Source: Acidimicrobiia bacterium
GTDB taxonomy: Bacteria; Acidobacteriota; Terriglobia; Bryobacterales; Bryobacteraceae
NCBI GenBank assembly: GCA_016871315.1
Contig: VFZE01000002.1
Coordinates: 186,001 to 250,000 of the forward strand
Length of the DNA: 64,000 bases
Reading direction: 5' to 3'
Within the stretch, counting starts at the first letter, position 1; every line of letters starts with the position of its first letter. The position numbers and the translations under genes are program-made. Of this stretch, positions 1 through 64,000 are shown piece after piece. The notes beneath the pieces were generated by a model. It saw nothing but the letters and a program-made list of their open reading frames with translations. It searched no databases and was not told the DNA's origin.

Positions 1-303
1 GGCTATCAGGCCGACATCGGGCAGCAGTACTGGGGCTGCTTGTACGATGAGTCGCGCCGTAAACGAGTGCTGGCCCAGGCTTCCGCGGAAAGCCTCGCCG
101 GGCTCGACAAAACCGGCTGGAACGAGTATACGATCACCGCGCAAGGAAAGCGCATCAAGCTGGAACTGAACGGCCGCGTGACGGTCGATTACACGGAAAT
201 CGAGGACGGCATCGATACCACCGGCTTCATCGCCCTGCAACTGCACAGCGGCCCGGCGCTGGAGATGCACTTCAAGGACCTGTTGATCAAGGAGCTGCGA
301 TAA
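1..303 (+). CDS. DUF1080 (3-keto-disaccharide hydrolase-like) protein, C-terminal part
   Basis: The frame is open from base 1, so the gene begins before the window; about 100 residues and a TAA stop are visible. The end of the protein carries the usual DUF1080 closing pattern: a W-N-E-Y-T strand, a strand on K-L-E-L-N-G, then F-I-A-L-Q-L-H-S-G and a final strand with F-K-D. This concanavalin-like fold is found in exported sugar-processing proteins that are abundant in Acidobacteria and Planctomycetes. It converges on a second DUF1080 gene whose stop codon starts at the next base. Family assignment is from motif recognition; the substrate is unknown. Confidence 0.75.
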   Translation, partial: GYQADIGQQYWGCLYDESRRKRVLAQASAESLAGLDKTGWNEYTITAQGKRIKLELNGRVTVDYTEIEDGIDTTGFIALQLHSGPALEMHFKDLLIKELR

Positions 304-1005
304 CTAGCGCTTCAGCGGCTCTCCCTTGTTCCACAGGTGATGTGACGGCGCGTGGCGACGGACACGGATATTGCGGAACTCGGCCGGCACACCTTCCGAT
401 TGCAACGCGATGTGGCCGATACGGGGATTGGCTTCAGCGGCCAATCCAACGATGGTGCCGTTGAGCACCGTCGCTAAGCGCCCCTCTTCGGAATAAACCT
501 CGTAGGTATTCCATTCCCCCGTCGGCTTCGAGTTCTCGTGGATCATCTCGCCACCTTCCAGATAGGCGCCCTGGATGGGGAAGATCCGCCCCATGTGCGA
601 TTGGTAGAGCTGGCATTCAATCGCCCGCGGCCAAACTTCATCGCGTTGGATATGCACCAGCACGCCGCTGTTGCCGCGCTGCGGGAAACGCACTTCGACG
701 TGAAAGACGTAGTTGTCATAGACGTCACTGGTGCGGATGTAGCCGTTCGGCGTGCCGGTGGTCTTCAGCAGTCCGCCTTCGATGAAGAACGTGGACTGGT
801 TGGCCGTTGTGTCCTCGAAGTACTTCTTGTTCCGGCCATCCTCGCCTTTCAGCACGATCACCATCTTGCCGAAATCCTTGCCATTGAACAGCGAGGTCCA
901 GCCCTCTTCATACTTCAGGTCCGGGTCGCGCATATCTCCGGTTCGTTGTGCAAAGGCGCCGTCGGCTAGAGCGCCCATCAATCCCATGGCAGTTCTGCGG
1001 TTCAT
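304..1005 (-). CDS. DUF1080 domain protein, exported
   Basis: About 233 residues. The start at 1005 is preferred over one 13 codons upstream because AAGGAG sits just before it and the N-terminus then reads MNRRTAMGLMGALADGAFAQ, a twin-Arg-like signal peptide. The DUF1080 core begins at G-W-T-S-L-F-N-G-K-D-F and runs through F-H-V-E-V-R-F-P to a closing strand H-I-A-L-Q-S-E-G. It shares the domain with the convergent gene at 1-303, but the two are diverged. It lies directly downstream of a broken oxidoreductase gene on the same strand, a pairing common in acidobacterial sugar-processing loci. Substrate is not determinable. Confidence 0.8.
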   Translation of the reverse strand: MNRRTAMGLMGALADGAFAQRTGDMRDPDLKYEEGWTSLFNGKDFGKMVIVLKGEDGRNKKYFEDTTANQSTFFIEGGLLKTTGTPNGYIRTSDVYDNYVFHVEVRFPQRGNSGVLVHIQRDEVWPRAIECQLYQSHMGRIFPIQGAYLEGGEMIHENSKPTGEWNTYEVYSEEGRLATVLNGTIVGLAAEANPRIGHIALQSEGVPAEFRNIRVRRHAPSHHLWNKGEPLKR

Positions 1006-1016
1006 TCCTCTGCTCC

Positions 1017-1802
1017 TTACAGGTTCACCCCGAAACTCTTCCATTCCATCACTTTCTTCTGGTAAATGGCTTCCCGTCCCAGAATTGCTGTCAGCGCGCC
1101 GCTGGCCCCTTCTTCGATTCCCGCCGGGGGCTTGGACCCGGTTCGGATCGCATCATAGAAGGCGGTTATGTGCTGCAGATTCAGATCCTCCTTGCCCTCC
1201 TCCACCAGCCGGCGGGGTTTTTCGCCGCGGTTCCGCGGATAGTACATCGACTGATCCAGGTCAATGCCGCCTTGTGTTCCCTAGACATGGCAGAATTGGC
1301 CCGAGCCGGGCATGCCACGCGGGTGGAAGAACACTTGGGTGTAAGACAGTTTCGCGCCGCCCGGGTATTCGTAGCTGAGCGTGTATCCATCCATATTCGT
1401 GCGGCCGGGCGGCTGGTTGTTCCAAACCAATGCGCCGCCAAAACCGGCTGCGCGCTCCGGATACTCGCCCATCACCCAGTTGCAGACGTCGAGATTGTGG
1501 ACGCTCATCTCGACAATCACGTCGCCGCTGCGGTTGGCATCGAAGAGCCAGTCCGCCGAGGGTCCGTCGTGATTCAAATCGTCGTTTGCATGCCTTTGCG
1601 CCTTGATCATGACCACCTTGCCGATCAGTCCATCGCGAATGTGACGAATCGTGGCGGCAAGCCGCCTGTTGGAACGGTTTTGTTGGCCGGTGACGAACAC
1701 CTTGCCGGATGCGCGCACCGCCTTGATCAGCTCACCGATTGATGCCGGTGTGATGCCGACCGGCTTTTCGCAATAGACGTGCTTGCCGGCCTTCAAGGGC
1801 AC
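1017..1802 (-). pseudogene. Gfo/Idh/MocA oxidoreductase, 5'-truncated with an in-frame TAG
   Basis: Two fragments in one reading frame form the middle and end of a Gfo/Idh/MocA NAD(P)-dependent oxidoreductase. The upstream piece (1281-1802) starts inside the cofactor domain at the family motif K-A-G-K-H-V-Y-C-E-K-P, so the Rossmann Gly-rich N-terminus (roughly 100 residues) is missing; an in-frame TAG lies just before it, next to an A8 run. A single TAG at 1281-1283 then interrupts the frame, after which it continues without shift (G-T-Q-G-G-I-D-L) to the C-terminus at 1017. Loss of the cofactor domain makes activity very unlikely. Confidence 0.85.
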
Positions 1803-1824
1803 CTAGAAAAAAAATACCGCCGGT

Positions 1825-2799
1825 TCAGCATTTCTGTTTCTCCCTGATCTTCTGCCAATAGACTTCCGGACGCCGGTCCGGGCCCAGCGCCGGATTCTCC
1901 TCGAGCATCTTCCCGTACAGCTCCGGACGCCGTGCGCGGATGTAGCTGGCGCCGGAAGCCGACTCCAGATTCTCCGGTTGCAGGCGCGCCATCACCACTT
2001 CATCAGCCAGCGAACGGCATTCCGCCACCACCTCGCCGAATGGGTCGACGATCATCGAGCCGCCAGGCTTGATCGTTCCGCCATCCACGCCCAGCACGTT
2101 CGCATAAACAACATAGACTCCGTTCTCCCACGCCCGCGCCGGCAGCCACTTCATAATCCAGCCGCGCCCCTTCGGCCCGTCGAACTCCATCCTGCACCGC
2201 ACGGGATCGCGGACTCGGTTGTGCCAGATCTCGGGGTCCACCACGCCGCGGCCCGGCGCCGGCGACGGCAGGCAGCCGGTCACGTGCGGCATGAGAATGA
2301 TCTCCGCCCCGAGCATTGCCGTCATGCGCGGGTTCTCCGGCAGGTTGTTGTCGTAGCAGATCAGAATGCCGATCTTCGCGCCCAGCGCGTCAATCACCGT
2401 GTAGCGGTCCCCGCAGCTCAGGTGCGGACTCACGAAGGCGTGCAGCTTGCGGTGCTTGCCCAGCAGGCCGTCCGGGCCGATCAGCGCGTAGCAGTTATAT
2501 AGTTTCTCCCCCTCCTGCTCCACCAGCCCCGCGCCGATCACAACCCCCAGCTTCTTCGCCATCGCCCGGAGCTTATGAACCGATTCGCCGCCCGGCACCT
2601 CCTCCGCAATCTCGAACATCCCGCTCCGGTCGAGCGTCTCCAGGAACGTGTAGCCGGAGATGGAGCACTCGTGAAAGACCACCAGTTGCGCGCCGCGTCC
2701 GGCCGCCTGCCGGCTTAGCTCTTCGATGACCGCGAGGTTGTAGCGTTTGTCCCCGTCTCGCGCCTCAAACTGTGCCGTGGCAACCTGAATCTCTCGCAT
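1825..2799 (-). CDS. Carbon-nitrogen hydrolase (nitrilase superfamily)
   Basis: 324 residues, a normal length for the superfamily. The Glu-Lys-Cys triad is visible: Glu44 in V-V-F-H-E-C, Lys118 in G-K-H-R-K-L-H, and Cys148 in G-I-L-I-C-Y-D. There is no signal peptide, so a cytoplasmic amidase, carbamoylase or nitrilase acting on a small C-N compound is expected; the exact substrate cannot be read from the sequence. The start lies 7 bases past the stop of the upstream exported protein, so the two are probably co-transcribed at the end of the efflux operon, which does not obviously explain its function. Confidence 0.88.
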   Translation of the reverse strand: MREIQVATAQFEARDGDKRYNLAVIEELSRQAAGRGAQLVVFHECSISGYTFLETLDRSGMFEIAEEVPGGESVHKLRAMAKKLGVVIGAGLVEQEGEKLYNCYALIGPDGLLGKHRKLHAFVSPHLSCGDRYTVIDALGAKIGILICYDNNLPENPRMTAMLGAEIILMPHVTGCLPSPAPGRGVVDPEIWHNRVRDPVRCRMEFDGPKGRGWIMKWLPARAWENGVYVVYANVLGVDGGTIKPGGSMIVDPFGEVVAECRSLADEVVMARLQPENLESASGASYIRARRPELYGKMLEENPALGPDRRPEVYWQKIREKQKC

Positions 2800-2806
2800 G
2801 CCCTAC

Positions 2807-3535
2807 TTATTCTACTGGCATCGTGAGAACCGGCAGACCCTTGGTCCGGTTGAGCCGCCGCCACAGCTGGTTGTAGCGATCCTCGGTGAGCCGCTGCTTC
2901 AGCTGAAAGTTGAAGCCCTTGAGGTTGCCGTAATGCTTCTTGTCGCGCTCATAGGTTGTGAGCGTCAGCTGAAACGGGCCGCTCGTGGAGATGTTCTCGA
3001 GGTCCGCCATGCGCCACGTGCGCGACTGCTCCCGCTTGCCGGTGTCGAAGATGATCCGGTCAACGCCTACCTTCAGCACCCCCTCGGCGCCATGAATGAG
3101 CCCGAGCAGCTTCGCCGGCAATTCCCACAGCGGTTGCACCGCCTCATCCGGGAACGCCGCGACGAAGCGCTCATCCAGCGCATCCTTGAGCATCGCGTAG
3201 GCATGGCTCGTGTCGCCATCCACCAACCTGAATTCGTACTCGCGGTCCGCGCCCAGCTTCCAGCCGTTGTCTGAGTAGCTCAGCACGCGGATCGTCTTCG
3301 GGCTCACGAGCAGCTGCTGCACGTTGCGGTAGTCCCACGTCCAGTTGTGCTCCTGCTTCTTCCCGCTGGTTTGCCGGTAACTGATGGACGCGCCGGTCAC
3401 CTCCAGCTCGCCGGTGCAGTATTTGCGCCAATGGTCGTGCCGCACCTGGTAGCGCAGCGGCTCCTGCGCGGCCGCGGCCAGCCAGATCATCAAGCCGAGC
3501 GTAACTGTTTTTTCAATTCGAAATGCCATTTCCAC
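2807..3535 (-). CDS. Exported protein of unknown function
   Basis: 242 residues, not recognised. The N-terminus has a short positive stretch followed by a hydrophobic segment (L-G-L-M-I-W-L-A-A-A-A-Q), suggesting a signal peptide cleaved near residue 24. The rest looks like two repeats of a small beta-rich domain, each with a basic/aromatic pattern (S-Y-R-Q-T-S-G-K, then I-I-F-D-T-G-K-R), reminiscent of PH-like modules, but this is only an impression. The 5' end overlaps the 3' end of the RND pump gene by 46 bases, implying translational coupling to the efflux operon. A start two codons later is also possible. Confidence 0.65.
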   Translation of the reverse strand: MEMAFRIEKTVTLGLMIWLAAAAQEPLRYQVRHDHWRKYCTGELEVTGASISYRQTSGKKQEHNWTWDYRNVQQLLVSPKTIRVLSYSDNGWKLGADREYEFRLVDGDTSHAYAMLKDALDERFVAAFPDEAVQPLWELPAKLLGLIHGAEGVLKVGVDRIIFDTGKREQSRTWRMADLENISTSGPFQLTLTTYERDKKHYGNLKGFNFQLKQRLTEDRYNQLWRRLNRTKGLPVLTMPVE

Positions 3536-6500
3536 ACCTCATAGATTGCCGGATAAACAACAAGCTCCAGAATGAAGGACGTGATAATTCCGCCGATCAT
3601 CGGAGCCGCAATTCTCTTCATCACATCCGCACCCGTGCCCGTCGACCACATGATGGGCACCAGTCCGATAAACATCGTCGCCACCGTCATGAACTTCGGC
3701 CGTATGCGCTTCACCGCGCCGTCCAGGATCGCCTCCTGCAACTCCGCCAGGCTGTTCAATTTTCCGTCCTTGCGTGCTTTCTCATAGGCCAGATCCAGGT
3801 AGAGCAGCATGAAAACGCCGGTCTCGGCATCCACGCCCATCAGCGCAATCAGGCCCACCCAAACGCCGATGCTCATGTTGTAGCCGAGCAGATAGAGCAG
3901 CCAGATGGCGCCGATGGCGGAGAAGGGAACCGCCAGCAGCACGATGAAGGTTTTCACGGTCGACTTCGTGTTCAGGTAGAGCAGCACGAAGATGATCATC
4001 AGCGTCACCGGGACGACGATCTTCAGCTTCTCCTTGACGCGCTCCATCGCCTCGTACTGTCCGCTCCAGGTCAGCGTGTAGCCGGCCGGCATCGCCACTT
4101 GCTCCGTCACCAGCCGCTTGGCCTCGTCGACGTAGCTGCCCACGTCGCGACCCGCCACATCCACAAACACGTATCCGGCCAGCAGGCCGTTTTCATTGCG
4201 CAGCATCCCGGGACCGGACTTGAGCGTCACATCGGCCAGCTGCGCCACCGGAATTTGCCGCATCCCGTTCATCACCGGAACCAGCGCCCGCTTCAGGCTC
4301 GGCAGGTCGCTGCGGTAGTCGCGCAGGTAGCGCACGTTGATCGGATATCGCTCGCGGCCTTCCACCGTGGTTGTGATGTTCTCGCCGCCGACGGCGTTCA
4401 TCACGATCATCTGCGCTTCATCGATGGTCAGGCCGTACCTAGCCAGCTCCTCACGCTTCCATTCAAAGTCAAGGAAATAGCCGCCGCCGGTTCGCTCGGC
4501 GAACACGTTCCGAGTTCCTTCCACTTGCGGCAGCAGTCCTTCGATCTTCTTGCCGAGCTCCTCGATCACCCCGATATCAGCGCCGAAGATCTTGATCCCG
4601 ACAGGCGTGCGGACACCCGTGGTCAGCATATCGATGCGGTTCTTGATCGGCATGGTCCAGGCATTGGAGGCTCCAGGCAATCGCGTCGCCTCGTTCATCT
4701 GATCCACCAACTCCTCGGTTGAGATGCGGTCCGGCGTGATGCGCCGGAGAAAGGGCAGACTCCACTCCGGCGCACGGCCCGTGTACCACGTCTCCTTCTT
4801 GCGCCACTGCTCGTGCGGCTTCAGAAGAATCACCGTCTCGGCCATCGAAAGCGGCGCCGGGTCCGTGGAAGTCTCCGCGCGTCCGGTCTTGCCCAGCACG
4901 CGCTCCACTTCCGGAAAGCCGGCCAGAATACGATCCTGCACCTGCAGCAACTTCTGCGCCTCCGTCACCGAGATGCCGGGCAGCGTAGTTGGCATGTAGA
5001 GCAGCGAACCTTCATCGAGCGGTGGCATGAACTCCGAACCCAGCCGGTTGTATGCCGGCACGGTCAAGCCCACCAGCACAACAGAACCCATGATCACCGC
5101 ATACTTCCAGCGCAGGCTCCATGCGGCCACCGGCTCATAGATCCGGATCAGAATCCGGCTGATCGGATGCTGCTCCTCGGAGTGTATCTTTCCGATCAGC
5201 ACCGCGTTGGTTACGCGGCACAGCCACCGCGGGCGGAAATTGAAGTTGCGCGCATGCGTGAACATGAGCCGCAGCGCCGGGTCCAGCGTAATCGCCAATA
5301 CCGCCGCCACGATCATCGCCAGGTTCTTCGTGTAGGCGAGCGGCTTGAACAGCCGGCCTTCCTGTGCCTCCAGCGCCAGAATCGGCAGGAACGAGACCGC
5401 GATCACCAGCAGCGCGAAAAAGCTGGGACCGCCCACCTCTTTCACCGCCTCCACCACCACGTCGCGATAAGCGCCCGGACGCCCCGCGCGCTCCCACTCG
5501 TCCAGCTTCTTGTGCGTCTGTTCCACCACGACGATCGCCGCATCCACCATCGCGCCGATCGCGATGGCGATGCCGCCCAGGGACATGATGTTGGCCGTCG
5601 TGCCCAGCATCTGCATCGGGATGAAGCTGATCAGGATCGCCAGCGGAATGGTGATCGCAGGAATCATCGCGCTCGGGATGTGCCAAAGAAAAAGAAAAAT
5701 CACCAGCGCCACCACTACCAGTTCCTCCACCAACGTCCACTTCAGGTTCTCGATCGATTTCAGGATCAGGTCCGAGCGGTCATAGGCGGTGATCACCTTG
5801 ATGCCCTCCGGCAGCCCCGGCTCAAGATCCTTGAGCTTCGCCTTCACCGCCTCGATCACCTTCAGCGCGTTCTCATCCTGCCGCATCACGATGATCCCGC
5901 TGACCACCTCGCCGCGCCCGTCTAATTCGGCGATGCCGCGCCGCATGTCCGGGCCCAGCACCACGTCGCCGACATCCTTCACGCGAATCGGCACGCCGCC
6001 CTCGCTCGCATTCAGCACTACGTTGCGCACATCCTCCACCGACTTCACGTAACCGCGCCCGCGAACCATGTACTCGGCGCCGCTCATCTCCACCAGCCGC
6101 CCGCCGACATCGTTGTTGGCCTGCCGCAGTGCGTCCACTACACGTGCCAGAGGAATCCGGTAGCTTTGCAGGCGGTTCGGGTCCACATTTACCTGGTACT
6201 GACGCACGAATCCGCCGAGCGGCGCAACCTCGGCCACGCCCGGCAACGCCTTCAAGTGGTAACTCAAATACCAGTCCTGGATCGAGCGCAGCTGCGCCAG
6301 GTCGTTCTTGCCTGTTTCATCCACAAGCGCGTACTGAAACACCCAGCCCACGCCCGTGGCATCCGGCCCCAGCTCCGTCTTCACGCCTTGTGGCAGCCGC
6401 GGGATTACCGAGGATAGGTACTCGAGCGTCCTCGAACGCGCCCAGTACAGATCGGTGCCGTCTTCGAAAATGATGTAGACGAACGAGTAGCCGAAGTCGG

Positions 6501-6753
6501 AAAAGCCGCGAACCTCCTTCACTTTCGGCGCCCCCAGCATCGAGGTGACAATCGGATAGGTCACCTGGTCTTCGATGATGTCAGGGCTGCGGTCCCACCG
6601 CGAATAGACGATCACCTGCGTGTCACTCAGGTCCGGAATCGCGTCGAGCGACAGCGACTTCATCGACCACCAGCCCCAGCCCGCCGCCGCAGTCACCAGC
6701 AGCAGCACAAGGAATTTGTTCCGCGCGGAAAACTCGATCAGCCGGTCAATCAT
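3490..6753 (-). CDS. cusA: Heavy-metal efflux RND pump, CusA/CzcA family
   Basis: 1087 residues, typical of the HME branch of RND transporters. The N-terminus gives one helix (residues about 13-30) followed by a large periplasmic domain; the transmembrane part has the HME signature V-D-A-A-I-V-V-V-E-Q, and the second half starts with a canonical porter domain containing D-E-G-S-L-L-Y-M-P-T-T-L-P-G-I-S. That last motif is shared with monovalent-cation (Cu/Ag) pumps, so copper or silver export is more likely than zinc/cobalt, but metal-binding Met residues were not verified. It overlaps the adaptor gene by 8 bases and works with it and the outer-membrane channel as a tripartite inner-to-outer membrane pump. 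Confidence 0.93.
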   Translation of the reverse strand: MIDRLIEFSARNKFLVLLLVTAAAGWGWWSMKSLSLDAIPDLSDTQVIVYSRWDRSPDIIEDQVTYPIVTSMLGAPKVKEVRGFSDFGYSFVYIIFEDGTDLYWARSRTLEYLSSVIPRLPQGVKTELGPDATGVGWVFQYALVDETGKNDLAQLRSIQDWYLSYHLKALPGVAEVAPLGGFVRQYQVNVDPNRLQSYRIPLARVVDALRQANNDVGGRLVEMSGAEYMVRGRGYVKSVEDVRNVVLNASEGGVPIRVKDVGDVVLGPDMRRGIAELDGRGEVVSGIIVMRQDENALKVIEAVKAKLKDLEPGLPEGIKVITAYDRSDLILKSIENLKWTLVEELVVVALVIFLFLWHIPSAMIPAITIPLAILISFIPMQMLGTTANIMSLGGIAIAIGAMVDAAIVVVEQTHKKLDEWERAGRPGAYRDVVVEAVKEVGGPSFFALLVIAVSFLPILALEAQEGRLFKPLAYTKNLAMIVAAVLAITLDPALRLMFTHARNFNFRPRWLCRVTNAVLIGKIHSEEQHPISRILIRIYEPVAAWSLRWKYAVIMGSVVLVGLTVPAYNRLGSEFMPPLDEGSLLYMPTTLPGISVTEAQKLLQVQDRILAGFPEVERVLGKTGRAETSTDPAPLSMAETVILLKPHEQWRKKETWYTGRAPEWSLPFLRRITPDRISTEELVDQMNEATRLPGASNAWTMPIKNRIDMLTTGVRTPVGIKIFGADIGVIEELGKKIEGLLPQVEGTRNVFAERTGGGYFLDFEWKREELARYGLTIDEAQMIVMNAVGGENITTTVEGRERYPINVRYLRDYRSDLPSLKRALVPVMNGMRQIPVAQLADVTLKSGPGMLRNENGLLAGYVFVDVAGRDVGSYVDEAKRLVTEQVAMPAGYTLTWSGQYEAMERVKEKLKIVVPVTLMIIFVLLYLNTKSTVKTFIVLLAVPFSAIGAIWLLYLLGYNMSIGVWVGLIALMGVDAETGVFMLLYLDLAYEKARKDGKLNSLAELQEAILDGAVKRIRPKFMTVATMFIGLVPIMWSTGTGADVMKRIAAPMIGGIITSFILELVVYPAIYEVWKWHFELKKQLRSA

Positions 6754-8062
6754 GGTGCTTGTGCCCTTCCATCGGGTCTTTCTTCGGCGCCTCCACCGGC
6801 TTGCCCTCGCTCGAGATGCCCAGCGCAGCGGCCTTCAGTTGGCTTTCCGAATCGATCAGGAAATTGCCGGAAGTCACCACGCGGGCGCCCGCCTCCAGGC
6901 CCTTCAGAATCTCGATCCGGCCTTCGCGTTGTTCCCCGGCCACCACTTCTCTTGCAATCAGCTTCCCGTCGCCGGCATCGAGAAACACGCTCTGCTTCAG
7001 CCCCGAATTCAGTACCGCCTCGGCAGGCACGGTCAGCCGCCGCGGCAGGCCGATGCGGAACTCCACCTCGACGAACATATCCGGCTTCAGCACCATGCCG
7101 GGATTGGCGGCGTCCAGCCGCACCTGCAACGTGCGCGTTTCACCGCTCATCTGCGGCATGATGAAGTCCACTCGCGCCGGAATCGAACGGCCGCTGCCGT
7201 AGGCCACCTTCACTAGAGCGTTCTGCCCCATCCGTATCTTTGGCGCTTCATGCTCGTAAACATCGGCCAGGATCCAGACCCGGCTGAGGTCCGAGATCTT
7301 GTACAGATTCACCTCCGGCATGATGCGCAGGTTAGAGTAGGCGTTGCGCTCGGTCACGACGCCCGAAGATGGCGCGTAGACCGTGTAGCTCTTCACCGGG
7401 GTCTTGGTGCGCAGTACCTCCTCAATGCGCTCCGGCGAGAAATCCCACAGCTCCAGCCGCCTACGCGCCGCCTCTATCAGCATCGAGGCATGATCGCGCG
7501 CCTCGGCCAGCGGGCTGTGCCGCATGCGCTGCTCACCGCGTTGGGCGAGCAGCAGTTCCTGCTGCGTGGCCAGCATCTCCGGGCTGTAGACGGTTACCAG
7601 CGGCTCGCCTTTCTCCACTTGCTTGCCAAGGAAGTCGACGTAGACTTTCTCGATCCAGCCATCGACTTTGGAATGTACGTTCACCACGCGCCGCTCGTCG
7701 TAGGCCACCTTGCCGGGCGCGAGAATCGTCTCCTCGCCGCCGGTCACCTCGGCCTCGCCGTAGCGGACGCCGATCAGCTGCTGCCGCTCCGGACTGATCG
7801 TGATCTGGCCCGGCTCCGGCTTCACTTCATCTGCATACACGGGCTCAAGCGGCATATTGCAGTCAGGCGCGATCCCCGGCTTGTCGGATTTGTAGGAGGG
7901 ATGCATCGGGTCGATCCAATACAGAACGCGCCGGCCGCCCTTGGTCTGCACTTGCCCAACGCCAGATTCCGCGGGCACCGCGTACCAGCGCCCGTAGCCG
8001 TACCCGCCCGCGAACGCCGCCGCCAGCAACACCACAGCCAGTGCCAACTTCACGAACTTCAT
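6746..8062 (-). CDS. cusB: RND efflux periplasmic adaptor with heavy-metal-binding domain
   Basis: 438 residues. An N-terminal hydrophobic segment (residues about 5-25) anchors or exports the protein. Residues about 48-75 carry a heavy-metal-binding domain of the Y-x-D-P-M-H-P ... P-G-x-x-P-D-C-N-M-P-L type, with Met, His and Cys ligands, found in CusB-like adaptors of Cu/Ag systems. It is followed by the barrel-sandwich and alpha-hairpin regions of a membrane fusion protein. The 4-base overlap with the channel gene (8059-8062) and 8-base overlap with the pump gene show a single operon. It would bridge pump and outer-membrane channel and hand over the metal. Confidence 0.92.
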   Translation of the reverse strand: MKFVKLALAVVLLAAAFAGGYGYGRWYAVPAESGVGQVQTKGGRRVLYWIDPMHPSYKSDKPGIAPDCNMPLEPVYADEVKPEPGQITISPERQQLIGVRYGEAEVTGGEETILAPGKVAYDERRVVNVHSKVDGWIEKVYVDFLGKQVEKGEPLVTVYSPEMLATQQELLLAQRGEQRMRHSPLAEARDHASMLIEAARRRLELWDFSPERIEEVLRTKTPVKSYTVYAPSSGVVTERNAYSNLRIMPEVNLYKISDLSRVWILADVYEHEAPKIRMGQNALVKVAYGSGRSIPARVDFIMPQMSGETRTLQVRLDAANPGMVLKPDMFVEVEFRIGLPRRLTVPAEAVLNSGLKQSVFLDAGDGKLIAREVVAGEQREGRIEILKGLEAGARVVTSGNFLIDSESQLKAAALGISSEGKPVEAPKKDPMEGHKHHD

Positions 8063-9324
8063 AACACCTCCTCGTCAATCAGCCGCAGACCCGTCAACTC
8101 TTCCAGCGTCACCAGCGACAGGTGAAACTGGAGCATCTCCATGTGGTAGTTCTCCTCGGTCTCCACCACGGAAATCAGGTTCATCAACACCGTCAGGAAA
8201 TCCACCTTCCCCGCCTCATATGCCGCCAGCGAGGACTCCAGCGTCAGGTTCGCCTGCGGCCCGATCGTTTTTCCGTAAAGCTCCATCAGCTTTGCCGAGC
8301 TTTGCCCCATCAGGTACGCCTCGCGGATCTCGGCCAGCAGCCTCTGCTGCGCGCCGGCGTAGCTGCGCCGAGCCGCCTGCAACTGATTGCTTTCCTCGGC
8401 CACCATCGCCCGCTGCTTGCGGAAGAAAGAGGTGGGCAGCTTGAAGTCCACCCGGAACTGGTACATGTCCGGCATGCGCCCCATGTTGAAATAGCCAGCC
8501 GAAAGTGCGTAATCCGGATAGACGTCCTTGCGCGCCAGGTTCAGCGCGGTTTCCCCGCGCTGGATCATCTTCTCCTCTTCCAGCAACATTGGCGCCGACG
8601 CCCGCGCCTGCCGGATCAACTCGTCCAGGTTCAGCCGGAACTCGCCTGCTGCGATGTCCACCGGACGCGGCAGCGGCTCCACGCGCAAACGGTTCAGCAC
8701 TGCATGCAGATCCGATTCGCGCGTCCTCAGATCCAGCCGCTGCTTTTCGATTCGCGCCTCCAGGATCGAGATCTGCGTCTGCGCCTTCAGCACATCCTGC
8801 TGTTCGGCGCGGCCAACCGCGTAGCGCGCCTCGGTGATGCTGAGCATGCGCCGGAACAGGTCGCGCTGCGACTCCAGCAGATCAATCACCTCCCAGGCAT
8901 GATGCAGCCGGTGATAGGCCTCCTTCACGCGCGACACCACCGTTAGCTGCGCCTGCTGATACTTCTGAAACTCGGCCTCCGCCTCGCGCATGGCCATGTC
9001 GCCGCGCAGCTTCCGCTTGCCGGGGAAGGGAAACTCCTGCGTCACCATGAAGCCGGCGTTGGAGGTGGGCTCAATGCCGAGATTGGCGAACGGCCGCGGA
9101 CTCCCGTTGGAGGTGTAGCCGAGCGACAACATCGTCTCCGGCAGGCTGCCGGCCTGGTCAGGCCGCTGCCGCATCGCCTCGTAACGCTTCTGGGCCGCCT
9201 GTATTTCCGGATTGTTGCGCAGGGCCTCCTCGAGGAGATCCTTCAACCGCAACCTTCCTTCCTGCCCCCACAAAGGAGCCGCAAGGACCGCCCCAAGCAG
9301 CAGCCATTTGCTCTTTCTGTCCAT
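8059..9324 (-). CDS. TolC-family outer-membrane efflux channel (CusC/CzcC-like)
   Basis: 421 residues with a short signal peptide (K-W-L-L-L-G-A-V-L-A-A-P-L-W-G). Two homologous halves rich in long heptad-like helices, including a typical opening N-N-P-E-I-Q-A-A-Q-K-R-Y-E-A, are the hallmark of outer-membrane efflux proteins. There is no N-terminal lipobox Cys at the signal cleavage site, unlike E. coli CusC. It is the first gene of the channel-adaptor-pump trio, overlapping the adaptor start by 4 bases, and supplies the outer-membrane exit duct. Confidence 0.9.
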   Translation of the reverse strand: MDRKSKWLLLGAVLAAPLWGQEGRLRLKDLLEEALRNNPEIQAAQKRYEAMRQRPDQAGSLPETMLSLGYTSNGSPRPFANLGIEPTSNAGFMVTQEFPFPGKRKLRGDMAMREAEAEFQKYQQAQLTVVSRVKEAYHRLHHAWEVIDLLESQRDLFRRMLSITEARYAVGRAEQQDVLKAQTQISILEARIEKQRLDLRTRESDLHAVLNRLRVEPLPRPVDIAAGEFRLNLDELIRQARASAPMLLEEEKMIQRGETALNLARKDVYPDYALSAGYFNMGRMPDMYQFRVDFKLPTSFFRKQRAMVAEESNQLQAARRSYAGAQQRLLAEIREAYLMGQSSAKLMELYGKTIGPQANLTLESSLAAYEAGKVDFLTVLMNLISVVETEENYHMEMLQFHLSLVTLEELTGLRLIDEEVL

Positions 9325-9338
9325 GAAATCTTCCTCCC

Positions 9339-9356
9339 GCCGGCACGTGTGCCGGC
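9339..9356. promoter_or_regulatory. 18-bp palindrome between Cys-rich gene and efflux operon
   Basis: Two 8-bp arms GCCGGCAC / GTGCCGGC are separated by 2 bases, 15 bp upstream of the channel-gene start; a second direct copy of GCCGGCACGT overlaps it (9351-9360). The position, in the gap before the efflux genes, would suit a repressor or metalloregulator site, or a small mRNA hairpin separating expression of the two parts. No regulator gene is in the window, so this is only a symmetry-based candidate. Confidence 0.35.
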
Positions 9357-9397
9357 ACGTACACTACACGCTCAACAATTCCGAGCGGGAAGAAGTA

Positions 9398-9748
9398 TCA
9401 GATGAGAAGGGTGGAGTAGAGGACGGGTAAATCGATGGGTGGCGACCGGTCTGCGATCCGCTCCGCCGGCCTTTCCAGGCTGGCATCCAATGGATCGCCG
9501 GAGGTCAGTTCCAGCTGACCGGCAACAACAGGCGGCTTCACATCCACCTTCGACTCAGCCTCGAACGCCGCCGCCGCATCCGGACAATCCGGCTTCACAT
9601 TTTCTTCGGGGCAGTGCTGGCTGGTGCCGCAGCAATCGGTGCGCTCAGCCACCACGGGATCGGCAGGCAGGCATCCCGCGCAGCGGGCCCAGACGAGCGT
9701 GCCCGTGAGCAGGATCGATACAGCGGCGATGAGCAGTCTCCTGGTCAC
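9398..9748 (-). CDS. Small Cys-rich exported protein heading the efflux operon
   Basis: 116 residues, not recognised as a named family. A clear signal peptide (residues 1 to about 21, R-R-L-L-I-A-A-V-S-I-L-L-T-G-T-L-V-W-A) is followed by a compact Cys cluster: C-A-G-C, then D-C-C-G-T-S-Q-H-C and a further D-C, six cysteines within about 35 residues, together with a His. The C-terminal half is Cys-free and acidic/proline-rich. It is on the same strand, 73 bases ahead of the channel gene. Small periplasmic metal-binding proteins are common partners of copper efflux systems (CusF-type function, different fold), so metal capture is a reasonable but unproven role. Confidence 0.65.
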   Translation of the reverse strand: MTRRLLIAAVSILLTGTLVWARCAGCLPADPVVAERTDCCGTSQHCPEENVKPDCPDAAAAFEAESKVDVKPPVVAGQLELTSGDPLDASLERPAERIADRSPPIDLPVLYSTLLI

Positions 9749-9764
9749 CTGTCCTCAGCTTAAC

Positions 9765-9959
9765 ATGGAAATCCGGAATTGTTTCCTATTGTTCGTGACT
9801 CTCCTGGTTTGGAATGCCTTAAGAGCGCCACCTTCAGTTTCGCAAGACCCTCCGCTATCTTCAGATCCCGCACCACCTGGTTTGACACCAGAGCCACTCC
9901 GCCGCCGGCCGCCGATAAAAACAGGTGCTTTTTCACTGGTAGCCCTTCCAGCGCAACAA
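9765..9959 (+). pseudogene. 5' remnant of a small exported protein
   Basis: An ATG at 9765 opens a reading frame with a strong signal peptide (R-N-C-F-L-L-F-V-T-L-L-V-W-N-A-L) followed by a Pro/Ser-rich segment of about 45 residues. It then runs without a stop directly into reverse-transcriptase sequence at about 9960, so it appears to be the start of an unrelated gene cut by the junction. It is divergent from the Cys-rich exported gene (starts 17 bp apart). No family recognised. Confidence 0.35.
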
Positions 9960-10174
9960 GCCTCGTTCTTCGACGAAATCGATCACGAGTGGATGCTCCG
10001 GTTTCTCGAACACCGGATTGCTGATCAGCGGGTCATCCGATTGATCCGTAAATGGCTCGAAGCGGGAGTGTGGGTTCAGCACGGGCGAAACAGCCAGGGC
10101 GAGGAGAGGTCATTGTGCTGCGCTATGCCGATGATAGTGTGGTGGGCTTCGAGAAGGAGGGCGACGCGGAGGCG
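9960..10174 (+). pseudogene. Group II intron reverse transcriptase (LtrA-like) remnant
   Basis: Two blocks typical of group II intron maturase/RT proteins are adjacent in different frames. Block one (9960 to about 10085) has F-F-D-E-I-D-H-E-W-M-L-R-F-L-E-H-R-I-A-D, the RT region around the first catalytic Asp. Block two (10100-10174) has R-G-E-V-I-V-L-R-Y-A-D-D-S-V-V-G-F-E, the YADD active-site box. In intact proteins these are separated by roughly 90-100 residues containing the T-P-Q-G-G motif, which is absent here, so there is an internal deletion plus frame change. The sequence ends abruptly where YD-repeat sequence begins on the other strand. Confidence 0.8.
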
Positions 10175-10890
10175 CTTGGCGGCGAGGCGGCCGGTGGCGG
10201 CTTGGGAGAAGGAGGGGTCGTAGGGGTTGGAGTCGTAGTGGTAGGTGACGGCCTGGTTGGGGTCGGGGGTGGAGGAGCCGGTGTTGTAGCGCTGGATGGC
10301 GGTGACGCGGTTCTGGGAATCGTAGGTGTATTCGGTCTTCTGGCCCTTGGCGTCGGTTTTCGAGGTCATCTGGCCGTTCGAGTTGTAGACGAACGTGACG
10401 GTGCCGGTTTCCGGGTTGGTGGAGGAGATAAGCTGGCCGTTGGAGTGGAAGGTGAAGGTGCGGGTTTGCGTCGCGGCGCCGCGGGGCATGGAGACTTGGG
10501 TGAGCTGATTGAGGGGGGTGTAGGGAGGGTGCTGTGGCCGGTTTCGGTTTTGATGGGGTGGCCGAAGCCGTCGAAGTAGGTTCGGGAGTAGCGGCCGTTG
10601 CTGGTGGCCGATTGCCAGTAGAGGTCGTACTGGGTGGTGGTGACGGCGCCGGTGGGGGAGGTGGTTTGGGTGACGCGGGCGTAGGAGTCGTAGTTGGCGA
10701 TGGCGGAGGGTGCGGTGTTGTTGTTGGAGTAGTTTGTGGAGACGGAGGCGCCGCCGCCGGTGGAGTAGCGGAGGTTGCCGGTGATATCGAACTGGTTGTG
10801 GGTGAGGATGCCGAGGCGGGTGGAGCGGGTGACGTTGCCACGGAAAGGGAAGGAGGTGGAGTAGGCGGGGGCACGGCATACGAAGACTCA
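10080..10890 (-). pseudogene. RHS/YD-repeat protein remnant, frameshifted
   Basis: Read on the minus strand, about 10880-10530 encodes YD-repeat sequence (for example N-Y-D-S-Y-A-R-V-T-Q-T and T-T-T-Q-Y-D) in one frame; from about 10530 the match continues in another frame through T-F-H-S-N-G-Q-L, F-V-Y-N-S-N-G-Q-M and Y-T-Y-D-S-Q-N-R-V to about 10180. The frame change near 10505-10535 and loss of both the N-terminus and the core C-terminal shell domain mark it as a fragment of a much larger secreted RHS-like protein. Its downstream end (10080-10175) overlaps the reverse-transcriptase remnant on the opposite strand; the true RHS part probably stops near 10175. Confidence 0.8.
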
Positions 10891-11055
10891 ATTTCCTTCG
10901 GAAGCGTTACGGTGGAAGGAAATGGCGCAAGCGCAAGGGAAGGGCCAATGTTCGTCTATCCGGCGGCACGGTTCGGCTTGCCGAAGTACACTGGTATGAA
11001 GGCCACGGCGTGGGACGGAAAGGCTGGAAGATCAAACGGTTCTTGGATTGAAGCC

Positions 11056-11307
11056 ATGAAAGCTGTGAACGAGCAATCGCGGTTTGTCCTCTGCATCCGC
11101 AACAACGGTGCGGAGGATTTGGAACCGCGCAAGGTATATCAGGTTTTGGATGGGGGAGCGGATGACCAGGAAGGACTGATTCGAATCATCGAAGAATCCG
11201 GCGAGGATTACCTATATCCTGCGGAATACTTCGTCGCCGTCAAGCTGCCGCCGGCGGCAGTGAGGGAATTGTCTTCGCCCGCAGCAACCCCCAAGCCGCG
11301 GCGCTAA
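11056..11307 (+). CDS. Small conserved protein of unknown function
   Basis: 83 residues from an ATG at 11056; longer in-frame starts exist (10947, 10995) but fall next to debris. The sequence reads as a compact soluble domain: F-V-L-C-I-R-N-N-G, L-E-P-R-K-V-Y-Q-V-L-D, then I-I-E-E-S-G-E-D-Y-L-Y-P-A-E-Y-F, a pattern I recognise from short uncharacterised proteins scattered through bacterial genomes. No signal peptide or catalytic motif is visible. It stands alone between the RHS remnant and a repeat-rich intergenic region. Function unknown. Confidence 0.55.
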   Translation: MKAVNEQSRFVLCIRNNGAEDLEPRKVYQVLDGGADDQEGLIRIIEESGEDYLYPAEYFVAVKLPPAAVRELSSPAATPKPRR

Positions 11308-11376
11308 CGGTTCATGGTCTCGGACCACAGTTCGTCATCCCAGGCCGTCCCTACTTCGGTCCCCCTTCGGTCTCGC

Positions 11377-11450
11377 CTTAGCTGTAGTTAGCGGGAGATC
11401 TCCGGAGCACCCCCGTGGTGTCCGGAGATCTCCCGCTAACTACAGCTAAG
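11377..11450. repeat. Perfect 30-bp inverted repeat (long hairpin)
   Basis: The arms 11377-11406 and 11421-11450 are exact reverse complements over 30 bp, starting CTTAGCTGTAGTTAGCGGGA on the left. The 14-base centre can extend the structure with a further 4-bp stem (CACC/GGTG) and a 5-base loop. This 74-base element is far longer and more perfect than an intrinsic terminator and has no T run. It lies in a 339-bp gene-free stretch (11308-11646) between a small plus-strand gene and a minus-strand gene. It could be a MITE-like or other mobile palindrome, or a strong bidirectional transcription stop. Confidence 0.85.
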
Positions 11451-11498
11451 TCGGAGAGGGAGGTCAAGACAAAGAGAATAAAATTCTGTTCATTATCT

Positions 11499-11530
11499 GC
11501 GAGGCTGAAGCCTCGCGCGGGCTAAAGCCC
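11499..11530. repeat. REP-like double hairpin
   Basis: Two small hairpins follow one another: CGAGGC-TGAA-GCCTCG (11500-11515) and GGGC-TAAA-GCCC (11519-11530). Tandem hairpins of this 'GAGGCTGAAGCCTC...GGGCTAAAGCCC' kind are familiar intergenic palindromic repeats in acidobacterial and other GC-rich genomes, usually in many copies. Only one copy was noticed in this window. It sits 49 bp from the long inverted repeat. Confidence 0.6.
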
Positions 11531-11646
11531 ACCCCACACGGACGTGCGGCCCAACGGCGATGAAGAGAAGAGAAGTGCTACCGCTTGCTGACGGGTCTTG
11601 TGAAAAAATCGGCTGCGTCACCACTTGCTTACGCGCGTGGTTCAGT

Positions 11647-13490
<1,844 letters not shown>

Positions 13491-13492
13491 TC

Positions 13493-13984
13493 ATGTTCAA
13501 CCGTATTTTGAGTTTTGCAGCCCTGATGGGCGTATTGGCCGGCGGCGCGGCTGCGGAAAGCTTTGGCGGCGCGCGGGTGGAGGAGGTAATCCGGATCCGG
13601 CTTGACCGCGGCGATTTGCTGCTGGAATCGATCATGGCGGCGATCAAGAAGCACGGGATTGAGGATGGCGCGCTGCTGACGGCCGTGGGTTCGTTGCAGG
13701 AGTGCACGTATCACGGGGTGAAGTCGCTGGCGGAGAAGCCGGAGCAGCTGTTCACGACGAAGAAGGGTCCGATGGAGATTGTGAATATGAATGGAATGAT
13801 CGCGGCCGGGGAGCCGCATTTTCACATGACGCTATCCAGTCCGGAGGGAGCAGCGTTCGGGGGACATCTGGAGAACGGCTGCAAGGTGCTGTACCGGGCA
13901 GAGCTGACGATCGCGAAGTTCGGCGGAGCGCAGCTGGCGCGCAAGCCGAACAAGGAAGGCGTGCCGCTGCTGCAAAAAAAGTAA
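13493..13984 (+). CDS. Exported PPC-domain (DUF296) protein
   Basis: 163 residues. Residues 1-21 (N-R-I-L-S-F-A-A-L-M-G-V-L-A-G-G-A-A-A-E) form a signal peptide. The remainder is a single PPC/DUF296 domain: I-R-L-D-R-G-D-L-L-L-E-S-I, G-A-L-L-T-A-V-G-S, the histidine pair in G-E-P-H-F-H-M-T-L-S-S, and G-G-H-L-E-N-G-C-K-V-L-Y. The domain is best known from plant AT-hook proteins, while bacterial copies are small trimeric proteins of uncertain function with putative metal ligands. Export from the cytoplasm makes a DNA-binding role impossible for this copy. It is divergent from metY and followed by a hairpin terminator. Confidence 0.82.
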   Translation: MFNRILSFAALMGVLAGGAAAESFGGARVEEVIRIRLDRGDLLLESIMAAIKKHGIEDGALLTAVGSLQECTYHGVKSLAEKPEQLFTTKKGPMEIVNMNGMIAAGEPHFHMTLSSPEGAAFGGHLENGCKVLYRAELTIAKFGGAQLARKPNKEGVPLLQKK

Positions 13985-14009
13985 AGGCCGGACCCGAAGG
14001 CCCGGCCTT
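13984..14009. terminator. Hairpin between convergent genes
   Basis: An 8-bp GC-rich stem AAGGCCGG/CCGGCCTT is extended by two more pairs across one mismatch and closed by a CGAA loop. It begins at the stop codon of the PPC gene and precedes the stop of the convergent OmpA-family gene by 24 bases, so it can serve both directions, although the T run is short (only TTG). Confidence 0.6.
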
Positions 14010-14032
14010 GTAGAGTGGTGCTAACCGCGCGG

Positions 14033-17000
14033 TCAGAAGAGCGGGCGTGATTGGACCAGGGTGACCCTGACCGTTGCCCTGCTGCTGAGCCCGCCCGGAT
14101 CGGTGACAGTGACTTCAAACAGCCAGTCACCGACATCGGTGCGGATGAGCGTGACCGTGGGACGCGGCGAAGTGGCGTCGGAGATATCTGCCTGTCCGCG
14201 GAGTACGGTCCAGCGGAAGGTCAGATTGTCTCCATTGGCGTCGGTGGAGCCTGTGGCATCGAGGACGAGGTCACGGAAGCCCGTGACGATCTCGCCGCCA
14301 CCGGCGATGCGAGCCACCGGGGCCACGTTGGGCGGAGGCGTTCCCGTGTTATCGACGGTCACGGTAACCGTCGCCGTAGCCACCTGGCCGAGGCGGCCCA
14401 TGGCCGTCAGCAGGTAGGTGGTGGTGTTGATCGGGCCGGCGTTAACCAGCGAACCGTTGACCGGGCGGGGACCAATGCCACCGCTGATAAAGACTTCGGT
14501 GGCATTCTCGGTGGCCCAGCGGTAGGTAACGGGCTGGCCGGAGCGGATGGTGGTTGGCGTCGCGGTGAAGCTGACGATGCGCAACCTCGGGAAGACGGTG
14601 ACCGTGGCCTGAGCGGAACTGGTTCCGAACCGGTTCTTGGCGGTCAGCGTATAGGTGGTGGTTTGCGCCGGCGTGACCGGAGCGCTTCCGGTGGCCTGTA
14701 CCGTGCCAAGTCCGGTGATGGTGATCTCGTCGGCGTCCTGCACGTTCCAGGAGAGCGTGGAGGGATCACCGGCGACGATCTCGACCGGGTTGGCGGCGAA
14801 GGTGATGATGCTCGGCTTGGGTCCGGTCTGGACGGTCACCACCGTGGATGCGGTGGCTTCGCCAAAGCGGTTGCGGGCGATCAACACGTAGGCTTGCGTT
14901 TGCGAAGGCGTCACGACCACCGAGCCGTTGGGACCGAAGGAGCCGACGTTGGTGATTTCGACGCTGTCGGCGTGCTCGGTCTGCCAGCTGAGCGTGCTGG
15001 CTTCACCCGGAATGATGGTCATCGGCGTGGCCGTGAACCGGACGATGCGCGGGATCGGCTGTTCGACCAGGACGGTGACCACGGCGGTATCGGTGCCGGT
15101 GCGGTTGCGGGCGGTCAGAGTATATGAGGTGGTCTGGGTTGGGGAGACCGTGACCGAGCCGGTGGCCGGGTTGAGGGTTTGTGTCACGCCGGAGATGGTG
15201 ACCGAGTCGGCGTTTTCGACAACGTAGTTGAGCGTTGACTGCTGGCCGATGGTGATCTGCGGCGGATTGGAGGTGAAGCGGATGATGCGGACCCTGGGCG
15301 CTTCGCGCGTGGTTACGGTGACGCGGGCGATGCCTTGGCCGCCCTTGTCATCCCTCACGGTGAGCCGGAAGCTATAGACATTGCCTTCGGCGGCGGTGAA
15401 GGTGGTGCGGGCCGCGGTGGGAGCGCTTAAGGTGACAGCCGGTCCGGCGATCTGGGACCAGGCGTAGGTGATCGGGTCGCCGTCCGGATCGAAGGAGGCG
15501 GAGCCATCCAGCGTGATGGTGCCGGCGGCGGCGCCGATCTGGTCCGGACCGGCATCGGCGACCGGAGGATCGTTGCCGGTGCGGGTGCGGCGTGTCAGGA
15601 CTTCATAACGCACGCGCGGGATATCGACCGGCACCGGATGGTCAGCAGCCTTGTATTCCCTCGGGTTCATGAAGTTCCCGAAGAGGATGCCGAATGCGGC
15701 GCGTCCGTTGTTGTCGGCGGTGAGCAGCGTCTCGTTGAAGCCGCCTTCGGCGGTGAAGGCGAAGTGCCTGTTGAAGGGGAAGACGAAGCGGAAGGTGCCG
15801 CCCGGCTTGTTGCGCTTGGTGGGACTGCGCAGATAGCCAAGGTTGCCTTCCAGCCAGGCACGCGGGTGGAGGCTGACGGCGCCGCTGCCGCCGACCTGGT
15901 CGACGATGCCGAGGTAGTTCTCGACGAGGATATTGCGGCTCGGGTGGAGGGTGTTCACCACGGCGTTATCCAGGAAGCCCTTGGTGCCGAATGCCCCGAT
16001 GCGTCCCTTGTTGAACAGGTAGTCGACAGTGAAGGAGGCCTGGCCCAGTGTTCCGGACTTCTGGAATTGATCCATGGAGATGGTGCGGAAGCTGGCAAAG
16101 CTGCCCAGCTGGATATCCTTCCAGCGGTTGACGACGCCGAAGTCGAGCTGGCCTTCCTTGCGGTCGCGGAAGTACATGAACTCGCCTTGCACCTGGAGGG
16201 CGGTGTGCTTAGTGAGCGGGTTGAAGTACTGGCCGCGGCCGGTGGCGGTGAGGTCGCCGCTGCCGTCAGGTCCGATGTTCAGACCCATGAGGGAGAACTT
16301 GGGAGTCTTGCTCTGATCAATGGCGCGCTGGGCGGCCTTCTCGGCTAGCTCGGCGAGTTGAGAAGGTGTGGGAGCCGGCGGGCCGGAGGGTGCGGCCGCG
16401 GCGGTGGCGGCAGCCTGGTGCGCCTTGGCAGCTTCCGCCTTCAGCGAGTCGACGTCGGAACGGAGCTTGGTGTTCTCGGCCTTCAGATCTTTCAGCATGC
16501 CGAGGATCTCGTCGAGCTTGTCGAGGCGGCGCAGGATTTGCGAACAGCACTCTTCCTGTTTCTTGGCGAGCGCCTCCATAGCCTTGACAGCGTCGGCCGC
16601 GCCGCCGGCGCCGATGATCTTGCCGGCGGCGTCGGTGACGGTGAGCACGACGCGGCGGTTCATCCAGCGGCCTTCCTTGAGATTGTTGTCCGAGCGAGGA
16701 GTGCCTTCGCCCCTGGTTTCCACCGTGACTTGGCCGGCGCGGGCGCCATATTTTTCCAGGAACGCCTTCACGGCGTTGGCGCGCGCCATCCCGAGCTTGT
16801 CATTGAAAGGATGGGAGCCGACCCAATCGGTGTGTCCCTCGACTTTCACTTTGTATGCCGGGTTCTGGTTGAGCAACTCCGCGATGCGGAGAAGGCTGGG
16901 GAAGCCATCCGTGAGAACCGACATGTTGAATTCGAAATTGATCTCTTCCCAATCATCCTTGTTGGCGGTGGTGTTGAGACCCTGCGCCAGGACGAGACTG

Positions 17001-17050
17001 GAGATGAACAACAGCAAAGCGGCCAAAGAAATGGACCTGCGAGCGATCAT
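14033..17050 (-). CDS. OmpA-domain outer-membrane protein with PKD and Ig-like repeats
   Basis: 1005 residues with a signal peptide (residues 1-22). Domains in order: an OmpA-type peptidoglycan-binding domain at about 30-150 (V-E-G-H-T-D-W-V-G-S, then L-G-M-A-R-A-N-A-V and R-W-M-N-R-R-V-V-L); a coiled coil about 155-215; an Ala/Pro linker; a beta-rich region about 250-485 that reads like an outer-membrane barrel; a PKD domain about 495-585; four Ig-like repeats of about 80 residues (each opening I-x-x-F-x-x-x-P and containing S-T-L-x-W and T-T-T-Y-x-L-T-A-x-N-R); and a last PKD domain. OmpA domains normally sit C-terminal, so this order is unusual. A strong AGGAGG ribosome site precedes the start. 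Likely a cell-envelope anchor displaying an adhesin-like stalk. Confidence 0.85.
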   Translation of the reverse strand: MIARRSISLAALLLFISSLVLAQGLNTTANKDDWEEINFEFNMSVLTDGFPSLLRIAELLNQNPAYKVKVEGHTDWVGSHPFNDKLGMARANAVKAFLEKYGARAGQVTVETRGEGTPRSDNNLKEGRWMNRRVVLTVTDAAGKIIGAGGAADAVKAMEALAKKQEECCSQILRRLDKLDEILGMLKDLKAENTKLRSDVDSLKAEAAKAHQAAATAAAAPSGPPAPTPSQLAELAEKAAQRAIDQSKTPKFSLMGLNIGPDGSGDLTATGRGQYFNPLTKHTALQVQGEFMYFRDRKEGQLDFGVVNRWKDIQLGSFASFRTISMDQFQKSGTLGQASFTVDYLFNKGRIGAFGTKGFLDNAVVNTLHPSRNILVENYLGIVDQVGGSGAVSLHPRAWLEGNLGYLRSPTKRNKPGGTFRFVFPFNRHFAFTAEGGFNETLLTADNNGRAAFGILFGNFMNPREYKAADHPVPVDIPRVRYEVLTRRTRTGNDPPVADAGPDQIGAAAGTITLDGSASFDPDGDPITYAWSQIAGPAVTLSAPTAARTTFTAAEGNVYSFRLTVRDDKGGQGIARVTVTTREAPRVRIIRFTSNPPQITIGQQSTLNYVVENADSVTISGVTQTLNPATGSVTVSPTQTTSYTLTARNRTGTDTAVVTVLVEQPIPRIVRFTATPMTIIPGEASTLSWQTEHADSVEITNVGSFGPNGSVVVTPSQTQAYVLIARNRFGEATASTVVTVQTGPKPSIITFAANPVEIVAGDPSTLSWNVQDADEITITGLGTVQATGSAPVTPAQTTTYTLTAKNRFGTSSAQATVTVFPRLRIVSFTATPTTIRSGQPVTYRWATENATEVFISGGIGPRPVNGSLVNAGPINTTTYLLTAMGRLGQVATATVTVTVDNTGTPPPNVAPVARIAGGGEIVTGFRDLVLDATGSTDANGDNLTFRWTVLRGQADISDATSPRPTVTLIRTDVGDWLFEVTVTDPGGLSSRATVRVTLVQSRPLF

Positions 17051-17060
17051 GGTAACCCTC

Positions 17061-17135
17061 CTAAGAACTGGGACACATCAAACATTTTTACCAAGCTTTG
17101 TTTACAAACACAAGGGATCCCGTTTTCTTTCTTAG
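17061..17135 (-). promoter_or_regulatory. Candidate promoter for the OmpA-family gene
   Basis: Upstream of the start, the minus strand shows TTGTGT, a 17-base spacer and TAAAAA (roughly 17113-17085), the only AT-rich stretch in this gap, followed by an AGGAGGG ribosome site six bases before the ATG. Matches to the sigma-70 consensus are partial, and the assignment rests mainly on position. Confidence 0.35.
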
Positions 17136-17192
17136 GATAACGGAGTCAGGCGGGGACTGCCACCCGGGGTGTAGGGCGGAGGGTTTTCGAGG

Positions 17193-17198
17193 GATAAT
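17193..17198 (+). promoter_or_regulatory. Candidate -10 element for rnpB
   Basis: GATAAT lies six bases before the first base of the P1 helix of the RNase P RNA, a good position for a -10 element since the mature 5' end is often close to the transcription start. No convincing -35 box was found 16-18 bases upstream. Confidence 0.4.
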
Positions 17199-17204
17199 GG
17201 AGGT

Positions 17205-17614
17205 GGAATCCGGAGGGCGGGCAGCCGCCGGGGCCCTGTCACCGGGGTCCGGGAGGAAAGTCCGGTCTCCGCAGGGCAGCGTGCCGGCTAACGGCCGGGG
17301 GGATCCGCACAAGCGGATTCAACGGAAAGTGCCACAGAAAATATACCGCCGGCGGGCAACCGCAGGTAAGGGTGAAAAGGTGCGGCAAGAGCGCACCGCG
17401 TCCGGAGTAATCCGGATGGCAGGGCAAACCCCACGTGGAGCAAGACCAAATAGGAGAGGACGCGCGCTTCGGCGCGCGAGAGCGGTGCGGCCCGTACCGG
17501 CAGACTCTCGGGTAGGTTGCTGGAGCCGTTTAGTGATGGACGGCCTAGAGGAATGGCTGCCGTCCGGGGCTCAGGCCTTGGATACAGAAACCGGCTTACA
17601 ACTCTCCGGATTCC
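17205..17614 (+). ncRNA. rnpB: RNase P RNA, bacterial class A
   Basis: The conserved blocks of bacterial RNase P RNA appear in order: G-A-G-G-A-A-A-G-T-C-C-G-G near the 5' end (CR-I), GGCTAACGGCC, GGAAAGTGCCACAGAAAATA, GGTAAGGGTGAAAAGGTGCGG, GGCAAACCCCAC, GGAGCAAGACCAAATAGGAG, GGGTAGGTTGCTGGAG, CCTAGAGGAATGGCTG and the 3' block ACAGAAACCGGCTTACA. The ends are set by helix P1: 17205-17215 (GGAATCCGGAG) pairs perfectly with 17604-17614. At about 410 nt it is a normal length. The RNA is the catalytic subunit that removes tRNA 5' leaders. The protein partner is not in the window. Confidence 0.97.
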
Positions 17615-17652
17615 ATTGCATGGGGTGGTGCGGCGATGATAGCCTGAAACCC

Positions 17653-17910
17653 GTGGGTGAAAAAGGGGATGTGACGTCTCTTCTGGCTGCCTATTCGAAT
17701 GGAGAAACCAGGGCGCTCAATCAAATCCTGCCGCTGGTTTACGATGAACTGCGCTGCCTGGCCCGGCAGAGACGTTACCGGTTCGCGGCCCCGCAAGGGC
17801 CGGGCACGACCAGCCTGGTTCACGAAGCCTATCTCAACTTGGTAGACCAGACCAAAACGAGCTGGTAGGACAGGAAGCATTTCCGTGGCCGAAGCCGTGG
17901 ATTATGCGCA
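17653..17910 (+). pseudogene. ECF sigma factor (TIGR02999 type) remnant fused to possible kinase fragment
   Basis: From a GTG at 17653 (or 17671) about 70 residues match the start of TIGR02999-type ECF sigma factors: V-T-S-L-L-A-A-Y, A-L-N-Q-I-L-P-L-V-Y-D-E-L-R-C-L-A-R, and [15 protein letters not shown] at 17866-17868 stands where these proteins usually have Gln before D-R-x-H-F, and D-R-K-H-F does follow. About 10 bases later another frame reads [14 protein letters not shown], resembling the segment before the catalytic loop of Ser/Thr kinases. Sigma-kinase pairs are common in Acidobacteria, so this may be a collapsed pair; the kinase part is a weak inference. Promoter-recognition region 4 is absent. 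Confidence 0.7.
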
Positions 17911-17945
17911 CCGGAACAAGGGGATAAGGAAACAAAGAGGTGCAA

Positions 17946-18098
17946 ATGCTGATGGCGAAAATGGAAGAGCGCGGACGCGACGCGGAGATGTACCTGGATG
18001 AATGTGCGCGAACGAACCGGCAGGTGATGGTCGCCATTGTGGTAATGCTTGCGCTGCTGGCGGCGGGCATCCACCTGGCGATGAAGTTGTTGGGGTGA
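17946..18098 (+). CDS. Possible 50-residue single-helix membrane protein
   Basis: A 50-codon frame starting ATG CTG ATG: a charged N-terminus rich in Glu/Arg ([13 protein letters not shown]), then a hydrophobic segment [16 protein letters not shown] that could span a membrane, and a short K-L-L-G tail. It sits between the sigma remnant and the truncated murQ, and its stop codon is at the murQ break point. It may be a real small gene or a chance frame; no family recognised. Confidence 0.35.
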
Positions 18099-18299
18099 GG
18101 CGCCGGCTTCGAGCGCCTGTGCGGTGGCGTCGATGGCGGCGGCGATTTGGGGCAGAACGCGCCCGGCGGCTTCGGCGACCTGCTGGTCCTGCTGGTTGAT
18201 GAGGCGGCACATCTCGAGCGTGGAGAGGGTGTCGATCTCCAGCGTGGCGGGGTTGCGCTGTTCCGTGAGCAGGTGGCCGAGGTCGAGGGGCGCGGACAT
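18099..18299 (-). pseudogene. murQ: murQ, 5' fragment only
   Basis: About 66 codons encode the N-terminus of N-acetylmuramic acid 6-phosphate etherase: [24 protein letters not shown]-x-V-A and [12 protein letters not shown]. The next expected element, the sugar-phosphate-binding G-A-G-T-S-G-R region, is missing; homology stops at about 18100 and the frame continues as unrelated sequence. The intact enzyme recycles MurNAc-6-P in the cytoplasm. Its start is 5 bases beyond the stop of the DegT aminotransferase, so the original order was degT-murQ in one operon. Confidence 0.85.
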
Positions 18300-18303
18300 G
18301 GCG

Positions 18304-19626
18304 TTAGTAGTTTTTCTTCTCGATGCGGGGGCGCTCGGCACGGCTCATGGATTTGAGGGCGGCGAGTTTGGGGTCGGCGGTTTCGAGATCGGCGAGGTTG
18401 CGGGCGACTTTCTCGATGGCGCGGGCGACGTCGTCCACGTCGGATTCGTCGCCGAGGAGAACGAACTGGGGCAGCCAGACGCTCTCGTCGTAGGCGGCGC
18501 GTTCGGCGACGGGGCAGGAGAATTCGCGGTAGTTGATGGGCTGGTCGCGGTGGAGCGCGAGTTGGGGGAAGTCGTCGGGTGAGGCGTGGAAGAGGTCGGA
18601 GCGGTAGACCGGTTCGTAGAAGCGGCCGTCGGCGGGCACACCTTCGGCGTCGAGGGCGGCGACGAACATATCACGGCGGACGGGGGCGGCCGAGGGAGGC
18701 TCAGTGGGGCGGTACTGGAAGACGTAGCAGTAGACGGCTTCGGTGGTGAGGGCGTTCTGGGCGGGCAGGGGGCGGACGCCGGGGATCTGGGCGAGCGCTT
18801 CGGAGAGGCGGCGGGCGTTGCGGATGCGGCGCTCGGTGAGATCGGGGAGGGTCTCAAGTTGGCCGAGGAGGATGGCCGCCTGGAACTCGGACAGGCGGTA
18901 GTTGCAGCCGGTGGGGCGTTTGCCGAACTGGTCGGTGGCCGAGGCGCGGCCGCAGTTGACGAGGCTCTGGATCATCTCGTAGCAGTCGAGGCGGGAGGTG
19001 ATGACGATGCCGCCCTCGCCGGAGGTCATGAGCTTGGACGTTTGCATCGAGAAGGATCCGACGTCGCCGATGGACCCGGCGCCGCGGCCCTTGTAGAAGC
19101 CGCCGTGAACGTGGGCGCAGTCCTCGATGACGATCAGGTCTTTCTCGCGGGCGAGGTCGAGGAGGGCGTCCATGTCGGCGAAGCGCATGGCGAGATGGAC
19201 GGGCATGACGGCGCGGGTGCGGGGGGTGATGCGGCGGCGGACGTCCTCGATGTCGAGGCAGTAGGTGTCGGGATCGATGTCGGCAAAGATGGGGACGCCG
19301 CCGGCATCGAGGACGGCGGTGGCGGTGCCGTCCCAGGTATAGGACGGGACGATGACTTCATCGCCGAACCTGGCGCCCGCGGCGCGCAGGGCGACAGTGA
19401 GGGCGACGGTGCCGTTGACGAGCGTGCAGCCGTATTTGGCCCCGTGGTAGTCTGTAAACTTCTGGGCGAACTCGGAGGCAAAGCGGTTCGGAAAGGGGAA
19501 CCCGCCCCAATTCCGGCTTTCGAGAACTTCCAGCAGCCTGTTCTTGTCCTTTTCCGTGTACAGGGGCCACGGGCTGAACGGCTTTTGCCGAGTCTTTTCA
19601 CCACCGAGGATCGCGAGTTTGCTCAT
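18304..19626 (-). CDS. DegT/DnrJ/EryC1 family PLP aminotransferase
   Basis: About 440 residues. The family pattern is complete: an N-terminal K-L-A-I-L-G-G-E-K, the sugar-site region [11 protein letters not shown], the cofactor aspartate region [13 protein letters not shown], and the PLP lysine in [16 protein letters not shown]. Such enzymes aminate nucleotide-linked or free keto-sugars; the G-E-K-T-R start resembles the AHBA-synthase/scyllo-inosamine branch. Its ATG (19624-19626) overlaps that of the divergent glycosidase gene, and the murQ remnant follows, suggesting amino-sugar metabolism. A GTG three codons upstream is an alternative start. Confidence 0.88.
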
Positions 19627-22600
19627 GCTCAACACAGTTTACCGAATGCTGATTGCGTCGCTTGCCGGGGGAGGCCTGCTGGGGGCGGCGAACGTGTGGA
19701 CGGTGCGCATCGAGGAGCCGACGGGGATCGAGCGACGGACGGATGAACTGGTGAGAATTCCGTTGGACAAGGTGGGCGGGCACACGGACGGCTACCGGGT
19801 GGCGGACGCGCAGGGCAGGGAAGTGCCGGCGGTGGTGGACGGGGGCAGTCTGGTGTTTCCGGCGACGGTCATCGGGGCGGGCGTGGCGGAGTACCGCGTG
19901 ATGTGCTGCGAGAAGAGGGCGGGACGGTTGAGGGAGCAGGTGTCGCTGTACCGCATGTCGTCGGGGCGGATCGAGTTGAAAAACGATCTGGTGCGGCTGG
20001 TGCTGGACCCGCGGACAGCTCAGGTGGTGGAGGCATTCAACCTGCAGGCGGGCGAGGCGCGGGTGCTGAACCTGGTGGAGCGGACGCCGGACGAAAAAGA
20101 CAAGAACGACATGTATGATGAGTCGCCCGTGATGAAGGACCGCTCGGGGACGCCGGTGAAGGGGGAGAACGGCGGATGGGAGGCGCTGGGCGGGTTGGGT
20201 GCGGTGGAGAAGGTGGAGATGGAATCGACGGCGCTGACAGCGCGGCTGACGGTGCGGGGGGCGCGGGGGGTGATGGTCCTTACGCTGGAGGCGGGTTCGC
20301 CGGTGGTGCGGTGGAGGGCGCCGCGGGGATTCCGGTTCGCGCGGGTATCGGCTGTGCCGCACTGGCCGTTCAACCGCTGCGTGGACGGGAATGAGTACAC
20401 ATGGCCTACGGGACCGGGGAGCGGAGAGCCGCCGGAGCGCGAAATCACAGTGAGAAAGTGGACGAAGCCGGCGGGTGGGCACTTCGCCTACTATCACGCG
20501 ACGGAGGATTACGGGGCGCTGGCGGTGGCAGTGCTGGACGAGACGCTGGATTGGGCGGGCCCTTGCACGTCGCGGTTCGAGGGCAGGAGCGCGAAGCCGG
20601 AGAGCGAAGTGGCGTTGCTGTTTACGAAATGGAGGGCGGCGGACACGGCGCTGGGTGCGCGGGCGGAGAACCGGCGGGTGAGGAATCCGCTCGTGGTGGA
20701 GGTGAGCGCGGCGCGGGAGGGCGAACTGGAGATACTGCGCCCCCTGCGGTTGATGCGCGAGCCGGCTGTGGCGCAGGTGAAGGAACTGCCGAAGCAGTGG
20801 ACGCCGCGGACGCTCGATTTGAACGGCGAGTGGGAGTTGGCGTGGGGGGAGAAGGGCGAGGGTCCGACGTCGGAATGGAAGAAGGTGCAGGTGCCGGGGT
20901 CGGTTCATTTGCAGTGGCTGCCACGGGAGCAGATGTACCGCAAGGAGACGGGGTGGGTGAGTTACAAGGAGTGGTGGTACCGGCGGACGGTGCGGGTGCC
21001 GGCGGATTGGGGCGGGCAGACGCTGCGGCTGAAGTTCGAGGCAACGGACTACATCGCGGAGACGTTCATTGACGGGCAGCGGCTGGGGCGGTATGAGGGG
21101 TATGTGACGCCGCACGAGTATGATGTGACGGCGATGGTGAAGCCCGGGCGGGACCACGAATTGAAAGTGCGGGTGTGGACGCCAGTGCACTATTACTGGA
21201 AGCACCGCCCGTACACGATCAAGGGCGCCTATGGGGGGGTGGATCAGAAGCCGGACGACATCACGGCGCTGGGGATTACTCGGGCGGTTCGGTTGACCGC
21301 CGGAGCGCCGGCGCGGATTGCGGACGTGGCGGTGGATACGCGGCTGAACCCCGATGGGACGGCGGCGGTGGCGCTGGACCTGAAATGGGATGGGGAGGCG
21401 GAGGAGTACGAGTGGGAGGCGACGCTGACGCCGCGCAACTTCGAGGGTTCAGGCGGGGTGCAGGTGCGGATGGCGGCGGAGGAGGGGCGCGAGAGGCTGG
21501 TGATTCCGGTGGCGCAGCCGAGGCTGTGGTGGACGTGGGAGCATGGCAAGCCGAACCTCTATACGCTCGACCTGCGGCTGAAGAACGGGTCGGGCGACGT
21601 CGTGGACGCGCGCCGGATGGCGGTGGGCATCCGGACGATTACGAGGATTGGCGAACGGTTTTACCTGAACGGCAAGCACGTGTTCCTGCGGGGAACCAAT
21701 GTGTATGCCAATCTCTGGCTCTCGGAGATGGGGCGGAAGGAATACGAGCGTGACTTCGAGATTCTCCAGAAGATGAATATCAATCTGGTGCGAATTCACT
21801 GCCATTTTGAGAATCCGGAGTTCTACGAGATTGCGGACGAGCGCGGGCTGATGATCTGGCAGGACTACCTGGAGGCATGGTACCCGCACGATCATGAGTT
21901 TTCGCCGCGGGCGGCGGCGCTGTTCGACGACCACATCCGGATGGTGCGGAACCATGCGTCGGTGATGGCGTGGTGCGGGTCGGATGAGGAGGATTTCGAG
22001 AACTACCTGGATCTGGCGAAGCACGTGGCGGCGCGCCCCCCGCTACTGGACCCGCAAGACCGGTATGTGCAGCGCTCAACGAGCCGGTGGGGGGATGCGC
22101 ACCTGTATTACGGCTGGTATGGGGGTTCGATCTGGAACTACCGCAAGATCACGGCGCCGCTGGTGACGGAACTCGGAGCGACGGCGCTGCCGGCGAAGGA
22201 GAGCCTGGACAGGTTCATGAAGGACAAATGGCCGATAACGGATCATGCGGAATTGTGGCACTACCATCGGCTGCAGATTCCGGAAGCGACCAAAGCGTGG
22301 GGAGACTTGTCGGGCAAGCAGACGCCGGAACAGTTGATCGACAAGAGCCAGAGGTATGCGGCGCGCCTCTTCCAAATTGCACTGGAGAGGACGCGGCGGA
22401 ACAAACGGGATGGCGCAGCGGGAATTTTCCATTTCTTCGCCATCGACTTCTGGCCTTCGGTAACGATGGCGGCGGTGGACTTCTACCGGGTGCCGACGAA
22501 GGTGCACGCGCAGGTGGCGAGGAGCTTCGAGCCTGTGCTGGCGAGCCTGGAATTTGACCGGGACGAGTGGAAGCCTGGAGAGGCGGCGGCCGTGGGGGTG

Positions 22601-22846
22601 TGGGGGATTAACGACCTGCACCAGGCGATTGCGAACGCGGAGATTGCCTGGCGGTGTGAGGATGCGGCGGGCAAGGTGGTGGCTCAGGGGAAAATGGCGC
22701 ACACGTTCGGAGCGGATTCGGCGGAGCCGCTGGGGGATGCCAAGTGGACGGCGGGAACTCCTGGGGAGTATCGCCTGGTGGCGGTGGTGACTGCAGGCGG
22801 GAAGAAGCTGTCTGAGAATCTGTTCGAATTCCGGGTAGCGCCCTGA
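19625..22846 (+). CDS. Large exported GH2-like glycoside hydrolase
   Basis: About 1073 residues from the ATG at 19625; a start at 19646 gives a tighter signal peptide (M-L-I-A-S-L-A-G-G-G-L-L-G-A-A). Residues 1 to about 390 are a beta-rich region without a GH2 match that I can name. From about 396 a GH2 sugar-binding domain follows (L-N-G-E-W-E-L-A-W, W-Y-R-R-T-V-R-V-P, F-I-D-G-Q-R-L-G), then a jelly-roll linker and a TIM barrel (F-Y-L-N-G-K-H-V-F-L-R-G-T-N, N-L-V-R-I-H). The likely acid/base lies in W-C-G-S-D-E-E near residue 781 in place of the usual N-E, and a possible nucleophile in V-T-E-L-G-A near 846. Closest in style to beta-mannosidase/exo-glucosaminidase enzymes. Confidence 0.82.
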   Translation: MLNTVYRMLIASLAGGGLLGAANVWTVRIEEPTGIERRTDELVRIPLDKVGGHTDGYRVADAQGREVPAVVDGGSLVFPATVIGAGVAEYRVMCCEKRAGRLREQVSLYRMSSGRIELKNDLVRLVLDPRTAQVVEAFNLQAGEARVLNLVERTPDEKDKNDMYDESPVMKDRSGTPVKGENGGWEALGGLGAVEKVEMESTALTARLTVRGARGVMVLTLEAGSPVVRWRAPRGFRFARVSAVPHWPFNRCVDGNEYTWPTGPGSGEPPEREITVRKWTKPAGGHFAYYHATEDYGALAVAVLDETLDWAGPCTSRFEGRSAKPESEVALLFTKWRAADTALGARAENRRVRNPLVVEVSAAREGELEILRPLRLMREPAVAQVKELPKQWTPRTLDLNGEWELAWGEKGEGPTSEWKKVQVPGSVHLQWLPREQMYRKETGWVSYKEWWYRRTVRVPADWGGQTLRLKFEATDYIAETFIDGQRLGRYEGYVTPHEYDVTAMVKPGRDHELKVRVWTPVHYYWKHRPYTIKGAYGGVDQKPDDITALGITRAVRLTAGAPARIADVAVDTRLNPDGTAAVALDLKWDGEAEEYEWEATLTPRNFEGSGGVQVRMAAEEGRERLVIPVAQPRLWWTWEHGKPNLYTLDLRLKNGSGDVVDARRMAVGIRTITRIGERFYLNGKHVFLRGTNVYANLWLSEMGRKEYERDFEILQKMNINLVRIHCHFENPEFYEIADERGLMIWQDYLEAWYPHDHEFSPRAAALFDDHIRMVRNHASVMAWCGSDEEDFENYLDLAKHVAARPPLLDPQDRYVQRSTSRWGDAHLYYGWYGGSIWNYRKITAPLVTELGATALPAKESLDRFMKDKWPITDHAELWHYHRLQIPEATKAWGDLSGKQTPEQLIDKSQRYAARLFQIALERTRRNKRDGAAGIFHFFAIDFWPSVTMAAVDFYRVPTKVHAQVARSFEPVLASLEFDRDEWKPGEAAAVGVWGINDLHQAIANAEIAWRCEDAAGKVVAQGKMAHTFGADSAEPLGDAKWTAGTPGEYRLVAVVTAGGKKLSENLFEFRVAP

Positions 22847-22885
22847 GGGGGCGCCACCCGGAAGCGGAACGGGGGTTAGCTAGGC

Positions 22886-23173
22886 CTGCTGCGGTTGGAC
22901 CAGGCCGACTATTCCACCGCCGCGAACCAGTTGAAACAAGCGCTGGAGATCCGGTCCAACTTGTATGGCAAGGCCCATCCGGACACGGCGAATACCTAGA
23001 ACTATCTTGCTCTGGCCCGGTTCCGGATGGGAGACCTGAAAACCGCCGAGGAGTTGTTTTCGCAGGCGCTGGATAGTCACCGGCGATTGGGCACCGCGTC
23101 GGCCGGTCTGGGGGATGCGCTGAGCGGGATGGCGATGGTGCGATTTGGGGGCGGTTCTTATCAGCAAGACTAA
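22886..23173 (+). pseudogene. TPR-protein 3' fragment with in-frame TAG
   Basis: A 95-codon frame encodes tetratricopeptide repeats: D-Y-S-T-A-A-N-Q-L-K-Q-A-L-E-I-R, L-Y-G-K-A-H-P-D-T-A-N-T, then after an internal TAG (22997-22999) N-Y-L-A-L-A-R-F-R-M-G-D-L-K-T-A-E-E-L-F-S-Q-A-L. The K-A-H-P-D-T-A-N spacing is that of the kinesin-light-chain-like TPRs found at the C-terminus of acidobacterial Ser/Thr kinases. No start codon with a ribosome site is visible and the 5' end stops abruptly after the glycosidase gene. It accounts for most of the 349-bp gap here. Confidence 0.75.
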
Positions 23174-23195
23174 ACTAAAGCCGCAGAACTGAGCG

Positions 23196-23963
23196 CTACA
23201 GCGGGACATGGCCATAGCCGAGGAGTTTTTCCATTCGGCTGGCGACGTAGGAGAAGCCCTGCACTTTGGGGCTGCGGTTGCCCTCGATGGTGTACAGCAT
23301 CCCATCCTTTAACTCATAGACGAGACCGACATGGCCCTGCCAGCCATCGGCACGGACGCGCCACCAGAAGACCAAGTCGCCGGGCTTGGGCTCATAATTA
23401 TCCGCCGGGCCACTGGTGTATCCGAGGTTCCGCATCTTGTTCATCAGGTCGCGGGCGCTGGCTGAGTACGGAAAGGGCATCTTGTCCAGTTTGCTGCCGG
23501 AAGCTTTCAGGTAGCACCAACTAGCGAAACCGGCGCACCAGGAGTGGCCGTCCTCCAGCCCCGCCGGAGCCAGGTATTTGCGAATCCACGGGCCGCGGTT
23601 GCCGCCCCCCACTTCGCCTGCTTCATCGCGTAGCTCTTTGATCGCCTTGCCGAGGGCCTTGCGCCCCATCTTGCTGCCTCCGGCTTTGACCGGCGGCATC
23701 TTGCGGAAATCCACGGCGGCCGGAGTCTGGATTCTCGGCTTGGGATTCTCCAAGCTCCACCAGGTAAGCGAACCCACCTTGCCGTCGACCACCAGGGGAT
23801 TGCCGTGCTGGTCCAGATTCTGGGATTGAAACGCCCGCACAAGGTCCTTGGTCTCCTTGTCGAAAGTGCCCTCGGTGTGGGCCGGGTAGCCGCGGTCCAG
23901 CAGGAGTTGCTGGAGCCGGCGAACTTCCGGTCCGGAATCATGGAGTTTCAGGAACTTGCTCAT
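23196..23963 (-). CDS. Peptidoglycan-binding plus CHAP/NlpC-like amidase
   Basis: 255 residues. Residues 1-75 are a PG_binding_1-type domain (G-P-E-V-R-R-L-Q-Q-L-L-L-D-R-G-Y, G-T-F-D-K-E-T, V-D-G-K-V-G-S-L-T-W). After a linker, residues about 135-255 form a Cys-His cell-wall hydrolase: the nucleophile in S-W-C-A-G-F-A-S-W-C, the P-K-P-G-D-L-V-F-W strand, and the His in G-H-V-G-L-V-Y. No signal peptide is seen, so release would need lysis, a holin or a dedicated secretion route. The start has GGAGGT five bases upstream and lies 18 bases from the peptidase stop, so they share an operon. Confidence 0.82.
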   Translation of the reverse strand: MSKFLKLHDSGPEVRRLQQLLLDRGYPAHTEGTFDKETKDLVRAFQSQNLDQHGNPLVVDGKVGSLTWWSLENPKPRIQTPAAVDFRKMPPVKAGGSKMGRKALGKAIKELRDEAGEVGGGNRGPWIRKYLAPAGLEDGHSWCAGFASWCYLKASGSKLDKMPFPYSASARDLMNKMRNLGYTSGPADNYEPKPGDLVFWWRVRADGWQGHVGLVYELKDGMLYTIEGNRSPKVQGFSYVASRMEKLLGYGHVPL

Positions 23964-23981
23964 GCGATACCTCCGATGGCT

Positions 23982-26000
23982 TCATGCGCCTGGTTTGGTC
24001 CATTCTCCGATCCAGTCGAGAAATGTCTTATACCAGAGAAGGCTGTTTTGCGGTTTCAGGATCCAGTGGCCTTCATCGGGATAGAGCAGCAGCTTGGAGG
24101 GCACCTTCTGCATCTGTAGCGCCGTGAAAAGCTGTAAACCTTGCCCGGCGGGCACGCGGTAGTCCAATTCCCCGTGGATCACGAGAGTAGGGGTTTTGAA
24201 CTCCTTTACGAAATTGCTGGGGGACCATTTCTCGTACACGTCAGGTTTGTCCCAAGGCATGCCGCCGAACTCCCAGGAAGTGAACCAGAGCTCTTCGGTC
24301 TCCCCTCCCATACTGCGCAAGTCGTAAACGCCGGCGTGAGAGACCAGAGCCTTGAAGCGCTGATTGCGGCCGAGAATCCAGTTGACCATATAGCCGCCGT
24401 AGGAACCGCCGGCGGCAGCCATGCGGTGGCCATCCACATAAGGAAGCCGCTGGACGTGATCCACGACGGCCATCAGGTCCTCGTATACTCTTCCACCCCA
24501 ATCACCGCTGATCTCGTCGGTGAACTTTTGGCCGTATCCTGTGGAACCGCGAGGGTTTGGCTGGATGACCAGATATCCGGCCGCGGCAAACACCTGCGCG
24601 TTCCAGCGGTAGCTCCAGCTTTCGCCCCAAGCGCCCTGAGGGCCGCCGTGAATCAGGAACAGAACCGGGTACTTCCGTTTTTCGTCGAAAGCGGGCGGCT
24701 TGACGAGAAAGCTGTGGACCTGCGTGCGCTCGGCCCCTTCCACCCAGAAATCCTCATAGGGGGTGAGGTGGTGCTCGGAAAGAAACTTGTCGTTCAAGCG
24801 GGTCAGTGGCTGAGGAGTGCCGCCGGAGTCGGCGCGGTAGATCTCCACCGGACGGGAACCGCTCTGCTCGCTGTAGATCATCGTCTTGCCGTCGCGTGTG
24901 AATTGCGGTTCATCGGCATGGCTGGCGCCGCTGACCACGGGCCGGCTGGCGCCTCCGGTAACCGGGATCATGTGAATCGCACTGCGGCCGCGATCCTCGG
25001 TGGTATAAAAGATGCGTTTGGAATCCGGGGCCCAGGCGACGGTGCCGACGGAGCGGTCGAGCGCCTCGGTCAGCACATTCATCCGGCCGGTGGAACGTTC
25101 AATCACAACCAGCCGCCAGCGGTCGCTTTCAAAGCCGGCGCGGGACTGGGAGCGATAGGCGAGGTAGATTCCGTCCGGGGAATAAAGAGGGGAGCTGTCG
25201 GCGGCTGGATTCTGGGTGATCCGGCGCGGCTCGCCGCCTTCCATCGGGACCACGAACAGCTCGGAGTTGGTGCTGATGGCCGGCTGAGGGTCGGGGTTCA
25301 TGACGAAGCACAGTTCCTTGCCGTCCGGAGAGACGGCGTAGTCGTCGGGTCCGCCCAAGGAAAACGGAGGAACCTCGCGTGTTCCCGGTGTAAGGTCGCG
25401 TACGGCGCCGCCGCGGGCGGGGATCACAAGGATGTGCTTGCGGCGGGTGCCTTGCCAGCTGTCCCAGTGCCGGTACAGCAGCCCGGTATAGATGCGGGCG
25501 CGGACCTTGTCCGCTTTCTCCGCGTCCAGCTTCTTCTTGTTGCAGGCCTCGTCCGGGCAGTCCGGGTAAACCTCGCTGGTGAATATCAGATGCTGGCTGT
25601 CACCGGACCACATGTGGCCGTCGGCTTCCGTCGATAGATTGGTAAGCGGGCGCTGATTCCTTCCGTCGGCGTCCATCAGCCAGATTTGCGATCCATTGGC
25701 ACGGGTGGACAGGAAGGCGATCGTCTTGCCGTCCGGAGACCAGCGGGCGCGGCTGTTGTTGCCTTCGATGGTGACCGCGGCTGCCACGCCGCCGCGAAGG
25801 GGAACCCAATAAATCTGGCGGGGACGTGTATTCTGCCCGACGTCGATCACCTGTGCGGTGAATGCCACGGTTCTGCCGTCGGGGGAAAGCTGGTGGTCGC
25901 TGATGCGGGTGATTTTCATGAGCGCCGCCGCGTCCAGCGGCGCCAACTGTCCCAGCGCGGCGCCGGCAGAGGTAAGTCCCAAGACCAGAATCAGACGCAT
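23982..26000 (-). CDS. S9 family peptidase (dipeptidyl-peptidase 5/acylaminoacyl type)
   Basis: 672 residues with a signal peptide (residues 1-19). Residues about 30-380 are a beta-propeller built from WD40/TolB-like repeats (recurring S-P-D-G-K/R-T pattern), followed by an alpha/beta-hydrolase domain. The catalytic triad is visible as Ser533 in G-G-S-Y-G-G-Y-M, Asp613 in H-G-E-L-D-Y-R-V-P and His645 in D-E-G-H-W. Such enzymes remove dipeptides or acylated residues from short peptides outside the cytoplasm; the propeller restricts access to small substrates. It precedes the peptidoglycan hydrolase in a two-gene operon. Confidence 0.92.
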   Translation of the reverse strand: MRLILVLGLTSAGAALGQLAPLDAAALMKITRISDHQLSPDGRTVAFTAQVIDVGQNTRPRQIYWVPLRGGVAAAVTIEGNNSRARWSPDGKTIAFLSTRANGSQIWLMDADGRNQRPLTNLSTEADGHMWSGDSQHLIFTSEVYPDCPDEACNKKKLDAEKADKVRARIYTGLLYRHWDSWQGTRRKHILVIPARGGAVRDLTPGTREVPPFSLGGPDDYAVSPDGKELCFVMNPDPQPAISTNSELFVVPMEGGEPRRITQNPAADSSPLYSPDGIYLAYRSQSRAGFESDRWRLVVIERSTGRMNVLTEALDRSVGTVAWAPDSKRIFYTTEDRGRSAIHMIPVTGGASRPVVSGASHADEPQFTRDGKTMIYSEQSGSRPVEIYRADSGGTPQPLTRLNDKFLSEHHLTPYEDFWVEGAERTQVHSFLVKPPAFDEKRKYPVLFLIHGGPQGAWGESWSYRWNAQVFAAAGYLVIQPNPRGSTGYGQKFTDEISGDWGGRVYEDLMAVVDHVQRLPYVDGHRMAAAGGSYGGYMVNWILGRNQRFKALVSHAGVYDLRSMGGETEELWFTSWEFGGMPWDKPDVYEKWSPSNFVKEFKTPTLVIHGELDYRVPAGQGLQLFTALQMQKVPSKLLLYPDEGHWILKPQNSLLWYKTFLDWIGEWTKPGA

Positions 26001-26096
26001 AGTCCCGATTTTACGCTGTTTAAGGAAAGACGACTACGGTGAATCCGGAGTTGACAAACCGGTTAAGTTCGCTCCACCATGCTTGTGGAGGCTTGT

Positions 26097-26888
26097 GTGA
26101 CAACAAGAATAGTGTCTTTTGTTTTGTTTGCAGCCTTGTTCGCATCCAGTGCATCAGGGCAGGATTTCTTGAAACCATGTTTCGGCCTACCGGATCATGC
26201 CGAACTCAGGGCGGCCTTGATCCCCATCATCCGGAACTTCCCGGGCAACGCCGGTCTCGGCTTTCCTGTCTGGGCGACCGTGGTGAATCGGGACGGAAAC
26301 GTGTGTGCCGTTGTCTTTTCGGGTGCATCCAGGGGCGATCAATGGCCCGGCAGCCGGGTGATCTCCGCGCAAAAGGCGAACACCGCGAATGCGTTCAGCC
26401 TGAACACATTCGCCTTGTCCACAGCCAATCTTTATGCGGCGACGCAGCCGAACGGCACTCTGTTCGGCTTGCAGGAAAGCAACCCCGTGGATGTGTCGGT
26501 GGCTTATGGCGGAGCTTCGGAAGACTACGGCCGGTCTGGCGACCCGATGGTCGGCAAGAAGATTGGCGGCATCAATGTTTTTGGCGGCGGCCTTCCCCTC
26601 TATACCTCCTTCGGACAGTTGATCGGAGGGCTGGGAATCAGCGGAGAAACCTCCTGCTCGGATCACATCATCGCCTGGAAGCTGCGCTATGCGCTCAACC
26701 TGGATAATGTGCCCGCCGCTCCGGCCGGGAACGCGAGGGACAACATGATCCTGGACATTCCGCGAACGCCGCAAGGCTTGGGCGCCAGTCCAAGCGGCTT
26801 CGGCCATCCACGTTGCAGCGAGGAATCCTCGGATGTGATCCGGGACCTGCCGGTAACTCATCCGCCAGGGCCGCTACCGCCTCAGTAG
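26097..26888 (+). CDS. Exported GlcG/HbpS-like (DUF336) protein
   Basis: About 263 residues. The GTG at 26097 is chosen because GGAGG lies five bases upstream, whereas the ATG at 26079 has no ribosome site; the protein then begins with a good signal peptide (R-I-V-S-F-V-L-F-A-A-L-F-A-S-S-A-S-G). The core carries the GlcG fold pattern: G-F-P-V-W-A-T-V-V-N-R-D-G, I-S-A-Q-K-A-N-T-A-N-A-F, I-G-G-I-N-V-F-G-G-G-L-P-L-Y and I-G-G-L-G-I-S-G-E. HbpS-type members bind haem, but the ligand is unknown here. It converges on pgk with four bases between the stops. Confidence 0.8.
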   Translation: MTTRIVSFVLFAALFASSASGQDFLKPCFGLPDHAELRAALIPIIRNFPGNAGLGFPVWATVVNRDGNVCAVVFSGASRGDQWPGSRVISAQKANTANAFSLNTFALSTANLYAATQPNGTLFGLQESNPVDVSVAYGGASEDYGRSGDPMVGKKIGGINVFGGGLPLYTSFGQLIGGLGISGETSCSDHIIAWKLRYALNLDNVPAAPAGNARDNMILDIPRTPQGLGASPSGFGHPRCSEESSDVIRDLPVTHPPGPLPPQ

Positions 26889-26892
26889 CTTA

Positions 26893-28062
26893 TTAGTTGT
26901 CGCTGAGGGCGGCGACGCCGGGCAGTTCGATTCCGGCGAGAAATTCCAAAGATGCGCCGCCGCCTGTGGAGACGTGCGAGATCTTGTCTGCCACACCAGC
27001 GGCCTTGATCGCCTTCTCGGAGTCACCGCCACCGACAACGCTGGTGGCTCCCGATTCGGCTACCGCTTTGGCAAGGGCCACCGTACCATTGTCGAAGGGC
27101 GGTTTTTCGAACACGCCCATGGGGCCATTCCAGATGATCGTCTTCGCGCTTGCGACGACGGATTGGAATTGGGCGATGGTCTTCGGTCCAATGTCGAGAC
27201 CCATGGCGCCGTCGGGGATGAGTTCCACCACCTGTGAGGGGGCATGCTCCTTGAACTCCCGCGCCACCACATGATCGGAAGGCAGGAGAAGCTTTCCGCC
27301 TGCTTCGGCCAGCAGCTGTTTCGCCAGGCCGATCTTGTCTTCTTCGACAAGAGATTTGCCAGTTGGCAATTCCTGCGCGCGGAGAAACGTGTAGGCCATC
27401 GCCCCGCCGATCAGCAGCTGATCCACTACCTTCATCAGGTTTTGAATCACTTCGATCTTGTCGGAGACCTTCGCACCGCCGAGAATGGCCACGCAGGGGC
27501 GCGGTGGATTCCTGGTTGCCAGCGTAAGGTAGTGAAGTTCCTTCTCCATCAAAAGCCCGGCAGCGGCTTGCGGCAGGAACCGGATCATGCCTTCCGTGGA
27601 GGCATGAGCGCGATGCGCGGAGCCGAACGCGTCGTTCACGTAGAGATCGGCCAATGAGGCAAGGGCCTTGGCAAATCCTGGCTCGTTCTTCTCCTCACCG
27701 GGGTGAAAGCGGAGATTCTCGAGCAGCAGCACTTCTCCAGGGGCCGGCTTGATAGCCTCCACCGATGCGCCGATGCAGTCCGCCGCCATCTTCACCGGAC
27801 GGCCAAGCAGTTGCTCCAGCCTCTTTGCGACCGGGGCGAGGCTCATCTCCGCGTTCGCCTTTCCTTTTGGACGTCCCAGGTGGCTGGCTAAAACCAATCC
27901 AGCGCCTTTCTCCAATGCATATTGAATTGTCGGGATCGAAGCGCGAATGCGCTTGTCGGAGGTGATTTCTTTGCCACCCTCAGCCAGCGGGACGTTGAAA
28001 TCCACGCGCATGAACACGCGCTTGTTCTTCAGATCAAGATTCTGTATGGATAGTTTGGACAT
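26893..28062 (-). CDS. pgk: Phosphoglycerate kinase
   Basis: 389 residues, full length. Substrate-site motifs are intact: [41 protein letters not shown], and for the nucleotide site [17 protein letters not shown] and V-V-G-G-G-D. It transfers phosphate from 1,3-bisphosphoglycerate to ADP in glycolysis. It is the last gene of the minus-strand run from nth, six bases after the M20 peptidase. Finding it apart from gapA/tpiA is common in this phylum but not diagnostic. Confidence 0.97.
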
Positions 28063-28067
28063 AGCAG

Positions 28068-29384
28068 CTAAAAATCCGATTTTAGCAAGTCGTAGAAAAT
28101 GCGAATTCCCTTCTTAAACTCGGCGACGGGGATACGCTCCTCATCACTATGCATCGTGCCGGCGGTAGCAAGGTCGAGTACCATCGGCGTCAGGCCGTAG
28201 GCGATCAAGCCTTTCTTGCGCAGTTTCACCGAATCGGTCCCATGCGGTACCAGCATCGGCGTGACCACAGCGTTCGGATGATGCTTCTGGATGGCGCTTT
28301 GCAGCGCGGTGAACAAAGGAGTGGATGGATTGCTGATTCCTGGGTCGTCCGGGGTGCTGATCAGCTCCACAGTGACGCGCGGGTCGTTGATCCGCGCCTT
28401 CACCTCGCTGATAAACTCCTGGTGATTCACGCCGGGCAGCAGACGGCAGTCGATAGTGGCTTCACTTGCCGAGGGGATCACGTTGGCTTTGGGCGGATCC
28501 CCGACGCCGGCGCGCAGCGTAGTCAGCGAGATCGTGTTCTTCTGGATGGCGTTGGTGTACTTGTTGGTGGCCATCGGCACGCCGATGTTGCGCCGCATCT
28601 GCTCCACAACCGGATGCGCGGCGGCCTTGTCGGGGATCGACATTGCTTTTTGCAGCGCCCGCAGAAGAATCTCATTCGCGTTGTCGGGAATCGGTTGGGA
28701 GCCATGGCCGGCTGTCCCTTTCGCGCGAATACGAAGCCATGTGGTTTGCTTCTCACCCACGGCGATCCCGAAGACGAGCTTGCCCGGAGCGAGAATCTCG
28801 CGCGTCCCGAAGCCACCTTCGTCCAGCACATACTCGGCATCAATCTCCTGGAAGTGCCGGTCGATCATCCACTGTATGCCGTAAACTCCGTTCGTCTCCT
28901 CATCGGACGTGGCAAGCATCACGATGTCGCGCGGGGGCTGGACGCCAGCTTGTTTCAGGGCAACCAGCGCGGTCAGATGCTGTACGCCGATGCCTTTCAT
29001 GTCGAGCGCGCCGCGGCCCCAGATGAAGCCGTCCTTCAGAAGACCGCCGAAGGGATCCACACTCCATGCCTTGCGGTCCACCGGAACTACGTCGAAGTGG
29101 TTCAGCAGCAGAAGAGGTTTCTTGCTGCGATCGCGGCCGGGCAATCTCACCACCAAGTTGGTCTGGCCGTCGGGTCCGGAGGTGTAGATCTTCGGGTCAA
29201 AGCCGTGTTTCTTGAGTTCGGACTCAAAGAGCGCCGCGGCGGTTCGGGTGTCGGCGGGCGGGTTCACGCTTTCGATGCGGATGTAGCCTTGCAGCAGGTC
29301 CAGCGCGTAGTCTTCCAGCCGCGTCCAGTCGGGCTCGGCGGCTGTGGCCGCGGCGATGCTTAGCAGACAGAATAGGGTTTTCAT
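28068..29384 (-). CDS. Exported M20 family metallopeptidase
   Basis: About 438 residues. The start at 29384 overlaps the stop of the upstream kinase gene (ATGA) and has GGAG nine bases ahead, giving a signal peptide ([15 protein letters not shown]). M20 zinc ligands are seen in L-N-H-F-D-V-V-P-V and in G-R-G-A-L-D-M-K-G, with the catalytic acid in D-E-E-T-N-G and a further ligand in D-E-G-G. A dimerisation insert (G-T-A-G-H-G-S-Q-P) is present. It is probably an extracytoplasmic carboxypeptidase or aminoacylase-like enzyme; substrate unknown. Confidence 0.9.
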
Positions 29385-30334
29385 TTTTCCATCTCCGGGC
29401 AGTTTTTCAGAGTGACCGCCAACTCGGCCGATCGGTAAGCTTCCAGCAACGCCCCGGCGGCGGGAGCCATTTGTGGCGGGCCGCATTGAACTCCATCGTC
29501 CAGTTCCAACAGCAGCCGGAACCGCTCACGCAGCGCGTCGCAGGAAAACACGCCGCCGATCCAGGCCACCGAGACACGCTCGCACTCAGAAAACAACTGC
29601 CGGCGAACCGCGGCTGCCAGTAGAGCCAGCTGCTGCGCGGCCGCTTGCAGGATGTCGTTCGCCTGCGAGTCTCCTTCCCGCGCCGCCTCCTCCACGAGCT
29701 TGGATAGGGCCGCGATCTGCGGCCGCGAGTAGTCAGGGGTGTAAAAGCGATGGAGCAGATCGTTCGCATTGGCGGCTCCCGTTGCTTGCAGCAATTTGCT
29801 GTGAAGCGTGGTCGGGGGGCCCCAGCCCTCTTCGGCTCGGAGCGCGGCTCGCAGCGCCTGCCGGGCAAGATCAAAGCCGCCGCCTTCATCGCCGAAGATA
29901 TAGCCCCAACCTCCCGCTCTTGCCGTTTGCCCTTGTGTGTTGCGGCCGAACGCCATGGAGCCTGTTCCGGCAATTGTGATGATGCCGGGCGATCCGGCGG
30001 TGGCGCCAGCGAGAGCAATCAGCGCATCGTGGGTGACGCTCAATCGCCGGCAATGGAAGTGTTCCTCCACCAGATCGCGCTTATCGGCGGCTCCTCCGCT
30101 GAAACCCAGGCAGGCCGCTTCAAACTCCTTGTGCCCGGCGGAAAGGCCCGCGGCGGTGCAGGCTGCGCTCACGCATTCCGTCAACACCCGCAGGAACTTC
30201 GTGCGGCGTTCCGCACCGCTGACGTGATTGCACGGGCCGGAACGTCCCATGCCCAGCACGTTGCCGTCGTCTCCGCCAATCAAGGCCGTCGTGCTGGACT
30301 GTCCGCCATCGACTCCTAAGTAGTATCTACTCAC
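29381..30334 (-). CDS. BadF/BadG/BcrA family sugar kinase (N-acetylglucosamine kinase-like)
   Basis: 317 residues with the ASKHA ATPase pattern: phosphate-1 motif Y-L-G-V-D-G-G-Q-S-S-T-T, phosphate-2 region I-I-T-I-A-G-T-G-S-M-A-F, and adenosine-site G-G-V-F near residue 257, plus G-G-W-G-Y-I-F-G-D-E-G-G as in N-acetylglucosamine kinases. No Cys ligands for an iron-sulfur cluster are evident, so it is a kinase rather than a benzoyl-CoA-reductase activator. It most likely phosphorylates GlcNAc or a related amino sugar in the cytoplasm. It overlaps the M20 peptidase start by four bases. Confidence 0.85.
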   Translation of the reverse strand: MSRYYLGVDGGQSSTTALIGGDDGNVLGMGRSGPCNHVSGAERRTKFLRVLTECVSAACTAAGLSAGHKEFEAACLGFSGGAADKRDLVEEHFHCRRLSVTHDALIALAGATAGSPGIITIAGTGSMAFGRNTQGQTARAGGWGYIFGDEGGGFDLARQALRAALRAEEGWGPPTTLHSKLLQATGAANANDLLHRFYTPDYSRPQIAALSKLVEEAAREGDSQANDILQAAAQQLALLAAAVRRQLFSECERVSVAWIGGVFSCDALRERFRLLLELDDGVQCGPPQMAPAAGALLEAYRSAELAVTLKNCPEMEK

Positions 30335-30345
30335 AAGATCCTATG

Positions 30346-32550
30346 CTACTGAATCCGGTACAACCGGTATCCATGAGATTCGCCGACAAGTGCAATGCCC
30401 CACAGATCCTGCTTCTGGGCGAAATCGGCTGAGCCCAAGTCATTCTCATGCACGAGAAGGTAGCCGATTCCTTTCTCCTTGATCAACTGCGTTGCCTCTC
30501 TTCTCAATCCCAGCGGGGGCGGCAACTGCGTTTCTTTCGGTTGAATCACCAGGCGCAGCCATTGTTCAGGAGCCGTGAGTCCGTCCAGTTCCATCCTTGT
30601 GGCCGCCACATCGGTCGACGTTTCCACGACCACCGACTCTACGTTGCGGGGCGCCGGGAACTCAACGCTGATAAACATATCAGGGTTCGCAGGACGCCAG
30701 CTGCTCCACCGCGTCACGCAGGCGTTGTCGAACGCCGATTGCACGCCCCACGGGTTCGGCCACGCGCGCAATCGCCAGTCCGGCGCGCGGGGGAGCTCCT
30801 TGCCGGCGTCCCCAAGGCGGACTTCGTTGACCGTCCAATGATCCGGTGTTCCGGCCGAGGTCTGCCGCAGCCGGATACCGAGCAGAGGCTGGCGCGGGAA
30901 TGCGAATTCCACGCGCCGCACAGGCTGGTAATCCGGCACCAGGGGCGTCCAGAGTATTCCCCCTAGCTCGTTGCCGAATGCCGACTGATAAGCCACCACA
31001 ATGTTGCGAGCCGTGTAGGCTTCACCGGTTTGGATGAAAGTGAGCACGCTCGCATCCGGAGGCATGGAATGTTCGATCATCCGCGCCACGGCGTAGGATG
31101 GCCACTTCCTTGAGAGGAAGTCGGCCTCAGGCTCTAGTCGCAGGGCGGCCCGCAGACGAAACTCGTCCAGCCGCCAGGCGTATGGCGCGCAGTACTTTTT
31201 CAGTACTGGCGGCCAGGCACTAATGGCGTGCACGAGCACGATCACTGGTAACACACCGCGAAGGCGGGAAAATACCAGTGCCATTGCGAGTGCGACATAA
31301 GGTAGGGAAGGGATCAGGAATCGGGTGCCGATGTTTGCCGCGTATACGGCGCCAAAACAGATTCCGGCTGCCACTAGCCGCCTCCCCGCGGAGGATCGCA
31401 GCGCAAGGGCTGACAGCGGAGCCAGCAAAAACACGGGACCAAGGACACCGTTCAGGACATGACCGCGGATGGTGACCTCCAAAGGAATCTCCCAATGGCT
31501 TTTCAAACCCGGATAGTTGCGCATGGATTGCGAGTATTCCTGTTCGAAAGAGACATTCACATACGGATTTTCAAAGACGCGGTTGAAGAACGGAGAAACA
31601 GGATTCGCGACAACAATGGAGTTCTTGATCAGCCAGGGTGCGATCATCACTGTGGCAGCGGCCAACACAGTCAGCGCCGGCCGCCAAGCCGCGCCCCTGC
31701 GGCGCCAGAACAGAAAGCCCAATGCATAGAGAAGGGCAGGGAAGGCCGTATACTTACTTCCGAAGGAGAAGCCGGCCAGAAGTCCGAGCACCGGCAGCAG
31801 ACGATTCGATCGGGTCTCATCCCAGATCCCGGCAAGCGCGAAGACTCCGAACATCACCGCGGCTACGGCGACGTCGTTGTAGGCGCTGGCGCCGTCTAGC
31901 GTGACGACGGGGCTCATCCCCACGAGAAACGCCGCGCCAAGCCCAGCCGGTCCGAACCTGTTCCGCCGTGCATGATTCACCATCAGAAGGGGAAGTGCGA
32001 GGAGGAAGCAAAAATGGACTAGAGCCGCCGCGGAGTGCCTGCCGAACGCATACGCATAAAGAAACAGCATTTCGATTCCCTGGGTCAGGTTCGCGTACAT
32101 ATGCGTGGTGAGGAACGAGAATCCCCGCTCGCGGTAATAGCGGGCCACCAGGCCAAGATGATACGTAGTTCCATCGGGGCTCGTTTCCGGCGCCATCGCG
32201 TGCACGAAGGCGAAGACGCCGAACAGCAGCGCCAGCGGTGTATAAATCCACAGCAGGCCTCGAGGCAGCGGCGAAAGGCTTGGCGCTTCGGACCGGAAAG
32301 CGCGCCGCTTCCACGCGAGTAGCAGGATTGCCGCTCCGGCGGCAAGCAGCACGCCCTTGTACAGCAGCTGCGCTGCGGCAAGCAGAAACACCAGCGAACT
32401 GAGCAGCGCCGACCCGCAAAGAAGAGCGAATGGCAGTTCTTCCTGCTTGTATAGGCGGACGCCGAGCTTCTGCAAAAGCAACCTGCCGGAAGCCACCGAA
32501 ACCAGACAAGTGAAGACCGCCCCGAACAGGATGTAGAAAGCCTGAGGCAT
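30346..32550 (-). CDS. Polytopic membrane protein, GT39-like glycosyltransferase candidate
   Basis: 734 residues with about 10-12 hydrophobic helices in the first 440 residues and a soluble C-terminal domain of about 250 residues that looks beta-rich (V-V-V-E-T-S-T-D-V-A-A-T-R-M-E-L). A loop after the third helix reads P-E-T-S-P-D-G-T-T-Y-H-L, like the acidic D-x-x-x-Y-H-L motif of dolichyl-phosphate-mannose-type (GT-C) glycosyltransferases. It could transfer sugar from a polyprenyl phosphate at the outer face of the inner membrane. The start abuts the stop of the lipoprotein gene. Family call is moderate, donor and acceptor unknown. Confidence 0.65.
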   Translation of the reverse strand: MPQAFYILFGAVFTCLVSVASGRLLLQKLGVRLYKQEELPFALLCGSALLSSLVFLLAAAQLLYKGVLLAAGAAILLLAWKRRAFRSEAPSLSPLPRGLLWIYTPLALLFGVFAFVHAMAPETSPDGTTYHLGLVARYYRERGFSFLTTHMYANLTQGIEMLFLYAYAFGRHSAAALVHFCFLLALPLLMVNHARRNRFGPAGLGAAFLVGMSPVVTLDGASAYNDVAVAAVMFGVFALAGIWDETRSNRLLPVLGLLAGFSFGSKYTAFPALLYALGFLFWRRRGAAWRPALTVLAAATVMIAPWLIKNSIVVANPVSPFFNRVFENPYVNVSFEQEYSQSMRNYPGLKSHWEIPLEVTIRGHVLNGVLGPVFLLAPLSALALRSSAGRRLVAAGICFGAVYAANIGTRFLIPSLPYVALAMALVFSRLRGVLPVIVLVHAISAWPPVLKKYCAPYAWRLDEFRLRAALRLEPEADFLSRKWPSYAVARMIEHSMPPDASVLTFIQTGEAYTARNIVVAYQSAFGNELGGILWTPLVPDYQPVRRVEFAFPRQPLLGIRLRQTSAGTPDHWTVNEVRLGDAGKELPRAPDWRLRAWPNPWGVQSAFDNACVTRWSSWRPANPDMFISVEFPAPRNVESVVVETSTDVAATRMELDGLTAPEQWLRLVIQPKETQLPPPLGLRREATQLIKEKGIGYLLVHENDLGSADFAQKQDLWGIALVGESHGYRLYRIQ

Positions 32551-33081
32551 TTACTCGCGGAAGCCGGCGCGCATCAGGATCAGCCCCAGTTGAGCGCCGT
32601 CTGCTTCGGCGATGAAGACCTTGTCCAGCTCCGCCGAGGCCACGTTCACGGAACCCTTGAGCAGCCACGATGGGTCAATTGCCTTCTCGAAGTGCTGCTC
32701 CCCCGGCTTGTCATAGCTGATCTTATCCAGGGGGCGCCCATTAATGAAATAGGAGATCGTGACCGGGCCGGTCTGCTTCATCGTATCGGCGTGCAGGGAA
32801 AAGTCCATGACGAAGCTGAGATGCCTTGTCGTGGGCAGGAAGAACCGGAACGTTGGTTTCTGCCCCGTCCAACGCCACATCCCGCCTTCGAGAGATGGAT
32901 TGACATCGCGCAGGATGTGTTCCATCGCCATCGGATCGTTCATCGCGACAAAGTGTTTGAGCTTGGAAGTATCGGGTCCGGCCTGTGGGAGACGCTGCAT
33001 CGGAGGCGCGTAGGTCTCCGGCATGTTCACGCAGCCGGTTGCCGCGAGCAAAACGATTGCCGGCAGAATGCTATACCGCAT
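32551..33081 (-). CDS. Predicted lipoprotein of unknown function
   Basis: 176 residues from an ATG at 33081. The N-terminus has a lipobox-like end (S-I-L-P-A-I-V-L-L-A-A-T-G-C) at residue about 18. The mature part looks like a beta-sandwich: F-F-L-P-T-T-R-H-L-S-F-V-M-D-F-S-L-H, V-T-I-S-Y-F-I-N-G-R-P-L-D-K, V-N-V-A-S-A-E-L-D-K, closing with L-G-L-I-L-M-R-A-G-F. Not recognised as a named family. It overlaps the pmbA stop by 11 bases and abuts the membrane-protein start, so it may work with the latter. Confidence 0.65.
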   Translation of the reverse strand: MRYSILPAIVLLAATGCVNMPETYAPPMQRLPQAGPDTSKLKHFVAMNDPMAMEHILRDVNPSLEGGMWRWTGQKPTFRFFLPTTRHLSFVMDFSLHADTMKQTGPVTISYFINGRPLDKISYDKPGEQHFEKAIDPSWLLKGSVNVASAELDKVFIAEADGAQLGLILMRAGFRE

Positions 33082-34396
33082 CGGAAATGCTGGAAAAGGT
33101 GAAATTGCCGGCAACCAGGGCCGGCGCTAGCATGCCAGCGCCTTCGCCTCCGCGGCACCGAACCACGCGCCCCAGTCTCTTCACGTTTTGCAGCAGGCGG
33201 ACCGGACTTTCATTGAAGCGCAGGTTCATTACCGGCTCGCTGATCTTGCCCTTCTCGATCAAGAACAGGCCGTCACGCGTCAGGCCGGTGAATTGCAGCG
33301 TCTGCATGTTGACTGCTCGAATGTACCAGAACCTGGTCACCAACAGCCCGCGCTCAGTGCTCGCGATCAGTTCCTCAAGCGTCGCCTCTCCGCCGGCCAG
33401 GGAGAGCGAGCCGGAGGTGGGTGTTGGTGCCTGCTTCGTCTTCGCTGCCCAGTACCGGTCGTAGGAAAGATTCTTCACTACACCGTTCTCCACCCATACC
33501 ACTTTGGCCGCTGGCAAACCTTCTTGGTTATACGGACTGCCAGGAAATCGTGGATCAAACGGGTCGCTGACCAGTGTGATCTGTTCATGAAATACCTTCT
33601 CGCCAAGCCGCGTGCCCCCGCCCTTCTTGCTGAGAAAACTTCTACCCTCCTCGGCGTTGCGGGCCGAGAATGCGAATCGCAGGTTGCTGAGCAAGTCGCT
33701 GACCGCTGTCGGCTCCAGCACCACCGTGTACTGGCCCGGTTCGATCTTGCGCGGCTGCTTCCAGCGGGTGCATTTTTCAATGGCGGCTTCTGCCAGCAGG
33801 GCCCCGTTGATCGCTGCGATCCTTGACGATGGCTGGCCGGCCCAGCCTGCGCTGGAGCCGTCCGCGGTCCGCACCGTTGTGCTCATCGCGGCACTGGCTG
33901 AGCGATGGTGCCCGAACAGACCTCGCTTGTTTGCCACCGCAGAAACTTGCGCCGTTCGTTCAATGAATCCGGCTGCAATGAGCTTCTTCGCTGATGCCGC
34001 CTCGATCACCGCCTTTACGTGCGGGACCATTGACGGGGAGCGAGCGGAGATCGTCTCGGCATCGGCGGCAGGAATCGCCGGATACTCCTGCTCGCCCAGC
34101 GGCTCCATGTGTTCATCGTTCAGAGGCGCGACGGATGCCAATGCTTCCGAGCGCGCCACCGCTTCTTTCAGCCTCGCTTCGTCGATTTCGCTGGTCTGCG
34201 CGATCCCCGTTCTCGATTCGCGCGTCGATGCGATCGTGATCGTCCGCTCCATGGTCAGGCCCGCCGTGGTCACGCCGTTGTTGGCGAACCGGACCGAGGA
34301 TTGCTCCACTTCCGAGATCGCAACAGTGCATTCGGGAAGCTTCGAGTAGCTGAGCATCTTCTTGGCGAGCGCGTGCGCCTGGTCTCGTGTGGTCAT
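33071..34396 (-). CDS. pmbA: TldE/PmbA-family protein
   Basis: 441 residues from the ATG at 34396, four bases after the tldD stop. The N-terminal half shows the TldD/E pattern (V-R-F-A-N-N-G-V-T-T-A-G and R-T-I-T-I-A-S-T); the C-terminal half has V-V-L-E-P-T-A-V-S-D-L-L and the end W-Y-I-R-A-V-N-M-Q-T-L-Q-F-T-G-L-T-R-D-G. It lacks the HExxxH motif, as expected for the TldE/PmbA subunit, which forms a heterodimeric protease with TldD. In other bacteria the pair degrades unfolded peptides and matures RiPPs. Confidence 0.9.
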   Translation of the reverse strand: MTTRDQAHALAKKMLSYSKLPECTVAISEVEQSSVRFANNGVTTAGLTMERTITIASTRESRTGIAQTSEIDEARLKEAVARSEALASVAPLNDEHMEPLGEQEYPAIPAADAETISARSPSMVPHVKAVIEAASAKKLIAAGFIERTAQVSAVANKRGLFGHHRSASAAMSTTVRTADGSSAGWAGQPSSRIAAINGALLAEAAIEKCTRWKQPRKIEPGQYTVVLEPTAVSDLLSNLRFAFSARNAEEGRSFLSKKGGGTRLGEKVFHEQITLVSDPFDPRFPGSPYNQEGLPAAKVVWVENGVVKNLSYDRYWAAKTKQAPTPTSGSLSLAGGEATLEELIASTERGLLVTRFWYIRAVNMQTLQFTGLTRDGLFLIEKGKISEPVMNLRFNESPVRLLQNVKRLGRVVRCRGGEGAGMLAPALVAGNFTFSSISDAV

Positions 34397-34400
34397 GGTG

Positions 34401-35969
34401 TTAATCCGTGAGAATGACGTTGATTTGCCGGAACAGCCCCGGCGCGCAGCCATGCGACATGGAGTTGGTCTGCATCGGCTCGCCTTTGCCGTCATTGCCG
34501 GAACCGTACTGCTGCCAGAAGCTGCGTCCGGCAATCGCTTCGCAGGCCTGCCAGAAATCGGGGGTCCGCGACTGATAGCCAACGCGGGAAATCATTCCGC
34601 GCTTCTTGCCTCCCTTGATCTCCCAAAAAGCATCGCCGCCGAACTGGAAATTGTAGCGCTGCTGATCGATCGAGTAGCTGCCGCGGCCGTCGATCAATAC
34701 GCCGTCTTCCACACCGGCAATCAGCTTCTCCAGAGTCGTCTCCGGCTTGCCTTCCGCCAGCCAGACGTTCGGCATCCGCTGGAACGGTATGCTTGACCAG
34801 GAGTCGGCGTAGCAGCAGCCGCGTGACTCCTTTTCCCCCACTAGGTGCGCCTGGTCCCGGATCGTCTGATAGTGCTTGAAAACTCCTTTATCGATGATGG
34901 CGAAACGGCTTGTCTTTACGCCGTCATCGTCGTAGGCGCAGGTCGCCAGGCCCTGTTCCATCGTCCGGTCGCCATAGATGGTCACTGCTTCACTGCCCAC
35001 CCGCTCCTTGCCCATCTTGTCTGTCGTCAGGAAACTGGTGCCCGCGAAATTCGCCTCATACCCCAGTGCGCGGTCAAGCTCTGTCGGGTGACCGATCGAT
35101 TCATGGATCGTGAGGAACAAGTGACTCGGCATCAGCACCAGGTCCTTCTTGCCGGGCGAAACAGGCGGGGCGGCCAGGTGCTCCATCACCTCTTCGCGAA
35201 TCCGCTGCGCGTTCTCCTTCAAGTTGATTTTCGCCAGGTACTCATATCCGGCCAGCAGCGGAGGCGGATTGTAGCCTCGTGCGCGCGCCAGGCCCTTACT
35301 CATGTCCACCGCATTCGCATTCAGCAGCGGAAACGTCTGGACGATGTATTGCTGGATCGAAGAACCCTCCGAGGATGCGAAGTACTTGTCCTCGGAGTGG
35401 AACTGCACGCCGGAGGTTGCGCCGAACACTCCCTTTCCTTTCTTGACCTCCGCCGCCGCTTCGCGCAGCACTTGCAGCTTTTCCTCAATCGGCACATCGA
35501 ACGGATTCTTCTCAAACGGCGCGCTCCAGCGGTCCTTGTAGCTCTTGGCCGGCGCCAGCTTTACCGGCTTCGATTTGATTTGCGCGTTGGCCCGGGCAAC
35601 CGTCATCGCCTCCGCCGTGACGCGCGCGATCTCCTGCTCGTTCACTACCGGAGAAGAGGCAAAGCCCCAGGCTCCATCGGCGATCACGCGCACGCCGAAG
35701 CCGAAGCTTTCGCTGTCGGAAATGGACGGGCTCTCCAGCGTCTTGCCCGTTCCGCGTTCGGTGGTCAGACGAAGAAAAATGCGCTGGTCTCGGTAACGGT
35801 TGATGCGGATGTCACAGTAGCTGGCCTTCAATCGCGACGCCTCCCGCAGGGCCGCGGCAGCCAGTTTCTCGAGCTGCGGCGAAGGCCGGTTGGCGGCCTC
35901 CTTCGGCGCGCCAAACAAATCGGCCGCCATCAGGCATGGGGCCGCCAAAAACACGCGTCGGCTGATCAT
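34401..35969 (-). CDS. tldD: TldD-family metalloprotease with signal-like N-terminus
   Basis: 522 residues from the ATG at 35969, which overlaps the nth stop (ATGA). The metalloprotease motif H-E-S-I-G-H lies near residue 288 and is followed by the family's G-T-S-F motif. Unlike E. coli TldD, it begins M-I-S-R-R-V-F-L-A-A-P-C-L-M-A-A-D-L-F-G-A, a twin-Arg plus hydrophobic stretch that looks like a Tat signal. If exported, the protease would act outside the cytoplasm while its TldE partner has no visible signal. It makes a TldD/E pair with the next gene. Confidence 0.88.
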   Translation of the reverse strand: MISRRVFLAAPCLMAADLFGAPKEAANRPSPQLEKLAAAALREASRLKASYCDIRINRYRDQRIFLRLTTERGTGKTLESPSISDSESFGFGVRVIADGAWGFASSPVVNEQEIARVTAEAMTVARANAQIKSKPVKLAPAKSYKDRWSAPFEKNPFDVPIEEKLQVLREAAAEVKKGKGVFGATSGVQFHSEDKYFASSEGSSIQQYIVQTFPLLNANAVDMSKGLARARGYNPPPLLAGYEYLAKINLKENAQRIREEVMEHLAAPPVSPGKKDLVLMPSHLFLTIHESIGHPTELDRALGYEANFAGTSFLTTDKMGKERVGSEAVTIYGDRTMEQGLATCAYDDDGVKTSRFAIIDKGVFKHYQTIRDQAHLVGEKESRGCCYADSWSSIPFQRMPNVWLAEGKPETTLEKLIAGVEDGVLIDGRGSYSIDQQRYNFQFGGDAFWEIKGGKKRGMISRVGYQSRTPDFWQACEAIAGRSFWQQYGSGNDGKGEPMQTNSMSHGCAPGLFRQINVILTD

Positions 35970-36634
35970 ATGGTCTTGTCCTTTGCGTAGCAAATCTGTT
36001 CCAAGGGGCATTCTGCGCATTTCGGGTTGCGGGCAGCGCACAGCTGCCTGCCGTGATGGATCATTTGGTGCGAGAAGAGAATCCAGCGTTCCCGCGGAAT
36101 GATCTTCATCAACTCCCGCTCAATCTTCTCCGGCGTCTTTTCCTTGGCAAGATCAAGGCGCCGGGAAATGCGCTGCATATGCGTATCCACCACGATTCCA
36201 CTGGCGATCCCGTACGCCGTGCCCAGCACGACGTTGGCCGTCTTGCGCGCCGCGCCGGGAATTGTCAGCATTTCCTCCATCGTCCGCGGCAGCTTCCCGT
36301 TGAAATCGGATAGCAGTTTTCTGGCCGCGCCGATGATCGACTTCGCCTTGTTATTGAAGAAGCCGGTCGAGCGGATGTCCTCGGCCAGCTCATCCTGATT
36401 GACTGCGGCGAAATCGCGGATCGTCGGGTATTTCTTGAACAGGCCGGGCGTCACCATGTTCACCCGCTTGTCCGTGCACTGCGCGGAGAGAATCGTCGCC
36501 ACTAGCAGCTGGAAAGGCGTTTTGAAGTGCAGCTCACAGGTGCCGTCAGGGTACAGATTATCCAGATGCCGAAGGATCTGGGTAACTCTGGCTTTTCGCG
36601 CGGCTGCGGTTTTCGGGCGAGAAACGGCGGGCAT
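35966..36634 (-). CDS. nth: Endonuclease III (DNA glycosylase/AP lyase)
   Basis: 222 residues from the ATG at 36634, a normal length. Helix-hairpin-helix L-T-I-P-G-A-A-R-K-T-A-N-V with catalytic Lys131, catalytic Asp150 in V-V-D-T-H, and the iron-sulfur loop Cys199-x6-Cys206-x2-Cys209-x5-Cys215 are all present. The usual G-V-G of the hairpin is G-A-A, a mild substitution. It removes oxidised pyrimidines and cuts the abasic site. First gene of the minus-strand run ending with pgk, and divergent from the YjbQ-like gene. Confidence 0.96.
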   Translation of the reverse strand: MPAVSRPKTAAARKARVTQILRHLDNLYPDGTCELHFKTPFQLLVATILSAQCTDKRVNMVTPGLFKKYPTIRDFAAVNQDELAEDIRSTGFFNNKAKSIIGAARKLLSDFNGKLPRTMEEMLTIPGAARKTANVVLGTAYGIASGIVVDTHMQRISRRLDLAKEKTPEKIERELMKIIPRERWILFSHQMIHHGRQLCAARNPKCAECPLEQICYAKDKTI

Positions 36635-36664
36635 GGCCACTGGATCGGTTGATCGCGACTCACC

Positions 36665-37096
36665 ATGATAGCATCGCCTCATATGCGCGCCCATACGGAA
36701 TACTTAACCTTTCGAACCCCCAAACTTCGCGAGTTTCTCAACATCACTCCGAAGGTCCAGTCCGCCCTTCAGGCCAGCGGGATTCAAGAGGGGATGATCC
36801 TGGTTTCGGCTATGCACATCACCGCCGGCGTCTGGGTCAACGATGCCGAGGACGGGCTGCTGGCCGACATGGATGACTGGCTGGAGCAGTTGGCGCCGTT
36901 CAACAAGAACTACCGGCATCATGCAACCGGAGAAACCAACGGAGACGCCCACCTGAAGAGCCTGCTGGTTCATCACCAGGTGATTGTTCCCGTAACGGCC
37001 GGGAAACTGGATCTCGGTCCGTGGCAACAGGTCTACTACGCCGAGTTCGACGGCCGGCGCGCCAAGCGGGTCATCATCAAAGTGATGGGAGAATAG
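36665..37096 (+). CDS. YjbQ/UPF0047 family protein
   Basis: 137-143 residues; an ATG at 36683 (M-R-A-H-T-E-Y) gives the family-like N-terminus and is an alternative to 36665. The domain is complete: [33 protein letters not shown], and [13 protein letters not shown]. Family members have weak thiamine-phosphate synthase activity reported in vitro, with uncertain physiological role. It is 8 bases upstream of the FAH-family gene and may be co-transcribed. Confidence 0.92.
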
Positions 37097-37104
37097 CAGA
37101 GATC

Positions 37105-37965
37105 ATGAAACTCATCCGATTTCTTCACAGCGGCTCCTATCATGCCGGCGTTCTCACTGGAGGAGGCGTTGTTCCCGTTCCCGAAGTCAACGCTCGTAAG
37201 GGAACCCGGGTTCCCGATGACCTGCTCGCCATCATACGCACCGGCGCAACCGCCGAGCTTGCCGATCTTGCCGGAGTTCCGGCCATTCCCGTCACTGAGG
37301 TGACACCGGCGCTTCCCTATGACGTTCCACCGAAGATTTGGTGCATCGGCCTCAACTACAAATCTCACGCCGAGGATATTCAGGCGGTGCAGCCGGAGGA
37401 GCCCGGCAGCTTTATGAAGCCGGCCTCCTGTATGTTCCAACCCGGAGGGAAAATCCAACTGCCGCCCCCGGAGGTGTCCGCCGACGTGGATGCGGAGGGC
37501 GAACTCGGCGTGGTGATCGGCAAGACCTGCCGATTCGTGCCGGCAGAAGAAGTGCACAAGGTGATCTTCGGCTACACGACGACGCTGGATTTGACCGCGC
37601 TCGACGTTCTCCGCAAGAACCCGCGCTATCTGACTCGCGCCAAAAGCATCGACACCTTCTTTAGCTTCGGTCCTGTGATCGTAACCGCCGATGAGGTGCC
37701 CGACGTCGACGCGCTGGAGGTCATCACCGAGCACAACGGCGGTATCTGCTCCCGCGACTTTGTGCGAAACATGCACACCCGGCCGTTTGAGCTGGTTCGC
37801 TTCCATAGCGACTTTTTCTCGCTTCATCCGGGCGATCTCATCTCTACGGGATGTCCGAAGGGTGCTCGCATCAAGCCCGGCGACAAGGTCCGCGCGCGGA
37901 TTGAGGGGGTCGGCACACTTGAGGCTTCGGTGACGCAGGCCGAGCGGAAGACCTACATCGTTTAG
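37105..37965 (+). CDS. Fumarylacetoacetate hydrolase (FAH) family enzyme
   Basis: 286 residues. The FAH fold starts after about 70 residues with W-C-I-G-L-N-Y-K-S-H-A; metal ligands lie in D-A-E-G-E-L-G-V-V-I-G and T-T-T-L-D-L-T-A-L-D. FAH-family members act on 2,4-diketo acids or as 2-keto-3-deoxy-sugar acid hydrolases/isomerases. The next two genes encode an acid-sugar dehydratase-like enolase and a lactonase-like protein on the same strand, so a sugar-acid catabolic step is the best inference (for example after L-fuconate or L-rhamnonate dehydration). Confidence 0.9.
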   Translation: MKLIRFLHSGSYHAGVLTGGGVVPVPEVNARKGTRVPDDLLAIIRTGATAELADLAGVPAIPVTEVTPALPYDVPPKIWCIGLNYKSHAEDIQAVQPEEPGSFMKPASCMFQPGGKIQLPPPEVSADVDAEGELGVVIGKTCRFVPAEEVHKVIFGYTTTLDLTALDVLRKNPRYLTRAKSIDTFFSFGPVIVTADEVPDVDALEVITEHNGGICSRDFVRNMHTRPFELVRFHSDFFSLHPGDLISTGCPKGARIKPGDKVRARIEGVGTLEASVTQAERKTYIV

Positions 37966-38003
37966 GGTTGTAGAATGTTTTTGACTGAAGGAGGTCATCC
38001 ATC

Positions 38004-39362
38004 ATGAAGAACTCTGTCCGCAATCTCGTGAACCGAAGGTCCTTTTTCCATACCGCTGGTTTTGCCGCTCTTCCCTTCTGGGCCGATGAGACCCTGGAAG
38101 CCGCAACCCAGCACGTCAATACAAATTCCAAACCCTCCGAACTGAAAATCACCGATCTGCGCGTTGCCGTAGTGGCGGGCGCGCCCATGACCTGCCCGCT
38201 CATCCGCATCGACACCAACCAGGGCATCTACGGGTTGGGCGAAGTCCGCGACGGCGCCAGCAAGAATTACGCGCTCATGCTGAAGAGCCGGTTGCTGGGA
38301 GAAAACCCCTGCAATGTCGACAAGGTGTTCCGTAAGATCAAGCAGTTCGGCGGACACGCACGCCAAGGCGGCGGTGTCTGCGGCATCGAGATGGCTCTTT
38401 GGGACTTGGCGGGCAAGGCTTACAACGTGCCGGTTTACCAGATGCTCGGCGGAAAATTCCGCGATCAGGTGCGGTGTTATGCCGACACGACGATGTCCTC
38501 AGACCCGAAGGTTTTCGCGCAGCGCCTGAAAGATCGCATCGACAAGAAGGGATTCACTTTTCTCAAGATGGACCTCGGCGTCGGGCTGGTGGAAAAGATC
38601 CCCGGCACGGTTTCACGCCCGCTTGGCACATCGTCGGCCAACTTCCGCAACGTGCAACACATGTTCACCGGTATGGAACTGACTGACAAGGGCGTGGCAC
38701 TCATGGCCAACTATGTTGCTCAGGTTCGCGAGGTGATCGGTATGGAGGTTCCGCTGGCGGCCGACCACTTCGGCCACATCGGCGTGAACTCCTGCATCCG
38801 GCTGGCGAGGGCGCTGGAAAAATACAACATGGCCTGGCTCGAAGACATGATCCCCTGGCAGTATCCGGACCTGATGAAGAAGATCACCGACGCCGTGGAT
38901 GTTCCGATTCTGACCGGCGAGGACATTTACCTCAAGGAAGAATTCATCAGGCTTGCACGCATGCAGGCCGTCGATATGCTGCATCCGGATCTGGCCACTT
39001 CCGGCGGAATTCTCGAAACCAAAAAGATCGGCGACGCGATTCAGGAACTGGGCGTGCCGATGGCAATGCATTTTGCGGGAACCCCGGTCAGCTTCATGGC
39101 CAATGTGCATTGCGCCGCCGCGACGGAGAACTTCGTCGCGCTGGAGCATCATTCCGTCGATGTCGCGTGGTGGGAGGACATGGTGCACGGTGACAAGCCG
39201 CTGTTTGAGAAAGGATTCGCGCGTATTCCGGAGAAGCCGGGACTGGGCGTCACGCTCAATGAGGAGGTGGTCAAGCAGCACCTGCACAAGGACCACCCAG
39301 GCTACTTTGAGCCCACCAAGGAGTGGGATACCTATCAGGGCAACGACAGGCTCTGGAGCTGA
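38004..39362 (+). CDS. Mandelate racemase/muconate lactonizing (enolase superfamily) enzyme with Tat signal
   Basis: 452 residues. A perfect AAGGAGGT (37988-37995) lies eight bases before the ATG. The N-terminus V-N-R-R-S-F-F-H-T-A-G-F-A-A-L-P looks like a Tat signal, unusual because dehydratases of this superfamily are normally cytoplasmic. The barrel shows a basic residue in F-L-K-M-D-L-G, metal ligands in A-A-D-H-F-G, L-E-D-M-I-P-W and T-G-E-D-I-Y, and a likely catalytic His near M-A-M-H-F-A-G-T-P. Expected activity is dehydration of a sugar acid; the exact substrate is unknown. Confidence 0.9.
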   Translation: MKNSVRNLVNRRSFFHTAGFAALPFWADETLEAATQHVNTNSKPSELKITDLRVAVVAGAPMTCPLIRIDTNQGIYGLGEVRDGASKNYALMLKSRLLGENPCNVDKVFRKIKQFGGHARQGGGVCGIEMALWDLAGKAYNVPVYQMLGGKFRDQVRCYADTTMSSDPKVFAQRLKDRIDKKGFTFLKMDLGVGLVEKIPGTVSRPLGTSSANFRNVQHMFTGMELTDKGVALMANYVAQVREVIGMEVPLAADHFGHIGVNSCIRLARALEKYNMAWLEDMIPWQYPDLMKKITDAVDVPILTGEDIYLKEEFIRLARMQAVDMLHPDLATSGGILETKKIGDAIQELGVPMAMHFAGTPVSFMANVHCAAATENFVALEHHSVDVAWWEDMVHGDKPLFEKGFARIPEKPGLGVTLNEEVVKQHLHKDHPGYFEPTKEWDTYQGNDRLWS

Positions 39363-39380
39363 TCCGCAACCAACTCACGC

Positions 39381-40232
39381 ATGATTGATCAGGCCGAAGT
39401 CGCAACGATTGTCGCTTTTCTGGAAGGCCCGACCGTGGATGCGGAGGGCGCCGTCTATTTCACGGAAACTCGCACCAACCGCATCCTGAAGCTGGACACG
39501 GCAGGGAATCTGTCCGTGTTCCGGGAGAACAGCAACGCCTCCAACGGCCTGATCTTCGACGCGGATTGGCGATTGATCGCCTGCGAAGGCAATCGCGCCA
39601 ATCCGCGCGTCACCCGCACCACTATTCGCGACGGCCGCATCGAAGTGCTGGCTCACCATGGAATGGGACTTGCGCTCACGGCTCCCAACGATGTCAGCCT
39701 CGATAGCCAGGGCCGTATCTACTTCACTGACCTGCCGGGCGGCACGGTTCACCGCGTCGACCGCAACGGTGCGGTAGTCCGTATCCTCAACCGGCCCGAC
39801 ATCCAGAACCCGAATGGGATCTGCATTTCGGCCGACGACAAGACGCTTTATCTTGTCGAAGCCAACCAGACAGAAAACGGCGCGCGCATGATCCGCGCCT
39901 ATGACCTTCGGCCCGACGGCACTGTCACGGGCATGCGCGTTCACTACAACTTCTATCCCGGCCGCAGCGCCGACGGAATCACCATCGACAGTGCAGGCAA
40001 CCTGTATGCCGCCGCGGGATTGAACCGGACGCGCGGAACCAGCGAAACTCTGGACACCAAGTGCGGCATCCACGTGATTTCTCCGCAGGGCAAGCTGCTT
40101 GCGTTCACCGCCATTCCGGAAGACACGCTCACCAATTGCTGTTTCGGCGGCCCGGACTTGAAAACCCTCTACGTGACCGCCGGCAAGACGCTGTACCGTA
40201 TCAGGACGCAGGTCGAGGGCACCCGCCGCTAG
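39381..40232 (+). CDS. SMP-30/gluconolactonase-like protein
   Basis: 283 residues forming a six-bladed propeller. Family motifs include the metal-site Glu in F-L-E-G-P-T-V-D-A-E-G, N in A-P-N-D-V-S-L-D, N in N-P-N-G-I-C-I-S and Asp in S-A-D-G-I-T-I-D. Such proteins hydrolyse sugar lactones to sugar acids. No signal peptide. It begins 18 bases after the dehydratase gene and completes a plausible lactone-acid-ketodeoxyacid route with its two upstream neighbours. Confidence 0.88.
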   Translation: MIDQAEVATIVAFLEGPTVDAEGAVYFTETRTNRILKLDTAGNLSVFRENSNASNGLIFDADWRLIACEGNRANPRVTRTTIRDGRIEVLAHHGMGLALTAPNDVSLDSQGRIYFTDLPGGTVHRVDRNGAVVRILNRPDIQNPNGICISADDKTLYLVEANQTENGARMIRAYDLRPDGTVTGMRVHYNFYPGRSADGITIDSAGNLYAAAGLNRTRGTSETLDTKCGIHVISPQGKLLAFTAIPEDTLTNCCFGGPDLKTLYVTAGKTLYRIRTQVEGTRR

Positions 40233-40235
40233 GAA

Positions 40236-41498
40236 TCAGGCGCTCTTCTGCTGCGCGAGGAACTCCTTGTGATATTGCTTCCCTTTGCGGAGGACGCGGT
40301 TTAGAATCCGGATTGCCTTGTCGATTTCCGCTTCACTGATCGTGAAGGGTGGAAGAAAACGCAGCACAGTGTCGTGAGTGCAGTTGATCAGCAGCCCAGC
40401 CTCCATGGCGTCAAGAACTAGTTGCTTGCCGGGCATGTGCAGCTCCACACCGATCATCAGGCCATGGACGCGAACTTCCTTGATGCACTTGTAGCGCTGC
40501 GCCAGTTCGGAAAGCTTCTGCCGGAAATACTCCCCGCGCGCCGTGATCTGCGGAAGCAGATCTTCCAGGATGTCGAAGAACTCCGCTGCCACGCGGCACG
40601 CCAGTGCGCCCCCTCCGAAGGTTGATCCATGCATGCCGGCTTTGATCGTGGTGGCAGCCGTTTCGTTCGCAACAATCACACCGAGCGGCAGTCCCGCAGC
40701 CAGGGGTTTCGCGGTGACGAGAATGTCGGGCAGAATCGCGGGTTGGAATGTCTGGTATCCGAAATACTTGCCCGTTCGTCCGACGCCGCATTGAATCTCA
40801 TCGAAAACCAGTAGGGCGTTATGCTGCAAGGCAAGCTCCCGAGCCTTGCGGGCGAAGGTCTCCGAAACGGCGCGGATCCCGCCCTCGCCCTGAATCACCT
40901 CCAAGAAGATGCCGGCCGTGTTCCCGGTGACGGCGCTTTCCAGTGCAGCTATGTCATTCATCGGCACAAAGCAGACGCCGGGAACCAGCGGTTCGAAGTC
41001 CTTGCGATACTTTGCCTGTCCTGTGATCGAGAGCGCCCCCATCGTTCGGCCATGGAAGGAATTCTCCACCGCGACGACTTCGTACCTGTCCGGACTAATC
41101 GCTCGTCCATGAGAATGCACCATCTTGAGCGCGCCCTCGATGGCTTCCGTACCCGAGTTGCAGAAAAAGCTGCGGTTCAAACCGCTGGCTTTCGCGATCT
41201 TTCCGGCCAACAAGCCCTGGTACTCGTGATAGTAAAGATTGGAACAATGGATCAGCAAGCCGGCCTGCTCGCGAATGATCTTCAGCAGACGCGGATGGGC
41301 ATGTCCCATCGCGTTTACGCCGATTCCGGTGATCAGGTCCAGGTACTTCTTGCCGTCCACTCCGTACAGATAGGAGCCCTTTCCGCGGGCCACGGCGAGC
41401 GGATAACGGCCGTAGTTCTGAACCAGGAATCGCTTTTCCCGATCGATGATTCTCTGGGCCGCCGACACTTCTTCCGCGGCTACTGTTTCAGGCATCAT
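40236..41498 (-). CDS. argD: Acetylornithine/ornithine-type class III aminotransferase
   Basis: 420 residues. PLP-binding features: S-G-T-E-A-I-E-G-A-L near residue 115, cofactor Asp in L-V-F-D-E-I-Q-C-G-V-G-R-T-G, and catalytic Lys in V-T-A-K-P-L-A-A-G-L-P-L-G. The sequence is closest in style to ArgD (N-acetylornithine aminotransferase) but also resembles ornithine and 4-aminobutyrate transaminases; without neighbours of arginine synthesis the substrate remains a family-level guess. It converges on the SMP-30 gene with three bases between the stops. Confidence 0.88.
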   Translation of the reverse strand: MMPETVAAEEVSAAQRIIDREKRFLVQNYGRYPLAVARGKGSYLYGVDGKKYLDLITGIGVNAMGHAHPRLLKIIREQAGLLIHCSNLYYHEYQGLLAGKIAKASGLNRSFFCNSGTEAIEGALKMVHSHGRAISPDRYEVVAVENSFHGRTMGALSITGQAKYRKDFEPLVPGVCFVPMNDIAALESAVTGNTAGIFLEVIQGEGGIRAVSETFARKARELALQHNALLVFDEIQCGVGRTGKYFGYQTFQPAILPDILVTAKPLAAGLPLGVIVANETAATTIKAGMHGSTFGGGALACRVAAEFFDILEDLLPQITARGEYFRQKLSELAQRYKCIKEVRVHGLMIGVELHMPGKQLVLDAMEAGLLINCTHDTVLRFLPPFTISEAEIDKAIRILNRVLRKGKQYHKEFLAQQKSA

Positions 41499-41515
41499 CT
41501 CTACATGATACTGGT

Positions 41516-42757
41516 TCAGTTGAGGGTGACGTCCACGCCGATGGCGTCGTGATCGGAGAGACGGACCGGCAGACCATCGCGAACGTCATGAATCACTCGC
41601 GGATTGCTGACTTGGAGTCCTCGTGTGGCGAACCAGTCAATCTTGAGCGGACATCCTCCGCCGTGCTCCCGTAGCGCCCAGCGGATAAACGGAAAGCACC
41701 AGCCGGGCACCCATTCCGCCAATCCCTTATGTGTGCTCAAGTCGTTCACGTCGTAGAAAATGGTGTGTTCGCCGAGCACATTGCTTCGCGTATACTCGAA
41801 TCCGCGTTGCTCCAGCATTTCAAACAGCGGCTTTTCAAAGCGGCGATAAGGATGCAGGTAATGGTTGCGGATCACGTTGCCTGGGCCCATGAAGACTCGC
41901 ACCCAATAGCCCATGATGGCGTGAAAGGCGGTGGAAGAGTTGAAGGTTGTTGTGTTCCAGTCTCCCCCCAGCAGAACCGGGCCTCGTTCCGGCATCGCGT
42001 CCACCACGCGCCGCATTTGCACGGCGCGGTGTCGCTGGCTGGAGTGCGCGTCGAGATGAATACAGGCCACGGTCAGCAACTTCCCTCCATGCTCGACATC
42101 GGCGGCTACAGCCCGCTGATGCCCCAAGCGCTTTTCCATGCGCGCCATCTTGTCGACGCCGTTCGGCAGATCCACATAGCGCGGGTTGGAAAGCGGATAA
42201 CGGCTGAGGATCGCGTTTCCGTGCAGCCCAAGTGCATTGTCGCCTTCCACATCCCTTTCCGTTCCCGAACCCTTGACTAGGCTCAAGTAGCAGGGCGCGA
42301 AGCAGTAGTTGAAGCTCAACTCGCGCGCGATCGTCGCGGCCACGTCGGCGTTGCCGCTGCGTGCCATGCCGAGATCGGTTTCCGTCAACAAAAGCACATC
42401 GCTGGTGCGCAAGTAAGGATGATTCCTGAACGCTTCCAACTGGCCTGCAAGCTGCTTTCCACGTTCTATATTCCAGGCAAGGACGCGAAGCGAATCTGAC
42501 TCCCTTGGAGCGCCGTCTCCACTGGTGCCCGTCTGGATTGTGCACAGGACTTGATGAAGTCTTGTACGCATCTGCTGATACACGGCGCTCGATTCCAGCT
42601 CCAGGAGCGAGCGGCATTGCGCCAACTCACCCCATCTCGGCTGGATTTCCTGTTTGATGATTTCGGCGATTTCCTGAGAGCCCAGGCGGCCGATCTGTTC
42701 AACCGCTTCCACCTCTAAATATGATAACGGCTTTCCACCTATCCCAGAAACGCGCAC
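41516..42757 (-). CDS. Endonuclease/exonuclease/phosphatase (EEP) family protein
   Basis: About 413 residues from a GTG at 42757; the start is uncertain (a GTG at 42712 is also possible). The EEP catalytic set is complete: A-W-N-I-E-R-G, L-L-T-E-T-D, C-I-H-L-D-A-H-S, G-G-D-W-N-T and L-S-D-H-D-A-I-G. About 115 N-terminal residues are helical and outside the domain. The 5' end overlaps the last gene of the phage-like block, on the same strand, so it may be transcribed with it. It could act on nucleic acid, phospholipid or a small phosphate ester. Confidence 0.82.
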   Translation of the reverse strand: MRVSGIGGKPLSYLEVEAVEQIGRLGSQEIAEIIKQEIQPRWGELAQCRSLLELESSAVYQQMRTRLHQVLCTIQTGTSGDGAPRESDSLRVLAWNIERGKQLAGQLEAFRNHPYLRTSDVLLLTETDLGMARSGNADVAATIARELSFNYCFAPCYLSLVKGSGTERDVEGDNALGLHGNAILSRYPLSNPRYVDLPNGVDKMARMEKRLGHQRAVAADVEHGGKLLTVACIHLDAHSSQRHRAVQMRRVVDAMPERGPVLLGGDWNTTTFNSSTAFHAIMGYWVRVFMGPGNVIRNHYLHPYRRFEKPLFEMLEQRGFEYTRSNVLGEHTIFYDVNDLSTHKGLAEWVPGWCFPFIRWALREHGGGCPLKIDWFATRGLQVSNPRVIHDVRDGLPVRLSDHDAIGVDVTLN

Positions 42758-45477
42758 CGTCTTAAGCTCGCCGGCATCGGCGCCGGGTAGCCGATCAGGC
42801 AAAACTGATCCAAAGCGAACAGAACGACGGATTCCACGTTTTCGGACTTTGCGATGTTCACTTCCTTCCCCCAAGCCGTGTAGGCATCCATAATCCCCAC
42901 CAGGAAGCTGCGCTGCGAACGTGGGAAGCCCTTCGCTTCTCCGTACTCGATGCTCATTCTGGCAAGATCCAGGTTGCGCTCAAAGGTGAACGTAAAGCTC
43001 TCGGTCTTGAGGCAATCCAGATTGGCCGGTGTCCACGTGGCAGGATAGTTGATGGCTCCTGTGAATGGGAAGTGGTTCACGTCGGGAGGATAGAGAACCT
43101 CGAACCGGCAGCTCGCGTGCGTGGCCTTGACGAACTGCATCACCGCGGTTGTGAACTCCCCAATCAGGGCCGGCAGGAACTCTACCTCTTCCGGATGCAG
43201 GGCGGGATCCACCGTATTGGAGCTGATCACGGCCATCGGCCGGCCGTACCTGGCCTGGAATTCACTGGTTGTGTATTCGTCGTAGAAAGGCAAGCCGGAG
43301 CCGGCCAAAGGGAAGTACCACCACTGCACTTCTCCGAATTGTAGATACGGCTGAACATTGGCTTCACCCATGAGAGTCGCCATCTCCAGGTACACTTGCT
43401 TCCAGAAGTTTGTGCTGGTGGGCGAAAAGTTGGTTTGCAACGCCGGTGTGTTTAGCAATGCGGGCGCGCCATTTGGGTATCGCTGCGCGATCCCGGCCGC
43501 AACAGAAGTATCACCGTGCTGCAACTCCATGCTGAAGGCCGCCGCCACATCGATGTTGTATAGCTTCAGCGCCTTATAAAAGCTCCGGCTCCAATCGCGC
43601 GCCGCGCGGTTAATGCGCGGCAGCGCCTGAAGATCCGTGTGCCAGGTGCCGTCAGTGCCGCCGGCGAGGGTTCCACTGGCCACCTCCAGCCGGAAGTCAC
43701 CGCTAGCTGGACTCCCCGCCACGGTGACATGATTGCCTTCCGTGCCCATTGCCCGGGCAAAGATGGTCAGTTGCGTCCCCTGAGCCGCCGCTCGAATCGC
43801 CGTGTAGCCGCGGTTCAGTTCCATCTCAAACGCCTTTGCGATTGTGACGGCGGAATCGCCGATGCGGTTCACATGCTGGATAACCGCGTCGCTTGAGGGC
43901 GGCTCACCAACTCTTCCTATCCGCAGCTCCGTGATTTCGCTGAAGACCGGAGTGCCCACAAAATCCACGGTAGTGGAAGCATAGACATTGCCGTCACAAA
44001 CCAGATCGTAAAACACCAAGGCCCCCACGTAGTGGTTAGCACGTCCCCAGAAACCAAGCGAGTAAATCATCCAAGCGGTGCGTTCGGGAGAAACCGCCAA
44101 CGAATGGTCCGTGTCCCAGTCTGTCGCCAGCGTCACCTTGTTGTCCGCGGGAACCTGCGACACGCTGTTGGCCGGGATCGCAACTTCCACAAAGTCGAAA
44201 TAAAAATAGCTGTCCTGGGGTCCATTGTGAGTTGCCACTACGGTGTGTGTTCCTGGTCCAAAAACACCGAGCGGAATTCGAACCAGGGTATCCTCGCCGG
44301 CGACGAAGAGATTTTCCGTGACCGCCGGTCCGCCGTCCACGCTGATCGACACCTGGCATCCGTTGAAGGCGAACCGGGTTCCCAAGTATAGTTCATGCGT
44401 CTGCGGACTCCTGTATTGACACCTGACGGAGGCGCCGGCATTTGTGGCGCTGCGGATCGTCCCTCCCGAAAAATTTCCTCGTCCCGAATCCCAAGAGCCG
44501 GTGTAAACCAGAGAACTATCGTCATCTTCGATTCTCCGGCTTCCGGGTCCGGCGACTCGATACTGCCTCCCGGTTCCGGTAACTGTCCAATTGGAAACCT
44601 CGGCCACAAATTCACTGCGCTGATAGGCGCCGGGCTGAAGTTCCGCCGAATAGGTCCAGCGCATCTTGCGAATTCGATCCGCCGGAACGGTGCGACTGTC
44701 GATGGCCGTCAGATTGTTGAGCGGGAGAGTGACTCTCCACTTGCTCGGCGACTGGCCACCGGAAAACTGAATAAACTGCGGGCTCCAGGATTCGGTCTGC
44801 GCTCCCGAGACGAAGCCATAGGCGCCAAGCCTGTTGCCGTTCGCGCCGGTTGTGCTGGTGGCCATCGTTTGGCCAGGTCCCACGTAGAACAACTCCACGA
44901 TGCTTCCGATCCTGGTTGCCTCCAGCGCGGTCGAGAAGGTGTTGACGATGTCCACAACCGCTTGCGCAGCCGACTCCAGCGTGTCGGACGCAGTCACCTG
45001 GTAGGTGTAGTGTTCAGTCTGGAAGGAAATCCCGACGTAGTCACCGGCCGTAATGGTGCCTTGCAGCTGCAACTCTGCTTTCGCAGGAACATAACTCCCT
45101 TCGATCGGAATCGCGTAATCCTTAAGCCGGACCTTGTAGAAATCCTCCGCTCCCTGATATCGCGTCCAGACGCGCAGAAAAGGCCAGTCCACGGTTGGAA
45201 ACAGGTCCGAATCCATCGGGATGCAATTGTTCCGAGTTTCCTCATAGCTGAGAACCAGGCCGCTCAAGTTCCCATCCGGCAGATTGCGGAATAGGGGATG
45301 CTCGATGACATTATGCTTGTTCCATTCCACCACCGCCCAATCGAACTGTTGCCGCCAGTTCCCCGACACCCGGAAACCGGTGGGCGAGGATTCACTGAAT
45401 GCGGCAATGGCCGAAGGCCGCTCGAAATAGACCTGCAGATCGCGATCCGGCCGAAGCTTCTCCAAAATTTCTGCCAC
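42739..45477 (-). CDS. Phage-like tail tip/fibre protein with carbohydrate-binding and glycosidase-like regions
   Basis: 912 residues, not matched to a named family. Residues about 1-290 carry phage-like beta domains (twice T-I-T-A-G-D / S-D-T-L-E-S-A-A-Q, a receptor-binding-like pattern). Residues about 300-430 look like a carbohydrate-binding jelly roll (S-W-D-S-G-R-G-N-F, Y-F-Y-F-D-F-V-E-V). From about 610 the sequence resembles a TIM-barrel glycosidase-like fold (Q-P-Y-L-Q-F-G-E-V-Q-W-W-Y-F, and D-Q-F-C-L-I-G-Y at the end), but catalytic residues were not confirmed. It is the last gene of the tail module, 10 bases after the hub gene. Confidence 0.6.
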   Translation of the reverse strand: MAEILEKLRPDRDLQVYFERPSAIAAFSESSPTGFRVSGNWRQQFDWAVVEWNKHNVIEHPLFRNLPDGNLSGLVLSYEETRNNCIPMDSDLFPTVDWPFLRVWTRYQGAEDFYKVRLKDYAIPIEGSYVPAKAELQLQGTITAGDYVGISFQTEHYTYQVTASDTLESAAQAVVDIVNTFSTALEATRIGSIVELFYVGPGQTMATSTTGANGNRLGAYGFVSGAQTESWSPQFIQFSGGQSPSKWRVTLPLNNLTAIDSRTVPADRIRKMRWTYSAELQPGAYQRSEFVAEVSNWTVTGTGRQYRVAGPGSRRIEDDDSSLVYTGSWDSGRGNFSGGTIRSATNAGASVRCQYRSPQTHELYLGTRFAFNGCQVSISVDGGPAVTENLFVAGEDTLVRIPLGVFGPGTHTVVATHNGPQDSYFYFDFVEVAIPANSVSQVPADNKVTLATDWDTDHSLAVSPERTAWMIYSLGFWGRANHYVGALVFYDLVCDGNVYASTTVDFVGTPVFSEITELRIGRVGEPPSSDAVIQHVNRIGDSAVTIAKAFEMELNRGYTAIRAAAQGTQLTIFARAMGTEGNHVTVAGSPASGDFRLEVASGTLAGGTDGTWHTDLQALPRINRAARDWSRSFYKALKLYNIDVAAAFSMELQHGDTSVAAGIAQRYPNGAPALLNTPALQTNFSPTSTNFWKQVYLEMATLMGEANVQPYLQFGEVQWWYFPLAGSGLPFYDEYTTSEFQARYGRPMAVISSNTVDPALHPEEVEFLPALIGEFTTAVMQFVKATHASCRFEVLYPPDVNHFPFTGAINYPATWTPANLDCLKTESFTFTFERNLDLARMSIEYGEAKGFPRSQRSFLVGIMDAYTAWGKEVNIAKSENVESVVLFALDQFCLIGYPAPMPASLRRCAFLG

Positions 45478-45487
45478 GGTGGACTCC

Positions 45488-48400
45488 TTAGCAGCGGATC
45501 GTGACCGTCAAGTCACGCCCGGAAGTGGTCGTAAAGGTTTGGCCCACGGAGGTGACATCCAGCGTCAGCCGCGCCATGGCAGCCAGCGGCAGCAGGCCAA
45601 ACCCATCCACGATGTTGGAAATCGTGGCGCCCGCCGGAATCACGAGATTCGCGTAGGGGAGCCCGTCCTTCTTGAGCGTCAGCTCAATCGGCGCGCCCGT
45701 GGGAGCCTCGCCGACGACCGCAAAAACGTCGAGGACCGACCTGGCGGTCTCCACCACCAGCGGCGGGGCCGCGTTCGTCTGAATGGCCAGGAAGCCTTCC
45801 ACCTGAATCGCCAGCTGACCGCCGGAAAGAGTTCGCAGGCCATTCTCCACCGTGCCGGTAACGGCAACCTTGGAGGTTTCACTATTGCCGCGGCTGTTGG
45901 TCATCATCAGGTCCGCTGCCGCCAGCCGGATGTTAGGCAGCAGAATCGGGTAACTATAGCTCCCACTCGCCGGACTGCCGAAAAAGTCTCGGCTGAGCGG
46001 AATAATGAACACTTTGCGCTTCAGGTGATAGACAGCCGTGCCGGCAACATGAGCCACTGGTGCGCTTCCGTGGGAGCCCCGGAGAACGGTATAGGTCGTA
46101 CCCCCTCCCGTGACTTGTTGGATCTCGAGAATCTCCTTCTTCACCTGAACCAGATCTCCGGCTTGTCCACCGCCCGCGCTCGCCAATACAAGCTGCGTTG
46201 TGGCTGAGTCCATGGCCGTGCTCAACGAAAAACTGGTCGGGCTGGATAGCTCTTCCCAGTAATGCAGCGTCAGCGTGCCGGCGGTGATGGTTCTCGTATT
46301 GGTAAGGTCGGTGAAACCGATTCCTCCCACTTCGATAATCCCCCGTCCTTTCGGCGAGAAGGCATAGGTGGGCGGAGGAGGAACGTCTTGATCAGCGCTT
46401 CCGCCCGTCGCGCCCACAATTCGCCATCTCGTCACCGGCGAGAGATCTCGCGCCGATTCCCGTCCCTGGGCGCTGACCGCGCGCCCGGAGACATGAACCG
46501 TTGCCCCTTCGCGATTCGGAACGTCAAACTGAATCGGCGTGGTCTTACCGGCAGCGCCGAAGCGCCAGCTTGACTCAGCAATGACGAACTTGCTCGTGGC
46601 ATCCGGCGCGACGTCCCACTTGCGCCGCACGGTAATCGTGTTCGCCGTGTGGGACTGAATTTCCCTTTCCTGCCCTTTCCCCTTGCCGCTCGTGATGCGC
46701 ACAGCCATGCCCGCATACTCGTCGGGAATCAGTTGCAGGGAACCTGCGCCGATCGTATCCATGGAGAATACCGTCGCCGTGGTTTCCGGAGAGAGTTCCA
46801 GCCGCCATTCAAAACGTGCGTGATCGAAGTTCACGTCGGGCGGCCCGCTCAGGGTGGCCGCCAGTCCTGTGTCCTCGAACAGCGCCGCCGGCGCAACGCC
46901 TGACGCGATCCGCAGCAGTTGCTCGGGGCTCTCGCCGCGATACACACGGAACGAAGCCGTGCCGGGCGAAAAGCGCAGGTCCTGGAGAACCACTTTGTTC
47001 GTGTTCGTGCCGGACGGTATCGCCGCGCGGACGATGAAGGATAAAGGACCTTCCCCGCCTTGGCTGTTTACCGCACTGGCGGCATAATAGTGAACACTTC
47101 CCCCGATCAACGTCCCGCCTGTAGAGCTCGTGGCGGGGGAGAGAGAAACGTACGGGATTCCGAGCGAGTTATCCGTCTGCTTCTCCGGTGGAGTGAATGA
47201 CACCGTCAGGCTGAGGCTTACTCCTCCATCGGAATTCACCTGGATGTTCTCCACGACGCCGTACTGAGGCTGCTGACTCGCGTCGAGTTCGCTGCCTAAC
47301 AGCGGCCGTGGAACCGAGTTGTCTCCGTTCGGCTGGCGGCGCGAAACTCTGCTGCCTCCGCCGATCATGTCGGTGTACCAGGAATCCAGGTGAGCCTGTG
47401 CTTCTATCACCATGTCGCGGTGATTCAGGCCCGGCGCAAGGCGGATAATCCGGAACAGTTTCCTGACAAAACCTTCCTTGAGGTAGGTCAGGGTGATCAG
47501 GTCTCCCGGCTTCAGCCCAACCCCTTTGGCGCTGGTCTCAAACTGCACGTAGAGGTTTCCCTCGATCGACTTGTCCAACTGGCGCTGCAGAATGCGAGCC
47601 GCCTGGTGGAAATTTGGAATGCCGTATGCGGGATACGTCAGGCTGACTTCCTGCCCGATGGCTACCGCGTCCTCCACATCGATAAGGGAAAGGCTGTCCT
47701 GCTGGTATTCATTGAACTGGTCCTGAAACTCCAGGCTGTAGCGATTCGCCGTCTCGTGTGTGCCTCGCGACCACACGCGCACGCTCGATTCCCCATTGCC
47801 ACGCCGGAGAATCCCGGAGAAGCTACTGCTGCCGTCGCCGAACTCATAAGCCGGCCAGCCGCCGTTCAATGCCGCGGTACTGTTGCTGCCCCCGGGTTTC
47901 ACCGGCTGCTGCATCGCCAGTGTCGCCTCCACTCGCAGCTCCAGAAGACCGTTTGCCCCGTAGACTAAGTACAGCCCAGCGCCGTTCCGGATTCCACGAA
48001 TCAAGTCGGCCGCGCTCTTCCTTCGCCGAACGCCCAGGTTGCATTGATACCGGGGCGCCTGAACCGCATTGCCGAACAGATCAGAAACCGAGATCAGCTC
48101 CGCGCAGTGCGCCGCTGCCTTGGCGAAGCTGGCCAGGTTCATCTCGTCTGCTTTCCAGCCGCTTCGCCGCAGCAGATCCAGAATCACCCATGCCGGATTG
48201 TTCGTAAAGCTGTCCTGCTGGAAGTTCCCGTCCAACCCGTAATGAGGAAGCTTCAGTCCTTCCATCAGAACGCTGATTCGTGGCAGCGCCCCGCCGTCGT
48301 TCACACGATTCGGAACCACAACCGACATGTAGGCCATGCTGCCGTAGGGGTCTCCCAACGGCTGGCCGCTGCCATCGGTGAAGTCGAGGTTGAAGCCGCC

Positions 48401-49417
48401 GGTCAGTTCACCATGGGTGACCGTGTTGAACCAGCCGGTGGAAGTCATATTCTGCCCGCTGACGCCCTGCGGAATATCGATCCCGTTGACCACCACTTTC
48501 ACTACGCGGTTGATTTCGCCCGCCCCCAGCAGTACTTCCATGCGCGTCAGGTTTCCGTCGTTTCTGGAATAGACGATGAGCGGCTGCATCCACACGGTCC
48601 CATAGTTGAGCGGAACAAAATCGTTGTACCGGGCCTGGTTGTCGATCACCGGTGATTCGCGCAGCCCTTTTTCACCCTGCCCGCGAACGAGGATCGACGC
48701 CGGGACGAACTCAATCCCCCCGAAGCGCCGGGTAGGACGGCTTTGAGAGTCCTGATTGAACATGCCGCGCTGTTCACAGGAGGCGCGCGTGTAGTCGCAA
48801 CTCGTGTAGGGGGCAGTTCCGTTAAGACTGCCGAGTCCTCCGGTCAGGTCCGCCGAATAGCCGCACCGGAAGAACGGCGAATACTTTCCACGGTCTCCTC
48901 CGTCCACTGCTTCCTGCCTTTGTTCCACGGTTGCCGGGAAGGTCCATGGGCATCGGCGTTGAATGCGGATGTCGGGCAGCAGCATCCGCTGAAGGCTCAG
49001 CCGATTCGTAAAGCTGACTCTGAGGTAATCTTCCGTGATGTCCTCGGCCGCGTTCGCGATACCACGGAAAAGAACCATCCCTTCGGAGGCAGCCTGGCCC
49101 AGCCGCAGATCGAAAAACAGGAACGTTGCCGTCAGCCGGGCGCCACGAAATCCCGCGTTGTGCTCAATCTGGGAGAACTGAGAGTCGGCGTTGGCCAAGG
49201 TCAGCGACAACTTGGAAACCGCATCAATCCCTTCATCAGAACCCGTGCGCGACTCGAACAGATTGTGGCGAAGCACTCGCGGCAGGTAAGTCTTGCCGCT
49301 ATGTACCACTTTGTGGGTGCTCCAGTGCTTTTCCTCTCCGTCCGGTAGCACACAATCGAAAAGGATTAAGGGCGTCTGAGTGACAACCTGTTCTTTGATC
49401 TCGGATATGGTCGGCAT
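45488..49417 (-). CDS. Phage-like tail hub / host-specificity protein
   Basis: 1309 residues, the longest protein of the block. The first third resembles the DUF2163-type baseplate hub domain: after about 150 residues comes C-P-W-T-F-P, then F-F-R-C-G-Y-S, a Cys-rich C-D-Y-T-R-A-S-C-E-Q-R-G-M-F and R-R-F-G-G-I-E-F. The middle (about 330-700) reads like the gpJ-type tail-tip region, and the rest contains fibronectin-like and beta-helical segments (for example S-F-R-V-Y-R-G). In long-tailed phages such a protein closes the tail and contacts the receptor. It starts 6 bases after the paralogous distal-tail gene. Assignments are from overall pattern. Confidence 0.75.
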   Translation of the reverse strand: MPTISEIKEQVVTQTPLILFDCVLPDGEEKHWSTHKVVHSGKTYLPRVLRHNLFESRTGSDEGIDAVSKLSLTLANADSQFSQIEHNAGFRGARLTATFLFFDLRLGQAASEGMVLFRGIANAAEDITEDYLRVSFTNRLSLQRMLLPDIRIQRRCPWTFPATVEQRQEAVDGGDRGKYSPFFRCGYSADLTGGLGSLNGTAPYTSCDYTRASCEQRGMFNQDSQSRPTRRFGGIEFVPASILVRGQGEKGLRESPVIDNQARYNDFVPLNYGTVWMQPLIVYSRNDGNLTRMEVLLGAGEINRVVKVVVNGIDIPQGVSGQNMTSTGWFNTVTHGELTGGFNLDFTDGSGQPLGDPYGSMAYMSVVVPNRVNDGGALPRISVLMEGLKLPHYGLDGNFQQDSFTNNPAWVILDLLRRSGWKADEMNLASFAKAAAHCAELISVSDLFGNAVQAPRYQCNLGVRRRKSAADLIRGIRNGAGLYLVYGANGLLELRVEATLAMQQPVKPGGSNSTAALNGGWPAYEFGDGSSSFSGILRRGNGESSVRVWSRGTHETANRYSLEFQDQFNEYQQDSLSLIDVEDAVAIGQEVSLTYPAYGIPNFHQAARILQRQLDKSIEGNLYVQFETSAKGVGLKPGDLITLTYLKEGFVRKLFRIIRLAPGLNHRDMVIEAQAHLDSWYTDMIGGGSRVSRRQPNGDNSVPRPLLGSELDASQQPQYGVVENIQVNSDGGVSLSLTVSFTPPEKQTDNSLGIPYVSLSPATSSTGGTLIGGSVHYYAASAVNSQGGEGPLSFIVRAAIPSGTNTNKVVLQDLRFSPGTASFRVYRGESPEQLLRIASGVAPAALFEDTGLAATLSGPPDVNFDHARFEWRLELSPETTATVFSMDTIGAGSLQLIPDEYAGMAVRITSGKGKGQEREIQSHTANTITVRRKWDVAPDATSKFVIAESSWRFGAAGKTTPIQFDVPNREGATVHVSGRAVSAQGRESARDLSPVTRWRIVGATGGSADQDVPPPPTYAFSPKGRGIIEVGGIGFTDLTNTRTITAGTLTLHYWEELSSPTSFSLSTAMDSATTQLVLASAGGGQAGDLVQVKKEILEIQQVTGGGTTYTVLRGSHGSAPVAHVAGTAVYHLKRKVFIIPLSRDFFGSPASGSYSYPILLPNIRLAAADLMMTNSRGNSETSKVAVTGTVENGLRTLSGGQLAIQVEGFLAIQTNAAPPLVVETARSVLDVFAVVGEAPTGAPIELTLKKDGLPYANLVIPAGATISNIVDGFGLLPLAAMARLTLDVTSVGQTFTTTSGRDLTVTIRC

Positions 49418-49423
49418 TCTTTG

Positions 49424-50221
49424 TTACCCCTCAAAACCTGACGTGATTCGAACTTTGGTGGAAAACTGATTCGGGCCGTCCGACATCAGGAACAACTCGT
49501 CCTGGTCGAACCTTGCCAGCGGAAAGACTCCGCCCCACGAGCTGGTCTTCTTGTACGGCGAAGGTTCTATCTGGGCCTCGGCTTGGAGTCCAAACACATC
49601 CACGATTCCTCCCGCCGGCAGCTCCAGTTCGAACCAGACGGGCACTTCTGCCACTGCAAGGCCGGCTGTCAGGTGAACCCGGCGCCAAGTGCTTGTAACG
49701 GGGTAGGTGCTTTCGTTCGCGGCGCTAGCCGAGCGGACTCGAAGCGTAATTGCTCCTGACGTGGTGTGCCGCACGTTCAGACTGAAGCAGTATTGATAGG
49801 CGCCGGTCAGTGCCACCGCCTGGCGCATCCCCTGTACCGCCAGGCTTTGATTCGTCAGCCTGCTCGCGCGTTGGGTTCCATGGGGGTCCTGGAATCCGGC
49901 AGCAGCCTGCAACAGTGGATCGCGATTCCAGGCCGCTTCGTTAAACTCTTCGCTTCGGGCAAGAAGGTTACCGGCAGGATCGGCGAAGACGAAGGTTTCC
50001 AGCCTCCCCTCACTCTCCTCAAAGAACGCGCGCAGATTGGAAGCCTCCTGTTCAGCCAGTCCTCGATACTCCAACTCCCAATCAAGTACGCCGGAGTATT
50101 GGTCCGGCATTTTCGTTTGATGCCCATCCCGGCTCGTGTTGGTGATCGTCCTTAGCCGACGCTTCCTCGCAAGCGGGTAGTGCGCCAAGGCGCCAGTTGG
50201 TAACTGCGGATAGTACCTCAT
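49424..50221 (-). CDS. Distal-tail-like protein with C-terminal jelly-roll domain
   Basis: 265 residues. Residues about 40-90 share a pattern with the next upstream gene (L-x-W, L-x-E-x-E, F-F/Y, G-x-x-x-T-F-x-F, D-P), pointing to duplication of one short domain. From about 90 the sequence N-L-L-A-R-S-E-E-F-N-E-A-A-W begins a phage-type carbohydrate-binding jelly roll (Q-R-A-S-R-L-T-N, Y-C-F-S-L-N-V-R, W-F-E-L-E-L-P-A-G-G). This combination suits a tail-side or fibre-attachment protein. Order in the block (after tape measure, before hub) supports a distal-tail/baseplate role. Confidence 0.6.
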   Translation of the reverse strand: MRYYPQLPTGALAHYPLARKRRLRTITNTSRDGHQTKMPDQYSGVLDWELEYRGLAEQEASNLRAFFEESEGRLETFVFADPAGNLLARSEEFNEAAWNRDPLLQAAAGFQDPHGTQRASRLTNQSLAVQGMRQAVALTGAYQYCFSLNVRHTTSGAITLRVRSASAANESTYPVTSTWRRVHLTAGLAVAEVPVWFELELPAGGIVDVFGLQAEAQIEPSPYKKTSSWGGVFPLARFDQDELFLMSDGPNQFSTKVRITSGFEG

Positions 50222-50222
50222 A

Positions 50223-50582
50223 TCAGCTCCTGTTCTGACTCACCACGAGGTCAATTCGGCAATCTCCCGTTTCGAGAAAGCGGGCCAGCACTTCTTCGCT
50301 TTCCAGGCTGCAGGATTCGTAAGTAACCTCTTCCCACGGGTCGAAAAACGAAAAGGTGCCCGTCTGCCCTTGATTCGTACGGTAGAAGTCATCCAGAGCA
50401 AGAAACTCCCCTTCCGTCAGGTGTCGTAGCGAGACGATCCAGCGCCTCAAAACGACGCCTCGATCCCGGAATCGTTGCTCCGTGCCGTCCAGGAACCGAT
50501 GAACTTGCGTAGTAAACGACAAGCCTTTCGTGGCGGGATATTGTAGGACAGCGCCTGTCTTCAGCCGGGGAAATTCGCTCAT
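50223..50582 (-). CDS. Short distal-tail-like protein (DUF2460-like)
   Basis: 119 residues: F-P-R-L-K-T-G-A-V-L-Q-Y-P, then V-S-L-R-H-L-T-E-G-E-F-L-A-L-D-D-F-Y and G-T-F-S-F-F-D-P-W-E-E. The layout recalls short distal tail proteins such as DUF2460 found between the tape measure and hub genes of siphoviruses and GTAs, but the match is to pattern, not to a verified profile. The stop lies next to the start of the larger related gene (one base between). Confidence 0.55.
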   Translation of the reverse strand: MSEFPRLKTGAVLQYPATKGLSFTTQVHRFLDGTEQRFRDRGVVLRRWIVSLRHLTEGEFLALDDFYRTNQGQTGTFSFFDPWEEVTYESCSLESEEVLARFLETGDCRIDLVVSQNRS

Positions 50583-50585
50583 CGC

Positions 50586-51326
50586 TTATAGCTCCGCAAT
50601 TACGTCGTTCAAGGAGTGCATGTGCAGCATGGCGTCCCGGACGGCCTCCGCGATGCTTTCGCTATGGTCCATGAATGAGCGGCTGTCAATGGCTTGCACA
50701 TTGATCGTGATCGCCGGCATGGAACGGCCGAACTCGGATCCGCTGCGGCGCGGTGTTCCCATGAGTCCATAGCTCACTTCATCCAATCCCGTTGTGCCGT
50801 CCCTCCTCACCGCTCCCTCAACCCGAATCGGAGCCGGAGCGAGGTATGGCGGCAAGGAAGGAGGTTCCGATGGTGATCCGCCTCCGAAAAGTTTTGCCAG
50901 TCCGCGAATCACCGGCGATAGCGTCAGCGTACTTCCGATTCCGCCGAATAGATTCTTGAAGCCTTCCGCGATTGCATTGCTTGAATCGGAAGAACTGCTG
51001 GTGGAAGTCCTGGCTCCGCCCTGCATCGCTTGCGTTTGCCGCTCATTGGTCTGCCGCAGTTCCCGCGTCTGTGCTGTCAGTTGAGACAGCTGCTCTCCCA
51101 GCACTCTCGCCGTTTCACTCTCTTCGGAGGTCTGGCTGGCGTCGCTCGAGGATTCACGCGTTCCGTTCGATTCCACCTCGGATATGGCACCGAGGATTTG
51201 GGTCAATGGGCGCAAATTATGGTTCGGCCCCGATTCGCTGAATCCAATCCCGAAGGACTCCGAGCTATCGCCGGATGCAGCACCGGTCAGGCTTAGCAGC
51301 CTTTTTCGAACTTCATCTTTGGTCAT
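50586..51326 (-). CDS. Very short tape-measure candidate
   Basis: 246 residues. The position, directly after the tail-assembly chaperone and before the distal-tail genes, is that of the tape measure. The composition fits only partly: a Ser/Gln/Glu-rich helical middle (T-A-R-V-L-G-E-Q-L-S-Q-L-T-A-Q-T-R-E-L-R), a hydrophobic Gly-rich segment (F-K-N-L-F-G-G-I-G-S-T-L) and a C-terminal domain ending H-M-H-S-L-N-D-V-I-A-E-L. Tape-measure length scales with tail length (about 1.5 angstrom per residue), so it would imply a short tail. RcGTA-type particles also have short tape measures. Confidence 0.6.
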   Translation of the reverse strand: MTKDEVRKRLLSLTGAASGDSSESFGIGFSESGPNHNLRPLTQILGAISEVESNGTRESSSDASQTSEESETARVLGEQLSQLTAQTRELRQTNERQTQAMQGGARTSTSSSSDSSNAIAEGFKNLFGGIGSTLTLSPVIRGLAKLFGGGSPSEPPSLPPYLAPAPIRVEGAVRRDGTTGLDEVSYGLMGTPRRSGSEFGRSMPAITINVQAIDSRSFMDHSESIAEAVRDAMLHMHSLNDVIAEL

Positions 51327-52007
51327 CGTTTCTCTCCTTAGCCAGCTCCGCTTCCAGGACGCAGAAGGCTTCCACTTTTCGGGCGGGCCATTCCGGGCTT
51401 ACCGTTCCGCCCAGTCTCTTCCACACAAAGAACTCCTCAATCCAGGCGAGGCTTTGTGGCGTGATCAACGACTTTGGGCAGGAGTCCGCTGTGACGCCAT
51501 TTCTCGCCCAGATAATCGGTGGAGCTTCGTGGGATTGCTCCTCAATCCATCCGCATCTGCGCTTGGATTCCAGACCGCTTTGCCGGCAACTATCGCATGT
51601 CCACGCGGCCTGGTTTGCGTGCTGGAAATGGAATGCGACGATCAGTTTTTTCGTTCGGCTTCGCTCAGATGGCACTCGGCCTTCACGGCCGCCACCATCT
51701 CCTGGGTAAGGGTTTCCGGCCCTTTGCTGATTACCAGCTCAGGGCCGGCCTCCTCCCCGTCAATTCGAAGACCGTGCACCTCCACCAGACCCCACTGCAA
51801 GTACAGCCGGTCCATCTCCTGGCTGATCAATGCGGCCTGAACCTGGTCGTCCCAGCTGGAGCCGGCCTTCAAAAACTCGCACTTCTGTCCCAACTCCCGA
51901 ACCATTCGCGTCAATTCAATTCGCCGGGACATGGACATGCGCGCCACGCGAAACGTGACACCCGGCGCTGTTTTCGATTCATGCCGCACCGTGCTTGCGT
52001 GTTCCAT
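51313..52007 (-). CDS. Frameshifted tail-assembly chaperone (G-T type fusion)
   Basis: Predicted -1 frameshift product of about 231 residues: the 121-residue upstream frame (to 51645) joined at the A AAA AAC site to 110 residues of the downstream frame. The extension carries a C-x-x-C (W-T-C-D-S-C) and another Cys-Gly (R-R-C-G-W). In lambda and many siphoviruses the longer form is made at a low rate and both forms chaperone the tape measure, which is the next gene. The downstream frame also has its own GTG at 51675 with AAGG nearby, so independent translation cannot be excluded. Confidence 0.7.
51642..52007 (-). CDS. Tail-assembly chaperone, zero-frame product (G type)
   Basis: 121 residues, mostly charged helices (R-R-I-E-L-T-R-M-V-R-E-L-G-Q-K, then A-A-L-I-S-Q-E-M-D-R-L). 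It ends E-R-K-N followed by TGA within the slippery sequence, so most ribosomes stop here. It follows the tail-tube candidate (3 bases) and precedes the tape measure, which is the expected place. Confidence 0.7.
   Translation of the reverse strand: MEHASTVRHESKTAPGVTFRVARMSMSRRIELTRMVRELGQKCEFLKAGSSWDDQVQAALISQEMDRLYLQWGLVEVHGLRIDGEEAGPELVISKGPETLTQEMVAAVKAECHLSEAERKN
51645..51651 (-). promoter_or_regulatory. -1 programmed frameshift slippery heptamer A AAA AAC
   Basis: On the minus strand the zero-frame codons CGA AAA AAC TGA contain the heptamer A-AAA-AAC, among the best known -1 slippery sequences, with the stop codon immediately after it. Shifting by -1 gives AAA AAA CTG and continues in an open frame of 110 codons. 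The overlap between the two frames is only 34 bases, as in tail-chaperone G/T pairs. No downstream pseudoknot was worked out. Confidence 0.75.
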
Positions 52008-52010
52008 GAC

Positions 52011-53183
52011 CTACCCGAATGCAATCACAAGCTCGTCATTGGATGTTCCCTGCGCACGGCTGCCGCTGAATCGCCACTGCAGACTCTTGTCTCTATCATC
52101 GAATTCCGGTACTGTGGGAACCACACCCTTCATGTAGACCCCACAGAGTTGACTTCCCTGCTGGCCCAATTGCAACATGATCGGGATTGGCGATCTCTGC
52201 CGCGCGGCCTGATACAAGGCGGTGGTTTCCGGCTCGTCGTTGCCATAGATGCGGAAATTCATCTCCACTCTCCGGCGGCCCGCCACCAGGCACTGCGGAG
52301 TATCGGAGCCGAACTCGTGATGACGGCCCTCCAAATCGTTGTCCAGAATGATTTCAGCTTCCAGCAGCGAGAAGAACTCGCTTGGTACGTTGCCCATCCA
52401 CGCTTGGCCGAGGTTGCCAGGAACAACTGTGTAGTTCCATTCCCCGATCGCTGGTTCAGTGGGGAATGAAACCAGACCGGCCTGATTGGCGGTATGGGTC
52501 GCGCTATCGACCAGGTCTTTGGCGATCCCGGAGAATCGAAACGCGTGGAAGTCTCCATTCACGCCAATCCGAAGCCGGTCCACTCCGCACCCAGCTAGTA
52601 TTCGCTGAACCGCGCTTTGCGGATCCCAATAATCGTGGATGCTCACGCTGGGCAGTTCGGTGGCCGGCAGATAGGTGACCGTCGGTCCTATCAGGCTTGC
52701 CTGAGCAGGGGTCTTGCGAAACGGAGAATTGATGACTACAGAGACTGGATCGACGATGGCGTCTACAAAGCGCAGTTCGCCCTCGCACTCGATCGCCTGA
52801 TCCGCCACCAGCCCATGCGGCGCTAAGAACGTCAACTGCGTTTCCCCTGTGACTGACTGCAAGGTTCCGCCGGAAAAGAACACCGGGGCTCCCCCTAAGG
52901 CAGCTTGAAACAGAGGCCCATATGCGGGTTCTCCAGCCGGCTCACTCCAGCTCGTCAGGAATGTCTCCAACTCAAACGAGGTGCGTTTCCGGAACCCCGG
53001 CGGTAGCCCGATGAACGTCCGTCCGCCGGTCTTGTCACGCCGCTCCGGCAGTTCCTGTTGATGATGCATGGCCAGGCGCACGGCGGGAATCCGATTGGCC
53101 TCAGTAACCTGGGCTGCGATGCCGTAACCGCTCTCCAGCGACGTGTAGAAGCGATTATTTCTTGACGATATGTAACATGCCAT
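52011..53183 (-). CDS. Tail-tube-like protein
   Basis: 390 residues. A beta-rich protein with a repeated layout (L-T-F-L-A-P-H-G-L-V-A-D-Q-A, S-V-S-I-H-D-Y-W-D-P, I-L-A-G-C-G-V-D-R-L and W-R-F-S-G-S-R-A-Q-G-T near the end). Two related halves, as in double-domain tail tube proteins of GTA- and TP901-like systems, are suggested by recurring G-x-D-x-x-R-I-x-x-N-G-D/F patterns. It sits between the tail-completion gene and the chaperone pair. No close family was identified. Confidence 0.55.
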   Translation of the reverse strand: MACYISSRNNRFYTSLESGYGIAAQVTEANRIPAVRLAMHHQQELPERRDKTGGRTFIGLPPGFRKRTSFELETFLTSWSEPAGEPAYGPLFQAALGGAPVFFSGGTLQSVTGETQLTFLAPHGLVADQAIECEGELRFVDAIVDPVSVVINSPFRKTPAQASLIGPTVTYLPATELPSVSIHDYWDPQSAVQRILAGCGVDRLRIGVNGDFHAFRFSGIAKDLVDSATHTANQAGLVSFPTEPAIGEWNYTVVPGNLGQAWMGNVPSEFFSLLEAEIILDNDLEGRHHEFGSDTPQCLVAGRRRVEMNFRIYGNDEPETTALYQAARQRSPIPIMLQLGQQGSQLCGVYMKGVVPTVPEFDDRDKSLQWRFSGSRAQGTSNDELVIAFG

Positions 53184-53205
53184 TTGTTATGACCTCTTTG
53201 TTGAA

Positions 53206-53703
53206 CTAGTTTCGGCGCACATCCAACTCCAGCGAAACCCGTGCGGTTTGCAGGAAATTCTTGCCGCCGCGCTTGACACCGCCGAACGTTACCTCATAGC
53301 CGCCTGGATAACAGATCCCATCTGCCCACTCGCCTACGCTTTGCTCCAGGACCATCGTCACTGCGTCGACATAAAAGTGCATCCGCTCCTCCATGTCTTC
53401 CAGGCGGTCTTGCGAAACCCTGACTTCGACTACCATGTGTGCCGTACCGGAGAAGCGAACAAACTTTTCCTTCTGCGAATTCACGATTCGCTCGCAGTAG
53501 AGGTACACAAGCGGGTACTTAGTGCCCAGCGCTTTCTCCGCGATCTCGCTTAGGACGTTCTGCCCAATAATCTGAGTTGCGCCAATCACGCTGACATCCA
53601 GCGTCGAGGTGTCCATCAATTCCGCCACCGCGGCAGGCAGCCCATCCTCAGCCCGTAGCCGTTCCGCGAGGGCACTCACCGTGATCGTTCCGATTCCTGC
53701 CAT
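53206..53703 (-). CDS. Tail-completion/terminator-like phage protein
   Basis: 165 residues, alpha/beta with L-A-E-R-L-R-A-E-D-G-L-P-A-A, Y-L-Y-C-E-R-I-V-N, V-V-E-V-R-V-S-Q-D-R and a closing R-V-S-L-E-L-D-V-R-R. Position, between a head-proximal gene and the tail-tube candidate, and size suggest a head-tail or tail-terminator protein. Not recognised by motif. Confidence 0.5.
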   Translation of the reverse strand: MAGIGTITVSALAERLRAEDGLPAAVAELMDTSTLDVSVIGATQIIGQNVLSEIAEKALGTKYPLVYLYCERIVNSQKEKFVRFSGTAHMVVEVRVSQDRLEDMEERMHFYVDAVTMVLEQSVGEWADGICYPGGYEVTFGGVKRGGKNFLQTARVSLELDVRRN

Positions 53704-53707
53704 CTTC

Positions 53708-54475
53708 TTATCCCCTTTGCAGCGTCCGGTGACGGCGGATGAATCGATCCGGTGTTTGTCCCGGGCTGGGTGTGTCCCCTTCGATTAGGCCCCCTGGAGG
53801 CATGGTCCAGCTATTCTCGGCAGCCACGGGAGTGACAGTTTGCAGCGACAGACTGGCCTCCGTCAAACCTGCATAAACGTCATAGGAAACCGCGCCAGAC
53901 GGCTTGAGGGGCGGAGTCGCCATAACTGTCTGTCCTTCCGCGATCTCAAGCGTTACCGGCAAACTCGGCGCACCGTGTTCACCGAAGTGATTTCGCCATG
54001 CGATGCCGATCACATAGGTTCCCGGAGTCAATGTTCCCGCCACCGGTGTAAGGGAAGGCGAGCTTGCCCTGGATAACGGCTGCACTCGAATTCCTACGCC
54101 GGTCAGAAACAGCATCTCGCTTGTCTGTTTCGCGAGTGCCACAAACTGGTTCCATTTCCCCAAGTAGCGATCGTTCAGTTGGCTGTTGTACACGTCTCCA
54201 TAGACCAGCGCCAACGTCCGCAGCGTGTGCCATTGCTGGAGGCCGGGAGTGACCACCACCTGATGCAGCCCAAAGCCGCCACCATGGAGTGCAGCCGAGG
54301 GGCCGCCGGTTTGTTGGAGCAGGAATGCTTGTAGCTCGAGTGCAATCTCTTGATCCGCAACGGCGATCTTCGAAGTAAGATCCACCCCTTCGATGCGGGC
54401 TACTTCCAGCACCGCGCTGTCGTAGGCCTGAAGATCGCTGAAGCCGGTAATGTTTGAATCCGTGTATAGTGCCAT
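53708..54475 (-). CDS. Phage-like structural protein, fibre-like C-terminus
   Basis: 255 residues. The first 80 residues look like a head-completion helical region (S-D-L-Q-A-Y-D-S-A-V-L-E-V-A-R-I-E-G-V-D), but the second half contains a fibronectin-like segment (Y-V-I-G-I-A-W-R-N-H-F-G-E and Y-D-V-Y-A-G) as in fibre or tail proteins. Four bases after it starts the 165-residue gene. Not recognised. Confidence 0.5.
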   Translation of the reverse strand: MALYTDSNITGFSDLQAYDSAVLEVARIEGVDLTSKIAVADQEIALELQAFLLQQTGGPSAALHGGGFGLHQVVVTPGLQQWHTLRTLALVYGDVYNSQLNDRYLGKWNQFVALAKQTSEMLFLTGVGIRVQPLSRASSPSLTPVAGTLTPGTYVIGIAWRNHFGEHGAPSLPVTLEIAEGQTVMATPPLKPSGAVSYDVYAGLTEASLSLQTVTPVAAENSWTMPPGGLIEGDTPSPGQTPDRFIRRHRTLQRG

Positions 54476-54495
54476 CTGGTACCCCTTTCGATAAT

Positions 54496-54819
54496 CTATT
54501 TGGAGTGCCTCTTCCCGCGGGTAAGGTTAGGCAGCTCACTATCAGTCACCAGGCGCACCTGGATGCGCTCCAAGGCGGAAGCCTCCGCCGCGCGCAAGCG
54601 GACTTCCTCCGCTTCGCGATGAAACTGGTCAGTCTCTATTTCGTCGGCAAGACGCGCCTTGCCCTCCACGATTAGCTTCGCGGCGATGCTTCGTGGCACC
54701 TGGGACTTCACGCCTTCCCGGCCTCCGTCGGGAGTGGCGACGCTGATCACGACGGCATCCGATCCGGCAATCGTTTTCTCGACGTCTTCGATTTTTCTGT
54801 AATAGCTTCTAAGATCCAT
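54496..54819 (-). CDS. Small phage-like protein after the coat gene
   Basis: 107 residues, not recognised. N-terminal Y-Y-R-K-I-E-D-V-E-K-T-I, then V-V-I-S-V-A-T-P-D-G-G-R and a basic, helical C-terminus (R-L-R-A-A-E-A-S-A-L-E-R). It is the first gene after the coat-protein hairpin. Could be a head-decoration or head-completion protein by position only. Confidence 0.5.
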   Translation of the reverse strand: MDLRSYYRKIEDVEKTIAGSDAVVISVATPDGGREGVKSQVPRSIAAKLIVEGKARLADEIETDQFHREAEEVRLRAAEASALERIQVRLVTDSELPNLTRGKRHSK

Positions 54820-54840
54820 GATTCCCTCCTGATATATTTT

Positions 54841-54866
54841 GGGCCCGAGGGTTTCGCCCCGGGCCC
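54841..54866 (-). terminator. Hairpin downstream of coat gene
   Basis: GGGCCCG pairs with CGGGCCC with one bulged A, three further pairs and a 5-base loop. It lies 78 bases beyond the coat-gene stop and ahead of the next gene. No T run follows on the coding strand, so partial termination or an mRNA-stabilising end is as likely as full termination. Confidence 0.5.
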
Positions 54867-54943
54867 TTTAAACAGCTTCCTTTCCGTTTCCTCAACTTGC
54901 GGGTGCCTGTTTTGCCGCCCGCATGCAATCCGGAGAAAGATCG

Positions 54944-55855
54944 TTAGCTTCTCACTTGCACGCCGAAGATGTTGCGAAGAATGCCGGCGCCGTAGAGAAC
55001 GTCCACGGTGAACTGCTGGGCCAGCGTGTCGGGCTGGTAGCTCATCACCACGCGCATACCAAAGTTGCCCAATTCCGCGTACTCAGCGATCGCGCCGGTA
55101 CCCGGCAAGGGCTGCGGCAGCCGGCGAATCACCAGGCCGATGGCATCCTTGGAAAAGGCAACGTTGTTCGTGGTGAACGGACCCAAGCCGGTCTTGGAAA
55201 CAAACTGCGACCGGAACACAAAGAAGTCCTTGATCTTGCCGACCGACCCGTCGATCAGCGCACGAAGACCGGCTTCACCGGCCGTGCGGTACTCACTGAA
55301 CCGCGTAATCTGACGCAGCTCCGAATAGGCTTCGCCACTGACAACGAGATGCTTGTGAGCGCTGGCAGGAACCTTCGCATTGAATAGAGCCGTCTCGGCG
55401 GCATCGATCGTCGCCTCGGTCAGCGGACTTCCGCCGGAGCCCACCGGCGTGTTGGCCGTGAACTGGCCGTACAGGCCCAGCAGATCGCTCTCGATCCTCT
55501 CCGCCAGGGCAGTCACCGCCGGCTGCATGTACAACCGCAGCAGATCCGGCACGGCAAGCACCTTGGTGACGTCGGGAATCTGGAACGTCGCTTCCGCGTG
55601 GGTATTCAGCACGATCTGCGCGTTGCCCAGGTTCGGGTTCTGCGTCACCACCGTGCCACCCTGCGAAATGTTGTTGGCCACCAGCGTCGGCGGAATCGGC
55701 ACATTGATTGTGTCTCCCGCCTGAGCCAGCCGCGGCTCAAAGTCGCGATTGACCAGGTTACCCATGACAAGGTTCCCCATAAGCGCAGGCAGCGCGTCGG
55801 CCGCCACTAACTTAACAATCGCTTGCGCTACATTAGCTGATGTAATTACAGGCAT
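54944..55855 (-). CDS. Major coat protein, P22-type candidate
   Basis: 303 residues. The sequence starts I-T-S-A-N-V-A-Q-A-I-V-K-L, then V-N-R-D-F-E-P-R-L-A-Q-A-G-D-T-I-N-V-P-I-P, a layout shared with P22-like HK97-fold coat proteins (V-N-R-D-Y-E, G-D-T-V-x-I). Further blocks include A-L-A-E-R-I-E-S-D-L-L-G-L-Y and S-E-L-R-Q-I-T-R-F-S-E-Y-R-T-A-G-E-A-G. The gene has an AGGAGG-like ribosome site and is framed by hairpins on both sides. It would form the icosahedral shell. Confidence 0.82.
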   Translation of the reverse strand: MPVITSANVAQAIVKLVAADALPALMGNLVMGNLVNRDFEPRLAQAGDTINVPIPPTLVANNISQGGTVVTQNPNLGNAQIVLNTHAEATFQIPDVTKVLAVPDLLRLYMQPAVTALAERIESDLLGLYGQFTANTPVGSGGSPLTEATIDAAETALFNAKVPASAHKHLVVSGEAYSELRQITRFSEYRTAGEAGLRALIDGSVGKIKDFFVFRSQFVSKTGLGPFTTNNVAFSKDAIGLVIRRLPQPLPGTGAIAEYAELGNFGMRVVMSYQPDTLAQQFTVDVLYGAGILRNIFGVQVRS

Positions 55856-55890
55856 ATTACTATTTCCTTTCCTCCTTCTTCTTAACTAAC

Positions 55891-55909
55891 AGCACCCGTA
55901 ATGGGTGCT
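55891..55909 (-). promoter_or_regulatory. Hairpin in the coat-gene leader
   Basis: AGCACCC-GTAAT-GGGTGCT, a perfect 7-bp stem with a 5-base loop, lies 36 bases before the coat-gene start, between the scaffold stop and the coat ribosome site. It may set mRNA processing or stability of the coat message. Confidence 0.45.
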
Positions 55910-55919
55910 CTCACCACCC

Positions 55920-56510
55920 CTAGTTGCCTCGCATCGTCTGCAAAGCGACTCGGGAAATCTCTTGGCGAATGCTTTCCAGTTCCTCCGGATCCATCCCCGG
56001 CCGGATCTTGTCCAAGTCAAAACTCGAACCCCTTGCCGAAGTCTCGCGCTGGCCGGTCGTCGCTCCCGATCCACCCACCATCCGTGCGGGGAGGAACTCG
56101 GGGTTGTCATCGACGAACTGAGTCAGGTATTCCTGCAGACCCACCGGCCCCTCCGTGGATCGGACCACGAGGCTCCCGTCTTCGCCTCGAACGATGTCGT
56201 CCTTCACGATCTTGAAAGCGAGATCCACCTTCTTCACTCCCAGACGCTGCAGTTCGCTGCGAATGGCGGTGCTTCGTTCCGCCTCTTCCGCGCGGCTACG
56301 GCTCCTCCGGTTCTCCTCGGCTAGTTGGTTCAGACGAACCTCCAACTGTTCCCGCCTCTTGCGTTCCTCCAGAAGCTCCGCCTTGTAGGCAGGCTCTGAT
56401 TTTGACTTCTCCTGATCCATGAACTCCGCGATGACATTTCGAATGACCATCCGCATGTCAGGCGAAGCCGCTTCTTCCACTGTTCTGTTCTGTTTCTCTT
56501 TGGAATCCAT
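55920..56510 (-). CDS. Scaffold-like protein
   Basis: 196 residues. A long charged helical stretch (K-A-E-L-L-E-E-R-K-R-R-E-Q-L-E-V-R-L-N-Q-L and S-R-A-E-E-A-E-R) is followed by an acidic, low-complexity tail ending in Q-T-M-R-G-N. Helical, low-complexity proteins directly ahead of the coat gene are characteristic of scaffolding proteins that guide shell assembly. No enzymatic motif. Confidence 0.65.
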   Translation of the reverse strand: MDSKEKQNRTVEEAASPDMRMVIRNVIAEFMDQEKSKSEPAYKAELLEERKRREQLEVRLNQLAEENRRSRSRAEEAERSTAIRSELQRLGVKKVDLAFKIVKDDIVRGEDGSLVVRSTEGPVGLQEYLTQFVDDNPEFLPARMVGGSGATTGQRETSARGSSFDLDKIRPGMDPEELESIRQEISRVALQTMRGN

Positions 56511-56531
56511 AGAGTAAAACCCCTTTCTGAA

Positions 56532-57920
56532 TTACTTTCGCTCCATGCCTTTGTCGATTTCGCAGGAGATCTGATCCTTCACTTCCTGCCGGACATCGCA
56601 CAGGTACTTGAAGGCCAGCTTCTTGTACACCTGCTTCCGCAACGTCTCTGAGTTCATTTCGAGCCCCAGAAGCCTCTCGGCATCCGCGATCTCGCCGCTG
56701 AAATCTCCGATATCAAACTCATCCATTCCGGATACGTCTAGACATAACCGGTCCTGGCGTGCTTCGAGGATGGCGCGCAACACCCTCTTGATGGAGTCCT
56801 TCACCACGTCTCCGTAGGCACGCAGCACTTCCTGGGTAATGGCGAAGTCCCGCTGCTTGCTCAGACCGGATTGCGCGTTTCCGCTCAACGGACCTCCCGC
56901 CTGGGAAAGGAGGTAGCAGACACGATAGATCTCCTCCTGCAGTCGGTTGAGATTGTTGGCCGCTATCTGATACACGGTTCCCTCTGGCTCAGTCCAGCCG
57001 AATCGGTCCTGCGGCCCGAGCTGAATGTAATAGGATTCACCGATAATCTGGTTCCACTCCCGCTCGCTGTAAACCACAGGAGTGGCAAAAAGTCCCATCG
57101 TCAAAGCCCAGCCAAGGGCGTTCGATTTGTTGAAGTGCTCCAGTTGCAGAAGTCCTGCCTTGTTCATCAACCACAGGCCTTCGGGAATCTTCAGTTCGAA
57201 AAGGGGCACGCGTTGCTGGCGGGCAAGCCCATGTTGGCCGCTGTCAATCAACTCCACTGCGGCATCATTCGCCGCACTGGAACGCTGCCGGTAAACCTCG
57301 AACTTTGTCTTGTCGTAGTAAAAATATCTTGTCTCGCGCTGCCATTGGGCCTCGCGGACGGAGTCCTTGGTCAGGTAGGTGCTCTTCAGCACCACCCACT
57401 CGTAGGCGCCGAACTCGTCATAGTGCCAGTTGATGAGTTGCTCGGCTGTGTAATCCACAAGGTATGCACGCGAGGCGCCCGTTTCCTCTTCTTCCGCGCG
57501 ATTCCCCGGCGAGTGTGTCGAGCGCGGAAAATCGACCAGTACATAACTTGAGCCAACAATCAGTGCCTCTAGGATCTGTTTGCGGAAGAAGTCCGTGACG
57601 GTTGTTCCCTTCCGGTCGCAGTTGTCCGCGAAGCCGTTCACGAACGCTTTTCCCCGTTGATCGTCTCCTTCCACCAGTAATAGCGGTTCCCTTCGAAAAA
57701 GGGTCGCGACATACCAATCAATGATCGACCCGACATAGTTTTCGTAATACACTTTGTCGAGCCGCTCGTGGTATACGTCCAGGGGTTCCTTCTGGCGTCG
57801 AGTCAGGTACTCCGACGCGTTTTGCCGCAACTGTTCTCCACCGACGTACAAAGCGCGATAGCGGCGCAGCATGGTCTTTCTGGCCGCGTAGTCTGGATGC
57901 TCCAGCATGATTTCCTGCAT
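56532..57920 (-). CDS. Portal protein
   Basis: 462 residues. Long helices with an early Y-Y-E-N-Y-V-G-S-I-I-D-W-Y-V-A-T-L-F-R-R-E-P-type segment, G-S-S-Y-V-L-V-D-F-P at about 125, and L-L-S-Q-A-G-G-P-L-S-G-N-A-Q-S-G near 350 resemble portal proteins of the DUF4055 type. It lies between the large terminase and the scaffold/coat genes, as expected for the ring at the DNA-entry vertex. Confidence 0.75.
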   Translation of the reverse strand: MQEIMLEHPDYAARKTMLRRYRALYVGGEQLRQNASEYLTRRQKEPLDVYHERLDKVYYENYVGSIIDWYVATLFRREPLLLVEGDDQRGKAFVNGFADNCDRKGTTVTDFFRKQILEALIVGSSYVLVDFPRSTHSPGNRAEEEETGASRAYLVDYTAEQLINWHYDEFGAYEWVVLKSTYLTKDSVREAQWQRETRYFYYDKTKFEVYRQRSSAANDAAVELIDSGQHGLARQQRVPLFELKIPEGLWLMNKAGLLQLEHFNKSNALGWALTMGLFATPVVYSEREWNQIIGESYYIQLGPQDRFGWTEPEGTVYQIAANNLNRLQEEIYRVCYLLSQAGGPLSGNAQSGLSKQRDFAITQEVLRAYGDVVKDSIKRVLRAILEARQDRLCLDVSGMDEFDIGDFSGEIADAERLLGLEMNSETLRKQVYKKLAFKYLCDVRQEVKDQISCEIDKGMERK

Positions 57921-57961
57921 TGCTCACCCCTCTTGCAGCCGAGTCGAATGACGACCGGCAT

Positions 57962-59266
57962 CTAAATCAATCTGTTCTGCTTTTCTCCGATCACTAGCTT
58001 GGGTCCCATTTCCTGCCAGATCAGATACCCAAGCGCGTCGGACACATGAGTCCGCAGCGGATCACTCGATTTGTCGATCTCACTGCTCTCTGCGAGGTAA
58101 CGAACTTCATCAAAATCCTTGATGAGTTCCCCGCACTTGCCATCCACCCAAAGCGTGGTTTCCCCGTCCGCGTTGAGTAACTTTCCGTTCACCAAGCCAA
58201 TACGATCGCGTACCGCTGGATTGCTCCGCGGAACACGGTAGGTGACGTTCATCAGGCCCTGTCTTGAAAAGACATCCCGGATAATCTCGTAATCCGTGGT
58301 TCCCGAGGTCTGACGACGGTTTCCCGACGCATCTCCATAAATCACCAGGCGGCGGCAACTGCCTCCAAACCGGCGTAGAAACTCCGTGCACACCTCTGAA
58401 GTGCTGGATCGCCTGATCACGATTTCATCCAGCACATGAATGTGCCCCTGATCAATCTGCGCGACCACCGAGCACATCGGGTCCACGTTAAAATCCAGCG
58501 CCCACAGCAACGGCAGTGCGCGGTTCAGCGTAAGCGGCCGGACCTGCAAGTCATTGCGGAACGCGTGGTATACGCGATTGCTGTTCGCGTTGAGGTACTC
58601 TCCGAGAACCTCCTGCCGGAAAAACTGCTCGTCGTAGCTCTTCTTCAGCCGGTCATAAAAGTCCGGCACCGATTTCAGGAGGAAGCGGTTCTCAAACGCC
58701 GGCGCCAGCACCACTTCATAGCCGTCAATGCGATCCTGAATGAATCGCTTATATACCCAATCCTTGCCCTTTGGCGTCCACACGGCGAAACCGCACAATC
58801 GGCTTGCCTTCGGATCTCTCAACCGGCCCTCCAGCCGCTTCCACGCATCCTCGCATGCATAAGTGAGTTCGTCCAGCCCAAACCATGCCAGGTTTGTCCC
58901 GCGCAACCTTTCCACCTCACTGAGCGTTCGAAAGATGACTTTCGAGCCGGTGTCGGTCATGGTCACCGTATTGGTCGCCTGCGTCAACACGAACGGGATC
59001 TTGTTTTGCCGCAATATCTCCAGAAATGCCACCTGGGTGGCATCCTTCAGCATCGTGTAAGTAGGGGCACCAAGCAGTCCCATCCGCCCTGGATTCTGAT
59101 AATTGAGACGGATTGCTTCCTGGCACAATGCCTGGCTCTTTCCAGATCCAATGGGCCCGGAAAAGCCTTTGAAGCGAGCCTTCAACTGGTGGAATCGTCT
59201 CTGCGACGGCAAGCTTGCATACTCTATTCTTCGCTCGATGGTTCTCCAGTCTCTGGCTCCACCCAT
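57962..59266 (-). CDS. Terminase large subunit
   Basis: About 434 residues from the ATG at 59266, which overlaps the preceding gene by 43 bases. Walker A is G-P-I-G-S-G-K-S at residues 37-44; Walker B with catalytic acid is L-A-W-F-G-L-D-E-L near 126-134. The RNase-H-like nuclease domain is visible as W-A-L-D-F-N-V-D-P, V-I-Y-G-D-A-S-G-N and V-S-D-A-L-G-Y-L, giving three acidic ligands. It packages DNA into procapsids and cleaves concatemers or headful ends. All key residues look intact, so the motor could be active. Confidence 0.92.
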   Translation of the reverse strand: MGGARDWRTIERRIEYASLPSQRRFHQLKARFKGFSGPIGSGKSQALCQEAIRLNYQNPGRMGLLGAPTYTMLKDATQVAFLEILRQNKIPFVLTQATNTVTMTDTGSKVIFRTLSEVERLRGTNLAWFGLDELTYACEDAWKRLEGRLRDPKASRLCGFAVWTPKGKDWVYKRFIQDRIDGYEVVLAPAFENRFLLKSVPDFYDRLKKSYDEQFFRQEVLGEYLNANSNRVYHAFRNDLQVRPLTLNRALPLLWALDFNVDPMCSVVAQIDQGHIHVLDEIVIRRSSTSEVCTEFLRRFGGSCRRLVIYGDASGNRRQTSGTTDYEIIRDVFSRQGLMNVTYRVPRSNPAVRDRIGLVNGKLLNADGETTLWVDGKCGELIKDFDEVRYLAESSEIDKSSDPLRTHVSDALGYLIWQEMGPKLVIGEKQNRLI

Positions 59267-59490
59267 TGCACTTTGATCTCCCTCGTTTCCTTCACGGCCA
59301 ATTTCTCGTGCAACGCCAGCAGTTTGATCCAATCAGCCACGGATACCCTCGTAGTGTCGGTCAACTTAGCTTCGAAAACATCGGCGAGCTGCCTTACTCG
59401 GGTAGCTATCTCCGAATGCTCGACGACGTTCCCTGACTTCGATTCGCTACGCTGATTTGCTGTGCGCTTCTTCGATTTCTCTTTTTCCAT
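59224..59490 (-). CDS. Possible terminase small subunit
   Basis: 88 residues. GGAG five bases before the ATG marks a likely start. The charged N-terminus (K-E-K-S-K-K-R-T-A-N-Q-R) is followed by helices (V-R-Q-L-A-D-V-F-E-A-K-L and V-A-D-W-I-K-L-L-A-L-H-E-K-L). Its place directly before the large terminase and the size suggest a short DNA-recognition subunit, but no helix-turn-helix motif is certain. It is the most upstream gene of the block. Confidence 0.5.
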   Translation of the reverse strand: MEKEKSKKRTANQRSESKSGNVVEHSEIATRVRQLADVFEAKLTDTTRVSVADWIKLLALHEKLAVKETREIKVQWVEPETGEPSSEE

Positions 59491-59700
59491 CTGATCTCCA
59501 AGCGCGGAGGGATCCTCCGATTCCTACGATGCGCTGGGAACCTCCCTCACCCGACTTCAGGCTATCAGCGAGGAGTGCAAGGGCCGCAAATCGATTTCTG
59601 CAAGTGATAGGAAAAAAAGGAAATCGAGATTTTCAACTTCCGTGATCGAAAAACGTAAGCGAGCGCGGAACCGAAATCTAGGTACGTTGGCGGCTGCTTT
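59491..59700 (-). promoter_or_regulatory. Intergenic region upstream of phage-like block
   Basis: The 210 bp between the receptor stop and the first phage-like gene holds no gene. It contains an AT-rich stretch (about 59595-59635, minus strand TTGAAA followed by T7) that could be the block's promoter, but no good -10 box is spaced correctly. No integrase site or tRNA half is seen. Confidence 0.3.
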
Positions 59701-62700
59701 TCAGAATTCCAAGCGGAGCATCAATTGGAATTGGCGGGGTGTTTCCTCAAAGGGTGTCAGAGCAGGGAAACCGGTGTCCCGCCCGCGACGGCCGTAACGG
59801 GAAATCCCGAAATCAGGGCTGCCGATCAGACTGGAGGGCTGTCCAAGGTTTGTATGGTTGAACAGATTGAATGCGTCCGCGCGAAGCGTGATACGCGTTG
59901 ATTCGCCTAGGTAGATGGAACGGGCAAGGGAAAGGTCAAAGCTGAACAGGCCGGGGCCGGAAAAAGCATTGCGCCCGGTGTTCCCGATGGCGCCGGCGGC
60001 GGGCGGACGGAAGGCGTCGCGGTTCAGCAGGCGGCGGCCGCCGGTTACCGGCGTATCGGTGGCCGTTTGCGTGACAGCGTCCGCGCGATTGTTCAGCAGC
60101 AAAGCCTGCCCGCCACCGAGGGCAGCCGGAGTTAGTACGGAATAAGGAAAGCCCGAGCGGAAGGCCGCGATATGGGCAATGCGCCAATCCCGCAACAGCC
60201 AGGAGGCGCGCCGTGGACTGGGCAGATACCAGAGACTGTAAAAGACGAGGTTGTGGCGCTGATCGAAATCGGAATTGGCGCGGTCCGAGGCGGAGTCAAA
60301 CTGCCGTGTAAACGCGGACCGGAACAGCCTCGCGGCGCCGCCGGTGGCTCGGGTAAAACTCAGATCAAAGAAATCGCCGGCGAGCGCTTCACTTTGATTA
60401 TCGATGGAATGGCTCCAGGTATAACTCAAGTGGAACTGAGCGCGATCGGAGCGGTAACGCGCGGCGGCTGAGAGCGCATTGTAGCTGGAGGAGCCTTGAT
60501 TGGCGCGGTAGCTGACATCGAACAGCCGCGGGTTGAAGCGGGAAGCGTTGCCGAGGCCGGGCCGCGAGCCAGGACGATTCACGACATCCGTGGTGACCAG
60601 CTTCCGCCCGGCTGAGCCGAGGCCGTGGACCTCCACCAGCCAACCCTCCGATATCCGCTGCTGAACGCCAAACATGTAGGAATGAAGGTAGGCGTTGCGG
60701 AGCGTGGGGTCGACCACGGTCAGATCAGGGAAATCGCCGGCGAAGGCCTGTCCTTGCAGACCAGGGAGAATGGCGTTGAGCGGGCGCAGATAGTTGAACC
60801 TGCCGAAAGGAAGCCGGAGGTTGGCGAAGGTGAAGCTGTTGGAGCGGACATTCTGCCAAAGATTGTCGAAGGGCCTGTCGTAGAAAATGCCATAGGCGGC
60901 ACGGAGCAATGTGGCGCCGTTGCCGCGCAAATCGTACGCGCCTCCAAGCCGGGCGGCCCAGTCGTTGTTGTCGCGGCCGTATAGGCGCTGATCACCGCTT
61001 TCCGGGTTGGGGAGAGTCGCCGAAGCAAGTCTCTCGCCGAAGCTGGAGCCGGAGCCCATCTGAAGAAGCATCTCCTTCTCCGCGTCCGTGTTGGCGGGGG
61101 CGCCGGCATTTTCATAGCGCGCGCCAAAGTTGATCGTGAGCCGCGAGGTAAGCCGCAGCGTGTCCTGAGCAAAAAGGAAGAACTGAGTTTGTCGATAGCG
61201 GCGGTCATAGTGGGGCAGCTGAAATGCTGGCAGTCGGCGGCGCGCCAGCGGAGCAAACAGAAAGGACGGCTCATCGAGTCCGAAGTCGATGATGTCAAGG
61301 AACTGGTAAACACCATCGCGGCCCGCGGTGAGTGCCGTGTCGGTGCGGCGGAAAAGCATGCCGCCGCCGAATTTCAGGATGTGGCTGCCACGCACCCAGC
61401 TCAGGTTCTCGTTGAACTCCCAGGCGCTGTTGGGGCTGCGATAACCGTAGAAGGCGAGGCTGCCCGGCAGAGTGGTTCCTTGCAGAGAGTCGATCAAGGT
61501 CGGGATCTCCGGACGCGCGCGGTCCCAGCTCAGTTCATCGCGCAGCCAGCCAAATCGAAACTCGGAAAGCAGCGCCGGCCGCAGCGTGGCCTGCCAGGCC
61601 AGCGCGACGCTATAGTTGTTCTGCTCCAGTCCGGAGACGAAGTCCGGGTAAGGGCTATAGATGAAATCAGGCCGGTCAAGCTGGACCAGCGCGAAACGTC
61701 CCATCAACTGATGGCGGCTGCCAGCAGGTTTATAGTCGAGTCTTTGCACTCCAAGCGTGCGATTGATCGAGACCGGCGGAGAGATGCGCATCAGGGCCGT
61801 TGGCAGGTTGCGGTCGGAAACGGCGGGCGGTGAGAACTGCGTGAGCAGCTGCCTGGAGAAGCTTCCTGGCGCCGTGAAATTGCTGGCAAAGGTGGCCGAG
61901 GGCAAGCGAAAGTCGAAGGGCGAGGAGACGCCGCGGGAGCGGAGCCGTTCCAAGGAACTGGACAAAAACAGCGAGCGCGACCCTGGTACGGGGCCCGCCG
62001 CCGAGTAGCCGATTTGCGCTTCCTTGGCCGGCGGTCGCGATTCGCCGCTCAGATTGCGCTGAAAGCTGTTGGCGTTGAGTACATCATTTTTCAGATAGAA
62101 GTAGCCGATACCGTGCCAGGATGTTCCGCCGGATCGTGTAACGGCGTTGGCCAGGAAGCCGGAGGTGCGGCCGTACTCGGCGGTGAAGTTATTGGTCGAG
62201 ATACGGTACTCTTGCACGGCTTCCGGCGCCAGCGCGGTAACCGGCCCTGTGACGAGATAGTTGTTCGATTCGACACCGTCAAGCAGGAAGTTCGTTGCCG
62301 ATGGGCGTTGCCCGTTGGCGGATAGGCCGAGGCCTCGTGTCGTACCGGCGTCGGCGGTGACACCCGCCTGCGTCACCAGCATCGTGTACACGTCACGGCC
62401 CGCGAGCGGGAGCTCCCGCACAAGGGCGGGGTCGATCACCTGGGAGACGGAGGTTTCCAGCGCCCCGGCGGTTCCACGAGAGGCGGCGAAGCTCGCAAAG
62501 CGGCTGGTGTCGACGTCGGGGCCGTAGAAGGTGAGCACCGCGTCGGAGCCGGGGAGAAAAACGCTGCGGTATTGGCCCTGCTCCCAGACGTCGGAGAGCG
62601 GGCGCAGCCGGAAGCCGAGATCCAGCCGCGCGGCGACGGCAACCTCGAGGTTGTAGACCTCCTGCGCCTGATAGCGATCCGCGGTGACCCGGACCCGGTA

Positions 62701-62937
62701 ATAACCAGGCGACAGCGCCACGGCGGCATAGTAGCCGGCAGCGTTGGTGAGTACCTCTCCGGTCGTATTGGTGCCGAGCGCCTGATAGCCGACTTTAGCC
62801 CCTGAGATGGGAGCGCCAGTGACGGAATCGACGATGCGGCCCGATAGCAGCCCTTGCGTGGATTGGGCGTGTGCGTTGGTGAAGCAGACCAGCGCAGCCG
62901 ACAGAAGGATAAGTCCCGCGGATGGTTGCATACGCAA
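59701..62937 (-). CDS. Oar-like TonB-dependent outer-membrane receptor
   Basis: 1078 residues with a signal peptide (residues about 1-24). Residues 28-115 are a carboxypeptidase-regulatory-like domain (G-R-I-V-D-S-V-T-G-A-P-I-S-G-A-K-V, Y-R-V-R-V-T-A-D-R-Y). The plug follows (R-E-L-P-L-A-G-R-D-V-Y-T, N-F-L-L-D-G-V-E-S-N-N, V-Q-E-Y-R-I-S-T-N-N-F-T-A-E-Y-G-R), then a large beta-barrel that ends in F, the usual outer-membrane C-terminus. Such Oar-like receptors, many per genome in Acidobacteria, import or bind large substrates. Ligand unknown. Confidence 0.92.
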   Translation of the reverse strand: MRMQPSAGLILLSAALVCFTNAHAQSTQGLLSGRIVDSVTGAPISGAKVGYQALGTNTTGEVLTNAAGYYAAVALSPGYYRVRVTADRYQAQEVYNLEVAVAARLDLGFRLRPLSDVWEQGQYRSVFLPGSDAVLTFYGPDVDTSRFASFAASRGTAGALETSVSQVIDPALVRELPLAGRDVYTMLVTQAGVTADAGTTRGLGLSANGQRPSATNFLLDGVESNNYLVTGPVTALAPEAVQEYRISTNNFTAEYGRTSGFLANAVTRSGGTSWHGIGYFYLKNDVLNANSFQRNLSGESRPPAKEAQIGYSAAGPVPGSRSLFLSSSLERLRSRGVSSPFDFRLPSATFASNFTAPGSFSRQLLTQFSPPAVSDRNLPTALMRISPPVSINRTLGVQRLDYKPAGSRHQLMGRFALVQLDRPDFIYSPYPDFVSGLEQNNYSVALAWQATLRPALLSEFRFGWLRDELSWDRARPEIPTLIDSLQGTTLPGSLAFYGYRSPNSAWEFNENLSWVRGSHILKFGGGMLFRRTDTALTAGRDGVYQFLDIIDFGLDEPSFLFAPLARRRLPAFQLPHYDRRYRQTQFFLFAQDTLRLTSRLTINFGARYENAGAPANTDAEKEMLLQMGSGSSFGERLASATLPNPESGDQRLYGRDNNDWAARLGGAYDLRGNGATLLRAAYGIFYDRPFDNLWQNVRSNSFTFANLRLPFGRFNYLRPLNAILPGLQGQAFAGDFPDLTVVDPTLRNAYLHSYMFGVQQRISEGWLVEVHGLGSAGRKLVTTDVVNRPGSRPGLGNASRFNPRLFDVSYRANQGSSSYNALSAAARYRSDRAQFHLSYTWSHSIDNQSEALAGDFFDLSFTRATGGAARLFRSAFTRQFDSASDRANSDFDQRHNLVFYSLWYLPSPRRASWLLRDWRIAHIAAFRSGFPYSVLTPAALGGGQALLLNNRADAVTQTATDTPVTGGRRLLNRDAFRPPAAGAIGNTGRNAFSGPGLFSFDLSLARSIYLGESTRITLRADAFNLFNHTNLGQPSSLIGSPDFGISRYGRRGRDTGFPALTPFEETPRQFQLMLRLEF

Positions 62938-62988
62938 GTTCAGTTTACCTTGTTACGCAGCCCAAGGAGCTTTTGGATTGCCCGGCGC

Positions 62989-63396
62989 TCAACCTTTGCC
63001 GACGCTCTCCCGCACGCCACGCCGCAGGTACTCATCGTCTCTTTTCAGCCAATCCTGGCGCGGCGGCGTGAATATATCCAGGTCGAGCGTGTCCTCCAGG
63101 GCGACGGCGCGGTGGGGCACGTTGGAGGGGATATAGAGAACTTCTCCCTTGTGCACGGTCACTTCACGGCCTTCCAGTTCGAACTTCAAGGCGCCTTCCA
63201 GAATATAGGTGATCTGTTCGTTCTCGTGCTGATGTTCCGGGACTACGCCGCCTTTCTTAATGAACACCTGCGCCATCATCGCCTTTTCCCCGGTAAACAG
63301 TTTCCGGGAAATAACGTCGCTCATCGGCTCCAGCGGGATGGACTCCCAGGACGCATGGCGATGTGTGGGCGTAGCTGGTTTGTTTGGCGTGTCCAT
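62989..63396 (-). CDS. Cupin-domain protein
   Basis: 135 residues from the ATG at 63396. Cupin motif 1 is P-E-H-Q-H-E-N-E-Q-I-T-Y-I-L-E-G and motif 2 is G-E-V-L-Y-I-P-S-N-V-P-H, so metal-binding His, His, Glu and His are all present. Small single-domain cupins can be dioxygenases, isomerases or ligand sensors. It is 51 bases upstream of the receptor start on the same strand. Confidence 0.9.
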   Translation of the reverse strand: MDTPNKPATPTHRHASWESIPLEPMSDVISRKLFTGEKAMMAQVFIKKGGVVPEHQHENEQITYILEGALKFELEGREVTVHKGEVLYIPSNVPHRAVALEDTLDLDIFTPPRQDWLKRDDEYLRRGVRESVGKG

Positions 63397-63592
63397 AGCG
63401 TTGCTGCGCAGCTGACCAGTATAGCCAGAAGGCCTAGGGAGTGGCGAGCAGCATCCAATTGCCGGCCGCAGCCCAGTGTTTGATGCCCGGTTAGGTCGGC
63501 CCATTCGCCTCGAATCGTGAACGCCCGGAAGCCGCTCTCTTCAAGCAGGCGCTTCATGTCGGCAAGCGGAACCCCGCCGCGTTCCGGATGCT
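63321..63592 (-). pseudogene. Possible methyltransferase C-terminal fragment
   Basis: Near 63590-63480 one minus frame reads P-E-R-G-G-V-P-L-A-D-M-K-R-L-L-E-E-S-G-F-R-A-F-T-I-R-G-E-W, similar to the end of class I SAM-dependent methyltransferases. It overlaps the cupin start and has no upstream domain, so it would be only a relic. Weak assignment. Confidence 0.3.
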
Positions 63593-63831
63593 AGAGGGAC
63601 CGGTATAGCTGATCGGGAGAAGGACTGGAGACCCCCCAATACTGGAGGAGCATGGCCACGCTCGCTGCTCCACATCCGTTTTTCTGCCGCCGTCAGCGGA
63701 GTTGGCGCGGATGGAGCCGATTGCTGCTGCTCTACCGGGGGGGCGGTAGCTGGGCCGGCGGCGTCCAACTTAGGAGCAAGGAGTAGGCACGCGAGGAGGA
63801 TGGGCAGAATCGGGAACTTGAGCAGGTGCAT
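63541..63831 (-). CDS. Small exported ORF, uncertain
   Basis: 96 residues: a convincing signal peptide (L-L-K-F-P-I-L-P-I-L-L-A-C-L-L-L-A-P-K-L-D-A) followed by a Pro/Ala/Gln-rich spacer and a segment without recognisable fold. It may be the 5' start of a longer gene cut by the debris at 63480-63590. Bases 63832-64000 beyond it hold no supportable gene, only a short minus-strand stretch reading V-L-G-K-L-P-K-K-A-Q. Confidence 0.35.
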   Translation of the reverse strand: MHLLKFPILPILLACLLLAPKLDAAGPATAPPVEQQQSAPSAPTPLTAAEKRMWSSERGHAPPVLGGLQSFSRSAIPVPLASGTRRGSACRHEAPA

Positions 63832-64000
63832 GGAAAGGGAGAAGCAATTGGACCACCGAACTCAGTTTCATTGAAAACAAAAGACTTGTTTCCGTCCCAG
63901 GGGTGTAGTTTCTTCTAAGGTAGGAAGAGTTTTCCGGCTGCATCAGCCACCTCGCAGCCGGGCCTGGGCCTTTTTCGGGAGTTTCCCCAGCACGGTGTCA

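Follow-up and report, generated by a model that had tools for sequence, protein, structure and literature searches.

The stretch of DNA analysed here (the window, 64,000 nucleotides) corresponds to positions 186001-250000 of contig 2 of a genome that is 98 % complete. On its minus strand, a virion gene block extends over 42739-59490, as proposed by the first-pass annotation and confirmed by the open reading frames (16 ORFs, or 15 genes with the chaperone pair counted as one). The gaps of at most about 125 bp noted before are also borne out, the widest measuring 124 bp (54820-54943). The block and its neighbours on the tip side comprise the following features:

59224..59490, minus strand: small terminase (TerS) candidate, 88 aa, directly upstream of TerL in many relatives
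57962..59332, minus strand: large terminase TerL (phrog_2, 3.6e-36; PF04466, PF03237)
56532..57920, minus strand: portal protein (phrog_145, 9.9e-45)
55920..56510, minus strand: scaffold candidate between portal and coat (PF06810, 3.9e-4, under the Pfam cut-off)
54944..55855, minus strand: major coat protein of P22 type, 303 aa (phrog_283, 3.9e-38; PF11651, 1e-14)
54496..54819, minus strand: conserved small head/neck gene g107 (constant position, 30-55 % identity in block relatives)
53708..54475, minus strand: head completion/neck candidate g255 (weak match to phrog_8040, head closure, 0.004; constant position)
53206..53703, minus strand: neck/tail completion candidate g165 (constant position, 28-51 % identity)
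52011..53183, minus strand: predicted tail tube protein, 390 aa (phrog_290 in 20/21 members; AlphaFold and Foldseek)
51313..52007, minus strand: tail assembly chaperone pair with -1 frameshift (A AAA AAC heptamer directly 5' of the stop)
50586..51326, minus strand: short tape measure, 246 aa (weak match to phrog_3779; conserved C-terminal stretch)
50223..50582, minus strand: DUF2460 protein a, 119 aa (PF09343, 3e-7, 30.5 bits versus a cut-off of 30.4)
49424..50221, minus strand: DUF2460 protein b with extra C-terminal region (PF09343, 1.3e-5, under the cut-off)
45488..49417, minus strand: tail hub, 1309 aa (PF13550, Phage-tail_3; phrog_31, tail fibre J; weak match to the T5 pb3 hub)
42739..45477, minus strand: tip/TIM-barrel protein, variable (PF23845, 5e-21)
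41516..~42712 (upper end by gene caller), minus strand: flanking host gene of the Exo_endo_phos family, a locus marker
40236..41498, minus strand: flanking host gene, class III aminotransferase (PF00202), a locus marker

Profile searches (PHROG, Pfam) back the earlier naming of TerL, portal, P22-type coat, Phage-tail_3 hub and TIM-barrel tip. Of the two tail genes labelled DUF2460-like, one lies just above the Pfam cut-off and the other under it, and the scaffold is backed by its position and a sub-threshold profile match. Together with the tube fold, the matches satisfy the GTA criterion of particle proteins derived from caudoviricetes, while the tailocin criterion (no head or packaging genes) is not met: portal, coat and TerL are present, TerL being missing in the lineages g54 and g55 treated below. 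Coat identity to the window copy amounts to 73-85 % in the loci read and to 87 % in genome G001.

The Walker and nuclease residues of TerL had been described as intact, and D280, D334 and D432 are indeed invariant in the 21 rows of the alignment; the Walker A motif (GxxGxGKS) is seen in the 11 TerL rows whose called frame reaches that region. From knowledge of the family we take these residues and the Walker A motif to be catalytic. According to the alignment, codon 23 of the listed TTG ORF (about 59266) is the probable start of TerL. The designation of 59224-59490 as small terminase could not be confirmed, there being no convincing family match and only a low-confidence two-helix model in which no HTH was seen; a TerS fold assignment from predicted structure was dropped, the model being too weak. 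The TerS candidate displays 21-33 % identity in alignment A4 and is less constrained than the rest of the block, with dN/dS values of 0.52 and 0.33 obtained from two pairs.

Assignment of the 390-aa protein as tail tube is supported by its AlphaFold model (pLDDT 86), which Foldseek matches to the tail tubes of P74-26 and T5 (E 7.8e-16 and 1.1e-13). The frameshift site in the chaperone gene, postulated before, is real: at 51642-51653 of the window CGA AAA AAC TGA stands in frame, with a long -1 extension. An A6 run was observed directly 5' of the called chaperone stop in 32/35 loci, and A6 followed by C, T or G within at most 560 nt after the tube gene in 36/36 loci, against a background of 5.3 % (reading frame not checked in this count, which leaves out G016, G254 and the cousin phage loci of G054, G041b and G032b). 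The tape measure has 152-255 aa in 34 called block copies, as compared to 944 and 999 aa for the genes at the same position in cousin phage loci; this shortness speaks to the tail only, not to head size. The tip gene differs between genera, with no match at the tip position in, e.g., G033, G029, G026 and G047, and a few loci contain split genes (hub in G021 and G143, tip in G036). Separate TIM-barrel tip-like genes were also observed on the opposite strand near the block in the regions of G028, G205 and G206 (L210, L282, L280).

The flanks are chromosomal as claimed, with an Oar-type receptor gene at 59701-62937 on the one side and the class III aminotransferase gene on the other, the latter separated from the tip gene by the endonuclease/exonuclease/phosphatase-family (EEP) gene. 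The reported absence of mobility functions was reproduced within the following bounds: no tRNA was found in the stretches scanned, no att-like repeat flanks the block (41-63 kb, at least 16 nt, 12-nt seed), and no integrase, replication or lysis gene occurs among the block genes and 13 flanking genes scanned, only two of which lie on the TerS side (to 63.4 kb). A regulator was not found for the block in the stretches scanned either. Within these bounds, neither hallmark of a temperate prophage applies, be it neighbouring genes for integration, replication or lysis or att-like repeats on the flanks.

For comparison, up to 40 kb around the block were read at 27 block-type loci (one per genus), three cousin loci and in ten further genomes, and flanks were compared through matches that lie within 9 kb and have at least 38 % identity. 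The EEP gene adjoins the block also in G024 (63 %) and on contig 9 of G054 (67 %), and the aminotransferase gene is at the same place in G024 (63 %); on the rpoB tree, the window, G024 and G054 contig 9 form one group with G001 and G010. A PBP1 region flanks the block in G047, G259, G254, G044 and G205-G207 (further off in G034), a Wzt-type ABC gene lies downstream of it in 14 regions (10 genera) and an M24 peptidase gene in 15 (11 genera), and ilvBNC-leuA is found beside it (G008, G033, G043, G005, G058) on either side and in differing orientation. Thus, the place is shared group-wise, possibly with the Wzt/M24 side as the ancestral one, and the block has been subject to moves or inversions. 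The expectation of one and the same locus in relatives holds insofar as flanks are common to groups of genera, but at least four different settings exist. Different insertion sites, named beforehand as a sign against the proposal, are therefore partly present, whereas patchiness within the family is not seen and no mobility gene was found. With the block lying between host genes and flanks common to groups of genera, the GTA criterion of full endogenisation is met.

The distribution is not patchy but family-wide across Bryobacteraceae (naming the counted family so is an inference). TerL matches were obtained in 190/237 family genomes, 67/76 genera and 126/148 good-quality genomes, a few of them being weak and possibly due to cousin phages (e.g., G054, G050, G123). 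Coat matches were obtained in 201/257 genomes of the order, 198 of them among the 237 family genomes and a few by fragments; the block mostly gives one match per genome. Among 101 relatives, TerL was found in 52/61 family genomes and in 7/40 others (four of these strong), and a phylum sample yielded 13/396, of which three belong to the family and the remaining ten do not exceed 142 bits. Both TerL and coat are missing in some genomes (G011, G157, G170, G173); these sit among bearers on the rpoB tree, suggesting repeated loss or assembly gaps. Among 50,697 phage records, TerL identity does not exceed 31.4 % in the best 20 of 956 matches and coat identity 27.1 % in the best 15 of 60 matches, and the hub gave two partial matches. 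In one IMG/VR scan, 409 stretches encode a relative of the block TerL, and no contig is longer than 22,542 bases in the best 80 rows from each of two scans, which overlap in some contigs. Of seven IMG/VR relatives of a cousin-phage TerL, two reside on contigs of 53.8 and 37.9 kb and the other five on contigs of 4.5-14.2 kb.

Gene order is conserved as TerS-TerL-portal-scaffold-coat-g107-g255-g165-tube-chaperones-tape-DUF2460a-DUF2460b-hub, followed by a variable tip, wherever the contig covers the block and the genes were called (the simple caller missed single genes). G068 contains four extra genes between tape measure and DUF2460a (L229-L230), the one scanned giving no Pfam match, and the tape-to-hub stretch is absent from the gene calls of G014. 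A concatenated tree of 13 block proteins from 28 genomes, with the partial loci of G016, G034 and G014 kept with gaps, has 13/25 splits in common with the rpoB tree and differs in 12/25, while 1000 label shuffles gave a mean of 0.29 and a maximum of 3 common splits. Distances correlate accordingly (Mantel r 0.72), a value reached by 0/5000 permutations (best 0.46). With TerL alone (37 genomes), 9/34 splits and a Mantel r of 0.52 were obtained; a missing TerL entry in this tree does not mean absence, as G161 and G089 do have TerL, and the coat is present in G054, G055, G141, G142, G059 and G031. The trees were computed with FastTree, without formal reconciliation. Inheritance is mostly vertical, satisfying a further GTA criterion, though congruence is not full.

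The block had been judged to be maintained, and the dN/dS check run here agrees, revealing purifying selection in close pairs. Median dN/dS (Nei-Gojobori) of the block is 0.066, 0.157 and 0.093 in the pairs G213/G212, G252/G258 and G206/G205, respectively, versus 0.031, 0.075 and 0.083 for flanking genes; the coat ranges from 0.007 to 0.021 in three close pairs. GC3 of block and flank correlate with r 0.90 (n=35; means 0.73 and 0.75), the window itself having 0.69 in the block and 0.77 in the flanks. The partial contigs of G016, G254 and G034 and the cousin phage rows are not part of the GC3 count, and the cousin phages G054, G041b and G032b were left out of the block counts in general.

The initial reading as a GTA-like or domesticated tailed particle is thus supported, and with a probability of roughly 0.6 we interpret the block as an independently domesticated, GTA-like viriform of Acidobacteriota, the packaging and transfer of host DNA being inferred. 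A tailed-phage structural operon would have been domesticated by Bryobacteraceae and then passed on with the chromosome, for the most part by vertical descent. In most species, terminase, portal and coat would have been retained along with an apparatus for short-tailed delivery, no replication or integration function being seen at the locus. The particle genes would be expressed under host control, TerL together with a TerS lacking a recognisable HTH may package mostly random host DNA by the headful mode, and hub and tip would serve to inject the DNA into relatives. The data directly establish the gene content, the distribution, the co-diversification with the hosts, the selection and the frameshift site, whereas the formation of particles, their packaging, transfer, regulation and release are inferences from genomic data.

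The operon of RcGTA encodes TerL, portal, coat, a short tape measure as well as DUF2460- and Phage-tail_3-type tail proteins. The likeness to alphaproteobacterial GTAs pointed out initially holds for the layout, i.e., a vertically inherited structural operon of similar gene content as in RcGTA/Rhodogtaviriformidae, but not for sequence. Four PDB searches (tube, DUF2460b, hub, TerL; coat and portal outside their scope) gave a single weak RcGTA match, that of the DUF2460b profile A2 to the head spike fibre Rcc01080 (E 9.6e-4). Close sequence kinship with RcGTA was not found in them, and the criterion for alphaproteobacterial type I GTAs (homologous structural proteins) is not met in these searches. 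The block further differs from RcGTA by its P22-type coat, its T5/P74-26-type tube, the other phylum and two lineages without terminase.

Chromosomal, immobile and tailed-particle-forming is also the nature of PBSX, whose loci hold lysis genes and a regulator. The block resembles PBSX in being chromosomal and immobile and in its tailed-particle genes, but differs from it in that neither lysis genes nor a regulator were found. BaGTA amplifies its own region, whereas no replication gene was found for the block; with BaGTA, VSH-1 and other GTAs the block would share the independent domestication of a tailed phage, no sequence comparison having been made. GTAs comprise at least three independently exapted groups (PMC9662315), and the TerS of RcGTA has no DNA-binding HTH, which its authors tie to random packaging (PMC6854486). 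The TerS candidate of the block is likewise without recognisable HTH, albeit in a low-confidence model.

The GTA reading is complicated by two lineages without terminase genes. In genus g55, TerL was detected in 0/8 genomes but coat and portal in 8/8 (L355-L358, L384-L390; L359-L361 cover g55/g54 loci); the two g54 genomes likewise have no terS-terL at the locus, where G054 contig 9 and G191 pass from host genes straight into the portal gene. The portal match is only 128-376 nt from ribBA in G141, G142, G143, G145 and G055, leaving no room for terL. Loss of the whole block from g55, as inferred from TerL alone, was rejected by the coat search and by reading the loci. Upstream ORFs in g54/g55 were also discarded as divergent terminases, their Pfam matches being FAD oxidase, thioredoxin-like, ribBA, Fe-ADH, PQQ-propeller and PTPS (no match for three of the ten scanned). 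By TerL profile, no block-type TerL was found elsewhere in the ten g54/g55 genomes, but only a cousin-phage TerL in G054. In G212/G213, an 810-aa gene stands between terS-terL and a ribBA copy that is 55 % identical and on the same strand, with Wzt/M24 downstream of the block as in g55. The ribBA and Wzt/M24 flanks of g55 are thus common with terL-bearing genera, and the most economical interpretation is that terS-terL were lost at this common locus; the exact event is left open by the extra 810-aa gene, which has no match in the g55 regions.

The portal-to-hub genes are kept in the terminase-less loci, except that the hub is split in G143 and g107 is not recognised in g55. The A6 site is also kept in all 8 terL-less loci examined (A AAA AAT in four). 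Purifying selection in these lineages is stated only where measurable: G142/G143, both of which were read as far as ribBA without meeting terL, give a dN/dS of 0.03-0.26 with the portal saturated, and G143/G146 give 0.02-0.08 (the G146 contig ends shortly upstream of the portal). Other g55 pairs are partly saturated, and some values with G141 reach 0.3-0.5, its coat value stemming from a mislabelled ORF. With terS-terL gone yet the rest kept, the selected function in g55/g54 may not need the block-type motor. Such particles would either work without DNA or be served by another terminase, or else decay is slow.

Best surviving among the alternatives, though in our view unlikely, is a domesticated particle serving as weapon or delivery device, i.e., a PBSX-like DNA-carrying killer or, in the terminase-less lineages, a DNA-free head-and-tail particle. 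Persistence of head and tail genes without terS-terL at low dN/dS (G142/G143, G143/G146) and the difference of the tip gene between genera would agree with such a device. However, TerL with conserved motifs is kept in most species, and the scanned genes revealed neither a toxin nor a lysis function. Tailocins are headless and have no need for portal or coat, and a headless weapon would leave unexplained why both are well conserved.

Another terminase could be provided by packaging modules elsewhere in the genome that serve the structural operon in trans. Candidates are orphan split-terminase cassettes (L370:1288-2867, L375:794-2214, L392-L394, L396-L399, L401), in which a TerL ATPase gene was found in 8/10 places, adjoined in six by a separate nuclease-like gene and with a similar KHG-motif gene nearby in four; several divergent copies occur per genome, and no block-type structural gene was matched around them in the places fetched. 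PF03237 matches in short open frames (259-361 aa) are present in 8/8 tested terL-less g54/g55 genomes, and the cassettes were confirmed by sequence reading in the terL-less G141 and G055. By frame length alone, such matches (209-379 aa) occur in 9/22 terL-bearing genomes as well. Nevertheless, g55 is one clade, so that the association is not independent, cassettes are not restricted to terL-less genomes, the ATPase query gave no match at the single place inspected in G191, and neither co-regulation nor co-evolution has been demonstrated. Moreover, a TerL usually must match its portal. We therefore hold service in trans to be improbable. As a tentative possibility, a family-wide phage-derived particle may be envisaged of which at least two lineages dropped the motor and kept capsid, portal and tail, the particle being DNA-free or loaded by a terminase encoded elsewhere (e.g., in orphan cassettes), so that a GTA lineage would have turned into some other cell-made particle.

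Three cousin phage loci (G054:C157, G041:C156, G032:C144; L243-L246, L208) share the structural order of the block, with extra genes between. Their coat is 71-77 % identical to that of the block, as compared to 31-48 % for TerL and 33-35 % for portal. Unlike the block, for which no replication genes were found, the loci of G054 and G041 contain genes for a DNA polymerase processivity factor, and that of G054 also methyltransferase/ParB, exonuclease and Sak4-like genes (the scan for DNA metabolism and tape measures covered G054 and G041 only, not G032). The 944-aa gene of G054 matches tape measures, whereas the 999-aa gene of G041 occupies the tape-measure place without family match. The gene upstream of TerL matches a small-terminase family in G032 (E 7.6e-13) and weakly in G054 (0.038), but not in G041, and no convincing match was obtained for the block candidates.

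That the block is merely an ordinary or decaying prophage family common in the group appears highly improbable. In favour of this reading, the structural genes derive from phages, the family also harbours cousin phages, the flank setting varies from one group of genera to another, and a 2025 study (PMC11924767) classed Bryobacterales regions, probably these, as proviruses. Against it, no mobility or replication genes are seen, flanks recur across genera, and there are rpoB congruence, purifying selection and GC3 amelioration. The Bryobacterales-specific "group (i)" proviruses of that study have a shared gene order and are listed for Solibacter usitatus Ellin6076, KBS 96 and Paludibaculum fermentans. 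Although sequences were not compared, these proviruses probably represent the same block. The words "gene transfer", "domesticat" and "defective" have 0 occurrences each in the main text of the study. Earlier studies mention a single prophage in each of Bryobacter aggregatus and Solibacter usitatus (PMC5900883) and no intact prophage in S. usitatus (PMC3174227). No description of an acidobacterial GTA was found in those parts of the open-licence literature that could be searched (without bioRxiv; GTA passages of PMC12142844 and PMC5900883 included).

Should the particles of the GTA-like viriform favoured here carry DNA, GTAs would be an old, family-wide trait of Acidobacteriota, common soil bacteria. 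The particle type would then be unlike RcGTA, and much of what is catalogued as viral contigs would probably stem from host chromosomes. The natural terminase-less lineages would offer a direct way to ask what such particles are for.

An AT-rich motif (core TTTTCAATNACTTAG) upstream of TerS exceeds the 99 % control level in 31/38 blocks (leave-one-out). As a block-specific regulon it was rejected, because the core pattern occurs elsewhere too: 53 sites in 14/20 genomes (1-8 each) versus 12 for the reversed pattern, with no consistent gene downstream in 20 places (L298-L317, two reduced by contig ends). In the pair G213/G212 (L289-L292), synonymous divergence is 0.04-0.17 across TerS and TerL but about 0.4 further along the block, a pattern such as recent recombination affecting the block's start would leave.
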